From NCBI RefSeq assembly GCF_009377205.1, contig NZ_VJZE01000012.1, positions 1-58,034 of the forward strand: a stretch of 58,034 nucleotides of DNA, written 5' to 3'. Source of the DNA: Streptomyces phyllanthi (GTDB lineage Bacteria > Actinomycetota > Actinomycetes > Streptomycetales > Streptomycetaceae). Of the stretch, positions 1 to 58,034 are shown piece after piece. A program made the position numbers and the translations under genes. Under the pieces are notes generated by a model. It saw only the letters and a list, made by a program, of their open reading frames with translations, had not been told where the DNA came from and did no database searches. The first letter of the stretch is position 1; the number at the start of each line of letters is the position of its first letter.

Positions 1-80
1 CATCCCAAGGGGGCGACCGTCTTCTGTGTACCAGGCATCGGACCGCGTTTCGGCGGCGATTCGCGGCGCCGGGCGAAGAG

Positions 81-94
81 GGGCCGAACGGCCC
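81..94. promoter_or_regulatory. DevR/OsdR-type palindrome
   Basis: GGGCCGAACGGCCC, a perfect 6+2+6 palindrome (7+2+7 if 80-95 is counted). It lies 78-91 bases upstream of a minus-strand ATG at positions 3-1, the same offset as at other genes here. It may therefore serve a leftward gene whose body lies outside the window; only its start codon would be visible, and no clear ribosome binding site precedes it. Confidence 0.6.
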
Positions 95-189
95 CATCGA
101 TTCAGGCACAGCGGCCCCACGGGTCCCGCCCGTGCGGGGGCCGGATGGTGCAGGACCGACCGCCCGTCGGCCCTGTCCGCTGCCAGTGC

Positions 190-632
190 CGCTGTCGGAG
201 GCGACCGAGAACGACGGCGCCCGCGGGCACATGGCCGACGCCACGCCCGCCAGATAGCCGATGAGCACGGGCCGGGACAGCAGATCCGCGAGGAAGCGGC
301 CGCGTCGCCCGGGCCACCACGTTCAGCGGCCCCACCGCGATCGCGAGTGTGGCCGGCGTCGCGTACCGGGCCGGCTCTCCGGCGGCGAGCGGTGCGACCA
401 CCGTCGCCGTCATCAGCGCGGTCGTCGACTCCGGGCCGACCGAGAGCAGGCGGGAAGAGCCGAGCAGGGCGTACACGACGAGCGCGGGCAGGATCGCCCG
501 CAGCCCGGTGACCGGCGGCGGCCCGGCCACCCCCGCGTACGCCATCACCCGGGGAATGAGCCGGCGGCCATCGTCACCCCGGCCAGGATGTCGCCCTTTC
601 AGCCACGAGTACCGGTAGCCCCGTTGCCCCAC
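190..632 (-). pseudogene. Decayed SulP-family anion permease (N-terminal part)
   Basis: Minus-strand translation gives recognisable pieces of the N-terminal membrane domain of a SulP sulfate/anion permease, spread over different frames. They are WLKG, then GDILAGVTMAAG in another frame, then LIPRVMAYAGVAG and YALLGSSRLLSVGPESTTAL back in the first frame, and near 270-290 FLADLLSRPVLIGYLAGVA in a third frame. At least three frame changes are needed. All later membrane helices and the STAS domain are missing, so the gene cannot be functional. SulP proteins carry sulfate or bicarbonate. The identification rests on motif recognition only. Confidence 0.75.
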
Positions 633-650
633 CGCATGTCACCGCCCACA

Positions 651-684
651 GGGTCCACTGGCCCCGGTCGGGGACCTGCGGCCC
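651..684. promoter_or_regulatory. Tandem DevR/OsdR-type boxes upstream of the first universal stress gene
   Basis: Two sites match GGGNCNNNNGNCCC: GGGTCCACTGGCCC at 651-664 and GGGACCTGCGGCCC at 671-684. They start 20 bases apart, about two helical turns, and end 61-82 bases before the stress-protein ATG at 746. Tandem boxes suggest cooperative binding of the response regulator encoded at 16988-17680 (inference). Confidence 0.7.
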
Positions 685-745
685 CCTGCGCCACCGGCCC
701 CCGCACCACCACGCTGGACTCGAATCCCCGATGAGGAGGCAGAAC

Positions 746-1618
746 ATGACCCGCAGTGTCGTCATAGGTCTCGACGGCTCGGCCGAGAGCCGTGCCGCGG
801 CGGAGTGGGCGGCCCGCGAGGCGAAGCGGCGCTTTCTGCCGCTCAAGCTCGTCCACGTCTGGGAGGCGGTCCCCGAGCCCTTGGCCCTGGCGCAGCTCCT
901 CGGTGCCGATACACGTCAGCAGTGGAGCGAGCGAAGCGAGATGGGGGGTATCCCGCGCGAGGTGGTCGAAGGGCTCAGGTCGCGTCACCCTGGACTGGAC
1001 GTGACCGTGGAGCAGGTCTCCGGCCGGCCCGCCGAGATGCTGACCCAGGCGGCGAAGGACGCCGAGCTACTGGTCCTCGGCTCCCGGGGACTGAGCGGCA
1101 TCGGAGGATTCCTCGTCGGCTCCGTGGGCCAGGCCGTCGTGGCGCACGCCGAGCAGCCTGTGGTTCTGGTTCGTGCCGGCGAGCAGGCCGTCGGCGGGCC
1201 CGTCGTCCTCGGGCTCGACACCGACCACCCCGACGAAACGGTGATCGCCCACGCCTTCGAGGCGGCTGCCCGCCGTGTGACACCCCTGCTGGTTGTCCAT
1301 GCCTGGGCCCTGCCGCCGTACTTCGCCTACGGCCTGCCCGCCGACCCCGAGCTCAACGCCGTGCTGGGCAAGCAGGACGCTGCCACGCTGGCCGAGGTGC
1401 TGCACCGCTGGAAGGAGAAGTACCCGGCCGTCCAGGTCATCGAGGAGTCCCGTTCCGGTAGTCCCGCCGTTCAACTGGTCGAGGCCTCCCGCGAGGCGTC
1501 CCTGCTCGTCGTCGGCCGCCGGATCCGCCACAGCCCGCTCGGCGCCCACATCGGCCCCGTGACGCACGCCGTGCTGCACCACGCCACCGCCCCCGTCGCC
1601 GTCGTCGCACACGACTGA
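746..1618 (+). CDS. Tandem universal stress protein (USP 1)
   Basis: 290-residue cytoplasmic protein with two UspA domains (about 3-143 and 152-290). Domain 1 has a complete ATP-binding motif G112-x2-G115-x9-G125-S126. Domain 2 has a degenerate GRRIRHSPLGAHIGP segment. ATG 746 is chosen because GAGGAGG (733-739) sits 6 bases before it; an in-frame ATG at 731 overlaps that site. Tandem USPs with ATP motifs are hallmark members of the mycobacterial DosR regulon and of the S. coelicolor OsdR regulon. Here the gene follows two palindromic boxes. The next USP gene begins 32 bases downstream, so the two are probably cotranscribed. The exact role of the family is unknown. Confidence 0.93.
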   Translation: MTRSVVIGLDGSAESRAAAEWAAREAKRRFLPLKLVHVWEAVPEPLALAQLLGADTRQQWSERSEMGGIPREVVEGLRSRHPGLDVTVEQVSGRPAEMLTQAAKDAELLVLGSRGLSGIGGFLVGSVGQAVVAHAEQPVVLVRAGEQAVGGPVVLGLDTDHPDETVIAHAFEAAARRVTPLLVVHAWALPPYFAYGLPADPELNAVLGKQDAATLAEVLHRWKEKYPAVQVIEESRSGSPAVQLVEASREASLLVVGRRIRHSPLGAHIGPVTHAVLHHATAPVAVVAHD

Positions 1619-1650
1619 CGCGCCGCCGAGACCATCGAGGAGAAACCACC

Positions 1651-2556
1651 ATGAACGAGGTACACCACGGCACCATGGAACTCCCTCTGGTCGTGGGCGT
1701 GGACGGCTCCGAGCCGAGTCTGCGGGCCGTCGACTGGGCGGCGGACGAGGCCGTGCTGCGCGGGGTGCCGCTGCGGCTGGTGCACGCCTCGTTGTGGGAG
1801 TGGTACGAGGGTGCCGCGCTGGCCGAGGACCTCGGCAAGCCGTCCGACAAGGTGCTGGCCGACGAGATCGTCGACGGCGCCGCCCGACGGGCACGCACCC
1901 GGCAACCGGACCTGAAGGTGTCCACCGAGGTACTGGCCGAGGAGCCGGAGTACGCGCTGGTGCGGGAGGGACGACGCGCCTCCGCACTGGTCCTGGGCAG
2001 CCGGGGGCGCGGCGGCATCGCCGAGCTGCTGCTCGGTTCCGTCAGCCTGACCGTGGCCGCATACGCCACCTGCCCGGTGGTCGTTCTGCGCGGCCGCCAG
2101 GACAAACAGGAACAGCCGGTGACGCATGGACGCATCCTGCTCGGTGTCGGCGAGGAGACGCACGGTTCTGCGGCTGTGCGTTTCGCCTTCGAGGAGGCGG
2201 AGCGACGGGGTGCCGTACTGGAGGCCGTCCGGGCCTGGCGGTGCCCCGCACACGAGACCGCCGACCACCCCCTCCTCGCCGGCGAGCCTGCCCACCTGCA
2301 TGAACAGCGGGCCGCCGAGACGCTGGAGGCCGCGCTGAACGAGACGGCCGCCAAGTACCCGTCCGTGCAGGTGCGCCGGCGCACCGCCGAGGGCCCGGCC
2401 CGCAAGGTGCTGCTCGACGCTTCGGCCACCGCCGACCTGCTGGTCGTCGGCGCCCGGCGGCGGAAGCAGACCTTCGGACTCCAGCTCGGGCGCGTCGCCC
2501 ACACCCTTCTGCACCACTCCGCCTGCCCGGTCGCCGTCGTGCCGCAGCGGAGTTGA
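1651..2556 (+). CDS. Tandem universal stress protein (USP 2)
   Basis: 301 residues, two UspA domains (about 10-148 and 158-301). The first carries G116-x2-G119-x9-G129-S130, the ATP-binding pattern. The second ends in a helix LGRVAHTLLHHSACPVAVV typical of the family. GAGGAGAA at 1637-1644 sets the ATG at 1651. The short gap to USP 1 and the absence of its own palindromic box suggest it is the second gene of a two-gene operon driven from the boxes at 651-684. Probably a nucleotide-binding stress or dormancy protein; no enzymatic function can be assigned. Confidence 0.93.
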   Translation: MNEVHHGTMELPLVVGVDGSEPSLRAVDWAADEAVLRGVPLRLVHASLWEWYEGAALAEDLGKPSDKVLADEIVDGAARRARTRQPDLKVSTEVLAEEPEYALVREGRRASALVLGSRGRGGIAELLLGSVSLTVAAYATCPVVVLRGRQDKQEQPVTHGRILLGVGEETHGSAAVRFAFEEAERRGAVLEAVRAWRCPAHETADHPLLAGEPAHLHEQRAAETLEAALNETAAKYPSVQVRRRTAEGPARKVLLDASATADLLVVGARRRKQTFGLQLGRVAHTLLHHSACPVAVVPQRS

Positions 2557-2569
2557 TACGACGACCGGC

Positions 2570-2770
2570 TCAGAGACCCGCCGCGTGATCGGGGACGCAG
2601 GTCTGCAGATCGCGCGGCGGCCGTACGTGGCCGGTCGACGGGGCGCGGCGGCAGGTCGAGCACCAGCGGCGGTACCTCGTGGTACGGCACGGTGCTCAGC
2701 AGGTGCGCGATCATGTTCAGCCGGGCGCGCCGCTTGTCCCGCGGCCGACGGCGGCGACGGGTTCCCCTGC
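2570..2770 (-). pseudogene. C-terminal remnant of polyphosphate kinase 2
   Basis: Minus-strand sequence encodes DKRRARLNMIAHLLSTVPY followed by a PPLVLDLPPRP segment, which matches how actinobacterial PPK2 proteins end. After a frameshift it continues as RDLQTCVPDHAAGL and stops at 2572-2570. Only about 65 of the usual 270 or so residues remain. Walker motifs and catalytic residues are gone, so this is a relic. PPK2 transfers phosphate between polyphosphate and nucleotides. Family assignment is by recalled motif and needs a database search. Confidence 0.65.
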
Positions 2771-3144
2771 CTGGTGTCGGGCCATGGGCCGGCCGACCCC
2801 ATGACTGGGTCGTCCGGTACCCCGCCCGGGCCCTTCGGCACCCTGCGCCTGGACGGGCCCGGAGGTTCGATGGAGACAAGAGCCAACCCGATGGAAGTGG
2901 AAGGGGCACTGCGGCGCCGCCGCATCCATCGCCGCAGGCCGGCCCTCGTGCGGGCGGCCGAGGCGCCCCGCGGACCTGATCGGATCGCGGCCCATCGCTG
3001 AGCCGGAGCAGCCTGGAACTGCCGTACCAGGTCAACGGCAAGGCACCGGCCGCCACCGGTAACCCGAACGTCAGGCACGCACCGCCTTCCACGGATCGAA
3101 GGGCCATCAAGGCCGTCCCCGTGGCCACCTGGAGGATTCAAGCC
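2771..3144. other. Intergenic stretch with orphan palindromes
   Basis: No convincing gene. GGGCCGGCCGACCC at 2786-2799 fits the DevR-type pattern and GGGCCCTTCGGCAC at 2828-2841 fits with one mismatch. They lie next to the truncated 5' side of the PPK2 remnant and some 300 bases before the carbamate kinase. A short open frame from 2870 (about 43 codons, arginine-rich) resembles no family I know. This looks like a deletion scar that kept a promoter. Confidence 0.4.
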
Positions 3145-4068
3145 ATGCGCATCGTCATCGCTCTCGGCGGCAACGCCCTGCTGCACGGGCGCGAACGCCC
3201 CGACGCTGCCGTGCAGCAGGCGAACATCGACCGGGTGACCACCGCCGTCGCCGCTCTCGCTCTCGAACACGAGATCGTCGTCACCCACGGCAACGAGCCG
3301 CAGATCGGCCTGCTCGCCATGGAGAGCGCGGCCGACCCGGTGCTGACCGCCCCCTATCCGCTGGACCTGCTGGGCGCCCAGACCGAAGGCCTGATCGGCT
3401 CGCTGCTGGTCCGGGCTCTGCACGACACGCTGCCCGGCCGCAAGATCGCCGCACTCGTCACCCACACCCTCGTACGGGCCGACGACCCGGCCTTCGCACG
3501 GCCCACGAAACGCGTCGGCCCGGTGTACCCCCGGGACATCGCCCGCACCCTCGCGCGAAGGCGGGACTGGCACATCGCCAGGGATGCCAGAGGATGGCGC
3601 CAAGTCGTCGCCTCACCAGCGCCCGAGGGAATCGTCGAGACCGAGACCATCCGCGACCTGCTCACCTGTGGAGCGCTGGTCATCTGCGCCGGCGGCGGAG
3701 GCGTGCCCGTCACCGCCGACAGCGACACCGGCGCGCTGCACGGAGTGGACGCCGTCGTCGACAAGGACCTCACCGCCGCCCTGCTCGCCGAGGAACTCAA
3801 GGCCGACTTCCTGCTCATCCTCACCGACGTCCCGTGCGTGTACACCGGCTACGGCACCCCCGACCCGCAGCCCGTCCTCGACGCCACCCCTGACGACCTG
3901 CGCCGCGCGGGCTTCCCCGCCGACTCCATGGGCCCCAAGACGGAGGCCGCCGCCCGGTTCGTCGAACGCACCGGGGGACTGGCCGCCATCGGCGCCCTGG
4001 ACGCGGCGTACGAGATCGTCCACGGGAGGTCGGGGACCCTGGTGCGCCCCGACCTGGCCGTCGGCTGA
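3145..4068 (+). CDS. arcC: Carbamate kinase
   Basis: 307-residue cytosolic enzyme of the amino-acid kinase fold: ATP + carbamate gives or takes carbamoyl phosphate + ADP, the ATP-yielding last step of arginine deiminase-type fermentation. The N-terminal ALGGNAL, the central CAGGGGVPV near residue 182, DKDLTAALLA near 204 and the LILTDV strand are family signatures. Length is normal. GGAGGA at 3131-3136 fixes ATG 3145; an in-frame GTG at 3121 has no such site. No arginine deiminase or ornithine transcarbamylase gene is nearby, so the source of carbamoyl phosphate is not evident here. A bulged hairpin follows the stop. Confidence 0.9.
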   Translation: MRIVIALGGNALLHGRERPDAAVQQANIDRVTTAVAALALEHEIVVTHGNEPQIGLLAMESAADPVLTAPYPLDLLGAQTEGLIGSLLVRALHDTLPGRKIAALVTHTLVRADDPAFARPTKRVGPVYPRDIARTLARRRDWHIARDARGWRQVVASPAPEGIVETETIRDLLTCGALVICAGGGGVPVTADSDTGALHGVDAVVDKDLTAALLAEELKADFLLILTDVPCVYTGYGTPDPQPVLDATPDDLRRAGFPADSMGPKTEAAARFVERTGGLAAIGALDAAYEIVHGRSGTLVRPDLAVG

Positions 4069-4087
4069 GACGCAGCCGGAACGCAGT

Positions 4088-4101
4088 GGACCGGACGGTC
4101 C
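4088..4101. promoter_or_regulatory. Weak DevR-type palindrome
   Basis: GGACCGGACGGTCC has symmetric 6-base arms but departs from the best motif at positions 3 and 12. It lies about 180 bases before the PNPOx-like gene, farther than usual. Confidence 0.3.
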
Positions 4102-4114
4102 CCTGGCCTCGGGA

Positions 4115-4141
4115 GGGGCACCCGTGCCGTGGCACTGCCCC
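4115..4141 (+). terminator. Possible hairpin terminator after carbamate kinase
   Basis: GGGGCA-ccc-GTGCC pairs with GGCAC-TGCCCC, giving an 11-base-pair stem with a 3-base bulge. It lies about 50 bases past the stop and lacks a U-tract, as is common in streptomycetes. Confidence 0.4.
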
Positions 4142-4278
4142 TGGGGCCCGACCCGCCCCAGGACGTCCAGGTCGTTCTCCGGAATGGCCGGGACCGATGG
4201 CCCCTCACTCCTGGGCCTCGTCCGGCTCAGGATGGAAGGACGCATAACCGCTGTACCAGGCGAAAGACGGGCTGGCTG

Positions 4279-4719
4279 ATGTACCCCAACGACGGTTTCC
4301 ACGAACTCGGGCGCCAGGAGTGCCTGCGGCGGCTGGCCAAGGTGCCCGTCGGCCGCATTGTCTACACGCGCCGGGCCCTGCCCGCCGTGCTGCCGGTGAA
4401 CTTCGGCGTGGACGGCGACGGCGCGGTTGTGCTGCGCACCTCCGCGGCCTCGGAACTGGTCCGCGCGATCGACGGGGCGGTGGTCGCCTTCGAGGCCGAT
4501 GACGTCGACGCGGTCCGGCACTCCGGCTGGAGCGTTGTCGTCACGGGCCGGGCCACGGTGGTGACCGACCCTGCCGAGCACGAGCGCCTGGCCCGCACCG
4601 TTCCGGTCTCCTGGGTGCCCTCGCCGCAGGAGGTCTTCGTCCGTATCAAGCCCGAACTCGTCACCGGTCGTGAGCTCGTCGGCGGACGCACCCTGTACGG
4701 GGTGGACCTCACCGCCTGA
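4279..4719 (+). CDS. PNPOx-like flavin-binding protein
   Basis: 146 residues with the split beta-barrel of the pyridoxamine 5'-phosphate oxidase-like superfamily: an N-terminal helix (LGRQECLRRLAKVPVGRIVY), then LPAVLPVNFGVDGDGAVVLRT, the usual FMN or F420 cofactor-contacting strands. Such proteins are common in the DosR/OsdR regulons of mycobacteria and streptomycetes. Substrate unknown. ATG 4279 is the first start giving the family's normal N-terminus; the ribosome binding site is weak. It stands alone between carbamate kinase and USP 3. Confidence 0.85.
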   Translation: MYPNDGFHELGRQECLRRLAKVPVGRIVYTRRALPAVLPVNFGVDGDGAVVLRTSAASELVRAIDGAVVAFEADDVDAVRHSGWSVVVTGRATVVTDPAEHERLARTVPVSWVPSPQEVFVRIKPELVTGRELVGGRTLYGVDLTA

Positions 4720-4784
4720 ACGCCCCTTCTCCTCCTTCCCTTTTCCTCCTTCGCTTTTCCTCTCGTCCGTCCGGGCCCGGGCCC

Positions 4785-4822
4785 GGACCGGTCGGCCCGG
4801 CGACACGGGGGCCGATCGGCGT
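4785..4822. promoter_or_regulatory. Probable DevR-type boxes upstream of USP 3
   Basis: GGACCGGTCGGCCC (4785-4798, one mismatch) and GGGCCGATCGGCGT (4809-4822, two mismatches on the right arm) are 24 bases apart. They are about 165-200 bases before the USP 3 start, so a long leader is implied if they are used. The 268-base gap 4720-4987 also holds a pyrimidine-rich run (4724-4766). Confidence 0.45.
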
Positions 4823-4987
4823 TCCGATGGGCACTGTCGGCCCCTGCCCGGAGGGGCCGTGGACGACGAGTATCCGCAGTGGAGCCGCCGCGGGATCGAC
4901 GCCCAGTCGGCCGACGGCGAGCTTGCCCACGGTTCTCGGTCCCACGAGGGCTGCGTACCCCGCGCACGAAGAGAAGGGAACAAGACA

Positions 4988-5818
4988 ATGACTCTCCGTC
5001 ATGTGGCCGTCGGTGTGGACGGCTCGCTGGTAGCCGTACGGGCGCTCGACCGGGCCACCGAGGAAGCGGTGCGCCGCGGCACCGCGTTGCGCATCGTGTA
5101 CGCCGTGGCCGACCGCGACGAGGCGGGGCCGGTTCTGGCATCGGCGGCCTCACGGGTCCACGAGCGTCATCCCGGCCTGCCGGTGGAGACCCGGGCCGTG
5201 GAGGACGGCGCCGTGCGGGCGCTGGCACGGGAGAGCGAGAGCGCCGTCCTCACCGTGGTGGGCACCCGGGGGCTCGGCGGTGTCACCGGCCTGCTGGCGG
5301 GCGCGGTGAGTCAGCGGCTGGCCGCGCACACGCACGGTCCGCTGCTCGTCGTCCGCGGGGACCACCCCTGCGACAACGGGCGCGAAGTGCTGCTGGGCCT
5401 GGAGAGCGACGCCGACGCGGACGCGGCCGCCTACGCCTTCCAGGAAGCCGAGCGGCGCGGGACCCGGCTGCACGTCCTGCACTCCCGGGCGCACCGGCAC
5501 ACCACACCCGAACTGCCCTCGCTGGTCCCCGCCACGAGCCCCGGCCAGCAGCGCCAGGCCCGCGACGACCGGGCGGAGGAAGCCGTCGCGCGGTTCAGCA
5601 TCGCCCGACTGCGGGAGGCGTACCCCGAGGTCGACGTCGACAGCCGCACGGTGCGTACCGGCCCGGGCCACGCTCTCCTGGCGGCGACCCGCGAGGCCGG
5701 CGTCGTGATCATCGGCGCGCACCGCCGCACGGGCCGGGTCGGTCCGCAGCTCGGTCCGGTCGCGCACGCCCTGCTGCACCACTCCCACTGCCCGGTGGTG
5801 CTGGTGCCGGCGACCTGA
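4988..5818 (+). CDS. Tandem universal stress protein (USP 3)
   Basis: 276 residues, two UspA domains (about 3-123 and 132-276). The nucleotide motif is slightly degenerate: G92-x2-G95-x9-G105 is followed by Ala instead of Ser/Thr. It is shorter than the other four paralogs here because the insert after strand 2 is reduced. ATG 4988 follows an AGAAGGGAA ribosome binding site. Context, boxes and downstream phosphoketolase fit an oxygen-limitation regulon. ATP binding may be weaker than in the paralogs (inference). Confidence 0.92.
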   Translation: MTLRHVAVGVDGSLVAVRALDRATEEAVRRGTALRIVYAVADRDEAGPVLASAASRVHERHPGLPVETRAVEDGAVRALARESESAVLTVVGTRGLGGVTGLLAGAVSQRLAAHTHGPLLVVRGDHPCDNGREVLLGLESDADADAAAYAFQEAERRGTRLHVLHSRAHRHTTPELPSLVPATSPGQQRQARDDRAEEAVARFSIARLREAYPEVDVDSRTVRTGPGHALLAATREAGVVIIGAHRRTGRVGPQLGPVAHALLHHSHCPVVLVPAT

Positions 5819-5843
5819 TGGCGGGCACCGCGGTGAAGCGGAT

Positions 5844-5866
5844 GGCCCGGTCGGCCCTGTCGGCCC
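5844..5866. promoter_or_regulatory. Overlapping DevR-type boxes upstream of phosphoketolase
   Basis: GGCCCGGTCGGCCC (5844-5857) and GGCCCTGTCGGCCC (5853-5866) each have one mismatch to GGGNCNNNNGNCCC. They end 81-90 bases before the phosphoketolase ATG. Confidence 0.55.
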
Positions 5867-5947
5867 GGGGCGGGTGGGCGGAGAGTGGAGAGGTGCGGAC
5901 CGTTGCGCACCCTTTGCCCGACGCCCCGACCCGGAAGGGAAGCCCCC

Positions 5948-8329
5948 ATGCCCGCCGACACGCAGCAGGCCCCCGGCGTACTCACGGACGAGGAACTCAA
6001 CGCCCTGGACGCCCACTGGCGCGCCGCGAACTACCTGGCCGTCGGCCAGATCTACCTCGTGGCCAACCCCCTGCTGACCGAACCGCTGCGACCCGAACAC
6101 GTCAAGCCGCGCCTCCTCGGCCACTGGGGAACCTCCCCGGGCCTGAACCTGGTCCACACCCACCTCAACCGCGTCATCAAGACCCGCGGCCTTGACGCCC
6201 TGTGCGTCTGGGGCCCCGGCCACGGCGGACCCGCCGTCCTCGCCAACTCCTGGCTGGAAGGCTCGTACACCGAGACCTACCCGGACATCACCCGGGACGC
6301 CGACGGCATGGCCCGGCTGTTCAAGCAGTTCTCCTTTCCCGGCGGCGTGCCCAGCCACGTCGCCCCGGAGACACCGGGCTCCATCCACGAGGGCGGTGAA
6401 CTCGGCTACGCGCTCTCGCACGCCTACGGTGCCGCCCTCGACAACCCCGGCCTGGTCGTCACCTGCGTGATCGGCGACGGTGAGGCGGAGACCGGTCCGC
6501 TGGCCGCGTCCTGGCACTCCAACAAGTTCCTCGACCCCGTCCACGACGGCGCCGTCCTGCCGGTCCTGCACCTCAACGGCTACAAGATCGCCAACCCGAC
6601 GGTACTCGCCCGCCTCCCCGAGTCCGAGCTCGACGAGCTCCTGCGCGGCTACGGCCACGACCCCGTCCACGTCACCGGCGACGACCCGGCGGCCGTCCAC
6701 CAGGCCATGGCGCGCGCCATGGACACGGCGCTGGACCGCGTCGCCGCGATCCAGCGCGCCGCACGCGAGGACGGCGCGACCGAGCGCCCCCGCTGGCCGG
6801 TGATCGTGCTGCGCACTCCGAAGGGCTGGACCGGTCCGGCGGAGGTCGACGGCCTGCCGGTGGAGGGCACCTGGCGCGCCCACCAGGTGCCGCTGGCCGC
6901 CGTCCGCGACAACCCCGAGCACCTGCGGCAGCTGGAGGCCTGGCTGCGCTCCTACCGGCCCGAGGAACTGTTCGACGAGCACGGCAGCCCCCGCCCCCAG
7001 GTGCTGGACTGCGTCCCGGACGGTGCCCGACGGCTCGGCGCCACCCCGCACGCCAACGGGGGGCTGCTGCTGCGCGAACTGCCCCTGCCGCCTCTGGAGA
7101 AGTACGCGGTCCCGGTCGACAAACCCGGCGCCACCCTGCACGAGCCCACCCGCGTCCTCGGCCAGTTGCTGGAAGACGTCATGCGGAACACCGCCGACCG
7201 GCGCGACTTCCGTCTCGTCGGCCCCGACGAGACCGCCTCCAACCGGCTCCAGGCCGTCTACGCGGCCAGCGGCAAGGCGTGGCAGGCAGACACCCTCGAC
7301 GTCGACGAGCACCTCGACCGGCACGGCCGCGTGATGGAGATCCTGTCCGAACACACCTGCCAGGGCTGGCTGGAGGGCTACCTCCTCACCGGCCGCCACG
7401 GACTGTTCTCCTGCTACGAGGCCTTCGTCCATATCGTCGACTCGATGGTCAACCAGCACACCAAGTGGCTGCGCGTCACCCGCCGCCTGCCCTGGCGCGC
7501 CCCCATCGCCTCCCTCAACTACCTGCTGACCTCGCACGTCTGGCGTCAGGACCACAACGGCTTCTCCCACCAGGACCCCGGCTTCGTCGACCACATCCTC
7601 AACAAGAGTCCGGAGGCCGTACGGGTCTACCTGCCGCCGGACGCCAACACACTGCTCTCCGTGGCCGACCACGCGCTGCGCAGCCGCGACTACGTGAACG
7701 TGATCGTGGCCGGCAAACAGCCCTGCTTCGACTGGCTGTCGATGGAGCAGGCCCGCGTCCACTGCGCGCGCGGCGCCGGGATCTGGGACTGGGCCGGCAG
7801 TGAGAGCGGCGGCGAGCCCGACGTGGTCCTGGCCTGCGCGGGCGATGTGCCGACCCAGGAGGTGCTGGCAGCCGCCCAGTTGCTGCGCCGCCATCTGCCC
7901 GAGCCGGCCGTGCGGGTCGTCAACGTCGTCGACATCGCCCGTCTGATGCCGAGCGAGGAACACCCGCACGGGATGAGCGACTTCGAGTACGACGGCCTGT
8001 TCACCCCGGACAAGCCGGTGATCTTCGCCTACCACGGCTACCCGTGGCTGATCCACCGCCTGGCCTACCGCCGCACCGGCCACCCGCACCTTCATGTGCG
8101 GGGCTACAAGGAGATCGGCACCACGACCACGCCCTTCGACATGGTCGTCCGTAACGACCTGGACCGCTACCGCCTGGTCATGGACGTCATCGACCGTGTC
8201 CCCGGGCTCGCGGTGCGCGCCGCGGCCGTACGCCAGCGCATGGAGGACGCCCGCCTGCGTCACCACGACTGGATCCGTGTCCACGGGACCGACCTGCCGG
8301 AGGTCGCCGACTGGTCCTGGGACGGCTGA
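5948..8329 (+). CDS. xfp: Phosphoketolase (xylulose-5-P / fructose-6-P)
   Basis: 793-residue thiamine diphosphate enzyme, full family length. It cleaves xylulose 5-phosphate (or fructose 6-phosphate) with phosphate to acetyl phosphate plus glyceraldehyde 3-phosphate (or erythrose 4-phosphate), giving acetyl phosphate without NADH production. Visible signatures are [28 protein letters not shown], the cofactor motif GDGEAETGP at 176-184 and [17 protein letters not shown] just upstream supports ATG 5948. The gene has its own palindromic boxes and stands alone between USP 3 and a DoxX-like gene. No acetate kinase gene is in the window, so conversion of acetyl phosphate to ATP would need a gene elsewhere. 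Confidence 0.95.
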
Positions 8330-8355
8330 CCGACGCCAACGGGTCCGGACACAGA

Positions 8356-8390
8356 GGGCCGTTCGGCCCGCTGTCCGGGCCCTGCAGCCC
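8356..8390. promoter_or_regulatory. Tandem DevR/OsdR-type boxes upstream of the DoxX-like gene
   Basis: GGGCCGTTCGGCCC (8356-8369) is a perfect-arm palindrome. GGGCCCTGCAGCCC (8377-8390) has one mismatch and starts 21 bases later. They end 91-112 bases before the ATG at 8482. Confidence 0.72.
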
Positions 8391-8481
8391 CTCCGACGGG
8401 CGTAGTCGACGCGGGACATTGAAGACGCAACGAGAGTCGTCCGCATCCTGCGCGTCACAGCCCTCGAAAGGGATGAGCATC

Positions 8482-9105
8482 ATGGCAGTGCACGGTCACC
8501 CCCACCGATACCGCGGGTTCCGCTTCCCGTCCCTGAGCAAGGCCGGGACCGCTACCGCGTCCGCCGACGCGACGACAGCCGCCGCGACGGCGACCCGCGC
8601 GTACGTGTTCGCCGGTCTGCGTCTGCTGACCGGCTTCGTCTTCCTGTGGGCGTTCCTGGACAAGACGTTCGGCTTCGGCTACGCGACCCCGTCCGGCAAG
8701 GGCTGGATCGACGGCGGCTCGCCGACCAAGGGCTTCCTCAGCGGCGTGGCCGTCGGGCCGATGGAGTCCACCTTCCACGACTGGGCCGGGGCCGCCTGGG
8801 CGAACTGGCTGTTCATGCTCGGCCTGGGCGGCATCGGCCTCGCCCTGATCGCCGGCATCGGCCTGCGGCTCGCAGCGGTCGCCGGCACGGCGATGATGGC
8901 GCTGATGTGGATCGCGGAGTGGCCGCCGGCCAGGCACCTGTCCGACGGATCGGCGAGCATGTCGACCAACCCGTTCGCCGACTACCACCTCGTCTACGCC
9001 GTCGTCCTCATCGCGCTTGCGGCGGCGGGCGCCGGCGCCACCTGGGGTCTGGGCAGGGCTTGGGCGCGGCTGCCCTTCGTCAGCCGCAACCGCTGGCTCC
9101 TCTGA
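8482..9105 (+). CDS. DoxX/DoxD-like integral membrane protein
   Basis: 207 residues with about four hydrophobic helices, including roughly 42-62 (AYVFAGLRLLTGFVFLWAFL), two between 108 and 150, and one near 168-190. It resembles the DoxX/DoxD family, whose founding member is the small subunit of an archaeal thiosulfate:quinone oxidoreductase; many actinobacterial members have unknown function. The N-terminal 40 residues are polar and Ala/Thr-rich. ATG 8482 is preferred because AAAGGGA (8467-8473) is correctly spaced; an ATG at 8473 overlaps it. A strong terminator follows. A link to quinone or redox balance at low oxygen is inference. Confidence 0.8.
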   Translation: MAVHGHPHRYRGFRFPSLSKAGTATASADATTAAATATRAYVFAGLRLLTGFVFLWAFLDKTFGFGYATPSGKGWIDGGSPTKGFLSGVAVGPMESTFHDWAGAAWANWLFMLGLGGIGLALIAGIGLRLAAVAGTAMMALMWIAEWPPARHLSDGSASMSTNPFADYHLVYAVVLIALAAAGAGATWGLGRAWARLPFVSRNRWLL

Positions 9106-9124
9106 GGGCCGGATGCTCCTCGGA

Positions 9125-9160
9125 CCGGGGCACCTCCGCTCGTCGGCGGAGGTGCCCCGG
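9125..9160 (+). terminator. Strong hairpin terminator after the DoxX-like gene
   Basis: CCGGGGCACCTCCGC (9125-9139) pairs perfectly with GCGGAGGTGCCCCGG (9146-9160) across a 6-base loop. It separates this transcript from the pyruvate formate-lyase promoter. Confidence 0.85.
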
Positions 9161-9181
9161 TTGCCTGTGCTCTGCCTGACA

Positions 9182-9195
9182 GGGACCTACGGCCC
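9182..9195. promoter_or_regulatory. DevR/OsdR-type box upstream of pyruvate formate-lyase
   Basis: GGGACCTACGGCCC matches GGGNCNNNNGNCCC exactly, just past the preceding terminator and 120 bases before the ATG at 9316. Confidence 0.65.
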
Positions 9196-9315
9196 GGCAC
9201 GAGAGGGACGGGTGGCGCGTCCCCGGTGCGCCCAGAGGCCCTCCCCGAAGGCATCGCGAGCGACAAGCATCAAGAGCGAAGAAGTTCCACGGGAAGAGTG
9301 AGGGAGAGACCGGCG

Positions 9316-11577
9316 ATGACGGCAACGGTGACAGCTGGACCCCGGGTGGCGACCGAGGCATGGCGGGGCTTCGCCGGTACGCTCTGGCGGGACCAGGTCG
9401 ACGTACGCGACTTCATCCAGGCCAACTACACGCCGTACGAAGGTGATGCGGCGTTCCTGGCCGGACCGACCCAGCGCACGCTCACCGTCTGGGGCAAGGT
9501 TGCCGCCTTGTTCCCCGAGGAGCGGCGGCGGGGCATCCTCGATGTCGACGTGGTCCTGCCCTCCACCATCACCTCGCACCGGCCGGGCTTCATCGACCGC
9601 GACCGCGAACTGATCGTCGGCCTACAGACCGACGCCCCGCTGCGGCGGGCGATCATGCCCAATGGCGGCCTGCGGATGGTGGAGAACGGGCTGAAGGCGT
9701 ACGGCTACAGGGCCGACCCCTTCGTCACGCGCGTCTTCAGCACCTACCGCAAGACCCACAACGACGGCGTCTTCGACGCCTACACCCCCGAGATGCGCGC
9801 CGCCCGTAAGGCCGGGATCATCACCGGACTGCCGGACGCCTACGGCCGCGGCCGGATCATCGGCGACTACCGGCGCGTCGCGCTGTACGGCACCGACCGG
9901 CTGATCGAGGCCAAGCGCGCCGAGCGGGCCCTGCTGGACGCGCGGCCCTCCGGCCCGGACGTCATCCGCGATCGGGAGGAGCTGGCCGAACAGATCAAGG
10001 CGCTGGCCGAGCTGACCCGGATGGCGGACTCGTACGGCTGCGACGTCACTCGGCCCGCGGCGACCGCGCACGAAGCGGTGCAGTGGCTCTACCTCGGTTT
10101 CCTGGCGGCGGTGAAGGAGCAGAACGGCGCCGCGATGTCGCTGGGCCGCACCTCCACCTTCCTGGACGTCTACCTCCAGCGCGACCTGGAGGAGGGGACG
10201 ATCGACGAGACGCGGGCCCAGGAACTGATCGACGACTTCGTCATCAAGCTGCGGATCGTCCGCTTCCTGCGCACTCCCGAGTACGACGCGCTGTTCTCCG
10301 GCGACCCCACCTGGGTGACGGAGTCCATCGGCGGCATCGGCACCGACGGCCGCACCCTGGTCACCCGCACCTCCTTCCGCTTCCTGCAGACCCTCTACAA
10401 CCTCGGCCCGGCCCCCGAGCCCAACCTGACCGTCCTGTGGTCGCCGCGGCTGCCCGAGGGCTTCAAGCGGTTCTGCGCGCAGGTCTCCATCGACACCAGC
10501 GCCATCCAGTACGAGTCCGACGACCTGATGCGCCCGCGCACCGGCGACGACACGGCGATCGCCTGCTGTGTCTCGGCGATGGCGGTGGGCCGGCAGATGC
10601 AGTTCTTCGGCGCGCGGGTCAACCTGGCCAAGGCGCTGCTGTACGCGATCAACGGCGGCCGGGACGAGATGACCGGCGAGCAGATCGCGCCCGAGGCGCC
10701 CGCGCTGACCGGCGAGTACCTGGACCACGAGGGGTTGTCGGCGGCGTACGACCGCATGCTCGACTGGCTGGCGGCCACCTACGTCAACGCGCTCAACGTC
10801 ATCCACTACATGCACGACAAGTACGCCTACGAGCGCATCGAGATGGCGCTGCACGACTATCCGGTGCACCGTTTCATGGCGTGCGGCATCGCCGGCCTCT
10901 CGGTGGCGGCAGACAGCCTCTCGGCCGCCAAGTACGCCCGCGTCAAGGTCATCCGGGATGCGACCGGACTGGCCGTCGACTACGAGGTCGAGGGCGAGTA
11001 CCCGGCGTACGGCAACAACGACGACCGCGCCGACGCCATCGCGGCCGACCTGGTGGAGTCCTTCATGGCGAAGGTGCGCCGGCACCCCACGTACCGGGAC
11101 GCCGAGCACACCCAGTCGGTGCTGACCATCACCTCGAACGTGGTGTACGGCAAGCACACAGGGAACACGCCCGACGGCCGCCGCGCCGGTGCCCCGTTCG
11201 CACCTGGCGCCAACCCGATGAACGGCCGTGACCGGCACGGGGTGGCCGCCTCGGCCCTGTCGGTGGCCAAGCTCCCGTACGAGCAGGCCCGCGACGGCAT
11301 CTCGCTCACGACGACGATCACGCCCGAGGGCCTGGGCCACGACCCGGCCGAGCGAGCAGGTCATCTGGTCGGCATCCTGGACGCGTACACGGCGTCCGGC
11401 GGCTTCCACATGAACGTCAACGTCCTGGACCGGGCGACGCTCGAGGACGCCATGGAGCACCCGGAGAAGTACCCCGAGCTGACGGTCCGGGTCTCCGGGT
11501 ACGCCGTCAACTTCGTCCGCCTGACCCGCGAGCAGCAGCTCGACGTGATCAGCCGCACCTTCCACGGATCGCTGTGA
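9316..11577 (+). CDS. pflB: Pyruvate formate-lyase (glycyl radical enzyme)
   Basis: 753 residues, close to the 759 of E. coli PflB. It converts pyruvate + CoA to acetyl-CoA + formate anaerobically. Both catalytic features are present: adjacent cysteines C417-C418 in IACCVSAM, and the C-terminal glycyl radical loop RVSGYAVNF with the radical Gly at 728. The double cysteine and the loop sequence indicate true pyruvate formate-lyase rather than a diol dehydratase or other glycyl radical homolog. AGGGAGA at 9301-9307 supports ATG 9316. The stop overlaps the activase GTG by four bases. The enzyme is destroyed by oxygen in its active form, so use would be limited to anoxic conditions. Confidence 0.95.
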
Positions 11578-12320
11578 GCACCACGGTCGAGCCGGTGACG
11601 GGCCGGGTCCACTCCTGGGACCTGTCCACGGGAGTGGACGGCCCCGGGACCCGGTTCGTGCTGTTCCTCAGCGGCTGCCCGCTGCGCTGCCTGTACTGCG
11701 CCAACCCGGACACCTGGCACATGCGCGATGGCAAGCAGGCCACCGTCGACGAGGTGATGGCCGAGATCGAGAAGTACCGGCCCTTCATCACCACCGCGGG
11801 CGGGGGAGTGACGCTCACCGGCGGTGAGGCCCTGCTGCAGCCCGCGTTCACGGCCGCGATCTTCCGCCGCTGCAAGGAACTCGGCCTGCACACCGCCCTC
11901 GACACCTCCGGACTCCTCGGCGCCCGCGCGACCGACGACTTGCTGGCAGACACCGACCTGGTCCTGCTGGACATCAAGTCCTTCGACGTCCGGACCTACC
12001 GGAAGCTGACCGGCGGCGACCTGGCACCGACCCTCACCTTCGCAACTCGCCTGGACCGGCTCGGCGTCCCGGTGTGGATCCGCTACGTCCTGGTCCCCGG
12101 CTGGACCGACGACCCGGCGGCCGTCGACGGACTCGGCGCGTTCCTCGCCGGGCTCGGCAACGTCGACCGGGTGGACGTCCTGCCGTTCCACAAGCTCGGC
12201 GCCCACAAGTACGACGCGCTGGGTATCCCCTTCCCCCTGCACGACACACCCGCGCCGCACCCGAACCTGACCGAGCGAGTGCGCGAGCAGTTCCGGGAAC
12301 ACGGCCTGCGGGCGCTGTGA
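11574..12320 (+). CDS. pflA: Pyruvate formate-lyase activating enzyme
   Basis: 248-residue radical SAM enzyme that installs the glycyl radical on PflB. The iron-sulfur motif C35-x3-C39-x2-C42 (GCPLRCLYC) and the GGxxL-type region near 85-95 ([15 protein letters not shown]) are intact. It starts at GTG 11574, inside the stop of pflB (GTGA), so translation is coupled. A partner reductant (flavodoxin or ferredoxin) is not encoded nearby. Confidence 0.94.
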
Positions 12321-12339
12321 ACGAGGAGCCCATTACGGC

Positions 12340-12575
12340 GTGAGCGAGATGGGCTGTGGCTGGAGCAGGGCGGGCGAGATATGGGCGGCGGCCAGGGCCC
12401 ATGAGTGCCCGGGGGGCGAACGGGGACGGACTGCCGAGCTGCTGCGGCGCCGTCCAGACGCCGGGGCGCAGCAGCCCGTGCGCGATCAGGAAAGCTGCCA
12501 CCCATATCGAGCCGGAACGTACGTGTCCGTCAGCAAGGCGGCGATCACCGCCGGCACGGCGACGGGCCCGCCCTC
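12340..12575 (-). pseudogene. Fragment of a small membrane protein
   Basis: Minus-strand frames contain IWVAAFLIAHGLLRPGVW and, after a frameshift, HSWALAAAHISPALL. They look like the N-terminus of a small helical membrane protein and have coding-like codon use, but no intact frame exists. I cannot name the family with confidence. It lies between pflA and the fruA remnant. Confidence 0.4.
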
Positions 12576-12578
12576 CCA

Positions 12579-13140
12579 TCAGCCGAAGTGCCGGCCGCCG
12601 ACCGCGATCAGCAGACCACCCGCGGCGACGAACGGCACCATGCAGCTCACGCCGGACATCAGCCAGCTGCGCGGCTTCATGCCGAAGCGGTCGCCTGCGC
12701 GGTGCCCCTGTCGATGGGAGAGGTGCGGGCGGCAGCGGCCGGGGCGGTGGTCGCGCCGCGCTCGGCCTTGCCGCGGGCCTTGTCGATCAGCTCGCCGGGG
12801 CGGTCGACGGCTGCCTTGACGCCGACGTCGACGGTCGGCTTCCCGGCGAAGCGTTCCTTCTCCCGTACGGGGATGTCGTGGGCGGAGATCACCGCGTCTG
12901 TGCGGACAGGATGCTCAGGTGGGCGTCGTCGGCGCCGTCCGCGTGGCGATCATGAAGATCAGGTCGGCCAGGCCCTCCGGGGCGCCGAAGTCCACGGCGC
13001 GCGGGCTCCAGGCCGGTGGGCATCTGTTCCTCGCGGACGGCGATGTCGGTGAGGAAGCCGTCGAGGTCGGTGACCCGGCCCTGGCCGGCCAGGTGCTCGG
13101 CGACGCGCGGACGGCCGGCGGAGTCGGGCATGGTGACGTC
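12579..13140 (-). pseudogene. fruA: Decayed fructose PTS permease (EIIABC)
   Basis: Pieces of a fructose-type PTS permease in order on the minus strand. The EIIA part reads HLAGQGRVTDLDGFLTDIAV and MPTGLE, then jumps to AVDFGAPEGLADLIFMI in another frame. The EIIB tail reads VREKERFAGKPTVDVGVKAA. The first EIIC helix reads KPRSWLMSGVSCMVPFVAAG, and the frame stops at 12579. The EIIA stretch that should carry the phosphorylated His and the EIIB N-terminus with its phospho-Cys are deleted, as is nearly all of EIIC. This is decay by internal deletions plus frameshifts. Confidence 0.75.
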
Positions 13141-13192
13141 GGGGCGATCGTGGTCGCCGTATCAGCGATGCGCCGCCGAAGGGGCCCGGGGA

Positions 13193-13918
13193 TTACCGCT
13201 CGGGGAGCCAGTGGTGGGCGATCCGGCGGGAGGGGTGTTTCTCGGGTGGGCGGGTGTCGTCGATGCGGAACGTGAGGCTGTTCATCACGCCCACCACGCC
13301 GTCCATCCGCCAGGTCAGCCGGACAGCCACCGGGATGTCGCTACGGCGTTCCAGGCGTCCTTCCAGCGTGGCCGTGCCGTCGTGGACCGAGACGATGACG
13401 GTGTGGGGCGGCAGGCACATGGCGCGGGTCAGGACCTCGTCGATGATCTCCTTCCGGATCTCCTCGTCGGTGCGCAGGAAGACCCGCAGCAGGTCACGGC
13501 GAGTGGCGATGCCGATCAGGCGGTCCTCCTCGTCCACCACGGGAAGCCGTTCGATCTGGTGACGCTCCATCACCCGTGCGGCGTCCGCGACGCGTTGCTC
13601 CGGGTGCACGGTGATCGCGGGTGTCGACATCAGTTGCCCGGCGGTCATGGCGCGGGCCTTGGCCGCCGCGATCCGTGCCTTCCGGCGCAGGGTTGACGGC
13701 CGGAAACGGTCTCCCCGGCCCCGTTCGGCCTTCGCTGCCTGCCGGCGTATCAGGTCGGTCTCGGAGATGACGCCGAGGACTTTGTCGTCCGCGTCCACCA
13801 CCGGCAGGCCGCTGATCCGGTGCCGGGCCAGGAGCTGTGCCACGTCCTTGAACGGTGTTTCCGGGCGCGCCTGGACGACGTCGGGGGTCATCACCTCGCT
13901 GACCTTGGAGATCTTCAC
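13193..13918 (-). CDS. CBS-CBS-BON domain protein
   Basis: 241 residues: CBS 1 (about 7-62), CBS 2 (about 92-150) and a BON domain (about 155-225). CBS pairs bind adenosyl nucleotides and sense energy state; BON domains are often associated with membranes or lipids. Such CBS-BON proteins occur in actinobacterial hypoxia regulons (family knowledge). The GTG start at 13918 is preceded by AAAGGGA at good spacing. It is flanked on both sides by PTS relics but is itself intact. Its target is unknown. Confidence 0.85.
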   Translation of the reverse strand: MKISKVSEVMTPDVVQARPETPFKDVAQLLARHRISGLPVVDADDKVLGVISETDLIRRQAAKAERGRGDRFRPSTLRRKARIAAAKARAMTAGQLMSTPAITVHPEQRVADAARVMERHQIERLPVVDEEDRLIGIATRRDLLRVFLRTDEEIRKEIIDEVLTRAMCLPPHTVIVSVHDGTATLEGRLERRSDIPVAVRLTWRMDGVVGVMNSLTFRIDDTRPPEKHPSRRIAHHWLPER

Positions 13919-14277
13919 GGCAGTTCCCTTTCGCCTGGTTCCTGTGGAGGGCGACCGGCTGTCCCTGCGTACGGCCGCTGCGGGACGGCCCGTATCCCCG
14001 CTGGTCGGTCCATGTGCTCCCGCGATGGGCATCGGGGGCCGGAACTCTCGGGTGAGGGCGGCCGGTCCGGCCGCTGCTGTCCCGTTGGACCGTCCCGGGT
14101 GGCCGGCCCCTCGATGCCCCTTCAGCTTCCCGCGCACCGGCCTGACGGGGCAGGGCCGACTGGTCCCGAGCTCCCGGGCCGACCCGCCCCTGATCCGCCG
14201 GCCACGGGGCCCGGAACCGGCGGCAGTGCTGATGGTCCGGTTGCCGGCTGACCGGGGGCGAGGGGCGGTCAACGGCG
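13919..14277. other. Promoter-like gap with GC palindromes
   Basis: No gene seen. It contains the interrupted palindrome GCGGCCGGTCCGGCCGC near 14058-14074 and GGGCCGACTGGTCCC at 14153-14167, a DevR-like element with one extra central base. Either could control the leftward CBS-BON gene, at 140-250 bases from its start. Confidence 0.35.
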
Positions 14278-14525
14278 TCAGGCAGCCTCACCGACCGGTT
14301 CGTCCCTGCCGGACAGGGCGGTGCGGGCCGCGGCGCGAGCCTCCTCGGCGGTGTCCGCGGCGCGGGCCGCAGCTGCTGCCCACCGGCACTGGGCGAGGGT
14401 GCGCCGGGCGAGTTCGGCGCGCACGTACGGCAGTGATGCGGCACCCATGGACAGGCTGGTGACGCCGAGTCCGGTGAGGACGCGGGCGAGCAGTGGATCG
14501 GCGGCGGCCTCGCCGCACACGTCGC
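14278..14525 (-). pseudogene. ptsI: C-terminal remnant of PTS enzyme I
   Basis: About 80 codons encode VCGEAAADPLLARVLTGLGV, then TSLSMGAASLPYVRAELA and an alanine-rich tail, which is the way PTS enzyme I ends: the conserved CGE of the PEP-binding domain followed by the last helices. The upstream 450 or so residues, including the phospho-His, are missing. The sequence joins unrelated DNA near 14525. Together with the fruA relic 1.2 kb away it marks a lost PTS locus. Confidence 0.75.
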
Positions 14526-14589
14526 AACGGTGGGCCCTTTCATCCTGCTTCCCGAGGCGTACGACGCACGGCGGACTGGTTCGGTCGGG

Positions 14590-15600
14590 TCACATCTCGA
14601 AGACGATGCGGGCCTTGATCCGCCCGTCGAGGACGTCGGCGATGGAGTCGTTGACGGTGTCCAGCGGCCGGGTCTCGTAGATCACCTCGGTGCGTCCGGC
14701 GGCGTGCAGCTGGAACACCTCGTCCAGGTCCTGACGGGTGCCGACGATCGAACCGATCACCGAGGTGCCGTTCAGGACGGTGTCGAAGATCGGCACCTGG
14801 ATCGTTCCGCCGGCGGGCAGGGCGACCATGACCAGCTTGCCGCCGCGCCGCAGACCGCCGTACACGGAGGCGAACGCCTGCTCGTTGACCGCCAGCGCGA
14901 TCGCCGCGTGGGCGCCTCCGTGCTGCCTGAGCACCTCGGCCGGGTCCTCCTTGCGGGCATCGATGACGATGTCCGCGCCGAGCTCGCGGGCGAGTTCGAG
15001 CTTGTCGTCGGTGACGTCGATCGCGGCGACGGTGGCTCCGGCGATCTTCGCGTACTGCACGGCCAGGTGCCCGAGACCGCCGACCCCGGAGATCGCCACC
15101 AGTTGAGTGGGACGTACGTCGGCGACCTTCAGCGCCTTGTACGTCGTCACGCCGGCGCAGGTCAGCGGGGCCGCGTCGCGCGGGTCGATGCCGTCGGGGA
15201 CCGGAGCGGCGAAGTCGGCCGGGGCGAGCATCTTCTCGGCGTACCCGCCGTCCACGCTGTAGCCGGTGTTCTGCTGCTTCTCGCAGAGCGTCTCCCAGCC
15301 CGACAGGCAGTGCTCGCACCGCCCACAGGCCCAGCCCAGCCAGGGCACGGCCACGCGCCGGCCGACGGCCAGGTGGGTCACTCCGTCGCCGAGCGCCTCG
15401 ACGATGCCGACGCCCTCGTGGCCGGGGACGAACGGAGGGCTGGGCTTGACGGGCCAGTCGCCGTGCGCGGCGTGGATGTCGGTGTGGCACAGCCCGGACG
15501 CTTCCAGGCGGACGCGGACCTGGCCGGGGCCGGGCTCCGGGTCCGGGCGGTCCTCGATCACCAGCGGCTCGCCGAAGGACCGGACGACTGCTGCCTTCAT
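14590..15600 (-). CDS. Zinc-dependent alcohol dehydrogenase
   Basis: 336-residue medium-chain dehydrogenase, AdhP-like. Catalytic zinc ligands are visible as C38 (GLCHTD) and H61-E62 (PGHEGVG). Structural zinc cysteines are C92, C95, C98 and C106 (CGRCEHC). The NAD-binding loop is GVGGLGHLAVQYAK. It reduces aldehydes (for example acetaldehyde) or oxidises primary alcohols. In a set with phosphoketolase and pyruvate formate-lyase it could regenerate NAD+ by making ethanol from an acetyl unit, although no acetylating aldehyde dehydrogenase is visible. A near-match palindrome lies 89 bases upstream of its ATG. Confidence 0.92.
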   Translation of the reverse strand: MKAAVVRSFGEPLVIEDRPDPEPGPGQVRVRLEASGLCHTDIHAAHGDWPVKPSPPFVPGHEGVGIVEALGDGVTHLAVGRRVAVPWLGWACGRCEHCLSGWETLCEKQQNTGYSVDGGYAEKMLAPADFAAPVPDGIDPRDAAPLTCAGVTTYKALKVADVRPTQLVAISGVGGLGHLAVQYAKIAGATVAAIDVTDDKLELARELGADIVIDARKEDPAEVLRQHGGAHAAIALAVNEQAFASVYGGLRRGGKLVMVALPAGGTIQVPIFDTVLNGTSVIGSIVGTRQDLDEVFQLHAAGRTEVIYETRPLDTVNDSIADVLDGRIKARIVFEM

Positions 15601-15688
15601 GTGCTGCTCCTCGGTCTGTCTGGTTGGTGCGGTTCCAGGTTCGAACGGGCTGTGCTGCTGCGGCAGGTACCGGACGTCCCCGGGGGTG

Positions 15689-15702
15689 GGGCCACTCGGC
15701 CT
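15689..15702. promoter_or_regulatory. Possible DevR-type box upstream of alcohol dehydrogenase
   Basis: GGGCCACTCGGCCT, one mismatch to the pattern, 89-102 bases upstream of the leftward ATG at 15600. Confidence 0.45.
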
Positions 15703-15724
15703 CGAGCCGACCGGGAACCGGCCC

Positions 15725-16636
15725 TCAGTCGTGGGGCACCACGGCGACCGGGGCGGCGGCGTGGTGCAGCACCGCGTGGGCCACGGGCCCGATGCGCATA
15801 CCGAGCGCCGGACGGTGCACCCGGCGGCCGACCACCACGAGTCCGGCCTGCGCGGCGGCACGCAGTACGACTCCGGCCGGGCGGGTGAGCTCGACCGTGT
15901 GGGCGACCGGGACCTGCGGGTACTTCTCGCGCCACGGCTCGAGAGCGTCGGCCAGCGCCTTCTTCGCCTGGCCCGTGATACCGCCTTCCTGGCTGGCCAG
16001 CTGCCCCACAACCGGGCCATGCCCGTACAGCGGCGGCAGGTTCGGCGCGTGCACGGCGCGCAGTGCGGTCCTGCGGGTGGCGGCCGCGTCGAAGGCGAAT
16101 TCCAGCAGCGACTCAGTCGGGTCGCCCGGGTCGTCGAGCCCCACCACGACCTCGCCACCGTCGTGCTTGGCGGCCGAGCGGGCGTTGGCCCGCACCATGA
16201 CCACCGGGCTGTTCGCCCGGGCGAGCACCTGCTGCCCGACGGAACCGAGCAGGAACCCGGCAATGGCACCGTGACCGCTGGAGCCCAGCACCAGCATCCG
16301 GGCCTTCTCCGCCTGGCCCAGCAGCACCTCGGCTGCGGTATCGGATATCCGCTCGGTGCTGACCGTCAGTTCCGGATGCCTCCCGCGCAGCTCCTCCTCG
16401 GCCTCCTGCAGAATGCTCCCCCCGCCTCCGGCCGGGGGCACCCTCGTCCCGCCTTGCTCGGCCCAGTGCTCCTGCGTGTCCAGGTCCTGAGTGACCGGTA
16501 CGTCGTGTGGCTGCCGGATCCAGGCATGTACCAGATGCAGCGGCACGGCACGGCGCAGCGCCTCGCGGGCGGCCCAATCGGCGGCGGCCAGGCTTTCGGG
16601 GGAGCCGTCGAGGCCGACGGCGATGGGGCGAATCAT
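15725..16636 (-). CDS. Tandem universal stress protein (USP 4)
   Basis: 303 residues, two UspA domains. Domain 1 carries G118-x2-G121-x9-G131-S132. A glycine-rich insert (PPAGGGGS, about 67-74) interrupts the usual loop. Domain 2 ends in LGMRIGPVAHAVLHHAAAPV, very like USP 1 and USP 5. ATG at 16636 is preceded by GGAGGTC. The gene diverges from the response regulator gene. A perfect-pattern box lies 92-105 bases upstream. Confidence 0.93.
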   Translation of the reverse strand: MIRPIAVGLDGSPESLAAADWAAREALRRAVPLHLVHAWIRQPHDVPVTQDLDTQEHWAEQGGTRVPPAGGGGSILQEAEEELRGRHPELTVSTERISDTAAEVLLGQAEKARMLVLGSSGHGAIAGFLLGSVGQQVLARANSPVVMVRANARSAAKHDGGEVVVGLDDPGDPTESLLEFAFDAAATRRTALRAVHAPNLPPLYGHGPVVGQLASQEGGITGQAKKALADALEPWREKYPQVPVAHTVELTRPAGVVLRAAAQAGLVVVGRRVHRPALGMRIGPVAHAVLHHAAAPVAVVPHD

Positions 16637-16727
16637 GGGAGAGACCTCCGGATACGGGATCAGCGGGCCGTGGACGATGGCGCCGGCCCTCGTCCCGAGC
16701 TTCACGACCACGCGGCCGCGGCTCCAG

Positions 16728-16741
16728 GGGCCGATGGTCCC
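16728..16741. promoter_or_regulatory. DevR/OsdR-type box upstream of USP 4
   Basis: GGGCCGATGGTCCC, exact match to GGGNCNNNNGNCCC, in the divergent region between USP 4 and the response regulator. Confidence 0.65.
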
Positions 16742-16865
16742 GAGTTGGACGGCATGGTCCTCACGGTGAGGGCCCGCCTGGTCTCCTCCGCGTTCGGCGG
16801 CGCCCGGCGCCGGGTAGCCGATCAGAACCGGTACGCGTGGGTACGCGGGAACAGCAGAGCGAAAA

Positions 16866-16893
16866 GGGCCGGTCGGCCCTGGCCGTTCGGCCC
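16866..16893. promoter_or_regulatory. Tandem DevR/OsdR-type boxes upstream of the response regulator
   Basis: GGGCCGGTCGGCCC (16866-16879) abuts TGGCCGTTCGGCCC (16880-16893). They end 94-108 bases before the regulator ATG at 16988. Autoregulation is the simplest reading. The rest of 16637-16987 holds no gene; a short CCCGCC/GGCGGG inverted repeat sits at about 16931-16947. Confidence 0.72.
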
Positions 16894-16987
16894 GGAATCG
16901 CGCAGGATCTGAGACAGGGAAGGACCGGTCCCGCCCATCTGGCGGGTTCCGGTTCCGGAGACAGACGACACAGGACAGGAGCCGTCG

Positions 16988-17680
16988 ATGGCGGACAGCG
17001 AGCGACCCGGTACCGACAACCCGATCCGGGTCTTCCTGCTGGACGACCACGAGGTGGTACGCCGCGGGGTGCGCGATCTGCTGAACGACGAGCCGGACAT
17101 CAGTGTGATCGGCGAGGCCGGCACCGTCGAGCAGGCCCTGGTGCGTGTTCCCGCGCTGCGTCCGCAGGTGGCCGTGCTCGATGTGCGCCTGCCCGACGGA
17201 GACGGCGTGACAGTCTGCCGCGAGCTGCGCTCACGTATGCCGGAGCTTGCCTGCCTGATGCTGACCTCGTTCGACGACGAGGAGGCCCTGCTCGACTCGA
17301 TCATGGCCGGAGCCTCCGGATACGTGCTGAAGCAGATCCAGGGCACGGACCTGGTGTCGGCGGTCCGCACGGTGGCCGCCGGCCAGTCCCTGCTCGACCC
17401 GAGCGCCACCGCCAAGGTGATGGCCCGGCTGCGCCAGGACCAGCAGCCGGAGGAGGAGCCGGACGCCCTGCCGGGGCTCACCGCCCGGGAGCGGGAGATT
17501 CTGGCCCTGATCGGCGAGGGCCTGACCAACCGTCAGATCGGCCAGCGACTCTACCTCGCGGAGAAGACGGTCAAGAACCACATCTCCCGCCTGCTCGCCA
17601 AGCTCGGCGTGGAGCGGCGCATCCAGGCCGCGGTCATCGCCACGCAGGCCCAGGACCGGCTGCGGCAAGAAGGACGCTGA
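16988..17680 (+). CDS. osdR: DevR/DosR/OsdR-type response regulator
   Basis: 230-residue NarL/LuxR-family response regulator. The receiver domain (13-130) has acidic pair D19-D20, phospho-acceptor D65 in [10 protein letters not shown]93 and K115. The LuxR helix-turn-helix is at 165-220 with [16 protein letters not shown] as recognition region, nearly the same as recalled for mycobacterial DosR. It is therefore the likely reader of the palindromes in this window (inference). No histidine kinase gene is adjacent, although S. coelicolor pairs OsdR with OsdK; the kinase must be elsewhere or have been lost. Tandem boxes in its promoter suggest autoregulation. Confidence 0.9.
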
Positions 17681-17943
17681 GCCCCGCTCGGAGCCGAACG
17701 CAGGGACGAACGCCCTTCGCCTGCCCTCTGCCCTCCGTGCAGCCCAAGCGGATCCCCTCCCCGGCCACCAGGCCGCAACACACCCGGACGATGCTGCTCC
17801 GGCGGGCGTACGGCTCTTCCTGCCGTTGCCTGTGGTCTGCACGGTTGTGCCAACTCGCCCCGATACGCGGCAACTTCTGGGGTCGGCGCTCGCGCGGGCA
17901 GGGGCCGTATCGCTGCACGATCTCCGATCACACGGCTACGCGG

Positions 17944-18840
17944 TCAGTCGTGCGGGACCACCGCGACCGGCGCCGTCGCGTGGTGCAGCACGGCATGGGT
18001 GACGGGCCCGATGTGGGCACCGAGCGGGGTGCGCCGTATACGCCGGCCGACGACGACCAGCGACGCATCAGCCGCGGCGTCCGCCAGGTGGGCGCCGGCG
18101 TTCCCGATCGCGGTCTGCTCGTCGACCTCCACGCCCGGGAACTTCTCCCGCCACGGTGCCAGGACCGCGTCGACGGCGTTTCTGTCCTGGCGGGCGAGTT
18201 CGTCGTTCAGCCCCGGGTCCGCAGCGGGGTCGTAGGCGACGTAGGGCGGCAGGCTCCAGCCGTGCACGACCCGAAGTCGGGCCGCGCGCTGGGCCGCGGC
18301 CTCGAAGGCGAACGCGATGACCGCGTCGTCGGGGTGCTCGTGGTCCAGGCCCAGAACGACGTCCCGGAACGGTGTGGCGGTCGACGGGTGGCAGTCCGCG
18401 TCCGGCTGGTGCTCGTCCTCGGCGCGTGCGTCGGAGCGTACGAGGACGATGGGCCGGGACATCTGCGCCGTGAGCGCGAGCCCGACCGAGCCGACCAGGA
18501 AGCCGACGACACCACCCAGGCCCCGTGAGCCGATGACCAGCGGGTCCGCCTCGGCGGACGCCGCCAGCAGTGCCGTCACGGGCGGCTGCGGCACCTGCTC
18601 CGAGGTGATCTCGAGATGGGGGTGGCGGTCGTGCAGTTGCTCGGTCGCCTCGCGCAGGACGCGGCCGCCCCAGTGCCGTTGCGCCGCGGTAGGGGGCACC
18701 GGCCGGGTGTACGGCTGCCAGTCCCAGGCGTGCACCAGGTGCAGCGGAAGGCCCCGTCGTTCCGCTTCGCGTGCGGCCCACTGCGCGGCGGCGAGGCTTT
18801 CGGGTGAGCCGTCCAGGCCGACGGTCACGGTACGGGGCAT
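17944..18840 (-). CDS. Tandem universal stress protein (USP 5)
   Basis: 298 residues, two UspA domains, with ATP motif G104-x2-G107-x9-G117-S118 in the first. The last 35 residues are nearly identical to those of USP 1 (PLGAHIGPVTHAVLHHATAP), suggesting recent duplication or gene conversion. It is convergent with the response regulator gene. A perfect palindrome lies 80 bases upstream of its ATG. Confidence 0.93.
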   Translation of the reverse strand: MPRTVTVGLDGSPESLAAAQWAAREAERRGLPLHLVHAWDWQPYTRPVPPTAAQRHWGGRVLREATEQLHDRHPHLEITSEQVPQPPVTALLAASAEADPLVIGSRGLGGVVGFLVGSVGLALTAQMSRPIVLVRSDARAEDEHQPDADCHPSTATPFRDVVLGLDHEHPDDAVIAFAFEAAAQRAARLRVVHGWSLPPYVAYDPAADPGLNDELARQDRNAVDAVLAPWREKFPGVEVDEQTAIGNAGAHLADAAADASLVVVGRRIRRTPLGAHIGPVTHAVLHHATAPVAVVPHD

Positions 18841-18919
18841 GGCGAGGACCTCCTTGGGGGGAAACGGGGGGCCTCGAGCGGCCCGTTGTCACGGTGTCAC
18901 CGGAGCGGACGCGGCAGCA

Positions 18920-18955
18920 GGGCCGAACGGCCCGAGGCCGGGGAGCATACGGCCC
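18920..18955. promoter_or_regulatory. DevR/OsdR-type boxes upstream of USP 5
   Basis: GGGCCGAACGGCCC (18920-18933, perfect arms) and GGAGCATACGGCCC (18942-18955, one mismatch) start 22 bases apart. Confidence 0.7.
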
Positions 18956-19053
18956 TGATGATCAGTGACGCGAACCGGCCGGAGCTGTCGGAGGTCCGCC
19001 GGCGCATGCCGCCTCCATGACGGACTGAGTTCGGCCCCGCTGTTGGAGGCGTC

Positions 19054-19635
19054 TCACGCGTGCCGGTGGCCCCGGTGGGCGTTGAACTCCGCCCAGGCCC
19101 GGTCCCACTGCGCCCTGCGACGCACATCCAGCCGTACCCGGACGACCCACCAGCAACCCACGACCACCACGCACACACCCGCCCCGGCCGCCGCGCCGAG
19201 GACGGCTCCCTGCGAGCCGGCCTGAGCCGGGGTGGGCGGGGTGGGACGAAGACGGCCCGCGTCATCGAGCCACACCGTGGTGGACGAGCCTGCCTTGCTG
19301 CCCGCCGACACCAGGGCCTCGCCGGTCTTGGGTGAGCCGGCGGACGTCGTCCACCGCACGGTCGCCCGCACATGGCCGTCCGCAGGCCCGGAGAACCGAG
19401 ACAGCGTGGCGGGGGCGTCCTCGACGAGGCGTGCGGCGGTGCGGTGCAGGCCCTGCGCCCGGTCGAGGGCGGAGCGCTCGCCGACGTCGGCCACCGCCAT
19501 CCCCACCGCGGGCACCATGAGCAGGAGCAGCACCGCCGCTGCCACGCCGAACCAGGCTTCGGCGATGTCGGAGCGTCGCTTGAGCGGGTTGCGCCGCCAG
19601 CGCCAGAGCCGCACCCTGCCACTCTGTTTCAGCAT
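19054..19635 (-). CDS. Rv1733c-like two-helix membrane protein
   Basis: 193 residues with the layout of mycobacterial Rv1733c, a DosR-regulon membrane antigen: a basic N-terminus (RVRLWRWRRNPLKRRSD), helix 1 at about 28-48, an extracytoplasmic domain of about 90 residues, helix 2 at about 143-167 and a basic C-terminal tail. GGAGGG six bases before the ATG at 19635 fixes the start. Function in any organism is unknown. A perfect fully symmetric palindrome lies 94 bases upstream, as expected of a regulon member. Confidence 0.82.
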   Translation of the reverse strand: MLKQSGRVRLWRWRRNPLKRRSDIAEAWFGVAAAVLLLLMVPAVGMAVADVGERSALDRAQGLHRTAARLVEDAPATLSRFSGPADGHVRATVRWTTSAGSPKTGEALVSAGSKAGSSTTVWLDDAGRLRPTPPTPAQAGSQGAVLGAAAGAGVCVVVVGCWWVVRVRLDVRRRAQWDRAWAEFNAHRGHRHA

Positions 19636-19728
19636 CTGTATCCCTCCGGGTGCGACGGATCTCGTCATCGACCTACGGTGACGGATCGGCGATCGATGGC
19701 GGCAGAGACCAACGGGGTCGTCCTGTGT

Positions 19729-19742
19729 GGGCCGATCGGCCC
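19729..19742. promoter_or_regulatory. DevR/OsdR-type box upstream of the Rv1733c-like gene
   Basis: GGGCCGATCGGCCC, symmetric at all 14 positions, 94-107 bases upstream of the leftward ATG at 19635. Confidence 0.72.
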
Positions 19743-19819
19743 CATTGCGAGACCCGGCCGGGCCCCGGCGGCCGAAGCGTCGCCGGGCACAATGCCGTTC
19801 GAGGGAGGTCGGTGACATG

Positions 19820-20160
19820 GCCGCCGCCCGGGGTATCGGTCCCGAACTGATGGTGGCGGCCCTGAGGTGCGTGAGGGCCTCGGCCGGCTGAACGACCTCA
19901 TCCGCGCGGCCGGGATCGTGCCGGCGCTGCCTCATCTCCTGGAGGACGGGGAGGAGATCTCCGTACGTCCTTCGCCGACCGCCGGTAACGACCCGCGTCG
20001 GTGGACCGCACCCCGCACGCGCGCCGCGTGTTCGCGGAGTCCTTCGGCCCCCTGGGCATCTCCGTCGCGCAGTTCACTGAGCGGCAGGCCGGCCACGTTC
20101 GGGTCACCGACCTGCGCGACGTGCTGCCGCCCATGGTGGCAGCGGCGCTGGTGTGCTGAT
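19820..20160 (+). pseudogene. Unidentified gene fragments
   Basis: Two coding-like pieces in different frames: RLNDLIRAAGIVPALPHLLE with GEEISVRPSPTAGNDP (about 19870-20000), and FGPLGISVAQFTERQAGHVR with VTDLRDVLPPMVAAALVC ending at a stop near 20159. Codon use is Streptomyces-like within each piece, but no single frame joins them. They may come from one broken gene or two. I do not recognise the families with confidence. Confidence 0.4.
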
Positions 20161-20185
20161 CACGCAGTGACACGACCGGCGTCGG

Positions 20186-20536
20186 TCATGCCGCGGAGGG
20201 CACCCCGGCTCCCGACGACTCGGGGACGGGCAGCATGGTCAGCAGCATGACGCTGGGCTCGGTGGCGCGCACCGTGTGCGGCAGCCGCGCGGGCAGGTGG
20301 ATCCAGCTCCCAGGCGTCGCCTCCGTCTTCTCCTCGCCCAGGACGAGGTCGAGACGGCCCTTGACGACCTGGATGACGACGGGCAGGGCCGAGGTGTGCT
20401 CGGTCAGTTCCTGGCCGGCGGCGAAGGCGAAGCCGACCACGCGCAGACGGTCGTCGCGGTACAGGACACGGCTGAGGGTGCCGTCCTCGGGCACGGTCAG
20501 TTCGGCGGCCAGGTCGGTGATCACGGTGGCGGTCAT
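20186..20536 (-). CDS. Small cupin-domain protein
   Basis: 116 residues forming a single cupin barrel (about 25-105). Possible metal-binding histidines are H47 (TEHTS), H80 and H87 (LPARLPHTV). Substrate unknown. It starts 13 bases after the methyltransferase stop, so the two form one leftward operon that shares the palindromes and iron box upstream of the methyltransferase. Confidence 0.82.
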   Translation of the reverse strand: MTATVITDLAAELTVPEDGTLSRVLYRDDRLRVVGFAFAAGQELTEHTSALPVVIQVVKGRLDLVLGEEKTEATPGSWIHLPARLPHTVRATEPSVMLLTMLPVPESSGAGVPSAA

Positions 20537-20549
20537 CCGGGGTTCCTCC

Positions 20550-21395
20550 TCAGGGCTGGGACGGGGTGGGGACGGCGAGCAGACTGATCGCGCCCAGATG
20601 GTCGCGGTGGCGGTGGAAGACGCTGCGCATGTGCAGCACGCGGCGCAGGGCGGCCGGGTTGCGCAGTGCCCGGCCGGCGATGCGCAGCGCGGGGACCACT
20701 CCTTCGTCGGCGATCAGCCGGCGTGGTTCGAGCAGTGCCATCGGCGCCGTCTTGATGGCGGTGACGGTGAAACCCTCGGTGGCGAGCAGCTCACTCCAGG
20801 CGGTGGGGGTCAGGGGGCGGGCGCCGACGTGGATGGCCTCGTGCAGGTCATGGGTGATCCGCTCGGCGAGTGCCGGGTCGAGATCGTCGGGCAGCAGGCA
20901 CAGTTCGTGGATGGCGTACCGGCCGGTGGAGCCGTCGAGCAGACGAAGGGCCTCCCGTACGATGCGCCGCTTGGCGGGTTCGGGCTGCATGGTCAGCATC
21001 GCCTCGCCGTACACGACGGTGGCGTCGCCGTCCGGCAACCGAGTGTCCGCGGCGTCCGACCGTACGGCGCGCACCTGGGTCGGGCCGGGGGCGGCGAGGG
21101 CGCTGAGTGCCGCCACGGCGGTGGCGTCGCGGTCGACGGCGGTGTAGGCGGCCGGGCGGCGGACAAGGGTCAGCCGGGCGGTGGCTCCGAGGCCGGCGGC
21201 CAGCTCCACCACACGGTCTTCCGGGTCCACGCCGAGGGCGTCCAGCATCCACCGGGTCAGCTCCACACCGCCGGGGCGCAGCACCCGCTTGCCCAGGCGG
21301 GCCAGCAGCCAGTGGCCGGGCATGCGGGACGCGTCCAGTCCGTCGCCGGGAAGGGGGATGGTCTTCTGCAGGGCCGAATGGTCTGTCGATGCCAT
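20550..21395 (-). CDS. SAM-dependent methyltransferase
   Basis: 281-residue class I methyltransferase with motif I VVELAAGLGATARL (about 62-75) and a following acidic loop (TAVDRDATAV). The N-terminal GHWLLARLGKRVLRPGGVEL resembles small-molecule methyltransferases found in hypoxia islands. Substrate unknown. It is first in an operon with the cupin gene. The promoter region has two exact palindromic boxes and an iron-box-like element, suggesting two-way control by oxygen limitation and iron. Confidence 0.85.
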   Translation of the reverse strand: MASTDHSALQKTIPLPGDGLDASRMPGHWLLARLGKRVLRPGGVELTRWMLDALGVDPEDRVVELAAGLGATARLTLVRRPAAYTAVDRDATAVAALSALAAPGPTQVRAVRSDAADTRLPDGDATVVYGEAMLTMQPEPAKRRIVREALRLLDGSTGRYAIHELCLLPDDLDPALAERITHDLHEAIHVGARPLTPTAWSELLATEGFTVTAIKTAPMALLEPRRLIADEGVVPALRIAGRALRNPAALRRVLHMRSVFHRHRDHLGAISLLAVPTPSQP

Positions 21396-21425
21396 GTTCG
21401 TGCCTCGCTCTCTGCCTGCATCGGT

Positions 21426-21444
21426 GTTACTTAGGCGAACCTAA
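21426..21444. promoter_or_regulatory. Iron box (DmdR1/DtxR-like) upstream of the methyltransferase
   Basis: GTTACTTAGGCGAACCTAA agrees with the actinobacterial iron-box consensus TTAGGTTAGGCTAACCTAA at 14 of 19 positions by hand alignment, with a strong right half (GGCGAACCTAA). It sits 31-49 bases upstream of the start at 21395. Confidence 0.6.
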
Positions 21445-21467
21445 CTCGGAGTGGTGGTGGGGTGCGG

Positions 21468-21503
21468 GGGCCGAACGTCCCGATCGAAGGGGCCAGTGGG
21501 CCC
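21468..21503. promoter_or_regulatory. Tandem DevR/OsdR-type boxes upstream of methyltransferase-cupin
   Basis: GGGCCGAACGTCCC (21468-21481) and GGGCCAGTGGGCCC (21490-21503) both match GGGNCNNNNGNCCC exactly and start 22 bases apart. Confidence 0.7.
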
Positions 21504-21648
21504 GTCTCGCCGGGCGGCGTCAGCAGGCCGGAAGCACTTGTGCGTGAAAAGCGGGATCACCCCGCTACCGGACGGCGACCGGGAGCGCGCCGGTGAACCG
21601 CGCGGTTCATGGCTTTCCTCTGTGCTCCGGCTCCGTAGTGCCGTGCCG

Positions 21649-22595
<947 letters not shown>

Positions 22596-22599
<4 letters not shown>

Positions 22600-23183
22600 G
22601 GCCGTCCTTCTTCCTTGTCTGCCGAGGTGAGGATCCCGGCGTGGGCCGCCGGCGCCGTGCCGTGGGGGCGGGTGGTGGAGGCCGCCTGTGGGGCGTGGAC
22701 GCGGGAGTGGGCGGGAACGTCGCGCAGGACCAGAGCGTGCGCGCCGACGATCGTGTCGTGGCCGACGTGGACCGGGCCGAGCACGGTTGCGCCGACGCCG
22801 AGGACGACCCGGTCGCCGATGGTGGGATGCCGCTTGGCGGCCTTCGTGTCGGTCCACCAGCCGGTGCCGCCCAGGGTGACGCGGTGGTACAGCATCACGT
22901 CGTCGCCCAGGACGGCGGTCTCGCCGATGACCACGCCCATGCCGTGGTCGATGAAGCAGCGGCGGCCCACGACTGCACCCGGGTGGATCTCGATGCCGGT
23001 CAGCGCGCGGGAAAGTTGGGACAGCAGCCGGGGCAGCAGCGGTACACCGAGCTGGTGCAGCCTGTGGGCGACCCGGTGGGCCCAAATCGCCCACAGGCCG
23101 GGGTACAGCAGGACCTCGACCACGTGGGCGCCGTGCAGGGCGGGGTCCTTGCGGCGGGCCGTCCGGAGGTCTTCGAAGATCAT
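22596..23183 (-). CDS. cysE: Serine O-acetyltransferase
   Basis: 195-residue left-handed beta-helix acetyltransferase making O-acetylserine for CysK. Hexapeptide repeats run from about 64 to 150, with catalytic-type [18 protein letters not shown] and [10 protein letters not shown] motifs. The start at 23183 (MIFEDL) is the usual one for the short actinobacterial form; in-frame starts further upstream add unconserved residues. The C-terminal tail after about 160 is low complexity and unlikely to be structured. Confidence 0.93.
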
Positions 23184-23960
23184 GCGCGTCTTTCTGTGAG
23201 CGGGTCGCGGCATGCAGCCGGTGGGCGTGGGGCCGGATGGCACGCCGTGCTCGACCGGGCCGCGCCGACGGAGGGAGTGAAGGCTTGTCGGGCTGGGGCC
23301 GACGAAGGTCTGTCACCGCCGTGACGGGTGCACAAGCGCCGGCCATCGATCGGTGCAGACAGCCGCGGGCCCGGTGAGCCTCAAGTCGCAGAGGAGGGAG
23401 AGCTCTTCGCGTTCGAGGTGCAGGACAAGCGTGTGACCGCAGGGAATTGACATCGCGCCGGTCCCTGTCGCGTGACGAGTCGATGCTCCCTCTCGTCGTC
23501 GGCTTCCGAGGCCACCGCGCCGGTTCTGCCCCTGCGAGTGAACGCTACGGTCCGTTCCCGGTGCGACGCCCGGTCCGAAGCGCCTGGTGTGGGTGGGCCG
23601 GATGGACCAGAACATCGCTCGTGGTCCGGGACCAACAGCCCCCGCCAAGGGACCGTTCGGCCCGAGCGCACCTTTCCGCGGTCCGGTGATGCTGCTTCCC
23701 GAGATCGAACGGGAGGAGGCCACGGGCCGCCGCCTCCATCTGCCGGCTGCGCGTTCTCCATTCCAGAGGCCGCAGTTGGAAGCGGTGTCCTCCCGGCTCG
23801 GTCACCGTCCGGCCGCCTGCCACCCGTCCCGGGCGGCCGGACGCGCCCTCGGCACGCTCGGCGCGATGCGCGGCCTTCTCCTGCCTCACCTCGGCGCCAC
23901 CGAGCACGTCTTGCGACTCGCCGTGCCCGGGCCTGACGTGCGCCTGCCCGTCTGGCAGCC
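23184..23960. other. Long gap without a convincing gene
   Basis: Open frames exist here but none shows a recognisable domain. A palindrome GGACCGTTCGGCCC (23650-23663, one mismatch) is present some 460 bases from genes on either side. The plus frame from 23687 to 24057 is arginine-rich and looks non-coding. This may be another deletion scar with a stranded regulatory site. Confidence 0.4.
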
Positions 23961-23972
23961 GGCTTGCCCCTT

Positions 23973-24030
23973 GGGCCGTGTGGCCCGGCTGCGAGGGCCA
24001 AGGGGCCCATGCCTGAGGGCCGCAAGCCCC
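23973..24030. promoter_or_regulatory. Three phased DevR/OsdR-type boxes upstream of feoA
   Basis: GGGCCGTGTGGCCC (23973-23986), GGGCCAAGGGGCCC (23995-24008) and GGGCCGCAAGCCCC (24017-24030) all match GGGNCNNNNGNCCC, each starting exactly 22 bases after the last. The set ends 90 bases before the feoA ATG. Confidence 0.68.
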
Positions 24031-24043
24031 AGGTCTTCGCTGG

Positions 24044-24062
24044 ACAGGCAAGGCTAACTTCA
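24044..24062. promoter_or_regulatory. Iron-box-like element upstream of feoA
   Basis: ACAGGCAAGGCTAACTTCA agrees with TTAGGTTAGGCTAACCTAA at 13 of 19 positions, including the uninterrupted core AGGCTAAC. It lies between the phased palindromes and the feoA start. Confidence 0.5.
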
Positions 24063-24120
24063 CCTTGTTGGTGATCTTTTGCTGGGCGGTTGTGCTCGGC
24101 GCAATGCCGTGGAGACACAC

Positions 24121-24426
24121 ATGAGTGGCACTGACGGGGTGTTCGAGGAAGCAAACGGCCGGGGGACCACCGTCGTCGACGCCCCACCGCGATCTTTGGC
24201 GGACCTGGCACCCGGTACGGCTGTCGTGGTGATCGCGGTCGTCGACGACGGAGAACCCGCTGTTGTCCGCCGACTGCACGACCTCGGATTCACTCCTGGA
24301 GCGGTCGTGGAGGTGGTACGCCGGGCGCCCCTGCGTGAACCGGTCCTCTACCGGGTCAGGGACTACGAGGTGTGTCTGCGCCGGGCGCAGGCGGAGTGCG
24401 TGCACGTCACCGAGGCGGAGCGGTGA
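24121..24426 (+). CDS. feoA: Ferrous iron transport protein FeoA
   Basis: 101 residues. The SH3-like FeoA domain occupies about 25-98: SLADLAPGTAVVV, RRLHDLGFTPGAVVEVV and VRDYEVCLRRAQAECVHV. The first 22 residues are a polar extension. It is thought to modulate FeoB GTPase or transport activity at the inner face of the membrane. ATG 24121 follows GGAG at good spacing. The stop overlaps the feoB GTG (GTGA). Confidence 0.93.
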   Translation: MSGTDGVFEEANGRGTTVVDAPPRSLADLAPGTAVVVIAVVDDGEPAVVRRLHDLGFTPGAVVEVVRRAPLREPVLYRVRDYEVCLRRAQAECVHVTEAER

Positions 24427-26372
24427 ACGCGGGCTGCCACGACGCCGGCGGCGCGGACGCGACCCTGACGGAGGCGCCGCGGATCGCCCTGGTCGGGGCA
24501 CCCAACTCGGGCAAGACCAGCGTCTTCAACGGCCTCACGGGCCTGCGCGCCAAGACCGGAAACTACCCCGGCGTGACCGTGTCCCGCTTCGTCGGGACGG
24601 CCCGGACGGGCCGCCACCGGCACATGGTCGAGGACCTGCCGGGTACCTACAGCCTGGAGCCGATCAGCCCGGACGAGCAGATCACCGTCGACGTACTGGA
24701 CGGACGACTCGAGGGCGCCGACCGGCCGGACGCGCTGCTGGTCGTCGTGGACGCCACCACGCTGCGGCGCTCCCTCGGGTTCGTCGCCCAGGTCCTGGCC
24801 CGCGGGCTGCCGACCTGTGTCGTGGTGACCTTCACCGACGAACTGGCGCGCCGTCAGGGCCGATTGGGCGTCGATGCGTTGGCGCAGGCGCTCGGCGTAC
24901 CGGTGCTGCCTGTGGTCGGCCACCGCGGGGTGGGCATCGCGCAGCTGCGCGAGCAGCTCACGACCTGGCGCACCTGGCAGGCACCGGCCGTGCCACCGCC
25001 CACGCAGCCGGGCGAGCGGGACGCCTGGGCGGACTCGGTCCTGGCCTTCGCCGGCTACCGGCCCCCTGAGCGCCATCGGATGACCCAGCACGTGGACGCG
25101 GTGCTGCTGCATCCGGTGTGGGGGACGGCGGTGTTCTTCACGGTGATGGTGCTGTTCTTCCAGACCGTCTTCACCCTGGCCGCCCCGTTGCAGGGCTGGG
25201 TGGAATCGCTTGGCGGGTGGCTGTCGGGCCAGGTGGACGCCCACGTCGGCAACCCGTGGCTGTCCGGGCTGCTGGGCGATGCCCTCATCGGCGGTGTCGG
25301 CGGCGTGCTCGTGTTCGTTCCGCAGATCGTGCTGCTGTTCCTGCTCCTGGCCCTGTTGGAGGGGGTGGGGTACATGGCGCGGGCGGCGTTCCTGATGGAC
25401 CGGGTGATGGCCCGCTTCGGCCTGGAGGGCCGGGCCTTCGTGGCGCTGCTGTCGTCGTTCGCCTGCGCGATCCCCGGCATCATGGCCACCCGCACCCTGC
25501 CCTCGGCCAGGGACCGCCTGGCCACCATGATGGCCGCCCCGCTGATGGCCTGCTCGGCGCGGCTGCCGGTCTACGTGCTGCTCATCGGCCTGCTGGTCGA
25601 CCCCTCAGCCGGAGTCGGCCCGTTCGGCGCCCAGGGCCTGGTCATGTTCGGCCTGTACCTGCTGGGCGCGGTCTCGGCAATGCCGGCCGCCTGGGTGTTC
25701 AAGAGGCTCGGCGACCGCCACGGACAGGCGATGCCGTTCTTCATGGAGCTGCCGCCCTACCGGCTGCCCGCCCCGCGCGCGGTGCTGGTGGCGATGTGGT
25801 CCTCCGCGCGCGCCTTCCTGCGCAAGTGCACGACCGTCATCGTCGCCACCAGCGTCGTGCTGTGGCTGCTGCTCAACCTGCCGTTGCACACGGACGCGCA
25901 GCTGCGCGCGGCGGGCGTCGACGCCTCCGACTCCGTCGCGGTGTCCGCCTACAGCGTCGACCACAGCTACGCCGCCGGCCTGGGCCGCCTGGTCGCCCCC
26001 GTCTTCGACCCGCTGGGCTTCGACTGGCGCATCAACGTCGGTGTGCTGTCGGCCCAGGGCGCCCGGGAAACCTTCGTCGCCACCCTCGGACAGGTCGCCG
26101 CCGCCGAGGACCCCGACCAGCCCGCGCAGGCGCTGGCGAGCATGACCTACTCTGACGGGCCGCGTGCCGGGGAAGTGGTGTTCACGGCGCCCACCATCGC
26201 CGCGCTGCTGGTCTACTTCGTGTACGCACTGCAGTGCATGGCCACGGTGGCGGTCCTGCGCCGGGAGACCGGCACCTGGAGATGGCCGACGATCGCCTTC
26301 ACCTACCTCACCGTCCTGGCCTGGCTGATGGCCTACCTGGCCCGAACGGCCACCGTCCTGCTGGGCGGGTGA
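24423..26372 (+). CDS. feoB: Ferrous iron transporter FeoB
   Basis: 649-residue membrane GTPase importing Fe(II), the iron form that prevails without oxygen. The G domain has G1 GAPNSGKT (25-32), the G2-type threonine near GNYPGVTV and G3 DLPG (71-74). The G4 position reads TFTD rather than NKxD, so guanine recognition may differ. Membrane core: gate motifs SSFACAIPGIMATRT and PLMACSARLPVY are conserved. GTG 24423 is translationally coupled to feoA. Confidence 0.95.
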   Translation: MNAGCHDAGGADATLTEAPRIALVGAPNSGKTSVFNGLTGLRAKTGNYPGVTVSRFVGTARTGRHRHMVEDLPGTYSLEPISPDEQITVDVLDGRLEGADRPDALLVVVDATTLRRSLGFVAQVLARGLPTCVVVTFTDELARRQGRLGVDALAQALGVPVLPVVGHRGVGIAQLREQLTTWRTWQAPAVPPPTQPGERDAWADSVLAFAGYRPPERHRMTQHVDAVLLHPVWGTAVFFTVMVLFFQTVFTLAAPLQGWVESLGGWLSGQVDAHVGNPWLSGLLGDALIGGVGGVLVFVPQIVLLFLLLALLEGVGYMARAAFLMDRVMARFGLEGRAFVALLSSFACAIPGIMATRTLPSARDRLATMMAAPLMACSARLPVYVLLIGLLVDPSAGVGPFGAQGLVMFGLYLLGAVSAMPAAWVFKRLGDRHGQAMPFFMELPPYRLPAPRAVLVAMWSSARAFLRKCTTVIVATSVVLWLLLNLPLHTDAQLRAAGVDASDSVAVSAYSVDHSYAAGLGRLVAPVFDPLGFDWRINVGVLSAQGARETFVATLGQVAAAEDPDQPAQALASMTYSDGPRAGEVVFTAPTIAALLVYFVYALQCMATVAVLRRETGTWRWPTIAFTYLTVLAWLMAYLARTATVLLGG

Positions 26373-26381
26373 GCCGACCCG

Positions 26382-26963
26382 ATGATTCCCATGCACCCCC
26401 AGCCAGTCGCCGGCCATCCCGACCGGCTCCGCTGGATCATCCCCGCCGGAACCCTCACCGGCACCGGCCCGCTCGCCGAGGTACCCGCCCCGCTGGCCAC
26501 GCTGATGGCCGACGGCACCCTCGCGCAGATCATGCTGGAACCCGCGGCTGTCGTCACCCTTCTCGGTCCGGGCCACACCTGGACCGAAGAGGGAGCCCGG
26601 GTCCGCACCGCACTCCACGCCGCCCTCGACGACCCCTCTGGATGGATCCCGGCCGTCGGCACCGATCAGGGCCACGACGACACGTTGCTGCACCGCGCGG
26701 CACGAGAGGTCCTCGCCGGGGAAGTGGGTGACTTCGCCCGATCCCACGGCGGCACGATCGACCTCGTCGACGTACACGACGGCGTCGTCACCGTCCGCCT
26801 CGGCGGCACTTGCGACGGCTGCCCCGCTTCCTGGTTCACGCTTCAGCAACGCCTGGAGAGCCGCTTGCGACGGCACCATCCCGGCCTGCGGGAAGTCCGC
26901 AACGTCGCCTCGCCCGTGAGAGGCGGCGCTGTCACGGCGTTTCATCCCGTGAGTGATGTTTGA
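26382..26963 (+). CDS. NifU-type Fe-S scaffold domain protein
   Basis: 193 residues. The C-terminal NifU domain (about 105-185) has the C144-x2-C147 pair (GGTCDGCPAS) used to hold a transient Fe-S cluster. The N-terminal half (about 10-90) is a NifU-N/Scaffold-like region, LAEVPAPLATLMADGTLAQI. It starts 10 bases after feoB and is very likely the third gene of a feoAB-nifU operon, linking iron entry to cluster assembly (inference). An alternative in-frame start is ATG 26391. Confidence 0.88.
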   Translation: MIPMHPQPVAGHPDRLRWIIPAGTLTGTGPLAEVPAPLATLMADGTLAQIMLEPAAVVTLLGPGHTWTEEGARVRTALHAALDDPSGWIPAVGTDQGHDDTLLHRAAREVLAGEVGDFARSHGGTIDLVDVHDGVVTVRLGGTCDGCPASWFTLQQRLESRLRRHHPGLREVRNVASPVRGGAVTAFHPVSDV

Positions 26964-27051
26964 TCCCGTGGTGCCGGGTCGCGCCAGGAAATGGTTGCTT
27001 CGCCGGTGAGGCAGGGGCCCCTGAGCGGCTTGTGCGGAGTGCGCCGGCCGG

Positions 27052-27687
27052 TCAGACCAGGCTGCTCCAGTAGGGCCAGAAGCGGGTGAGGACGAGCAGC
27101 ACGATGATCCCGTACCAGGCGCCGAGGAGCATCCAGTGCGTGTCCCGGACGACGTAGAGCACGCCCCGGGGCACGGGGACGATTCCCCGTTCCAGGCAGT
27201 GCAGGGTGACGTACCAGAAAAGGGCGATCGTGACGCCCCAGACGGCGGCGCAGTAGGGGCAGAGCTTGTTGAGCTCGTAGAGCGACTGTCCGATCAGCCA
27301 GTGCGCGAACACCACCCCCACCAGCGCCCCGGCGTCCAGCCCGAGCCACAGCCGGCGGTGCAGGCGCGCCCCGGAGAGCACGGCGACGCCCAGGGCGGTC
27401 ACGGCGGCAAAGGCGCCCAGACCCAGCAACATGTTGGGGAAGCCGAACAGACTGCCCTGCGGACTGGACATGACGCTGCCGCAGCTCACGACGGGGCTGA
27501 TGTTGCAGGGCGGCTGGTGGGCGGGGTCGCGCAGCAGCCGCCAGTCGTCCACGGTGAGCTGGAAGGAGGCGAGCCAGCCGACGGTCCCGGTGAGGACCAT
27601 CACCCAACCCGTGCGGCGGCTCGCGGCCACTGCCTGCGGGCGCCGGGCGCTCGTGGCGTCCGGCGCCCGCGCGGGTCCGTGCCTCAT
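27052..27687 (-). CDS. VKOR-family membrane thiol oxidoreductase
   Basis: 211 residues, five predicted helices. The active-site pair C143-x2-C146 (LCPYC) and the loop pair C61/C69 (CNISPVVSCG), with a conserved Ser/Thr-rich segment, are those of bacterial vitamin K epoxide reductase homologs. These pass electrons from protein thiols to menaquinone during disulfide formation. Its ATG overlaps the narI stop (ATGA), making it the last gene of the nitrate reductase operon. No Trx-like partner domain is fused. Confidence 0.9.
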   Translation of the reverse strand: MRHGPARAPDATSARRPQAVAASRRTGWVMVLTGTVGWLASFQLTVDDWRLLRDPAHQPPCNISPVVSCGSVMSSPQGSLFGFPNMLLGLGAFAAVTALGVAVLSGARLHRRLWLGLDAGALVGVVFAHWLIGQSLYELNKLCPYCAAVWGVTIALFWYVTLHCLERGIVPVPRGVLYVVRDTHWMLLGAWYGIIVLLVLTRFWPYWSSLV

Positions 27688-28463
27688 GCGGCTCGCCGGG
27701 AGCCCGAGGCCGACCGGGTCCGGCCGCCTGCCGTCGGGGCTGCCACCGCCGCGGTCCGCCGCCGGTAGACCAGGTACGGCCGGGCCAGGTACCCGATCGG
27801 GGCGCTCCACACGTGCACCAGCCGGGTGAACGGCCAGGCCGCGAAGAGCAGGAAGGCGGTCAGGGCGTGGAGCTGGAACAGCAGCGGTGCCCCGGCGATC
27901 GCCTCCGGATGGGGCTGGAGCACGAACAGGCCGCGGAACCAGACGGAGACGGTGGAGCGGTAGTCGTAGCCGGCTCCGAACACGTTGTGGGCGGCGGTGG
28001 CGGTGATGCCCAGCAGGACGGTGGCGGACAGCAGGGGGAAGAGGAACTTGTCGCTGCGGTCGGTGCCCAGCCGGATCCGGCGGGTCAGCAGTCGGCGGGC
28101 GCACAGCATGCCCAGTCCCGCGACCATGGCGACGCCCGCGACCGAGCCGGCCCAGACGGCCGTGGTGTGGTAGGCGTGCTCGGTGATGCCGACGGCCTCG
28201 GTCCACGAGTCGGGGATGGCGAGTCCCACGACATGCCCGGCGATCACCATGAAGGCGCCGAGATGGAACAGGGGGCTGCCCCAGCGCAACCAGCGGTGTT
28301 CGAGGAGCTGGGTGGTACGGGAGGTCCAGCCGAACTGGTCCTGCCGGTAGCGCCAGACGTGCCCGACGGCGAACACGGCGAGGCAGATGTAGGGGACGGC
28401 GACCCACAGGAGCAGATCGGCGCCGCTCGCCGAGGCGGCCAAGGGGGAGCGCGCGGTGTTCAT
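27684..28463 (-). CDS. narI: Respiratory nitrate reductase gamma subunit
   Basis: 259-residue membrane diheme cytochrome b with five helices. It takes electrons from menaquinol and passes them to NarH. Helix regions include LLLWVAVPYICLAVFAVGHV and PLFHLGAFMVIAGHVVGLAI; His residues in these and the later helices are the expected heme ligands. Its start overlaps the narJ stop and its stop overlaps the VKOR start. The C-terminal 20 residues are basic and polar. Confidence 0.95.
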   Translation of the reverse strand: MNTARSPLAASASGADLLLWVAVPYICLAVFAVGHVWRYRQDQFGWTSRTTQLLEHRWLRWGSPLFHLGAFMVIAGHVVGLAIPDSWTEAVGITEHAYHTTAVWAGSVAGVAMVAGLGMLCARRLLTRRIRLGTDRSDKFLFPLLSATVLLGITATAAHNVFGAGYDYRSTVSVWFRGLFVLQPHPEAIAGAPLLFQLHALTAFLLFAAWPFTRLVHVWSAPIGYLARPYLVYRRRTAAVAAPTAGGRTRSASGSRRAA

Positions 28464-29281
28464 CGGGGGCCTTCCGTACGGCTGGTCGGAGCGGGCGGCA
28501 CATGGGTCGGCGGGGCGGGCAGCGGCGGCACGAAGGTGCCGGGAGGAGCGAACTCCCCCTCCCCGTACGTCCCGTAGGGGTCGAGGCCGACCTCCTCGTT
28601 CGGCGGGCCCTCGGCGACGAGCTGGGCCACCGCCGCGCGGTCGGCCTCGGTGGGCGGCGGCAGCAGGGTGAGCAGCGCGGCAAGGACGTGCCCGTAGGGG
28701 GAGTCGGCGTCGGTCAGCGCCCGGTGGATCAGCTCCAGCCCGCGCCGATGCCGGCGCAGCGGTGCCTCGCCGCCACCCGGACCCGCCAGGGCGGCGAACT
28801 CCAGGACGACCGGGAGATGGTCGGGGAGTTCTCCGCCGTCGGTGTCCCAGCCGGCGGCCCGGTAGCGCTGGTTGAGGGTGAGCAGGGCCATGCCCCGGCG
28901 GCGGGTGTCGCCGTGCAGGTAGTAGGTGAGGTAGAGGCTGCTCTTGCGGCGCAGGTCGAACATCTCGACGTAGTGCCGCTCCAGTGCCTCGGGATCCTGT
29001 GCGGCGAACCAGCCGGTGAACCGGGCGAGGTGTTCCGCCGCGGGCGTGACCGGCAGGGCCTCCACCACGGTCGTCAACTCCGCCCGAGCTGTGGTCAGTT
29101 CGGCGTCGGGGTACTGCAGGAGCAGCGATACGAGCCGCAGTGTCAGCGCTCGGCCCGCCGTCTCCTCGGGTGTGAGCCGGGACGGGCGGCGTACGGCTGC
29201 CCGGACGCGGGCGCGGACGAGGGCGGGAATCGATGGGGGTCCCCCCAGGCGTTCGGCACTGGGGGAGGGCAGCGGGCTCAC
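28460..29281 (-). CDS. narJ: Nitrate reductase assembly chaperone NarJ
   Basis: 273 residues (usual about 220-240), all-helical chaperone that holds the NarG apoprotein until molybdopterin is inserted. The core signature HYVEMFDLRRKSSLYLTYYL is clear near 140. The N-terminal 35 and C-terminal 60 residues (proline/glycine-rich, TFVPPLPAPPTHVPP) are extensions. It starts at GTG 29281, overlapping the narH stop (GTGA). Confidence 0.94.
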   Translation of the reverse strand: MSPLPSPSAERLGGPPSIPALVRARVRAAVRRPSRLTPEETAGRALTLRLVSLLLQYPDAELTTARAELTTVVEALPVTPAAEHLARFTGWFAAQDPEALERHYVEMFDLRRKSSLYLTYYLHGDTRRRGMALLTLNQRYRAAGWDTDGGELPDHLPVVLEFAALAGPGGGEAPLRRHRRGLELIHRALTDADSPYGHVLAALLTLLPPPTEADRAAVAQLVAEGPPNEEVGLDPYGTYGEGEFAPPGTFVPPLPAPPTHVPPAPTSRTEGPR

Positions 29282-30804
29282 GGACGGCCTCCGGCATTGG
29301 TGTTGCGGCGCAGGGTGGGGATGCCGAGCATGATCTTGCGGGGCTCGGTGTCGCCGGACGTCTCGACCGGGCAGCGGTTCTCCATCGCGGTGAGCGCGGC
29401 GGCGTCCTCCTTGTGGGCGGCGGGGACGACGTAGCGGTCCTGGTACTTGGCGACGGCGAGGAGGCGGTGCAGGTCCTCCGCCTCGCGGGTGGTGAGGCCG
29501 ACAGCCTTGAGTACGGCCTCGTCGCCGTCCTCGCCGAGGGTGCGTTCGCGCATGTACGAGCGGAGCGCGGTGAGCTTCATCAGCACCCCGGCGACCACGT
29601 CGGTGTCCCCGGCGGTGAACAGTTCCGCCAGGTACTCCAGGGGGATGCGCAGTCGGGTGACGGCGGCGAAGACGTGGTCGGGGTCGTCCTGGTTGCCGCC
29701 CGCCGCGTCGACGGCGTCGAGGACGGGGGAGAGCGGGGGCACGTACCAGACCATCGGCATCGTCCGGTACTCCGGGTGGAGCGGGAGCGCCACCCTGTAG
29801 CGCATGACGAGGTCGTACACGGGGGAGCGGCGGGCGGCGTCCAGCCAGTCCTCGGGGATGCCCGATTCCCGTGCGGCCGCACGGACTTCGGGGTCGTGCG
29901 GGTCGAGGAAGACACCGCGCTGGGCGTCCAGCAGGTCGTGCTCGTCAGGGGTGGCGGCGGCCTCGCCGACGCGGTCGGCGTCGTACAGCAACAGGCCGAG
30001 GTAGCGCAGGCGGCCGACGCAGGTCTCGGAGCAGACGGTGGGCTGGCCGGCCTCGATGCGGGGGAAGCAGAAGGTGCACTTCTCGGCCTTGCCGGTGGCG
30101 TGGTTGACGTACACCTTCTTGTACGGGCACGCCGTGACGCACATCCGCCAGCCGCGGCAGCGGTCCTGGTCGACGAGGACGATGCCGTCCTCGACACGCT
30201 TGTACATCGCCCCGGAGGGGCAGGCGGAGACGCAGGCCGGGTTGAGGCAGTGCTCGCACAGCCGCGGCAGGTGGAAGAGGAAGGTCTGCTCGAACTCGAA
30301 CTTGACCTTCTCGGCCCATTCCCCGCTCAGGTTGGGGTCACCGCCGGCGTGTTCGGGCGCGCCGCCCAGGCCGTCCTCCCAGTTGGCGCCCCAGGTGATG
30401 GCCGTGGGTTTGCCGGTGAGGACGGAACGGGGGCGGGCGACGGGGATGTCCTTCTGGGCAGGGGCGCTGACGAGGTTGTCGTAGTCGTAGGTGACCGGCT
30501 CGTAGTAGTCCTCGATGGACGGCAGGTCGGGGTTGGAGAAGAGGGACAGCAGCCGCTTGATCCTCCCGCCGGAGCGCAGGACGAGACGTCCGCGCTTGTC
30601 GAGCATCCAGCCGCCCTTCCACTGCTCCTGGTCCTCGTAGCGGCGGGGGTAGCCGACGCCGGGCTTGGTCTCGACGTTGTTGAACCAGGCGTACTCGACG
30701 CCGGTGCGGTTGGTCCACGTCTGCTTGCAGGTGACCGAGCAGGTGTGGCAGCCGATGCACTTGTCGAGGTTCATGACCATCGCGATCTGGGCCATCACGC
30801 GCAT
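29278..30804 (-). CDS. narH: Respiratory nitrate reductase beta subunit
   Basis: 508-residue iron-sulfur protein carrying three [4Fe-4S] and one [3Fe-4S] cluster between NarI and NarG. It begins with C16-x2-C19-x2-C22-x3-C26 (KCIGCHTCSVTC). The second ferredoxin region has CEHCLNPACVSACPSG. The third has C-x2-W in CRGWRMCVTACPYK, the normal Cys-to-Trp change that leaves a 3Fe cluster. It starts one base after the narG stop. Confidence 0.96.
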   Translation of the reverse strand: MRVMAQIAMVMNLDKCIGCHTCSVTCKQTWTNRTGVEYAWFNNVETKPGVGYPRRYEDQEQWKGGWMLDKRGRLVLRSGGRIKRLLSLFSNPDLPSIEDYYEPVTYDYDNLVSAPAQKDIPVARPRSVLTGKPTAITWGANWEDGLGGAPEHAGGDPNLSGEWAEKVKFEFEQTFLFHLPRLCEHCLNPACVSACPSGAMYKRVEDGIVLVDQDRCRGWRMCVTACPYKKVYVNHATGKAEKCTFCFPRIEAGQPTVCSETCVGRLRYLGLLLYDADRVGEAAATPDEHDLLDAQRGVFLDPHDPEVRAAARESGIPEDWLDAARRSPVYDLVMRYRVALPLHPEYRTMPMVWYVPPLSPVLDAVDAAGGNQDDPDHVFAAVTRLRIPLEYLAELFTAGDTDVVAGVLMKLTALRSYMRERTLGEDGDEAVLKAVGLTTREAEDLHRLLAVAKYQDRYVVPAAHKEDAAALTAMENRCPVETSGDTEPRKIMLGIPTLRRNTNAGGRP

Positions 30805-30805
30805 G

Positions 30806-33800
30806 TCAGTACTCCACATCCTGCGAGCGACGGCGGATGACGGTGACCTCGTCGCGCTGGTTGCCGGTCGGGCCGTAGTAGTTGAAGGCGTAGGTGAACT
30901 GGGCGTAGCCGCCCGCGAGGTGGGTGGGCTTGAGCAGCAGCCTGGTGAGCGAGTTGTGGATGCCGCCGCGCCTGCCGCTGACCTCGGTCTTCGGGACGTT
31001 CACGTTGCGGTCCTGGGCGTGGTACATGTACACGGTGCCCTCAGGCATGCGGTGGGTGACCACCGCCCGGGCGGCGACGACGCCGTTGCGGTTGTACGCC
31101 TCGATCCACTCGTTGTCCTTCACGCCGATCTTCTCGGCGTCCTCCAAGGACATCCAGATCGTGGGTCCGCCACGGGACAGGTCGAGCATGTACTTGTTGT
31201 CCTGGTAGTTGGAGTGGATGGACCACTTGGAGTGCGGGGTCAGATATCGGACGGTGACCTCCGCCCGGTCCTTGTCGCGCAGGTGCTCGTCGCTGTAGTG
31301 CCGAGGGGTGTTCAACGGGGGCCGGTAGGCGGGGAGTTGCTCGCCGAGTTCGGCGATCCAGTCGTGCTGGACGAAGAAGTGCTGACGGCCGGTGAGGGTG
31401 TGCCAGGGCTTCTTGTGCTCGGTGTTGATGACGAACGGTGAGTAGCGACGCCCACCGGTCTCGCTGCCCGACCACTCGTACGACGTCATCACCGAGCGGG
31501 GCTGGGTGCGGGTGTCGGCGAAGGTGATCCGCTCCGCCTCGCGCTCGGAGGCGAGTTCCACCAGGCCCTCGCTGCCGGTCTGCTGCTCCAGTGCGCGGAA
31601 CCCCTCGGTGGCCAGGCGTCCGTTGGTGGTGCCGGACAGGGCGAGGATCGCGTCGCACATGTTGCTCGCGGTGGCGAGCGAGGGCCGTCCGGCGGCGACT
31701 CCGTCCCTGACGGTGCCGTTGCGGCGCCGGAGGTCGTCGATCTCCGGGCCCACCTGGACGGAGACACCCTTGGTCGTGGTGCCCAGCTTGTCCAGGAGCG
31801 GGCCGACCGCGCGCATCTTCTGCGCGACCGCCCCGTAGTCCCGTTCGATGACGACCAGCTTGGGCATGGTCCGGCCCGGGACCGGCTCGCACTCGCCGGT
31901 CTTCCAGTCCCGTACGACCCCACCGGGCTGGGCGAGTTCGTCGGGGGTGTCGTGCAGCAGCGGCACGGCGAGGACGTCGGTGCGGGTGCCCAGGTGATCG
32001 GCTGCCAGTTCGCTGAACTTGTCGGCGATCGTGAGGAAGGTGTCGTAGTCGGTGCGGGCCTGCCAGGGCGGGGCGATGGCCGGGGTGAAGGCGTGCACGA
32101 AGGGGTGCATGTCGGTCGACGACAGGTCGTCCTTCTCGTACCAGGTCGCGGCCGGCAGGACGACGTCGGCGAGGAGGCCGGTGGACGTCATCCGGAAGTC
32201 CATGGTGACCAGCAGGTCGAGCTTGCCCTCGGGGGCCTCCTCCCGCCACACCACGTCCTTCGGCCGGTGCTCGGGCGGGGTCTCCTCCGAGCGGACGGCC
32301 GCGTCGGTGCCCAGCAGGTGCCGCAGGAAGTACTCGTTGCCCTTGCCGGAGGAGCCCAGCAGGTTGGCCCGCCACACGGTCAGTACGCGGGGGAAGTTGG
32401 CCGGGTCGTCGGGGTCCTCGGCGGCGAACCGCAGCCGCCCGGACTTCAGTTCGTCGACGATGTGCTCGGCGACCTCACGCCCTTGAGCCCTCGCCTCGTC
32501 GGTCAGGTCGAGGGGGTTGCGGTTGAAGCCGGGATGCCCCGGGGTCCAGCCCAGCCGCACGGCCTGCGCCAGGCAGTCCGCGAAGCCCTTGCCCTGGAAC
32601 CTCCCCTTCCCCAGCGGGGAGGCCAGCTCCTCGGGGCCGAACGCCTCGTAGCGCCACTGGTCGGAGTTCAGGTACCAGTAGGAGGTGCCCGCCATGTGCC
32701 GGGTGGGCCGCTGCCAGTCGAAGGCGAAGGAGAGGTGCTGCTGTCCGGTGACGGGGCGGACCTTCTCCTGGCCGACGTAGTGCGCCCAGCCGCCGCCGTT
32801 GACGCCCTGGCAGCCGGTCATGGTGGTCAGGGCCAGGAAGGCGCGGTAGATGGTGTCGGAGTGGAACCAGTGGTTGGTGCCGGCACCCAGCGCGATCATC
32901 GAACGGCCCTGGGTGCGCTCGGCGTTGCGGGCGAACTCCCGGGCGATCCGGGCCGCCTGCTCGGCGGGCACGGAGGTGATGGTCTCCTGCCAGGCCGGGG
33001 TGTACGGCTCGGACGCGTCCTCGTACGACGACGGCCAGCTGCCCGGCAGACCCGGCCGCTCCACCCCGTACTGCGCCAGCATCAGGTCGAAGACAGTGGT
33101 CACGAGCCGCCCGCCGATCCGGCGGACCGGAACGCCCCGGACCATGACCGAACCGCCCTCGGTGTCGCCCTCGTCGAACCGGGGCAGCGCGATCCCGACG
33201 CTCTCCTCGGCCCGCTCCAGCAGGCTCAACTCCGGGACGACATCGCCCAGTTCGAGGTTCCAGCGGCCTCGCCCGGCCTCCCCCCACCGGAAGCCGAGCG
33301 AGCCGCCGGGGACCACCGGTTCGCCGGTGGCCCGGTCCAGAAGGACGGTCTTGAACTCCGCGTTCTCTTCGGTCCCCTCCTCCCGGCCGAGGTCGGCCGC
33401 CGTGAGGAACCCGTCCGGGACGAGACCGTGTTCGTGCTCGCGCAAGGTCACCAGGAACGGCGCGTCGGTGAACTTCCGCAGGTAGTCCTGGAAGTACGGC
33501 ACTTCGCGGTCGACCAGGAACTCGCGCAGGATCACGTGCCCCATGGCCATCGCCAGCGCCCCGTCCGTACCGGGGTGGGGGGCGAGCCACTCGTCGGCGT
33601 GCTTGACGTTGTCGGCGTAGTCGGGACTCACCGCGACGACCTTGGTGCCGTTGTAGCGGGTCTCGGTCAGGAAGTGCGCGTCCGGCGTGCGGGTCACCGG
33701 GATGTTGGAGCCCCACATGATCAGATAGCCGGCGTTCCACCAGTCCGCCGCCTCCGGCACATCCGTCTGGTCGCCGAAGACCTGCGGCGAGGCGATCGGC

Positions 33801-34513
33801 AGATCGGCGTACCAGTCGTAGAACGACAGCAGCGTGCCGCCGATCAGCGAGTGGAACCGTGCCCCCGCCGCGAACGACGCCATCGACATCGCCGGGATCG
33901 GAGAGAAGCCCGCGACGCGGTCGGGGCCGTACGTCTTGACGGTGTGCACCTGGGCGGCGGCGATCAGTTCGCTCACCTCGTCCCAGTCGGCGCGCACCAG
34001 GCCACCCTTGCCGCGAGCCCGCTTGTAGGCGCGGGCCTTCGCCGGGTCGGACGTGATCTCGGCCCACGCGGCCACCGGGTCGCCCAGCCGCTTGCGGGCC
34101 TCGCGCCACAGCTTGAGCAGCGTGCCGCGGACGTACGGGTAGCGGACCCGGCTGGGGGAGTAGGTGTACCAGGAGAACGACGCCCCGCGCGGGCAGCCGC
34201 GCGGCTCGTACTCGGGGCAGTCCGCGCCGATGGACGGGTAGTCGGTGGCCTGGTGCTCCCAGGTGATGATGCCGTCCTTGACGTACACCATCCACGAGCA
34301 CGAGCCGGTGCAGTTCACGCCGTGCGTGGAGCGCACCACCTTGTCGTGGGCCCACCGGTCCCGGTAGAAGCCCTCCCACTGCTGATCGCCCGTGCCGAAA
34401 ACGGCACGTCCGTCGGCGGACACCTCACGGCGCGTCAGCAGCCGACGGGCGGCCAGCGGCCACCCTTCACCGGTGCGCGACTCCCGCTGCCGTGCGTTCT
34501 GATCGTTCTCCAT
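30806..34513 (-). CDS. narG: Respiratory nitrate reductase alpha subunit
   Basis: 1235-residue catalytic subunit reducing nitrate to nitrite at a bis-MGD molybdenum centre on the cytoplasmic face. The FS0 cluster ligands are H64, C68, C72 and C107 (HGVNCTGSC, CPRG), spaced as in E. coli NarG. D237 in WYADLP aligns by offset with the Mo-ligating Asp222 of E. coli. There is no twin-arginine signal with a cleavable peptide. Full family length with no frameshift. First gene of narGHJI-VKOR; palindromic boxes lie 40-130 bases upstream. Confidence 0.97.
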   Translation of the reverse strand: MENDQNARQRESRTGEGWPLAARRLLTRREVSADGRAVFGTGDQQWEGFYRDRWAHDKVVRSTHGVNCTGSCSWMVYVKDGIITWEHQATDYPSIGADCPEYEPRGCPRGASFSWYTYSPSRVRYPYVRGTLLKLWREARKRLGDPVAAWAEITSDPAKARAYKRARGKGGLVRADWDEVSELIAAAQVHTVKTYGPDRVAGFSPIPAMSMASFAAGARFHSLIGGTLLSFYDWYADLPIASPQVFGDQTDVPEAADWWNAGYLIMWGSNIPVTRTPDAHFLTETRYNGTKVVAVSPDYADNVKHADEWLAPHPGTDGALAMAMGHVILREFLVDREVPYFQDYLRKFTDAPFLVTLREHEHGLVPDGFLTAADLGREEGTEENAEFKTVLLDRATGEPVVPGGSLGFRWGEAGRGRWNLELGDVVPELSLLERAEESVGIALPRFDEGDTEGGSVMVRGVPVRRIGGRLVTTVFDLMLAQYGVERPGLPGSWPSSYEDASEPYTPAWQETITSVPAEQAARIAREFARNAERTQGRSMIALGAGTNHWFHSDTIYRAFLALTTMTGCQGVNGGGWAHYVGQEKVRPVTGQQHLSFAFDWQRPTRHMAGTSYWYLNSDQWRYEAFGPEELASPLGKGRFQGKGFADCLAQAVRLGWTPGHPGFNRNPLDLTDEARAQGREVAEHIVDELKSGRLRFAAEDPDDPANFPRVLTVWRANLLGSSGKGNEYFLRHLLGTDAAVRSEETPPEHRPKDVVWREEAPEGKLDLLVTMDFRMTSTGLLADVVLPAATWYEKDDLSSTDMHPFVHAFTPAIAPPWQARTDYDTFLTIADKFSELAADHLGTRTDVLAVPLLHDTPDELAQPGGVVRDWKTGECEPVPGRTMPKLVVIERDYGAVAQKMRAVGPLLDKLGTTTKGVSVQVGPEIDDLRRRNGTVRDGVAAGRPSLATASNMCDAILALSGTTNGRLATEGFRALEQQTGSEGLVELASEREAERITFADTRTQPRSVMTSYEWSGSETGGRRYSPFVINTEHKKPWHTLTGRQHFFVQHDWIAELGEQLPAYRPPLNTPRHYSDEHLRDKDRAEVTVRYLTPHSKWSIHSNYQDNKYMLDLSRGGPTIWMSLEDAEKIGVKDNEWIEAYNRNGVVAARAVVTHRMPEGTVYMYHAQDRNVNVPKTEVSGRRGGIHNSLTRLLLKPTHLAGGYAQFTYAFNYYGPTGNQRDEVTVIRRRSQDVEY

Positions 34514-34552
34514 GACCCGGAACGCTATGCGGCGCACCACGTCCCCCACCTG

Positions 34553-34621
34553 GGGCCGGCGGTCCCTGACGGCCGGCCTTCCGGCCCCACATGGCCGGCC
34601 GCAATAGGGCCCAATGGTCCC
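34553..34621. promoter_or_regulatory. DevR/OsdR-type boxes upstream of narG
   Basis: GGGCCGGCGGTCCC (34553-34566) matches the pattern exactly. GGCCCAATGGTCCC (34608-34621) has one mismatch. A weaker GGTCCGGTCGGCCG lies 22 bases beyond at 34630-34643. All are in the divergent gap between narG and the hemerythrin gene. Confidence 0.6.
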
Positions 34622-34797
34622 TGCGGTGAGGTCCGGTCGGCCGGGGAGTCGGTGCGGCCGGCGTTGCATGCTTGGCATTGATCGAACCGCAGACGCCCAT
34701 CCGTACGACCGCATTCCGTGCCTGCCAGGTGGCCGAATCCCCCGTCCCCGGCCGCCGCAGGTGTAGCGCGTACGGCGCGTGGCGCCCGGTTCGGTCG

Positions 34798-34828
34798 CGC
34801 GTCCGGCCGCCCCTCGCGGCCGGACGCG
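34798..34828. other. 13-base-pair perfect hairpin
   Basis: CGCGTCCGGCCGC pairs with GCGGCCGGACGCG around a 5-base loop (CCCTC). It lies 142 bases upstream of the hemerythrin gene and could be a terminator or attenuator in its leader, or a barrier between divergent transcripts. Confidence 0.6.
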
Positions 34829-34850
34829 GCATCCCTCTTCCCGGCGTCGA

Positions 34851-34910
34851 CTCCCGGCAGGCCCCGGCAGGCCCCAGCAGGCCCCGGGAGGCCCCGGAAT
34901 GCCCCGGGAT
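34851..34910 (+). repeat. 10-base tandem repeat upstream of the hemerythrin gene
   Basis: Six head-to-tail 10-base units: CTCCCGGCAG, GCCCCGGCAG, GCCCCAGCAG, GCCCCGGGAG, GCCCCGGAAT and GCCCCGGGAT. The period equals one turn of DNA. The array ends 59 bases before the hemerythrin ATG. Confidence 0.8.
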
Positions 34911-34969
34911 GTCATACCCACCCGCACCGGTCGGCCGAGCCGACCGTGACACCTGCTGGAGGCACCGTC

Positions 34970-35803
34970 ATGAGCGTGCTCACCCTCGCCTCGGCCCCCG
35001 AGGACGCCACAGCCCTCCAGGCCGCCGAGGCACATCACGCCCGCCTGGCCGGGGAGCTGGCCGGACGGGTGAGGATGCTGCTCACCGCCGTGGACCGCGA
35101 CCCGAGCACCGCGGAGAAGATCCACACCGGGCTCGTGGCCTTCTGCGACCGCTCGCTGCTGCCGCACGCCGCAGCCGAGGAGGCCGCGCTCTACCCCGCA
35201 GCCCACGGCGTGCCCGAGGCCCGCCTGCTCATCGAGAGCCTCATCGGCGAACACCGCTGCCTCACCGCGCTCGTCGACGCCCTGCGTGCCGCACCCGGCC
35301 CGGCGGGCGCGGCGGCGGACGCCCGGGCCCTGCAGGTGCTCTTCGAAGAACACATGGCCAAGGAGAACGGCCTCGTACTGCCGCTGCTCGCCATGACGCC
35401 GGAAGTTTCCCTGGCCTCGCTACTGACGGACATGCACCACCGGCTTGCGAACGACACGGGCAGCAACAGCGCCCAAGACCACCACGACACCCAGGAAGGA
35501 CAGGACATGCAAGAAGGGCAGATCGAGGAGAGCGGCGGCTGCGGCGGAGTCTGCGGTTGCGGCGGCGCGGAGGAGACGGCCGAGCCCGAACTGGATGTGC
35601 GGGAGGTTCCGCACGCCCTGCGCCACGCCACGGTCTTCGGAGCCCTGGACGCCGTCCCGGCCGGCACCGCGATGGTGCTGGTCGCGCCGCACGACCCGCT
35701 GCCGCTGCTCGCGCAGATCGAACAGCGCAGCCCCGGCACCTTCGCCGTGGAGTACCTGGAACGCGGCCCCGCGACCTGGCGGTTGAGGCTCAGCCACCGC
35801 TGA
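34970..35803 (+). CDS. Hemerythrin-DUF2249 fusion protein
   Basis: 277 residues. A four-helix HHE hemerythrin domain (about 15-145) has candidate di-iron ligands H22/H23, H66, E70, H95, H128 and E132. Next comes a flexible polar linker with a Gly/Cys cluster (CGGVCGCGG, about 185-195), then a DUF2249 domain (about 205-277) with the usual DVREVPHALRH start. Di-iron HHE proteins bind oxygen or nitric oxide. DUF2249 often neighbours denitrification genes. GGAGG before ATG 34970 fixes the start. It diverges from narG, so nitric oxide or oxygen sensing or scavenging is a reasonable inference. Confidence 0.88.
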   Translation: MSVLTLASAPEDATALQAAEAHHARLAGELAGRVRMLLTAVDRDPSTAEKIHTGLVAFCDRSLLPHAAAEEAALYPAAHGVPEARLLIESLIGEHRCLTALVDALRAAPGPAGAAADARALQVLFEEHMAKENGLVLPLLAMTPEVSLASLLTDMHHRLANDTGSNSAQDHHDTQEGQDMQEGQIEESGGCGGVCGCGGAEETAEPELDVREVPHALRHATVFGALDAVPAGTAMVLVAPHDPLPLLAQIEQRSPGTFAVEYLERGPATWRLRLSHR

Positions 35804-35841
35804 CCCGAAGCCCCACCTCAAGGAAAGAAGGACAACACATC

Positions 35842-36342
35842 ATGGACGCATCGCACCGTCGCGCCGGCACCCTGATCGCCGCGGTCGCCACAACCCTGGG
35901 CGTCGCCGGCCCGGTCATGGTGCTGCGTGGTCGCAGCGGCAGAAAGGAGATCCGCACCGAGCTGGCCGCTCAGAAGATCACCTTCCCCCATCACGGGCTG
36001 CCTGCCGACCTCGCCGCCTACGCCGGCCGACGCGTGGAAACCGGCCCCGAAGCGCATGCCTACGCCGAGTTCATCAAGGGCAATCTCGCCCATGCCACCG
36101 GCGGCCGCACCTACGCCGAGATCACCACCGAGCTGCACGCCGCCGGAGGCGACGACGAGAAGCTCTCCAAACTGCGCCAGACCGCGTTCATGGGCCAGAC
36201 CCTGCGCGGTTCTCTGCTCTCCGCCTACCAGGCATGGCACCTCACCACCCTGGTCATGGGCCTCGGTGCCCTGCTGACCGGTGCCGGAGCGGCCCTGATG
36301 GCCACCGCGAGAACCCTGGGCGCGGATACGCGCTGCTCCTGA
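35842..36342 (+). CDS. Small membrane protein of unknown function
   Basis: 166 residues: an N-terminal helix (about 8-27, TLIAAVATTLGVAGPVMVL), a central soluble domain of about 90 residues (LAAYAGRRVETGPEAHAYAEF), and a C-terminal helix (about 132-157, LTTLVMGLGALLTGAGAAL). AGGAAAGAAGG precedes the ATG. It is 38 bases behind the hemerythrin gene and probably in the same operon. I do not recognise a named family. Confidence 0.75.
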   Translation: MDASHRRAGTLIAAVATTLGVAGPVMVLRGRSGRKEIRTELAAQKITFPHHGLPADLAAYAGRRVETGPEAHAYAEFIKGNLAHATGGRTYAEITTELHAAGGDDEKLSKLRQTAFMGQTLRGSLLSAYQAWHLTTLVMGLGALLTGAGAALMATARTLGADTRCS

Positions 36343-36456
36343 CCACCGGTCATGCGGCATCCCCCTCGGTCAGCCCCGCCGCGATCACGGTAACCGCGCT
36401 GCGTGCAGACGACTGGCTCAGGGGCCGTGCGCCTGGAGCACCGCGTGCGTTCGGAC

Positions 36457-36504
36457 GGGCCGTTCGGCCCTGGCGCGACGGTCGGACCCAGGGCCCGTCG
36501 GCCC
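36457..36504. promoter_or_regulatory. DevR/OsdR-type boxes of the nitrite reductase operon
   Basis: GGGCCGTTCGGCCC (36457-36470) and GGGCCCGTCGGCCC (36491-36504) both match exactly. They lie 81-128 bases before a possible GTG start at 36585, the usual offset here, but 245-292 bases before the radical SAM gene. Confidence 0.7.
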
Positions 36505-36584
36505 ACCGGCGAGGGACTGATCGGCCGCCGCGCCGGCCCGGGGCGGCGGCGCATGCTGATCAGCGAACGATCCGGAGGTATCCC

Positions 36585-36752
36585 GTGTACTACTGCAACC
36601 AGCATCCGTGCGGCCGACTCCGCTGCCGTCCCCCGTCACGGATGCTGCGCACGGGCCGGGTCGGTCACCGTCCGGCCGCCCGCCTCGTCTGCCCTGACTC
36701 CCGGGTGGCCGGACGAACGATCCGTACGAGCCGAGGCCGGAGGGCCCGGTGA
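36585..36752 (+). CDS. Possible 55-residue Cys-containing small protein
   Basis: Starts at GTG 36585, six bases after a strong GGAGGT. It begins MYYCNQHPCGRLRC (C4, C9, C14; another Cys at 36) and ends in an arginine-rich tail. Its stop overlaps the GTG of the radical SAM gene (GTGA). Third-position GC is about 80%, lower than the flanking genes, so coding status is uncertain. Arguments for it are the ribosome binding site, the stop-start coupling and the normal spacing from the palindromic boxes. It could be a metal-binding peptide, a substrate of the radical SAM enzyme, or only a leader ORF. Confidence 0.45.
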   Translation: MYYCNQHPCGRLRCRPPSRMLRTGRVGHRPAARLVCPDSRVAGRTIRTSRGRRAR

Positions 36753-38029
36753 GCGGCGCCCGCGCGATCCGACGGCAGCACCAGAACGTCGCGGACCGGC
36801 CGTTCATCGTGATCTGGGAGTCCACCCGTGCCTGCCCGCTGGCCTGCCTGCACTGCCGAGCGGAGGCCGTGCCGAACCGCGATCCGCGGGAGCTGGACAC
36901 CAGCGCGGCCAAGGACCTGCTGGACCAGGTGGCCGCCTTCGGGCAGCCCGCCCCGATCTTCGTGATCACCGGCGGCGACCCGTTCCAGCGTCCCGACCTG
37001 ACGGAGCTGATCGCGTACGGGAAGGAGGTGGGCGTACGGGTCGCCGTATCGCCCTCCGGCACCCCCACGCTCACCCCGGAGCGGCTGCGGGAGGTGCACA
37101 CCGCGGGTGCGGTCGGGCTCTCCCTCAGCCTGGACGGATCCACCGCCGAACTGCACGACGGGTTCCGCGGCGTGCCCGGCGTGTTCCGGTGGACTCTGGA
37201 CGCGTGGGACGCGGCCCGCGCGATGGGCATGAAGGTGCAGATCAACACCACGGTCACCCGGCACAACCTGCATGACCTCCCCGACATCGTCCGCCTGGTG
37301 GCCGAGCACGGCGCGATGCTGTGGAGTGCCTTCTTCCTGGTGCCCACGGGACGTGGCCGCGCCCTTGGCGCACTGACCTCGGCCGAGGTGGAGGATGTCC
37401 TCAACTTCGTCCACGACGTGGGTCTGACCGTGCCGGCGAAGACCACCGAGGCCCACCACTTCCGCCGCGTCGCCCTGCAGCGCCAGGTCCTCGCCGCCAC
37501 CGGCGACGACCACGTGGCGGTACTCGGACTCGGTTCTCTGTACCGGGAGTTGCGCGATCGGGTGGCCGAGCTGGGCCTGGACGCCGCAGCGCGCCGGGCC
37601 AGGCGACCGCCCCTGGACGTCAACGCGGCCCGCGGCTTCGTCTTCGTCTCCCACACCGGCAGCGTGCATCCCAGCGGCTTCCTGCCGTTGGGTGCCGGAA
37701 GCGTGCGCGAGACACCGCTGACGGAGATCTACCGCGACTCCGAGCTGTTCACCGGGCTCAGAGACCCCGACCGGCTGGGCGGCCGATGCGGCCGGTGCGA
37801 GTTCCGCCGCGTCTGCGGCGGCTCGCGATCGCGCGCATACGGCGTCACCGGCGACCCGTACGCCGAGGAGCCCTGGTGCGGCTACGCCCCCGGCTCCTTC
37901 CCCCACCAGCGGGAACTGGCCGCGCTGCTGTCCGGCGGCGTCGGCGCGGAGGACGGGCCGATCCCTCGGCACAGCGCGTCCCTCGAGAACCGGGGCGAGA
38001 GTTCGGCCAAGCACCAAGGAGTGGCATGA
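36749..38029 (+). CDS. Radical SAM/SPASM-domain enzyme
   Basis: 426 residues (GTG start). The N-terminal radical SAM motif is CPLACLHC (C-x3-C-x2-C, near residue 29), with ITGGDPFQRPDL for SAM binding. The C-terminal SPASM-type cysteine region includes GGRCGRCEFRRVCGG and a final Cys in EPWCGY, for auxiliary Fe-S clusters. It resembles the branch containing heme-maturation enzymes such as NirJ/AhbD. Whether it alters a heme, a peptide or another substrate is unknown. It is coupled at both ends: to the small ORF before it and to nirK after it (ATGA). Confidence 0.88.
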   Translation: MSGARAIRRQHQNVADRPFIVIWESTRACPLACLHCRAEAVPNRDPRELDTSAAKDLLDQVAAFGQPAPIFVITGGDPFQRPDLTELIAYGKEVGVRVAVSPSGTPTLTPERLREVHTAGAVGLSLSLDGSTAELHDGFRGVPGVFRWTLDAWDAARAMGMKVQINTTVTRHNLHDLPDIVRLVAEHGAMLWSAFFLVPTGRGRALGALTSAEVEDVLNFVHDVGLTVPAKTTEAHHFRRVALQRQVLAATGDDHVAVLGLGSLYRELRDRVAELGLDAAARRARRPPLDVNAARGFVFVSHTGSVHPSGFLPLGAGSVRETPLTEIYRDSELFTGLRDPDRLGGRCGRCEFRRVCGGSRSRAYGVTGDPYAEEPWCGYAPGSFPHQRELAALLSGGVGAEDGPIPRHSASLENRGESSAKHQGVA

Positions 38030-40719
38030 CCAGCATCGCCAGTGGGCCTCCCGGGACCGGCGACGTGAGCGGGCCCGGCAAGGACGACGCGAGCGGGCCC
38101 TCCAAGTACCCCAACAGATTCAGGGCGTCCGGTGTGAAGGCCCGTCATCTGCGCGCCCACGTCCTGGTCGTGGGGTGGCTGGGCCTTGCCCTGCCGGCGG
38201 TCGCGGCGCAGGAGTCGCTGCCGGTGGCGCGCTGGCTCGCCGTGCACATGTTCCTGCTCGGCGCGGTCACCACCGCCATCCTGATCTGGAGCGAGCACTT
38301 CGCCGTCGCCCTGCTGCACGCGAAGATCCCCGACGCACGATGGAGTGCCGCCCGGCTCGCGACGGCGAACCTCGCCGTGGCCGGGCTCCTCATCGGAGTG
38401 TGGACCGTACAGCCCGTGCTGACCGCAGTCTCCGCCGCGTTGCTGGTGGTCGCGGCCGCCGCGCACCTGGTGATGCTGCTCCGCCTCGGGCGGGGCGCGC
38501 TCGGCGGACGGCTCAAGCCGATCGTCTCCTACTACCGGGCGGCCACGGCTGCCCTGATCGCCGGTGCCCTCCTCGGCTGGATGCTGGCCACCGGCGGTGC
38601 TGGCGGCCCCGACCGGTACGCCGGGCTGCGCCTGGCCCACGTCCACGTCACGCTGCTCGGCTGGATCGGGCTGCCCGTCCTGGGCACGCTGTTCATGCTG
38701 TGGCCGACCGTGCTGGGCGTACGGATGAAGGACCGCACCACGAAGGTGTCCCGGTGGGTGCTGTGGCTCACCGGCAGTGGACTGCTGGTGACGGTCGCCG
38801 CACTGGCTCTCGGCCGGCGCTGGCCCGCTGCGGCGGGCCTCACCCTCTACGCGGCGGGAGTGGCCCTGGCCGTCAACCTGCTGGTCCGCACCGTACGCGG
38901 CAACCGGCCCGTCTCCGCGGCGGCGGCCTGGATGCTCGCCGCGGCCACCTGCTGGCTGCTGATCGCGGTCGCGGCAGATCTCGCATGGCTGGTCACCCGG
39001 CCGCTCGCGGCGGCACAGACCGGGATCGACGCCCTGCTCCCGGTACTGCTCATCGGCTTCGTCGCCCAGATCCTGATCGGCGCCCTCACCTATCTGCTCC
39101 CGGTCGTCCTCAGCAGCGGCCCGAAGGACCGCGCCGCCGTGCGGGCGGTGCTGGAGCGTGGCTGGCTGACACGGCTGGTGGCGCTCAACACCGGTGTCGC
39201 GCTGGCGGCACTCCCGCTGCCCGGCCCGGCCGCCACGACCGGCGTGCTGCTGGCCGCGCTGGCCGGGGCCGCGTTCCTCGCCCTCGCGGTGCCCGTGCTC
39301 GTCCACAGCGGCCGGAGGCTGACGCCGGACGCGGACAAGGCCGGCGTGTCACGGCGCCCGGCCCTGTGGGGCACCGCCGCGGGCGCCCTCCTGACCGTGC
39401 TGGCCGTGCTCGTGGCCAACAGCGGCGGGGAGACGAGCGGCGGGACGAGCGCCGCCGGGACGTCGGGCGTGGGCGCCGGGACCACCCGCACGGTCGACGT
39501 CACCCTGGCCGACATGCGCATCCGCCCGGCCCGCATCGAGGTGGCCGCAGGCACCGCAGTGCGGCTGAAGGTCACCAACAACGACGCACAGCGCCACGAC
39601 CTCAAGGTCGAGGACGGTCCCGCCACCCCGATGCTCGCCCAGGGCGACACCCGAGTCCTCGACCTCGGACCGGTCGCCAAGAACCGCGAGGCGTGGTGCA
39701 CCCTGCCGGGCCACAAGGCGGCCGGGATGACCATGGACATCGTCGTGAAGGACGAGAAGGACGAGAAGGACGAGAACGGCGAGAACGACGACACGGCGAC
39801 GGACAGCAGCGCACACGAGGGGCACGAGTCGGCCGCCGACGGCGGCGGCCTGGACCTCTCCGCCGACTTCTCCACCGGCTGGCAGTCACGTGACGCCGAC
39901 CTGACCCCCGCACCCGGCGGGACGGTCCACAAGGTCGAACTGCACGCCGCGCACACCACGGTCGAGGTCGCCCCGGGCGTCAAGCAGCAGATGTGGACCT
40001 TCGGCGGCACCGCACCGGGCCCCACCCTGCACGGCAAGGTCGGCGACGTCTTCGAGGTCACCCTCGTCAACGACGACCACGGCATGGGCCACGGCATCGA
40101 CTTCCACGCCGGCTCTCTCGCCCCCGACCGGCCCATGCGCACCATCCAGCCCGGCGAGCGCCTGGTCTACCGCTTCCGTGCCGAGAAGGCCGGAGCATGG
40201 CTGTACCACTGCAGCACCAAACCGATGCTCCAGCACATCGGCAACGGCATGTACGGCGCCGTCGTCATCGACCCGCCGGGCCTCGCGAAGGTGGACCACG
40301 AGTACGTACTGGTCTCCTCCGAGCTCTACCTCGGCACCCCGGGCAGCACCGCGCAGGTGACGAAGATGCGTGCAGGCACCCCGGACGCCTGGGTGTTCAA
40401 CGGCGTCGCCAACCAGTACGCCCAGCAGCCCCTGAAGGTGAGGGCCGGTGAGCGGGCCCGCTTCTGGGTGGTCGCCGCCGGACCCGGCGACGGCATCGCC
40501 TTCCACGTCGTCGGCACCGTCTTCGACACCGTGTACAAGGAAGGCGCCTACCTCCTCGAACCGAACCAACCGGGCGGCGCCCAGGTACTGGACCTGGCCC
40601 CGGCACAGGGCGGCTTCGTCGAGACGACGTTCCCCGAGGCCGGCCACTACGCCTTCGTCGACCACGACATGCGCCACGCCGAAGCAGGTGCGCACGGCAT
40701 GGTGGAGGTGAGCAAGTAG
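38026..40719 (+). CDS. nirK: Membrane-anchored copper nitrite reductase with extra cupredoxin
   Basis: 897 residues in three parts. Residues about 40-460 form a multi-helix membrane domain with His-rich helix ends (LAHVHVTLLGWIG) reminiscent of heme-copper oxidase subunit I or NnrS-like proteins. Residues about 487-580 are a cupredoxin with type 1 copper ligands H524, C558, H563 and M568. After an acidic Asp/Glu/Lys repeat linker comes a two-domain nitrite reductase (about 630-897): type 1 ligands H689, C729, H737, M742; type 2 ligands H694, H728, H880; catalytic D692 and H827. All key residues are present, so it should reduce nitrite to nitric oxide outside the membrane. Confidence 0.9.
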   Translation: MTSIASGPPGTGDVSGPGKDDASGPSKYPNRFRASGVKARHLRAHVLVVGWLGLALPAVAAQESLPVARWLAVHMFLLGAVTTAILIWSEHFAVALLHAKIPDARWSAARLATANLAVAGLLIGVWTVQPVLTAVSAALLVVAAAAHLVMLLRLGRGALGGRLKPIVSYYRAATAALIAGALLGWMLATGGAGGPDRYAGLRLAHVHVTLLGWIGLPVLGTLFMLWPTVLGVRMKDRTTKVSRWVLWLTGSGLLVTVAALALGRRWPAAAGLTLYAAGVALAVNLLVRTVRGNRPVSAAAAWMLAAATCWLLIAVAADLAWLVTRPLAAAQTGIDALLPVLLIGFVAQILIGALTYLLPVVLSSGPKDRAAVRAVLERGWLTRLVALNTGVALAALPLPGPAATTGVLLAALAGAAFLALAVPVLVHSGRRLTPDADKAGVSRRPALWGTAAGALLTVLAVLVANSGGETSGGTSAAGTSGVGAGTTRTVDVTLADMRIRPARIEVAAGTAVRLKVTNNDAQRHDLKVEDGPATPMLAQGDTRVLDLGPVAKNREAWCTLPGHKAAGMTMDIVVKDEKDEKDENGENDDTATDSSAHEGHESAADGGGLDLSADFSTGWQSRDADLTPAPGGTVHKVELHAAHTTVEVAPGVKQQMWTFGGTAPGPTLHGKVGDVFEVTLVNDDHGMGHGIDFHAGSLAPDRPMRTIQPGERLVYRFRAEKAGAWLYHCSTKPMLQHIGNGMYGAVVIDPPGLAKVDHEYVLVSSELYLGTPGSTAQVTKMRAGTPDAWVFNGVANQYAQQPLKVRAGERARFWVVAAGPGDGIAFHVVGTVFDTVYKEGAYLLEPNQPGGAQVLDLAPAQGGFVETTFPEAGHYAFVDHDMRHAEAGAHGMVEVSK

Positions 40720-41165
40720 TGGACACCGTCGGCTGGTGGTCCCTGGTGCGGTTCGCGCACGTGGCCGGTGCCGCCCTGTGGGTCGGTGGCCAACTGGCGC
40801 TCTCCCTGGTGATCCTTCCGCTGGCCCGCCACCTGCTCGCCCCCGAGGCCAAGGACCGCTTCACAGCCGCGGCCGGCCGCCGCTTCGGGATGCTGACCGG
40901 AGCGGTGTTCCTGCCTGTGCAGCTGGCGACCGGCTGGGCCATGGCGTGGCACAGGGGGGTCACCTGGGCCTCGCTCGCCGAACCCGGCTACGGCCGCACG
41001 CTGGCGACCAAGCTCGCCCTCTTCGTGGTGGTGATGCTCGCCGCGGCCGGACACGGCATCGCCCACGCCAAGGGCCGCGCCGACCTGGCCCGGGCCCTGG
41101 CGGTCGTCTCCCTCGTCGGCTCACTCGGCGTCGTCCTGCTTGCCACCGCCCTGCCCACCACCTGA
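40719..41165 (+). CDS. CopD-like four-helix membrane protein
   Basis: 148 residues, four helices, starting at GTG that shares one base with the nirK stop. The first helix has FAHVAGAALWVGGQL, the His and Trp-x-Gly-Gly pattern of CopD-family or related heme-binding membrane proteins. Further His residues lie at AWHRG and GHGIAHAKG. It may handle copper for NirK or carry heme for electron delivery; the tight coupling favours a dedicated partner (inference). Confidence 0.8.
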   Translation: MDTVGWWSLVRFAHVAGAALWVGGQLALSLVILPLARHLLAPEAKDRFTAAAGRRFGMLTGAVFLPVQLATGWAMAWHRGVTWASLAEPGYGRTLATKLALFVVVMLAAAGHGIAHAKGRADLARALAVVSLVGSLGVVLLATALPTT

Positions 41166-41201
41166 CCAGCGGCCACGACGAAGAAAGGAAGAGAAGCCAT
41201 C

Positions 41202-42173
41202 ATGCGCACCCAAGCCCTCCTGGACGTGGCCACCGTGGAGTCGCTCCTGGCGGCCGCCGTGGCGGCCCCGTCGATCCACAACACACAGCCCTGGCGCTTC
41301 CGCCTGAACCCCGACAGCCAGGTGCTGGAGGTCCACTCGGCGCCGGAGCGAACACTGCCGCTGACCGACCCGACGCACCGCGCCCAGTACCTGTCCGTGG
41401 GCGCCGCGGTCTTCAACCTCCGGCTCGCCGCCGTCCACCACGGCTGGCGCCCCGAGGTGAAACTGCTGCCGGACCCCCACGCCCCCGGACTGCTGGCCGC
41501 CGTACGACTGACCGGTCCCCTCGGCGCGGACGAGCAGCCGTCGGACCCTGATCTCCATGCGGCCATCGCGCGGCGGCACTCGAGCCGGATGCCGTTCACC
41601 GGCCGCCCGGTGCCCGAGCCGATCATGGCGGAGCTGGCGTCGGCCGCGCATGCCGCCGGCGCCCGCCTGCACGTACCGGACATCGCCGGAACGCGGCGGC
41701 TGCTGCGTCTGACGGCCGCGGCGGAGGCACGCAACCAGGTCCACCCGGCCCGTACCGCGGAAACCCTCACCTGGATCTCCGCACCGGGCACGGATGCCTC
41801 CTACGGCATACCGATCACCGCCCTCGGCCCGCCCGACGCGGCCGGGCGGATGCCGGTGCGGGACTTCACCCGCGCACTGCCCGCCCTCCGCCTGCCCGCC
41901 CTGTGGTTCGAACGCCACGTCCAGCTGGCCCTGCTGTGGACGTCCCACGACCGGCGGGAGGAATGGCTGCGGGCCGGACAGGCCCTGCAGTACGTCCTCC
42001 TCAGAGCGACCGCCCACGGGCTGCGCACGTCACTCCTGCACCAGGCCATGGAATGGCCCGACCTGCGTGCCGCAACAGCCCCCACGCGACACAAGCGTTG
42101 CCATCCGCAGATACTGATCCGATTCGGCTACGGCCCGGACGGCGCCCGCACTCCGCGAGCACCAGCGTGGTGA
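41202..42173 (+). CDS. Acg-type nitroreductase-family protein
   Basis: 323 residues, two-lobed member of the nitroreductase superfamily like mycobacterial Acg (Rv2032), a DosR-regulon protein thought to store or bind FMN. PSIHNTQPWRFRL near the N-terminus and LQYVLLRATAHGLRTSLLHQ near the C-terminus are recognisable. Acg homologs often lack reductase activity because a lid blocks the flavin. GAAAGGAAGAG sets ATG 41202. It lies 36 bases after the CopD-like gene and before a hairpin, so it is probably the last gene of the operon. Confidence 0.88.
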   Translation: MRTQALLDVATVESLLAAAVAAPSIHNTQPWRFRLNPDSQVLEVHSAPERTLPLTDPTHRAQYLSVGAAVFNLRLAAVHHGWRPEVKLLPDPHAPGLLAAVRLTGPLGADEQPSDPDLHAAIARRHSSRMPFTGRPVPEPIMAELASAAHAAGARLHVPDIAGTRRLLRLTAAAEARNQVHPARTAETLTWISAPGTDASYGIPITALGPPDAAGRMPVRDFTRALPALRLPALWFERHVQLALLWTSHDRREEWLRAGQALQYVLLRATAHGLRTSLLHQAMEWPDLRAATAPTRHKRCHPQILIRFGYGPDGARTPRAPAW

Positions 42174-42242
42174 CGGGCAGGCGCTCCCTCAGGAGGGCGT
42201 CCGCGGCCCCGACCCGGAACGTGCCGCGCGGGTAGCCCATCG

Positions 42243-42267
42243 GGGGGCTGCTGTCGAAGCAGCCCCC
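42243..42267 (+). terminator. Hairpin terminator of the nitrite reductase operon
   Basis: GGGGGCTGCT pairs perfectly with AGCAGCCCCC over a 5-base loop, 70 bases after the Acg-type stop. Confidence 0.75.
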
Positions 42268-42734
42268 GGACTGGTGGACACCACCGAACCGTGTCGGTCG
42301 GCCGCCGCACCAGGTCGTCGGCGGCCGGTGTCAGCTCGACGCGCCCGGGGCGGGTGCCGGTCAGAAGAAGCCGAGCTTCTTGGGGGGCGTAGCTGACGAG
42401 CAGGTTCTTCGTCTGCTGGCGGTACAGCGGCAACGCATCGCTGACCTGCGCACAGAGCGACCATGGGCAGCTCGTCGGAGTCGTTGGCCCGGGAATGGTC
42501 CGGATCTTGATCGACGATGAGGGCTCTCGCCTCGCTCTTCGGGCCGATGACCGGCGCCGATGAACGAGGGGCGGCCCTGCACGGGAGTTGTGGGAGCGCC
42601 TGGCCGGCAGCAAGCGGTGGGATTCCCCGCGGACCGCAGGGTCGAGCTCCTCTCGCCCTGGCGGTCCTCTGCGGCGACTGTCGGATCCGGCCACTGATCC
42701 GGGCGATGGCCGCTCTCGTCGGTGCGGGGTGTGG
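42268..42734 (-). pseudogene. Gene remnant of unknown family
   Basis: The minus strand has coding-like SDALPLYRQQTKNLLVSYAP that, after one frameshift, ends PPKKLGFF and a stop at 42361-42363. Codon choice (CTG TAC CGC CAG CAG ACG AAG AAC CTG in that frame) is Streptomyces-like. Upstream the signal fades. I cannot name the family. Nothing else is seen in this gap. Confidence 0.35.
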
Positions 42735-43037
42735 TCAGGCGCGGTTCCAGGTGACCCGGAGTCCCTCGTCGGCGGCGAACCGTTGGAGGTGTACGGCGAT
42801 GACCTGCTGGACCTCGGTCAGGGCGTTCTCGTCCGGCCCTGCGGCGGCCAGGTGCAGGGTGGTGTCGTCGTGCGTCAAAGCGCAGGAGCCGCCCGCGAGC
42901 ATCAGCGTGACCGTGTCGCCGTCGTGTACGACCTCGCACTTGCGGCCGAGGTGGGAGGCGAGCTGCTTGCGCCAGCGCTCGCCCCGCAGGGTGGGCACGT
43001 CGGCGTGGGACCGTAGAGTCGTCTCGTGCGTGGTCAT
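42735..43037 (-). CDS. DUF2218 family protein
   Basis: 100-residue protein matching DUF2218 from end to end: SHADVPTLRGERWRKQLASH, HLGRKCEVVHDGDTVTLMLA, and a C-terminal VIAVHLQRFAADEGLRVTW. Function unknown; members often neighbour siderophore or iron genes. It diverges from a MarR regulator 71 bases away, which probably controls it. Confidence 0.88.
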   Translation of the reverse strand: MTTHETTLRSHADVPTLRGERWRKQLASHLGRKCEVVHDGDTVTLMLAGGSCALTHDDTTLHLAAAGPDENALTEVQQVIAVHLQRFAADEGLRVTWNRA

Positions 43038-43108
43038 GTCGCTCTTCCTGTCCGTTGGTGTCCTGGTGTGCCCGGCGTCGTGACGCGGCCCGGCCGGTGG
43101 GTGGGCCT

Positions 43109-43657
43109 GTGATCGGGCCGGGGCATGAGCGGGTTGAGGTGCTGGGGCTGGTGCGGCAGCTGCCGTTGCTCGGGGCCGTGTCCCGGGTCGCCCGGCGGGC
43201 CCTGCGCCGAGAGGCGTCGCAGGAGCGGCTGCCCGATGCGCAGATCGAGGTGCTGCGCATGGTCGAGGCGCATCCGGGGATCGGGACGCGGGCGGTGGCC
43301 GAGCGGCTGCAGCTGGCGCCGAACACGGTGTCGACCATCGTGGGCGACCTGGTACGCGCCGGGCTGCTCAGGCGTGCCCGCGACCGTTCGGACCGGCGGG
43401 CCGCGCGGCTGTACTTGACCGAGGAGTCGGTGGCCCGCCTGGCAGCCTGGGTGGCGGCCGGGGACGAGGTGCTGTCGGCGGCGCTGCTGCGCCTGGACGA
43501 GGCCGATCGCCGGGCGCTCGAGACGGCGATGCCCGCGCTGCGTCGGCTGCTGGAAGTTCTCGACGAAGCCGAGGAAGCCGAGGAAGCCGACGAAGCCGAG
43601 GAAGCCGACGAAGCCGACGAGGCTGACGGGGACAGGGGAAGGCGACCCGGGCGGTGA
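43109..43657 (+). CDS. MarR-family regulator with acidic repeat tail
   Basis: 182 residues. The winged helix (about 25-125) contains AVAERLQLAPNTVSTIVGDL as the DNA-reading helix pair and the wing DRSDRRAARLYLT. GTG 43109 is preferred over earlier frames because the sequence upstream is unconserved. The C-terminus is a tandem repeat of Glu-Ala-Glu/Asp, about 20 residues. It likely represses the divergent DUF2218 gene (inference). It ends 6 bases from the convergent siderophore ATPase gene. Confidence 0.86.
   Translation: MIGPGHERVEVLGLVRQLPLLGAVSRVARRALRREASQERLPDAQIEVLRMVEAHPGIGTRAVAERLQLAPNTVSTIVGDLVRAGLLRRARDRSDRRAARLYLTEESVARLAAWVAAGDEVLSAALLRLDEADRRALETAMPALRRLLEVLDEAEEAEEADEAEEADEADEADGDRGRRPGR
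43566..43629 (+). repeat. 9-base minisatellite inside the MarR gene
   Basis: About seven units of GAAGCCGAS (S = C or G) encode Glu-Ala-Glu/Asp triplets. Such an array is prone to length change by slippage. Confidence 0.8.
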
Positions 43658-43663
43658 CATCGT

Positions 43664-44491
43664 TCATGGGGCGAGTCCGCGGGGCACGACCAGCGGGCGG
43701 TCGGTGTCGGGGTCGCGAAGCACGCCGGCCTCCACGCCGTAGAGGCGGCGGATCAGCTCGGGTGTGACGACCTCTCGTGGGGCGCCTTCGGCGACCATGC
43801 GTCCGGCCTTCATGGCGACGAGATGGTCGGCGTAGCGGCAGGCGAGCATGAGGTCGTGCACGACGACCACGACCGTCCGGCCGGCGGCGGCCAGTTCCCG
43901 GAGCAGTTCGAAGACTTCGAGTTGGTGACCGAGGTCCAGTGCGGACGTGGGCTCGTCCAGTAGCAGGACTGCTGTCTCCTGGGCGACCGTCAAGGCGATC
44001 CAGGCGCGTTGCCGCTGTCCGCCGGACAAGGTTTCCAGGAGGCGGCCGGCGAGGGCCGTCATGCCGGTGGCGGTGAGCGCGCGGTCGACGGCCTGCTGGT
44101 CCTGTGGGGACCACTGCCGCAGCAGGCCCTGGTGCGGCTGGCGGCCGAACCGGACCAGGTCGGCGACGGTCAGTCCGTCGGGGGCCTGGGCCGACTGGGG
44201 CAGCAGGCCGATGCGGCGGGCGGCCTCCCGGGCGGGCAGCCGGGCCAGGTCCCGGCCGTCGAGCAGGACCGTGCCGCCCGCGGGTCGGTGCAGTCGGCTC
44301 AGCCCGGCAAGGAGCGTGCTCTTGCCGCAGCCGTTCGGGCCGACGACGGCGGTGAGGCGGCCGGGTGGGGGAGCGAGCCGTATGGTGTCCACGGCGATCG
44401 CCTGCCCGTGGGCGAGGGTGACGCCGTCGGCGCGCAGGACGGCCGACGGGTCAGCGGCCTGCGCGGACGGGGGCGTGGCGGGTGGGGTCAC
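43664..44491 (-). CDS. Iron-siderophore ABC transporter ATPase
   Basis: 275 residues, FecE/FepC type. Walker A GPNGCGKST (51-59), Q-loop LLPQS, signature LSGGQRQRAW and Walker B VLLLDEPTSALD are intact. GTG 44491 overlaps the stop of the permease before it. It energises uptake of a ferric siderophore together with the two permeases and the lipoprotein encoded upstream. Confidence 0.94.
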   Translation of the reverse strand: MTPPATPPSAQAADPSAVLRADGVTLAHGQAIAVDTIRLAPPPGRLTAVVGPNGCGKSTLLAGLSRLHRPAGGTVLLDGRDLARLPAREAARRIGLLPQSAQAPDGLTVADLVRFGRQPHQGLLRQWSPQDQQAVDRALTATGMTALAGRLLETLSGGQRQRAWIALTVAQETAVLLLDEPTSALDLGHQLEVFELLRELAAAGRTVVVVVHDLMLACRYADHLVAMKAGRMVAEGAPREVVTPELIRRLYGVEAGVLRDPDTDRPLVVPRGLAP

Positions 44492-45546
44492 GGCAGTCTC
44501 CGTGGACGTGAGGTGAGCAGGAGCCAGAGCAGGTAGGGGCCGCCGATGACGGCGGTGACGAGCCCGGCCGGGACTTCGACGGGGGCGGCGAGCGTGCGTC
44601 CGGCGGTGTCGGCGAGGAGGACGAGCGCCGCCCCGGCGAGCGCGCTGCCGAGCACGGGGACGCCGTACGGTCCGCAGACGCGGCGGGCGGCCTCGGGAGC
44701 CAGCAGGGCGACCATGCCGAGTGGACCGCCGACGGCGACCGCGAGCCCCGCGCACACGACCGCGACCGCGAGCGCGGCCAGCCGTACCGCACGCACCCGC
44801 ACGCCGAGTCCGGCCGCCACCGAGTCGCTCAGGCGCAGCACAGAGAGCCGCCGCCCGATCAGCAGCGCGAGCGGCAGACACCCGGCGAGGCCGTAACCGA
44901 GCAGGGTCACGGCTGCGGCGGGGCGCGTGTTGAGCGTGCCGACCGTCCACGGGAACGCGGCGTTGGCGGCGTCGATCGGCGCGCGGACCAGCAGCAGGCT
45001 GGTGACCGCGCCGAGCACCGCGCCCACGCCGAGTCCGACGACGACGAAGCGGTAGCCGGAGGTGCCCGCTCCGCCCGCCAGGCCGAGGGCCAGTGCCGCG
45101 GCGGTGGCGGCGCCGGCGAGGGCCATCGCGGAGGGGGCGAGCGAGGTGGAGGCGCCCACGACGGAGGCGACCGCGAAGGCGGTGGCGCCGTCGTCGATGC
45201 CCACGGTGCCGGGGGTGGCGAGCCGGTTGCGTGCAAGGGTCTGCATCAGGCAGCCGGAGGCACCGAGGGCGGCACCGACGAGCAGCCCGGCCACCAGCCG
45301 CGGCCCCCGCAGCCGCTGCACCACGAGGATGTCGGCCGGGTCCCCGGCCCCGGCCAGCGCGGGCAGGGAGCGCAGCGGACTCATGGGCACGGTGCCGACG
45401 GCGAGGGCGGTGGCGACGGCGACGAGCACCGCGCCGGCGAGAACGGCGCCCCCGAGGGCCGCTCGCGGACGCAGCAGTAGGGACATACCCCCGGCGCGTA
45501 GCAGAAAAGTGCCTCGGGGTGCCTCTGGGGCGGCGGTGGCGGTCAC
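44488..45546 (-). CDS. Iron-siderophore ABC permease 2 (FecCD family)
   Basis: 352 residues with about ten hydrophobic helices and the FecCD coupling region GCLMQTLARNRLATPGTVGI. GTG 45546 overlaps the previous stop; an internal ATG (MSLLLRPRAALG) is an alternative start about 20 codons later. It forms a heterodimer with the neighbouring permease. Confidence 0.93.
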   Translation of the reverse strand: MTATAAPEAPRGTFLLRAGGMSLLLRPRAALGGAVLAGAVLVAVATALAVGTVPMSPLRSLPALAGAGDPADILVVQRLRGPRLVAGLLVGAALGASGCLMQTLARNRLATPGTVGIDDGATAFAVASVVGASTSLAPSAMALAGAATAAALALGLAGGAGTSGYRFVVVGLGVGAVLGAVTSLLLVRAPIDAANAAFPWTVGTLNTRPAAAVTLLGYGLAGCLPLALLIGRRLSVLRLSDSVAAGLGVRVRAVRLAALAVAVVCAGLAVAVGGPLGMVALLAPEAARRVCGPYGVPVLGSALAGAALVLLADTAGRTLAAPVEVPAGLVTAVIGGPYLLWLLLTSRPRRLP

Positions 45547-46613
45547 AGCGCCGGCACCCGTCGGGCACGCGCCACGACGACGAGCACGGGGGCGCCGATC
45601 AGCGCGGTGACCACGCCGAGAGGCATCTCGTACGGACGTACCAGCAATCGGGAGACGACATCGGCGGCCACGACGACGACGGGCCCGAGCAGCAGCGACG
45701 GGACGAGTACCCGGCGCAGGTCCGGCCCGACCAGCGCCCGTGCCGCGAACGGCACGACGAGACCCACGAAACCGATCGGCCCGGCGACCGCCGTGGCACC
45801 GCCCACCAGCAGAGCCACCGCCACGACGGCGGTGAGGCGGGCGCGGCGCGGCCGGTGGCCCAGTCCGGCGGCCGCCGGCTCCCCGAGGGCCATTGCGGAG
45901 AGAGGGCGGGCCACCAGCAGCAGGAGCACCGCGCCGAGCAGCAGCGCGGGGGCCACGTCGGCCAACGCGCCGAGGTCCCGCCCGGCGACACCTCCCACCG
46001 TCCAGAACCGCACCTCGTCGGCGGTGCGGTTGTCCACCAGCAGCAGCACGGAGGTCAGGGACCCGAGCAGGCCGCTGAGCGCGGCGCCGGCCAGGACGAG
46101 CCGCAGGGGGTCGTCGCCGACGCCCCGCAGCCGCGCGGCCCCGACCGCGGCGAGGCAGCCGAGAAGAGCCCCGAGTACGGCGGCGTACGGGCCGAGCGTG
46201 GCCGCACTGCCGCCGAGCGCGATCACCAGGACGACGCCCGTCGAGGCGCCCGCGCTGACACCGAGCAGGCCCGGCTCGGCGAGTGGGTTGCGCGCGACCG
46301 CCTGGAGAGCCGCTCCGGCCGTGCCCAGCGCCGCGCCGACGACCATGGCCACGAGGGTGCGGGGCCCGCGCAGGTGCCACACGGCGAACGCCGCCTCCGG
46401 GTCCCGGGCACCGCCGGGCACCTCACGCCATGAGCGGACCGGCCCCACTTCGCCGCTGCCGATCAGCAGCGAGGCAGCGCCGGTCAGGGCCAGCAGGGCG
46501 ACCGGCACGGCGACGCCCGCTGCCATGCGGCGGGCGGGGAGTCGGTCTGTTGGTGCCGCAGCCGGGGGCGCGGCGCCGCTGGTGATGGACCGCTCGTGGT
46601 TCCCGACGAGCAC
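45543..46613 (-). CDS. Iron-siderophore ABC permease 1 (FecCD family)
   Basis: 356 residues from GTG 46613, about ten helices, with GAALQAVARNPLAEPGLLGV, the classic FecCD EAA-like loop. This start is chosen because GGAGGT (46621-46626 on the complement) lies 7 bases before it. An ATG at 46655 adds 14 residues but has no ribosome binding site and nearly abuts the iron box. Confidence 0.93.
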   Translation of the reverse strand: MLVGNHERSITSGAAPPAAAPTDRLPARRMAAGVAVPVALLALTGAASLLIGSGEVGPVRSWREVPGGARDPEAAFAVWHLRGPRTLVAMVVGAALGTAGAALQAVARNPLAEPGLLGVSAGASTGVVLVIALGGSAATLGPYAAVLGALLGCLAAVGAARLRGVGDDPLRLVLAGAALSGLLGSLTSVLLLVDNRTADEVRFWTVGGVAGRDLGALADVAPALLLGAVLLLLVARPLSAMALGEPAAAGLGHRPRRARLTAVVAVALLVGGATAVAGPIGFVGLVVPFAARALVGPDLRRVLVPSLLLGPVVVVAADVVSRLLVRPYEMPLGVVTALIGAPVLVVVARARRVPAL

Positions 46614-46659
46614 GTGGCTGACCTCCGACGGCTGTTCGCGCCCAAGGAGGCGCATGTGC

Positions 46660-46678
46660 TTAGGTTGGCCTAACCATA
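46660..46678. promoter_or_regulatory. Iron box between siderophore permease and binding protein genes
   Basis: TTAGGTTGGCCTAACCATA agrees with TTAGGTTAGGCTAACCTAA at 15 of 19 positions. Its position between two divergent uptake genes is where a DmdR1/IdeR-type repressor would control both. Confidence 0.85.
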
Positions 46679-46728
46679 CCTCTGTCTCAGAGGTTTATAT
46701 CACCTGCCTCACCTCACCGGGAGTGACC

Positions 46729-47700
46729 ATGCGCCGTCCGCTGCCCTCTTTGCCGCGTCGCCGGTTCGCCGCCGTCCTTGCCGCCGCCCCCCTGGCCCTG
46801 CTCACCGCCTGCGCGGCTGGATCGCCGACCCCGACCGGAGCGGTGGGCGAGGACGCGGAGTCGACCACCGTGCGCACCGCGTACGGCACCGTCGAGGTTC
46901 CGGCCGATCCCGGACGGGTGGTCGCGCTGGGTGACACGGCACTGGACAGCGCCCTCGCCCTGGGCGTCGAACCGGTCGGCACACTGTCCAGTCGGGGCGG
47001 TGATGCCGTATCGCCCTACCTGGCCGGAAAGGTGCCGGGCATCGCCCTCGTCGGCACCGTCGCGGAGACCAACCTGGAAGCCGTCGCCGCCGCCCGGCCC
47101 GACCTCATCGTCGCCGCCGCCAACACGCCACGGGAGCAGTACGACGCGCTCAAGGCCATCGCGCCGACGGTCGTGCCCGAGCCCGCGCGCTTCGGCGCCT
47201 GGGAGAGCGAGACCCGCACCGTCGCCGCCGCGCTCGGCAAGGAGGCCGAAGCGGAGCGGCTCCTCACCGGCATCGAGCAGCGCGCCAAGGGCATCGCCGA
47301 CCGGCGCTCCGCCGACGGCACCGGAACTGCGGTCGTCATCCGCTGGATGCCCAACGGCCCGGTGGTCCTGTCGTCCACCCTGATGTCGGGCCGCCTGCTG
47401 AAGCGGACCGGCGACCGGACCTCGCCCGCCGCGGCCTTCACGGGCAAGCCGCACACCGACCCGCTCAGCCTGGAGAACCTGGGCGAGATCGACGCCGACC
47501 GCATCTACCTCACCACCCTCAACGCCGACGGTGAGAAGGCCTTGGCCGCGGCCGAGGCGCAGCCGGCCTTCGCGCGCCTGAAGGCGGTGAAGGCGGGGAA
47601 CGTCGACGTGGTCGACGGAGACGTGTGGAGCAGCGCGGCCGGACCCCTCGCCGCCGCCAGAGTCCTCGACGACATCGAACGGCTTCGTGCCGGCGCCTGA
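46729..47700 (+). CDS. Siderophore-binding lipoprotein
   Basis: 323 residues. Signal peptide with twin arginines (RRRF) and lipobox LLTAC, lipidated Cys at 28. It is followed by a FepB/FhuD-like periplasmic-binding fold with TVEVPADPGRVVAL and RPDLIVAAANTPREQYDAL. It captures a ferric siderophore at the outer face of the membrane and delivers it to the divergently encoded permeases. No siderophore biosynthesis gene is present, so it may serve a distant cluster or foreign siderophores. Confidence 0.93.
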   Translation: MRRPLPSLPRRRFAAVLAAAPLALLTACAAGSPTPTGAVGEDAESTTVRTAYGTVEVPADPGRVVALGDTALDSALALGVEPVGTLSSRGGDAVSPYLAGKVPGIALVGTVAETNLEAVAAARPDLIVAAANTPREQYDALKAIAPTVVPEPARFGAWESETRTVAAALGKEAEAERLLTGIEQRAKGIADRRSADGTGTAVVIRWMPNGPVVLSSTLMSGRLLKRTGDRTSPAAAFTGKPHTDPLSLENLGEIDADRIYLTTLNADGEKALAAAEAQPAFARLKAVKAGNVDVVDGDVWSSAAGPLAAARVLDDIERLRAGA

Positions 47701-48024
47701 CGTGCGCGGGGCGACAGGCCGTGAGTTCAGCGTGGAGGGAGTGAGCGGCCGGTCGGCGGGCCGAGAGCCGTCGGCATGCCGCCACACCCGCCTGATGACG
47801 GCCGGCTGCCGCTTCGGCGGACCGGCGAGCAGTTGGACGGCGGTCCCGCGGTTGGCCGTCCGGCTGCATGGCGTTTCGGTGCGCCCGGCGCCGGACGGGC
47901 CGGTCCGTCGGCATGTCCCGCGACTGTGCGCGACTCGCGTGCGGGCGGGTTGCCCGTCCGCGTACGCCGTACGGCGGCGTGCCCGACCGTGTGCGCGGAC
48001 CGTGCGCCGGGCCTGGGGTGGGCG
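47701..48024. other. Gap with no recognised element
   Basis: No coding frame, clear hairpin or regulatory motif was seen between the binding-protein gene and the convergent MarR gene. Confidence 0.5.
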
Positions 48025-48531
48025 TCAGGCGCGTTGCCTCACCACCCGCTGCTGAAGGATCTTTTCCAGCAGGTTCAGCGCCTCCACTACCCGGTCGCGG
48101 TCCGTGCCGAGGCTGTCGAGCAGTTCGGCCTCGGCCGCCAGCTGTCGGGGGAACATGGTGTCGATCGCGTCGCACCCCGCTGGTGTGACGGTGACCAGGG
48201 CGGCGCGGCGGTCCGCGGGGCTCGGACGGCGCTCGACGAAGCCGCGCTTCTCCAGCTTGGCCAGTGTCTTGCTGACGGCCGCGCGGGAGCAGCCCAGGGT
48301 CTCGGCGAGCCGACGGGCGATCACCGGGCCCTGGGCGTGCCGGAGTTGCACGAGGGCGTCGAGCTCGGGCGCGGTCAGCGGGGCGCCCTCGTACAGCGGC
48401 TCCAGGGCGGTGGTCAGCAGCGCCTCGATGCGCTTCACGGGGCCTACGACGTCCATGGGGGAGGTGTCGAGGTCGGGGCGTGCTGCCGTCCACATGGCGC
48501 GGAAGTCCTCGGGGGCCGACGGGGGAGTCAT
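48025..48531 (-). CDS. MarR-family regulator (efflux-linked)
   Basis: 168 residues. Winged helix at about 55-130 with IARRLAETLGCSRAAVSKTL and wing SPADRRAALVTVT. ATG 48531 is used; a TTG at 48543 is possible. It diverges from an MFS efflux gene across a 49-base AT-rich gap that probably holds its operator, so it likely represses that pump until an inducer binds. Confidence 0.9.
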   Translation of the reverse strand: MTPPSAPEDFRAMWTAARPDLDTSPMDVVGPVKRIEALLTTALEPLYEGAPLTAPELDALVQLRHAQGPVIARRLAETLGCSRAAVSKTLAKLEKRGFVERRPSPADRRAALVTVTPAGCDAIDTMFPRQLAAEAELLDSLGTDRDRVVEALNLLEKILQQRVVRQRA

Positions 48532-48540
48532 TGATTCCGC

Positions 48541-48571
48541 CAATTGTTAACCGGTAGACAAATAGTTTACT
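48541..48571. promoter_or_regulatory. AT-rich operator/promoter between MarR and MFS genes
   Basis: The stretch contains TTGTTAACCGGTAGACAA (TTGT...ACAA inverted repeat, 48544-48561) overlapping GTAGACAAATAGTTTAC (48555-48571). AT-rich DNA is rare in this window. It is suited to a MarR operator covering both promoters. Confidence 0.6.
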
Positions 48572-48580
48572 GTGCGGTCC

Positions 48581-49846
48581 ATGGTACCCACCACGACTTC
48601 CGGACACGTGGCCACGGCGTCGGCCGCAGAGGCCCCGCAACGACGGGCCGGTGTGCTGATCGCCCTTCTCGGCGCCCTGACCGCGATCGCGCCGCTCGCG
48701 ACCGACATGTACGTTCCCGGCTTCCCGGAGATGGGCCGCACGCTGCACGCGAGCGACTCGGCCGTGCAGCTGTCCATGACCTCCTTCCTGGCCGGGCTGG
48801 TCATCGGCCAACTGGTCATCGGTCCGCTCAGCGACGGCCTCGGCCGCCGTCGGCTGCTGGTCCCCGGCGCAGCGCTGTTCGCCGTGCTGTCGCTGGTGTG
48901 CGCCTTCGCCCCGACCATCGAGATGCTGGTCGCCGCCCGCTTCCTGGAGGGCATCGCGGGTGCCGCGGGGATGGTGCTGGCCCGCGCGGTCCTCACCGAC
49001 CGCTTCCACGGTCCCGAACTGCCGCGCTACTTCTCGCTGTTGACCATGGTGCTGAGCGTGGCGCCGGTCGTGGCGCCGGTGATCGGCGGCGCCCTGCTGT
49101 CCGCGGGAGGCTGGCGTGCCACCTTCGTGGCGCTCGCGGTCTTCGGGGCCCTGCTCTTCCTGGCGATCCTGCCCGGAGTCCCCGAGTCCCTTCCGCCGGA
49201 ACGGCGCCACCAGGGCGGGGTGGCCGGCACCTTCCACGCCATGGGCCGGCTGCTCGGCCACCGTGGCTTCCTCGGCTGCACGCTCACCCTGGCGTTCGCC
49301 GCCGCCGCGCTCTTCGCCTGCATAGCCGGCTCCAGTTTCGTCTTCCAGGAGGTGTACGGCACCTCCGCAGGGCTCTACAGCACGATCTTCGCGGTGAACG
49401 CGTGCGGCATGCTGCTCGCCGGTGCGGTGTTCGGTGTGCTCGCGCGGCGACTGACGATGGGAACGCTGCTCAGCGCCTCGGTGGGGGTCGCGGTGGCCGC
49501 CGTAGTGGTCCAGGTGCTCCTTCTTGTCTCGGTCGGGGGCAGCCTGGCCGGCACCTGGGTCACCCTGTTCTTCGCCGCTTTCGGTATCGGCGGCATCTTC
49601 CCGGCCGGCATGAGCCTGGGTCAGTCCCTCGGGCGGGAGGCGTCCGGAGCCGCGTCCGCGCTGCTCGGCGGGATCCAGTTCCTGTTCGGCGCCCTCGCCT
49701 CACCGCTCGTCGGCGCGTTCGGCACCGACAGCGCCATGCCGATGGCGGCCACCATGCTGGGTTCCCTGCTCTGCGCCGCCCTGTGCCTGGTGGTCCTGGT
49801 ACGCCCGTGGCGGGGGCAGGGCGCGGAGGGGGGAGCGCACGCATGA
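48581..49846 (+). CDS. Bcr/CflA-type MFS drug exporter
   Basis: 421 residues, 12 predicted helices. ATDMYVPGFPEMGRTL after helix 1 and GPLSDGLGRRRLLVPG (motif A, loop 2-3) mark the Bcr/CflA proton-antiport drug efflux family. Neither ATG 48581 nor GTG 48572 has a visible ribosome binding site, so a leaderless transcript is possible. Likely substrate range is small toxic compounds, controlled by the divergent MarR protein. Confidence 0.92.
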   Translation: MVPTTTSGHVATASAAEAPQRRAGVLIALLGALTAIAPLATDMYVPGFPEMGRTLHASDSAVQLSMTSFLAGLVIGQLVIGPLSDGLGRRRLLVPGAALFAVLSLVCAFAPTIEMLVAARFLEGIAGAAGMVLARAVLTDRFHGPELPRYFSLLTMVLSVAPVVAPVIGGALLSAGGWRATFVALAVFGALLFLAILPGVPESLPPERRHQGGVAGTFHAMGRLLGHRGFLGCTLTLAFAAAALFACIAGSSFVFQEVYGTSAGLYSTIFAVNACGMLLAGAVFGVLARRLTMGTLLSASVGVAVAAVVVQVLLLVSVGGSLAGTWVTLFFAAFGIGGIFPAGMSLGQSLGREASGAASALLGGIQFLFGALASPLVGAFGTDSAMPMAATMLGSLLCAALCLVVLVRPWRGQGAEGGAHA

Positions 49847-49998
49847 GTACGGCCACGCGGAGCGCAGCGGATCACGCTCACGCACCCGCACTCGCGTCAG
49901 GACGGCCCGCGGGTGCAGGAGCCGTCAAGGCGTCGAGGCCGCTTGTGCGGAGGGGCGGGCGGTCGCCGCGCAGTGCACCGCGCACCCCGACCGGCTGA
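49843..49998 (+). CDS. Possible 51-residue ORF coupled to the MFS gene
   Basis: Its ATG overlaps the MFS stop (ATGA) behind GGAGGGGGGA. The peptide is Ala/Arg-rich (MSTATRSAADHAHAPALASG) with no known domain. It may be the stub of a deleted third gene in the operon. Confidence 0.3.
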   Translation: MSTATRSAADHAHAPALASGRPAGAGAVKASRPLVRRGGRSPRSAPRTPTG

Positions 49999-50210
49999 CG
50001 GACGGTCAGCGGCAAAAGATGGAGCGGGAGTTCGTCGACATGTATATGGGCCTCTGTCGGCTTCCTGGCTGCCGTGTGGAGTGACGGCTGACGGCTGTGG
50101 TTCCACCCCCTCCAGGGTCGGGCCTGAGGGCGCTGGACACCACGGACTGGCGCATGTGCGCGTATGGACTGGTGATCCCCTTGTGCAGTTGGCGTATGGA
50201 TTTTCACCAT

Positions 50211-50224
50211 TCTCTTATAAGAGA
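50211..50224. promoter_or_regulatory. AT-rich palindrome before the FtsX-type permease
   Basis: TCTCTTATAAGAGA is symmetric over all 14 bases, in an AT-rich island (about 50195-50240) ending at the permease start. It is probably an operator or promoter core. The rest of 49999-50210 holds nothing recognised. Confidence 0.6.
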
Positions 50225-50238
50225 TTTATCGCATCATA

Positions 50239-51687
50239 ATGGTGCATTCATATCGTAACGTCATGTTCTTCACCTACCTGAGGCGCGAACTGCGCCGCCG
50301 CAGAAAGGCGGCGCTCGTCGTCGCCTCCGGGCTCGCGCTCGGCATCGCACTGGTCATCGTCGTCAGCTCCGTTTCGGCCGGTATGGAGCAGGCCCAGGGC
50401 AAGGTCCTCCAGTCGCTGTACGGCCTGGGGACCGACATGACCGTCACCAAGGCGGCCGAACCGCCGGAAGAGGGCGACGCGGAGGGCGGACGGCCGCGCT
50501 TCCAGTTCGACGCCAAGGACGGCGGCTCCGGCGAGGAGCAGAGCACCGACCGCGTCATGGTCCAGGGCTTCCAGACCCTGTCATCCAGCACCGTCACCAA
50601 GGTCGGCGAGCAGCAGGGGGTCGCCGGGGCGGTCGGCGGGCTGAGCCTCAACGTTGTGAAGGTCAACGGCCAGTTCACCCAGGGCGAGATCCCGCCGGGC
50701 CAGGGCGGCCCCGGCGGGTCGCAGGGCAGAGTCCAGGGCGGCGGCGCCGATTTCGAGGTCAACAGCTACACCGTCTACGGCACCGACGTCACCAACCTCG
50801 CCATCGGCCCACTGACCTCCTCCACAATCGGCAAGGGCCGTACGTTCAGGAGCTCCGAGACCGATGCCAAGGTCGCGGTCGTCGACGAGTCGTACGCCAA
50901 GGAGAAGGACCTAGCCCTCGGCGACACCGTCACGATCTCGGGCACCAAGTTCGAGATCGTCGGCATCGCCACACCCGACAGCGGTGACGCGGCCGCCAAC
51001 CTCTACATCCCTCTTGAGCAGGCCCAGACCCTGTCCGGCTCCAAGGACAAGGTCACCACGGTGTACGTCCAGGTGACGGACTCGCAGCGGATCGACGCCG
51101 TCAAGAGCACCATCCAGCAGAACATCTCCGGTACGACCGTGACCACTTCGGCCGATCTGGCGGACACGGTGTCCGGCTCCCTGTCCACGGCCTCCAGCCT
51201 TGCCGCGAATGTCGGCAAGTGGCTGTCCATCGCGGTGCTCGTGGCCGCGTTCCTCGTCGCCGGCCTGCTGACCATGTCGGCCGTCTCCCGCCGTGTACGG
51301 GAGTTCGGCACTCTCAAGGCGCTGGGCTGGAAGTCGGGCCGTGTCACCCGGCAGGTCGTCGGCGAGGCGGTCGTGAACGGACTGGCGGGCGGCGTACTCG
51401 GAATCGCCCTGGGCCTCGCGGGGGCGTACGCCGTCACCGCGGTCAGCCCGACGCTCCAGGCCCAGATCGGTGCCACCGGCGGAACGGCAGGTCCGGGCGG
51501 CATGGGCGGCCCCGTGCGGCAGTCCGCGTCCCAGGCGATCGAGGTCGCGCTGACCGCGCCCATCAGCCTGACCACCATCGGTACCGCTGTCGGCCTCGCC
51601 GTCGCGGGTGGGCTGATCGCGGGAGCCTTCGGAGGGTGGCGCGCCTCCCGGCTGCGGCCGGCGGACGCGCTGCGCCGCGTCGAGTAG
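50239..51687 (+). CDS. FtsX/MacB-type ABC transporter permease
   Basis: 482 residues (ATG 50239; ATG 50263 gives the more usual MFFTYLRREL start, and neither has a clear ribosome binding site). Helix 1 at about 28-50, a large extracellular MacB-PCD-like domain with a Gly/Gln-rich loop, then three helices from about 330 to 475 with SRRVREFGTLKALGW, the FtsX signature. It works with the ATPase encoded 234 bases downstream, probably in export or cell-envelope stress handling. Confidence 0.9.
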   Translation: MVHSYRNVMFFTYLRRELRRRRKAALVVASGLALGIALVIVVSSVSAGMEQAQGKVLQSLYGLGTDMTVTKAAEPPEEGDAEGGRPRFQFDAKDGGSGEEQSTDRVMVQGFQTLSSSTVTKVGEQQGVAGAVGGLSLNVVKVNGQFTQGEIPPGQGGPGGSQGRVQGGGADFEVNSYTVYGTDVTNLAIGPLTSSTIGKGRTFRSSETDAKVAVVDESYAKEKDLALGDTVTISGTKFEIVGIATPDSGDAAANLYIPLEQAQTLSGSKDKVTTVYVQVTDSQRIDAVKSTIQQNISGTTVTTSADLADTVSGSLSTASSLAANVGKWLSIAVLVAAFLVAGLLTMSAVSRRVREFGTLKALGWKSGRVTRQVVGEAVVNGLAGGVLGIALGLAGAYAVTAVSPTLQAQIGATGGTAGPGGMGGPVRQSASQAIEVALTAPISLTTIGTAVGLAVAGGLIAGAFGGWRASRLRPADALRRVE

Positions 51688-51690
51688 ACC

Positions 51691-51732
51691 CGACGGCCGG
51701 GCCACCCTCCCCCGGGGCCGGCCCGGCCGTCG
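51691..51732 (+). terminator. Hairpin between ABC permease and ATPase genes
   Basis: CGACGGCCGGGCC pairs perfectly with GGCCCGGCCGTCG (13 bp) around a 16-base loop, immediately after the permease stop. It may partly terminate transcription and set the permease:ATPase ratio. Confidence 0.55.
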
Positions 51733-51921
51733 ATGAGCCTTCCGTGCCCGCGCACACATCGCACCGGTATGCACCCGGGGCGGCGGCTCCGTCCCACGCC
51801 CACATGAACCCCTACGCGTGCGGTGCGGCGGTCCGCGCCTTCGCCCTCGTCCCGCACCCACAGCCAAACCCCGCGTCCGCGCGCCAGTGCGCGAAACCCT
51901 TGATCCCCATGGAGTTGCACC

Positions 51922-52602
51922 TTGTATCAGCTCAGAAGCGTCATCAAGCAGTACCGCAAGGGCAGGGAAACGGTCCACGCGCTCGCCGGCGTCGATCTGA
52001 CGATCGCGGACGGTGACCGGCTCGTCATCCAGGGCCCCACCGGCGGCGGCAAGTCCACGCTCCTCCAGATGCTCGGCGGACTCGACCGGCCCACCTCGGG
52101 AAGCGTGGAACTCGACGGCATCGACCTGGCCAGGCTGTCCGAGGCCAGGCTCACGAAGGTGAGGTCACAGTCGATCGGTTTCGTCTTCCAGAGCTTCAAC
52201 CTCATTCCCACGCTGAGCGCTCAGGAGAACGTCGAGACGGCGCTCGTGCCGCTCGGTGTCAAGGCCTCCGAGCGGCGTGAACGGGCCGCCGAGGCACTCA
52301 AGTCAGTGGGACTCGGGGAACGCCTCGGGCACCTTCCCTCCGAGATGTCCGGCGGTCAGCAGCAGCGTGTGGCTATCGCGCGGGCCCTGGTGAAGCAGCC
52401 GAAGGTACTGCTCGCGGACGAACCCACCGGCAACCTCGACGAGTCCATGCGTGACGAGATCATGGATGTGCTGGAGTCCATGTGGAAGGAGCACGGGCTG
52501 ACCTTCATCATGGTCACCCACGACTCCTCCATCGCGAAGAAGGCACCGCGCCTGGCGACGATCCGCAAGGGAGCCCTGACGGTCACCGAGAAGGCAGCCT
52601 GA
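51922..52602 (+). CDS. MacB/LolD-type ABC transporter ATPase
   Basis: 226 residues starting at TTG, with GGAG 7 bases before it. Walker A GPTGGGKST (38-46), Q-loop VFQSFNL, signature MSGGQQQRVAIARAL and Walker B VLLADEPTGNLD are complete. Partner of the FtsX-type permease upstream. Confidence 0.94.
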   Translation: MYQLRSVIKQYRKGRETVHALAGVDLTIADGDRLVIQGPTGGGKSTLLQMLGGLDRPTSGSVELDGIDLARLSEARLTKVRSQSIGFVFQSFNLIPTLSAQENVETALVPLGVKASERRERAAEALKSVGLGERLGHLPSEMSGGQQQRVAIARALVKQPKVLLADEPTGNLDESMRDEIMDVLESMWKEHGLTFIMVTHDSSIAKKAPRLATIRKGALTVTEKAA

Positions 52603-52915
52603 GCGAGATCGGCCGCCCCTCCGTCCAAGGCCCGGTGCGCCGGGGTGGCTCCACCTGGATCGTCGTGAGCGAGCTGGTCGGCGAACGCCTTACGGCACGC
52701 GAAGGTACAAGTGCTTGGGCCGAGCAGAGCGGGAGTCTGCGGGGCAGGACCAGCAGTGAGAGGAGAAGTCGCCCATCGCCGTCCGCGGGAACTGCCCGGC
52801 GGCCGGGCCGGCCAGGATGCCCGCCGTGCGGTGAGCGGACATCCCGTCGTGGCTGCCGGCCCGGCCGCCTGTCGCCGTGGGAGACCAGGGGTATGAGACC
52901 TCCCACGCGTCTCAG
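52603..52915. other. Gap with no recognised gene
   Basis: No supported coding frame in this convergent gap; it ends at the hairpin 52916-52933. Confidence 0.5.
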
Positions 52916-52933
52916 GGGCGGGATTTCCCGCCC
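52916..52933. terminator. Short bidirectional hairpin
   Basis: GGGCGGGA pairs with TCCCGCCC across TT, between the convergent ABC ATPase and aldehyde dehydrogenase genes. Confidence 0.6.
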
Positions 52934-52934
52934 G

Positions 52935-54509
52935 TCACCGCTCCTCGGCCGTGCGGCCGGTGAGCGTGGCCAGCATGCGCGGGCTGCCCTGGAGGGCGGT
53001 GCGCTGCATGTGGTGGAGGACGCCGCGGATGCCGCCCATCTCCTCGCCGCCGCCGGCCCGTCCGGGACCGCCGTGGATCAGGGCGGGCAGCGGGGAGCCG
53101 TGGCCGGTGGACGCCTTGGCGGACTCGGTGTCGAGGACCAGGAGCCTGCCGTGCCAGGGCGCGACCCCCAGCGCCACCTCGCGGGCGAAGTACGGGTCGC
53201 CGGTGACGACGGACCCCGCGAGGCTGCCCCGGCCCAGCGAGGCCAGGAAGGCCACGTGCTCCGGTGACGTGTAGGGGATGAGCGTACTGACCGGACCGAA
53301 CGCCTCCACCTCGTGCGGTGCGGAGGCGCCGGGGTCGTCGCAGCGCAGCAGCAACGGGGAGAGGAAAGCGCCCCGTTCGGCGTCGGCGCCCCGGACGTCA
53401 ACCCGGTCGGGGTGACCGAAGATCAGGCGCGCGGAGTCGAGCAGCGTCTTCACACAGCGGCGTACCTCCTCGCGCTGCGCGAGCCCGGCCAGGGCGCCCA
53501 TCCGCACGGACGGGTCGGCCGGATTGCCCACGACGACCTCCGCCAGCCGCGCTGCGGCGGCCTCACCGACCGCGCCCATCAGGTCGACGGGGACGAAGGC
53601 GCGGCGGATGGCGGTGCACTTCTGCCCCGCCTTCACGGTCATCTCGGTGACCAACTGCTCGACGTAGAGATCGAATTCCGGCGTCCCGGGGGTGGCGTCC
53701 GGGCCGAGCACCGAGCAGTTGACCGAGTCCGCCTCGGCGTTGAAGCGCACAGCCTGCCGGACGACCGACGGATGGGTGCGCAGCCGTTCGGCGGTGGCCG
53801 CCGAACCGGTGAACGACACCAGGTCCTGCTCGGTGACGTGGTCCAGCAGATCGCCGGCGCCGCCGCAGACGTAACTCAGACTCCCGGGCGGCAGCAGACC
53901 GGACTCCACGATCAGTTCGACCAGTCGGCTGGTCAGCACGCAGGTAGGGGTGGCGGGCTTGATCAGGCTGGGCACGCCGGCGAGCACGGCCGGGGCCAGC
54001 TTCTCCAGGGGCGCCCACACGGGGAAGTTGTATGCGTTGATCTGCACTGCCACGCCCCGCAGCGGCGTGCAGACGTGCCCGCCGACGAAGCTGCCGTCCC
54101 GGCTCAGGGATTCCTGCGGACCTTCCGCGTAGACCAACCGCTCTTCCCCGCCGGGCAATTCCCGCAGTCCCAGCTCGGCGTAGTGACGCAGCACTCCGAT
54201 GCCGCCGTCGATGTCGTACTTGGAGTCGTACAGCGTCGCCCCGGTGCGGGCGGAGAGCGCGTACAACTCCTCGCGGTGTCCGCGCAGGTGGGCAGCGAGA
54301 CCCGCGAGCAGCTGGGCGCGCTGGTGGAAGGAGAGTGAGCGCAGGGCCGGTCCGCCGACGGTCCGCGCGTGTTGCAGCGCCCCCGCCATGTCGATGCCCG
54401 CGGAGGAGGCCCGGGCGATCTCCTCGCCGGTGACCGCGTCGTAGACCGGCGTACCGTCCCCGGCCGGGGTGTACCAGCGGTCCTGTACATAGCTCGGCAG
54501 CAGGTTCAT
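52935..54509 (-). CDS. PaaZ-like aldehyde dehydrogenase
   Basis: 524 residues, equal to the dehydrogenase half of PaaZ/BoxD-type enzymes; the C-terminal MaoC hydratase domain is absent. NFPVWAPLEKLAPAVLAG is the cofactor-binding region, SFTGSAATAERL the Rossmann loop and GQKCTAIRR the active-site segment with catalytic C298. It probably oxidises a semialdehyde produced by ring cleavage, using NAD(P)+. Its ATG overlaps the dioxygenase stop (ATGA). Confidence 0.9.
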   Translation of the reverse strand: MNLLPSYVQDRWYTPAGDGTPVYDAVTGEEIARASSAGIDMAGALQHARTVGGPALRSLSFHQRAQLLAGLAAHLRGHREELYALSARTGATLYDSKYDIDGGIGVLRHYAELGLRELPGGEERLVYAEGPQESLSRDGSFVGGHVCTPLRGVAVQINAYNFPVWAPLEKLAPAVLAGVPSLIKPATPTCVLTSRLVELIVESGLLPPGSLSYVCGGAGDLLDHVTEQDLVSFTGSAATAERLRTHPSVVRQAVRFNAEADSVNCSVLGPDATPGTPEFDLYVEQLVTEMTVKAGQKCTAIRRAFVPVDLMGAVGEAAAARLAEVVVGNPADPSVRMGALAGLAQREEVRRCVKTLLDSARLIFGHPDRVDVRGADAERGAFLSPLLLRCDDPGASAPHEVEAFGPVSTLIPYTSPEHVAFLASLGRGSLAGSVVTGDPYFAREVALGVAPWHGRLLVLDTESAKASTGHGSPLPALIHGGPGRAGGGEEMGGIRGVLHHMQRTALQGSPRMLATLTGRTAEER

Positions 54510-55408
54510 CGAACCGTCCCTTCCGTTCCCGCGTACGCGTCGTCGCCGTCATTGACCGGGTGGTGGCCCCAGATGTCCGAGTGGTAGACGCGGCTGACCC
54601 AGGTCTCGTCGTCCACCCGCCGTCCCTCGGCGCCCACTTCGATGCCGAAGCCGGCGGGGGAGCGCATGTAGAAGGAGAACATCAGGTCGTTGGAGTGCCG
54701 GCCCAGCGTCGCCATCAGCGGGACCTTGTGGGCGCGGGCCCGGTCATGGGCTCGGCCGACGGCGTCCATGTCGGACACCTCGCACAGGATGTGGTGCGTG
54801 CCCTCGCGCCTGCGGGACTCGACGAAGGCGATGCTGTGGTGGCGCGGGTTGCAGCCCATGAAGTAGAAGGTGCCGCCCATGGGCAGGTGGGTCACGTCGC
54901 TGAGCCGGAAGCCCATGACGTCCCGGTAGAAGTCGACCGCCTCCATCGCGCGCGGCGACTTCAGGACGACGTGCCCCATCCCCTGGTCCCCGGTCACGAA
55001 CGTCACGCCGAGCGGCGAGACGAAGGGGGCGGTCGACAGGTGCCGGCCGGTGAACAGTTCGGTGCGCACCGCGCAGGGGCCCTCGAACCAGACCATGCGG
55101 TCGACCTGCCGGTCGGCGCACTCCTCGGGCGTGCCGTCGTGGACCTCCACTCCGTGGGTGCGCAGGCGCAGAGCCATCTGCTCCAAGTCGCGCGGGTCGC
55201 CGACCTCCCAGCCGATCCGGGTGACGCCTCCGGACTCGGCGCTCTCGACACTGAACCGGTATGGATGCTCATCCAGCCGCAGCAGCCGCTCGTGCGGGGA
55301 GCCCGGCGGCCCGACGGGCATGGTGCCGATGACGTCATTGGCGTAGGCGACCCAGCCGTCGGGGTCAGGGGTGCCGATGCCGAGGTAACCCAGGCTGCGA
55401 ATGCTCAC
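54506..55408 (-). CDS. Extradiol ring-cleavage dioxygenase (type I)
   Basis: 300 residues, two vicinal-oxygen-chelate modules like BphC/HsaC. Fe(II) ligands H146 (GMGHVVL), H206 (THHILCE) and E257 (FGIEVG) are in the C-terminal module, with the second-shell H191 and Y247. It opens a catechol-type ring next to the hydroxyls (meta cleavage). The natural catechol is not evident. GTG 55408 follows GGGAGGT. Confidence 0.92.
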   Translation of the reverse strand: MSIRSLGYLGIGTPDPDGWVAYANDVIGTMPVGPPGSPHERLLRLDEHPYRFSVESAESGGVTRIGWEVGDPRDLEQMALRLRTHGVEVHDGTPEECADRQVDRMVWFEGPCAVRTELFTGRHLSTAPFVSPLGVTFVTGDQGMGHVVLKSPRAMEAVDFYRDVMGFRLSDVTHLPMGGTFYFMGCNPRHHSIAFVESRRREGTHHILCEVSDMDAVGRAHDRARAHKVPLMATLGRHSNDLMFSFYMRSPAGFGIEVGAEGRRVDDETWVSRVYHSDIWGHHPVNDGDDAYAGTEGTVR

Positions 55409-55536
55409 CGAGACCTCCCATGGTCGATGTGTGGCCTGCTCGGGGCGGTGCGGGACGGCCCGACTGTCGGCAGGTCAATCCGGTCGAGTTCTAATCATCA
55501 AAATTCATACAGCCGAAATCCGAGAATGTAAACCTG

Positions 55537-55560
55537 TTGACTATCAGGGTTCTATCTATC
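55537..55560. promoter_or_regulatory. Operator-like sequence in the divergent aromatic promoter
   Basis: TTGACTATCAGGGTTCTATC, followed by a short TATC repeat, lies in the AT-rich gap 55409-55608. A related sequence occurs at 57737-57760. Likely site for the MarR protein of this cluster. Confidence 0.5.
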
Positions 55561-55608
55561 TATCGTCCGTGCCGTGAACCACGCCAGTGACCTGTGAAGG
55601 GCGATGCC

Positions 55609-56193
55609 ATGCCTGTAACCGAGCCGCGCCTGGCTCCGGTCGATGAGAAGGACATACCGGAGAAGGCACTGGAGGCCCTGCAGCCGTACCGCAACGGCGA
55701 TGGCGACATCTACGCCATCTGGGCGACCCTGGCCGCCCATCCCGACGCGCTGCGCCGCTTCCTCGTCTTCGGCAACCACGTCCTGGGGAAGAACACCCTG
55801 CCCCTGAGGTCCCGCGAACTGGTGATCCTGCGGATCGCCTGGCTCGCCCAGGCCGAGTACGAGTGGTTGCAGCACGTCCGTATCGCCCGTCGGGCGGGGG
55901 TGTCCGACGACGAGATCCGTGCCCTGGGCCGTCCCGGCGATCCCGGATTCGGCGGCGTGGAGCGGGCCCTGCTCGCCGCCACCGATCAGCTGTTCAGGGG
56001 GGCCGACCTGGACGACGTCGTATGGAAGGAACTGCGCGAGCACCTCGCCACCGAGCAGCTCATCGATCTCGTGTACACGGTCGGCCAGTACCAGACCGTG
56101 GCCATGGCGATCAATACCTTCCGTATCCAGCCCGAACCGGACATCGCCGCGCTGCGGGAGGAACTCCCGCTGCCCGCGCCCACGGTGTCCTGA
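55609..56193 (+). CDS. Carboxymuconolactone decarboxylase-family protein
   Basis: 194 residues, AhpD-like all-helical fold: SRELVILRIAWLAQAEYEW is the family signature. The usual C-x2-C of AhpD peroxidase partners is absent (Ala/Glu in its place), so a decarboxylase or isomerase-type role is more likely. GAAGGG before ATG 55609 sets the start. First gene of the rightward aromatic operon. Confidence 0.86.
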   Translation: MPVTEPRLAPVDEKDIPEKALEALQPYRNGDGDIYAIWATLAAHPDALRRFLVFGNHVLGKNTLPLRSRELVILRIAWLAQAEYEWLQHVRIARRAGVSDDEIRALGRPGDPGFGGVERALLAATDQLFRGADLDDVVWKELREHLATEQLIDLVYTVGQYQTVAMAINTFRIQPEPDIAALREELPLPAPTVS

Positions 56194-56227
56194 CCACCCA
56201 CCCCAACTGTCCCAGGAGGAAACCCGA

Positions 56228-57076
56228 ATGAAGCTCGCCAACCTCGCCGGACGGGCCACCGTCATCGTCGGCGACCGCGCCGTCGACGTGGAGAAGGCCA
56301 GCGGCGGAGCGCTCGGTCCCGACCCCGCCGTGCTGTACGACCTGGCGAACCACGACGAGCTGCGGCGCCTCGCGCAGGCGGCGACCGACACCGACCTGGT
56401 CGCCTACGACGAGAAGCAGCTGGGCCCGGTCTCTCCGCGCGCCGGGAAGATCCTGGGCGTGGCGCTCAACTACCGGGGTCATGCCGAGGAATCGGGCATG
56501 CCCATCCCGGCCGAGCCCGGCATCTTCGCCAAGTTCACCAGCTCGCTGGCCGGCCCGTACGAGCCGGTGTCCGTGCCCGTGGGCATCGACAAGGTCGACT
56601 TCGAGGCCGAGGTCGTGGTGGTGATCGGCCGCACCATGCGCGCCGTGGAGCCGGCGGACGTGTGGCAGAACATCGCGGGCGTTACCGCCGGTCAGGACGT
56701 CACCGACCGCAAGGAGCAGTGGCGCAAGCCGCTGAACCAGTTCAGCCTCGCCAAGTCCTACGACACCTTCAGCCCCTGCGGACCGCTGATGGCGACCGTC
56801 GACGAGTACGACGACCCGAACGACATCGAGGTCGTGGGCTGGGTCGACGACCTGGAGGTGCAGCGCGGCCGGACCTCCGACCTGATCTTCAGCGTCCCCG
56901 ACCTGGTCGCCTGGCTGTCCCGGTACGTCACCCTGGAGCCCGGCGACCTGGTCTTCACCGGCACTCCGGCCGGCTGTGGGGTCCGGCGCACGCCCCGGCT
57001 GTACCTGCAGCCCGGGATGACGCTGACGACCGAGGTCTCGGGCGTGGGCGCGATGCGCAATCCGATCAGCCGCTGA
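56228..57076 (+). CDS. Fumarylacetoacetate hydrolase-family protein
   Basis: 282 residues. The metal-binding site of the FAH fold is visible: DFEAEVVVVIG (two acidic ligands), AGQDVTDR (Asp ligand) and FTGTPAGCGV near the C-terminus. FAH-family members act on ring-cleavage products by C-C hydrolysis, hydration or decarboxylation. AGGAGGAAAC sets ATG 56228. It belongs with the dioxygenase and dehydrogenase in one meta-cleavage pathway. Confidence 0.92.
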   Translation: MKLANLAGRATVIVGDRAVDVEKASGGALGPDPAVLYDLANHDELRRLAQAATDTDLVAYDEKQLGPVSPRAGKILGVALNYRGHAEESGMPIPAEPGIFAKFTSSLAGPYEPVSVPVGIDKVDFEAEVVVVIGRTMRAVEPADVWQNIAGVTAGQDVTDRKEQWRKPLNQFSLAKSYDTFSPCGPLMATVDEYDDPNDIEVVGWVDDLEVQRGRTSDLIFSVPDLVAWLSRYVTLEPGDLVFTGTPAGCGVRRTPRLYLQPGMTLTTEVSGVGAMRNPISR

Positions 57077-57125
57077 TCCGCCGGGCGCTCTTACCGTGCC
57101 GCCGCCTCCGAAGGGAGCCCTGTCC

Positions 57126-57653
57126 GTGTCGCATGTCCCCGGTGACGCCGTCGATCATCCGCGCTCCCGGGAGTTCGCGGCCAAGGTGCGGGCGCACCAC
57201 AAGGAGTTGGGGCACACGGAGCCTCAGATCCGGGGAGTCGAGGCGGTGACCCACCTGACCCGGCTGGTCGCCCGCCTGGTCCAGGACTTCGAACGCGCCG
57301 TACACCGGCCGCTCGGTATGACCTGGGCCGGGTTCCGGATCATGAACACGCTGTGGATCTTTGGAGATCTGGAGCAACGGCAGATCGCCCGCATCTCGGG
57401 CACCTCCCGGGCGAGTGTGTCCAGCGCGCTCAACACCCTCGAGGAGCGCGGGCTCGTCGAGCGGCGCCGCGAGCGCGACGACCGCCGGGTCGTCCGTGTC
57501 TCGCTGACGCCGGCCGGTCTGGCCCTGCTGCACCAGGCGATCGAGGGGCAGACCGCCCGGGAGCACGCCTGGATGGCCGTCCTCGACGACGAGGAGGTCT
57601 CCCGGCTGGTGGTCCTGCTCGGCAGGCTGGTCAACCAGGAGCGCCCTGCTTAG
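57126..57653 (+). CDS. MarR-family regulator of the aromatic cluster
   Basis: 175 residues, winged helix at about 65-135 (RQIARISGTSRASVSSALNT, wing ERDDRRVVRVSLT). GTG 57126 is preceded by GAAGGGAG. It is the last gene of the rightward operon and probably responds to an aromatic ligand. Confidence 0.88.
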   Translation: MSHVPGDAVDHPRSREFAAKVRAHHKELGHTEPQIRGVEAVTHLTRLVARLVQDFERAVHRPLGMTWAGFRIMNTLWIFGDLEQRQIARISGTSRASVSSALNTLEERGLVERRRERDDRRVVRVSLTPAGLALLHQAIEGQTAREHAWMAVLDDEEVSRLVVLLGRLVNQERPA

Positions 57654-58034
57654 GGGATGCGGCACCTAAAAGTCACCGCGGGACCCGTCGTGCCTCGGGG
57701 ATGCGTTGGTGACGTCGGCACGGATTTGTATGACGCTTGACGGTCAGAGTTCATACTAATAGCCTCCGGTCACGCACCGTCCGATGGCCGGCCAGGCCCC
57801 TCCACGAACCTCCAGGAACGGGCAGGAGAACCACCACCGCCCTGCCCTTCCCACCGCTCAGGGGTAGCGAGCCGCCACCCCTGCCGGCAGTCCAGGCAGT
57901 CACCCGCATTCCCGGTAGTTCGAGTAGTACCGCCTCTCCAGAGCCGCCCCTCGCCGTCCTCTTGGGCGCCCACGAACGCGTCTGCGCCAGGCACGTCCAC
58001 GCCCCGCCCGATCTGCCGGCGCATCGCCCCGCAC
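57654..58034. other. Right-end gap with a second operator-like site
   Basis: TTGACGGTCAGAGTTCATAC (within 57737-57760) resembles the site at 55537. No supported gene follows before the window ends; a minus frame of 84 codons (57770-58024) lacks recognisable features. Confidence 0.4.

Follow-up and report, generated by a model that had tools for sequence, protein, structure and literature searches.

A cluster of palindromes in the first 36.6 kb of the window (the whole stretch of 58,034 nucleotides from Streptomyces phyllanthi analysed here) was confirmed as real. The palindrome matches the 16-nt OsdR consensus, AGGGCCGATCGGCCCT, published for S. coelicolor (PMC5069765). Judged by its sequence, it is the OsdR/DevR box described before, which makes the system a known one. 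What our analysis adds is the spacing of this box to a likely promoter element, its occurrence upstream of a NirK operon here and in relatives, and the finding of two OsdR genes in a genome with one OsdK-like kinase. The box, its restriction to the promoters of the island, its conservation, its position before osdR and two spacings found in about half of boxed promoters make it highly probable that the island genes would be switched on together by OsdR under low oxygen, through boxes that substitute for the -35 element or act in pairs.

The strict box, GGGCCGNNCGGCCC, occurs six times in the window compared with a mean of 0.19 in 100 dinucleotide shuffles, none of which reached six (largest count 2). 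A previous reading made from the sequence alone had placed strict sites at 81, 8356, 16866, 18920, 19729 and 36457, and all were found there; its chance estimate (about 0.3) was slightly high. For the loose form, GGGNCNNNNGNCCC, that reading expected about 16 matches by chance. We computed 9.9 and found 20, so the enrichment stands at only about twofold. A related loose form, GGGNCSNNSGNCCC, was not enriched genome-wide (420 copies versus 484 for the reversed pattern). A single loose match therefore says little, and we rejected loose GGGNC-N4-GNCCC sites as stand-alone evidence.

We built a weight matrix from 25 distinct S. coelicolor OsdR sites (Urem et al. 2016, Table 1; PMC5069765). Scanning the window with this matrix gave 14 sites of at least 12 bits, all of them intergenic and within positions 1-36,600 (0 genic), compared with two in the reversed window (Table 1). 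No site of at least 12 bits was found between 36,601 and 58,034. Elsewhere in the genome, a 228-kb sample of nine contig heads plus four regions close to loci of interest (13 stretches in all) contained three genic sites and no intergenic ones. The claim that promoters of the 43-58 kb region lack the motif held, as the sole loose match there, at 45338, is intragenic and scores -11 bits. Sites had been described as lying mostly 75-130 bases from starts. We found 8 of 14 at 80-172 bp from a called start, with exceptions at 81, 23649, 36457, 36491, 34553 and 16728. To say that the palindrome marks most promoters was loose wording: a box of at least 12 bits lies within 320 bp of the start for 11 of the 33 called genes that end with the radical-SAM gene, fermentation, nitrate and nitrite genes among them.

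Table 1. Predicted OsdR boxes, -10 elements and selected genes of the window. Offsets (+) are in bp from the box centre.
Feature	Position	Strand	Associated gene	Remark
OsdR box GGGGCCGAACGGCCCC, 18.0 bits	80..95		target unassignable	matrix scan; about 659 bp to nearest called start, near contig end
OsdR box, 12.6 bits	4808..4823		universal stress protein gene 4988-5818 (Pfam Usp)	predicted -10 GAGTAT at +52
OsdR box, 13.4 bits	5843..5858		phosphoketolase gene 5948-8329	predicted -10 GAGAGT at +30
Strict box, 18.5 bits	8355..8370		gene 8482-9105 (no family found)	predicted -10 GACATT at +52
Box AGGGACCTACGGCCCG, 13.1 bits	9181..9196		pflB 9346-11577	no in-register -10
pflA	11574-12320			follows pflB
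Box, 12.3 bits	16727..16742		USP gene 15725-16636 (minus)	predicted -10 GAAGCT 16698-16703
OsdR box AGGGCCGGTCGGCCCT, 20.5 bits	16865..16880		osdR (distance about 115)	matrix scan
Predicted -10 CAGGAT	16903..16908	+	osdR	30 bp from box centre
osdR/devR orthologue, NarL-family response regulator	16988..17680	+		domain and sequence comparison; no adjacent kinase gene
Strict box, 18.5 bits	18919..18934		USP gene 17944-18840 (minus)	
Strict box, 17.0 bits	19728..19743		Rv1733c-family gene 19054-19635 (minus)	
Box, 15.4 bits	21467..21482		methyltransferase gene 20550-21395 (minus)	
Box, 12.8 bits	23649..23664		feoA 24121-24426, target uncertain	about 465 bp from feoA
Box, 12.0 bits	34552..34567		narGHJI (narG about 30806-34540, minus)	20 bp from called narG start
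Strict box, 18.5 bits	36456..36471		radical-SAM/NirK operon	285 bp from radical-SAM start
Second box, 13.4 bits	36490..36505		radical-SAM/NirK operon	34 bp on from the 36456 box; 251 bp from radical-SAM start
TIGR04053 radical SAM/SPASM protein gene	36749..38029	+	head of nitrite reductase operon	profile match
897-aa protein with C-terminal copper nitrite reductase (NirK-type) domain	38026..40719	+		domain at residues about 635-896

Several of these promoters contain further matches. The box at 8355 is followed by a weak second box at +22, and the methyltransferase promoter has a loose box at 21490, 22 bp further up from the one at 21467. Three loose boxes spaced 22 bp apart (23973, 23995 and 24017) lie nearer feoAB than the box at 23649 and score only 2-5 bits. 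Iron-box-like sites in the methyltransferase (14/19 matches) and feoA (13/19) promoters were not above the shuffled maxima of 12-14. We replaced the called USP start at 16711, only 24 bp from the box at 16728, with the ATG at 16636, where the ribosome-binding site is better and a USP domain begins; this puts the box about 98 bp from the start.

Genome-wide, 19 of the 42 strict copies fall in the window island and in four further loci of similar gene content. The sequence-only reading had asked whether the motif is equally common inside genes. None of the 19 island copies is intragenic and 17 lie upstream of a start, whereas 17 of the 23 copies elsewhere are intragenic; apart from the window, the islands were delimited once the site positions were known.

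The proposal that the island encodes a response regulator with a DosR-like recognition helix was borne out. The osdR product contains full receiver and GerE (helix-turn-helix) domains, shares 62% identity with DevR of M. tuberculosis (3c3w; 128 of 207 aligned residues), and retains EKTVKN in its recognition helix without change. A second OsdR gene, 88% identical to the window copy, is located on contig C444. A strong box and an identical predicted -10, CAGGAT, at +30 are found in both osdR promoters. The island regulator is DevR-like, and either it or the C444 OsdR may be the one that acts. A single copy of an OsdK-like kinase gene was found in the genome (contig C93:1314-3029), adjoining neither osdR. 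The best matches to its GAF domain were DevS-type GAF structures, and a histidine in its HHPPM stretch, the putative haem ligand, aligns with DevS. The 4.5 kb fetched around this gene contained no box of at least 10 bits.

Other genomes show the same association of box and regulator. Across 80 named OsdR loci, where genes take up 82% of the sequence, we found 287 sites of at least 13 bits, of which 257 were nevertheless intergenic (reversed control, 20). Where the osdR-like gene has its own promoter, a box of at least 12 bits lies upstream in 66 of 79 loci. Together with the published consensus and the DevR-like regulator, this supports the description of the palindrome as a DevR/OsdR-type element of a low-oxygen island. 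Low oxygen as the signal is suggested by relatives, and in S. coelicolor nitric oxide (NO), which the DevS (OsdK) kinase reportedly senses, is also reported as a signal of the OsdR system. Streptomyces-kin genomes with an OsdR of at least 70% identity contained 127 A/T-centred strict boxes in 25 genomes (control, 43), or 111 in 24 genomes (control, 41) when the genome studied here was left aside, and kin genomes lacking a close OsdR contained 34 in 12 genomes (control, 23). This difference in abundance is modest (p 0.014). Boxes occur in orthologue promoters of gene 8482-9105 (12/15) and of pflB (at least 10 bits in 23 of 29 other promoters fetched), and families with few or none include carbamate kinase (0/2), the USP at 4988 (0/2) and phosphoketolase (5/15). 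Such single-family fractions near osdR are weak evidence because 325 of 929 genes there are boxed.

We defined a -10-like element as a hexamer with A at position 2 and T at position 6. Of 271 boxed promoters in other genomes, 134 have this element at a distance of 30/31 or 52/53 bp to the box centre, compared with 14.5 expected. Offsets +30 and +31 accounted for 54 and 53 promoters against a background of 5.2 +- 2.4 per offset; the 30/31 cases trained our -10 matrix and the 52/53 cases were not selected for it. The S. phyllanthi genome, which was outside the training, had an in-register element in 16 of 42 cases versus a mean of 1.5 and a maximum of 6 in 120 control offset sets. The narG element (AACGAT, 34502-34507) lies within the narG reading frame and was discarded as an artefact, making 15 of 42 the safer count. 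No in-register element was present in 137 of the 271 promoters, including those of osdK (0/7), AdhE (0/4) and Rv1733c-like (0/5) genes; the window boxes at 9181, 18919, 19728, 21467, 36456 and 36490 likewise had none reaching 4.5 bits. The form TANNNT was unenriched at these spacings and was rejected as a -10. Much of the signal comes from osdR and PPOX promoters, and without osdR it is still present in 62 of 226. The element recurs in unrelated families (USP, PPOX, ADH, cNMP-like, phosphoketolase and small families, several of these labels being assigned by eye from N-terminal sequence), and it shows mirror peaks of the kind that divergent promoters should give.

These two registers can be compared with DevR architecture, in which a box covers the -35 region and a second site is nearby. 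In other Streptomyces-type genomes the strong box occupies the -35 position in 105 promoters, and in 29 others it is the upstream box. The 29 long-register promoters have a second box at +21/+22, with a mean score at +22 of -7.5 bits versus -20.6 +- 3.0 over the flanks. M. tuberculosis DevR promoters are described as having sites packed closely together, the proximal of which overlies the -35 (PMC3029386). The long spacing, with its weak second box 22 bp downstream, resembles this arrangement.

The nitrite reductase operon is boxed beyond this genome, with a box upstream in 17 of 22 close homologues and in none of 7 distant ones, and in relatives a box also occurs near the place of the second box at 36490. 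In the window this second box has a -10-like CATGCT at +54, one base out of register. When the NirK-type domain was aligned to a solved NirK (3wia) and inspected by eye, the His, Cys and Met positions that are presumably the copper ligands matched. The copper nitrite reductase equivalog TIGR02376 scored 156 bits, below its curated cut-off of 296. We make no claim for a conserved leader hairpin as an RNA element since both sides had changed in just 1 of 14 predicted pairs.

Other explanations of these observations were considered. Strict counts genome-wide are only modestly above the reversed control (42 versus 30) and those of the loose form are not, as would be seen if the palindrome were a meaningless by-product of high G+C. 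The excess of strict boxes, however, is restricted to a few loci and never genic there, and the box is conserved across species and stands in register with -10-like elements. These features, with the shuffles and the 14 intergenic island sites, refute this explanation for strict sites and leave it scarcely credible as a general account; by-products of this kind may still account for weak loose matches (2786 or 45338, for example). A reading of the +30/31 and +52/53 element as a conserved operator segment or a relic of common descent, rather than as a -10, is improbable. The first base of the hexamer is rarely T, unlike textbook -10s, and orthologous osdR promoters supply many of the cases, but neither the recurrence in several unrelated families nor the mirror peaks fit this idea well. 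In addition, the A and T sit at the two hexamer bases that sigma-70-type factors flip.

Recognition of the palindrome by a regulator other than OsdR, for example a Crp-like cNMP protein or a different NarL-family response regulator, is very unlikely. The second osdR locus does contain a cNMP-domain gene, a similar-looking family (by eye) is found among boxed genes of relatives, and the regulator protein has 92 matches in the genome. Against this, the next-best near-full-length regulators are at most 44% identical to OsdR, and osdR itself is boxed in most loci. In S. coelicolor, OsdR bound the box by EMSA, mutation of the box abolished binding, and promoter-probe assays gave support (PMC5069765). 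A better candidate, which we nonetheless consider somewhat unlikely, is that the C444 OsdR acts at the boxes, or both copies interchangeably, with the window copy minor or specialised. The finding of two OsdR genes but one OsdK-like kinase, and of an identical -10 next to a strong box in both osdR promoters, is consistent with this. The intact domains, EKTVKN stretch and full promoter box of the window copy argue for its function, and nothing indicates inactivity.

In our preferred reading, activation by OsdR, the phosphorylated protein would bind a box either at the -35 position or 22 bp upstream of it, in the latter case alongside a weaker second box, and recruit RNA polymerase to island promoters when oxygen is short. 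Targets would include universal-stress, phosphoketolase, pyruvate formate-lyase, nitrate-reductase and nitrite-reductase genes. We infer binding at these boxes, activation rather than repression, and low oxygen or NO as the signal. The OsdK-like kinase would be the phosphate donor for both OsdR copies, an assumed pairing. With a boxed NirK operon, the regulon may produce NO, the gas reportedly sensed by DevS (OsdK) in S. coelicolor, closing a feedback loop.

This system resembles the S. coelicolor OsdR (SCO0204)/OsdK (also DevR/DevS) regulon in box, regulator type, the box before osdR, and clustered USP, nar, PPOX, nitroreductase and alcohol dehydrogenase targets. It differs in that osdR is duplicated and separate from the only osdK-like gene found, and in that phosphoketolase, pflB and the NirK operon are boxed, these being absent from the predicted targets in Table 1 of PMC5069765, the main text of which does not describe two fixed -10 spacings. 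The M. tuberculosis DosR/DevR dormancy regulon shares a homologous regulator, the kinase GAF domain and a boxed Rv1733c-family gene, in another organism with another gene set. In S. lividans, Table 2 of PMC6302529 gives nar2, PPOX, PFL with an activase fragment, PPDK, USP and ADH as co-expressed with osdR; that group rests on expression, and NirK and phosphoketolase are absent from the table.

Tentatively, and with slightly less than even confidence, we propose that the OsdR box drives NirK and nitrate reductase in a group of Streptomyces, whose regulon would then make the gas that its kinase senses, that a two-register code akin to that of mycobacterial DevR predicts responders, and that two OsdR proteins sharing one OsdK split outputs. 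With fixed spacings, what has been a loose palindrome search would become a promoter rule that identifies OsdR targets and their start sites in the many Streptomyces genomes that carry osdR. The boxed NirK operon yields a specific prediction for how these bacteria would produce and sense NO, and soil Streptomyces would be a convenient system for studying the mechanism of DevR-type promoters.

The OsdR box and the OsdR regulon are already known. The sequence-only reading had placed six strict copies of this 16-nt palindrome in the window, and we recovered all six at those positions where 0.19 were expected, far beyond chance. The looser pattern it described was twofold enriched in the window (20 versus 9.9), but a closely related loose form showed no genome-wide enrichment. 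Using a matrix made from 25 distinct S. coelicolor sites (Urem et al. 2016, Table 1; PMC5069765) and none from this genome, we found 14 sites of at least 12 bits in the window, every one intergenic and below 36.6 kb, with none beyond that point and 2 in the reversed window. Thirteen other stretches, together 228 kb and comprising nine contig heads and four regions near loci of interest, contained three genic and no intergenic matches. Gene calls came from a simple codon-usage caller, and the start sites are approximate. The Rv1733c-family gene of the window lies directly under a strict box; Rv1733c is a DosR-regulon gene of M. tuberculosis. Outside the island, an iron-box-like palindrome, TTAGGTTGGCCTAACCATA, is located upstream of a FecCD-type transporter gene and matches the consensus at 16 of 19 positions (shuffled maxima 12-14).

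Features discussed in the text, with their locations
Feature	Contig	Position
Strict boxes	C33 (window)	81, 8356, 16866, 18920, 19729, 36457
osdR	C33	16988-17680
Rv1733c-family gene	C33	19054-19635 (minus)
Boxes upstream of radical-SAM/NirK operon	C33	36456-36471 (contains the strict box at 36457), 36490-36505
55-codon reading frame	C33	36585-36752
Leader hairpin	C33	36670-36714
Radical-SAM gene	C33	36749-38029
NirK-type gene	C33	38026-40719
FecCD-type transporter gene	C33	45543-46613
Iron-box-like palindrome	C33	46660-46678
Second osdR	C444	36007-36696
PPOX gene, promoter and start	C93 (stretch L034)	8588-8640
Predicted -10 of PPOX gene	C93 (stretch L034)	8626-8631
GAPDH gene and osdK-like gene	C93 (stretch L175)	85-3029

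The strict palindrome occurs 42 times in the 10.27-Mb draft genome (939 contigs) and the reversed pattern 30 times. Nineteen copies are on the window's contig, on C388, on C444 near the second osdR, on C44, and at one place on C93. In this grouping, made post hoc with the site positions already known, none of the 19 is genic and 17 precede a called start by at most 320 bp. The remaining 23 comprise 17 genic copies, 3 upstream of starts, and 3 elsewhere, roughly the background expectation. The loci outside the window have a similar gene content (USP, pyruvate phosphate dikinase, AdhE, PPOX, nitroreductase, zinc alcohol dehydrogenase, CBS, and PPK2), and C93 contains a second nar gene set with genes for an MFS transporter, a hemerythrin protein, and PPOX. 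The predicted -10 of the C93 PPOX gene, GACGAT, ends six bases before the start codon, suggesting that the transcript is leaderless.

The window OsdR is 62% identical to M. tuberculosis DevR (128 of 207 aligned residues) and the recognition-helix stretch EKTVKN is the same in both. The second OsdR is 88% identical to that of the window; the next-best near-full-length match in the genome has 44% identity. A single OsdK-like kinase was found, on C93, with a GAF domain that matches DevS-type GAF structures. Neither osdR copy is adjacent to this kinase gene, and the surrounding 4.5 kb contain no box of at least 10 bits. Since two OsdR genes and one such kinase were found, the kinase is likely common to both regulators. 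In 52 of the best 80 named OsdR loci, a motif screen detected a DevS-sized kinase no more than six genes from osdR. OsdR and OsdK-like copy numbers, counted at differing thresholds, are sometimes unequal (for example 3 and 2 in G007, a comparison genome). Directly upstream of the osdK-like gene is a glyceraldehyde-3-phosphate dehydrogenase (GAPDH) gene; the S. lividans GAPDH gene gap3 is reported to be co-expressed with osdR (PMC6302529).

The named OsdR loci closest to that of the window, among the best 80 listed, are from Streptomyces, and on this basis we assign the genome to that genus. These 80 loci, in DNA that is 82% genic, contain 287 sites of at least 13 bits (257 intergenic; reversed control 20), with at least one in each locus. 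Of the 79 loci where the osdR-like gene has its own promoter, 66 have a box of at least 12 bits in front of this gene. At the E-values set, 106 of 295 genomes of the genus have a match to pflB and 35 have one to the radical-SAM gene that heads the nitrite-reductase operon. Promoters were compared in the 30 best-scoring loci for each gene, including the window's own copy. Excluding that copy, 23 of 29 pflB genes had a box of at least 10 bits in the 420 bp before the start. For the radical-SAM gene the corresponding figures were 17 of 22 homologues with at least 78% identity and 0 of 7 at 64-67% identity. Reversed sequences gave one site for pflB and two for the radical-SAM gene, one of the latter two in the window's own copy. 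We also compared 37 genomes of the genus, this one among them: the 25 with an OsdR of at least 70% identity had 127 A/T-centred strict boxes (control 43) and the 12 without had 34 (control 23). The excess in genomes with OsdR had p 0.014 with our own genome left out.

We aligned boxes of at least 14 bits upstream of called starts, from this genome and the best 80 loci, on the box centre. TANNNT at a fixed distance gave no signal. A and T at hexamer positions 2 and 6 peaked exactly at +30 or +31 (54 and 53 of 271 in the other genomes alone; background 5.2 +- 2.4 per offset), with a second peak at +53/+52 (22 and 16 of 271). Additional peaks at -37/-38 would be expected from divergent promoters. 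The +30/31 signal was strongest at osdR (49/66) and persisted without osdR (62/226). An in-register -10-like element was also present in USP, PPOX, alcohol dehydrogenase, cNMP-like, and phosphoketolase promoters, and absent from other families, such as osdK, AdhE, and Rv1733c-like promoters; box and element occurred together in 16 of 22 radical-SAM (at least 78% identity) and 7 of 29 pflB promoters. A matrix for the element was trained on 107 cases at 30/31 from other genomes, where the non-osdR cases read roughly GA-N-G-C-T-G-G. In our genome, which was not in the training, 8 of 42 oriented box-promoters had the element at 30/31 and 8 at 52/53 (control mean 1.5, maximum 6 in 120 control offset sets). 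One of these 16 led to a corrected start for a USP gene; that of narG is inside the reading frame and should be discounted. The other genomes had 134 of 271 promoters in either register versus 14.5 expected, a partly circular count because the 30/31 cases trained the matrix. Long-register promoters have a degenerate box at +21/+22, and the commonest gap between neighbouring boxes is 22 bp (15 of 117 secondary sites; the reversed control had 17 secondary sites in total). Neither the two spacings nor a NirK operon or phosphoketolase among OsdR-regulon members turned up in the papers accessible to our search.

If the element is a -10, the box centre is near -42, over the -35, a class II activator position. 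This predicted placement is the same as that reported for M. tuberculosis DevR, which binds close-packed sites with the start-proximal one overlapping the -35, and binds a weak second site cooperatively (PMC3029386). From the predicted placement and the reported DevR layout, we therefore propose activation by phosphorylated OsdR. At the short register it would act alone over the -35; at the long register a strong upstream site would help a second OsdR dimer onto a weak -35 site. In S. coelicolor, OsdR is reported to bind the box, and three tested target promoters were poorly or not active in an osdR mutant (PMC5069765). Table 2 of a study of S. lividans has nar2, PFL, an activase fragment, PPDK, USP, ADH, and PPOX rising with osdR (PMC6302529). 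The signals may be low oxygen, by analogy, and NO. S. coelicolor DevS is reported to bind NO and to be switched off as NO rises, and DevR to activate devR and narG2 (PMC10552308); a review places S. coelicolor narGHJI2 under OsdRK control (PMC8139620).

The 897-aa NirK-type protein encoded in the radical-SAM operon contains a cupredoxin-like stretch and, at the C-terminal end, a NirK-type domain. Ligand positions of this copper nitrite reductase domain align with those of solved enzymes; the protein scored below the cut-off of the NCBIfam equivalog, and the only match in its first half, to a cbb3 oxidase subunit, is weak. The operon leader contains a conserved hairpin with arms of ~10-12 bp and a conserved CTGCCCTGACTC loop that aligned in 19 of 23 loci with radical-SAM identity of at least 78%, own copy included. 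Covariation was slight, and no Rfam family matched above its gathering threshold. The hairpin might act as an attenuator or bind a protein. Ahead of the radical-SAM gene, and overlapping its start, is a 55-codon reading frame that has a strong ribosome-binding site. Many relatives have similar frames, beginning V-Y/H-D, at about this position. The frame in the window could be coding, or it could simply result from the hairpin. NirK under the predicted OsdR control would return NO to the kinase and, because NO is reported to inhibit DevS, this loop would be negative. Such a loop from NirK through NO to a DevS-type kinase is the most interesting prediction from these sequences.
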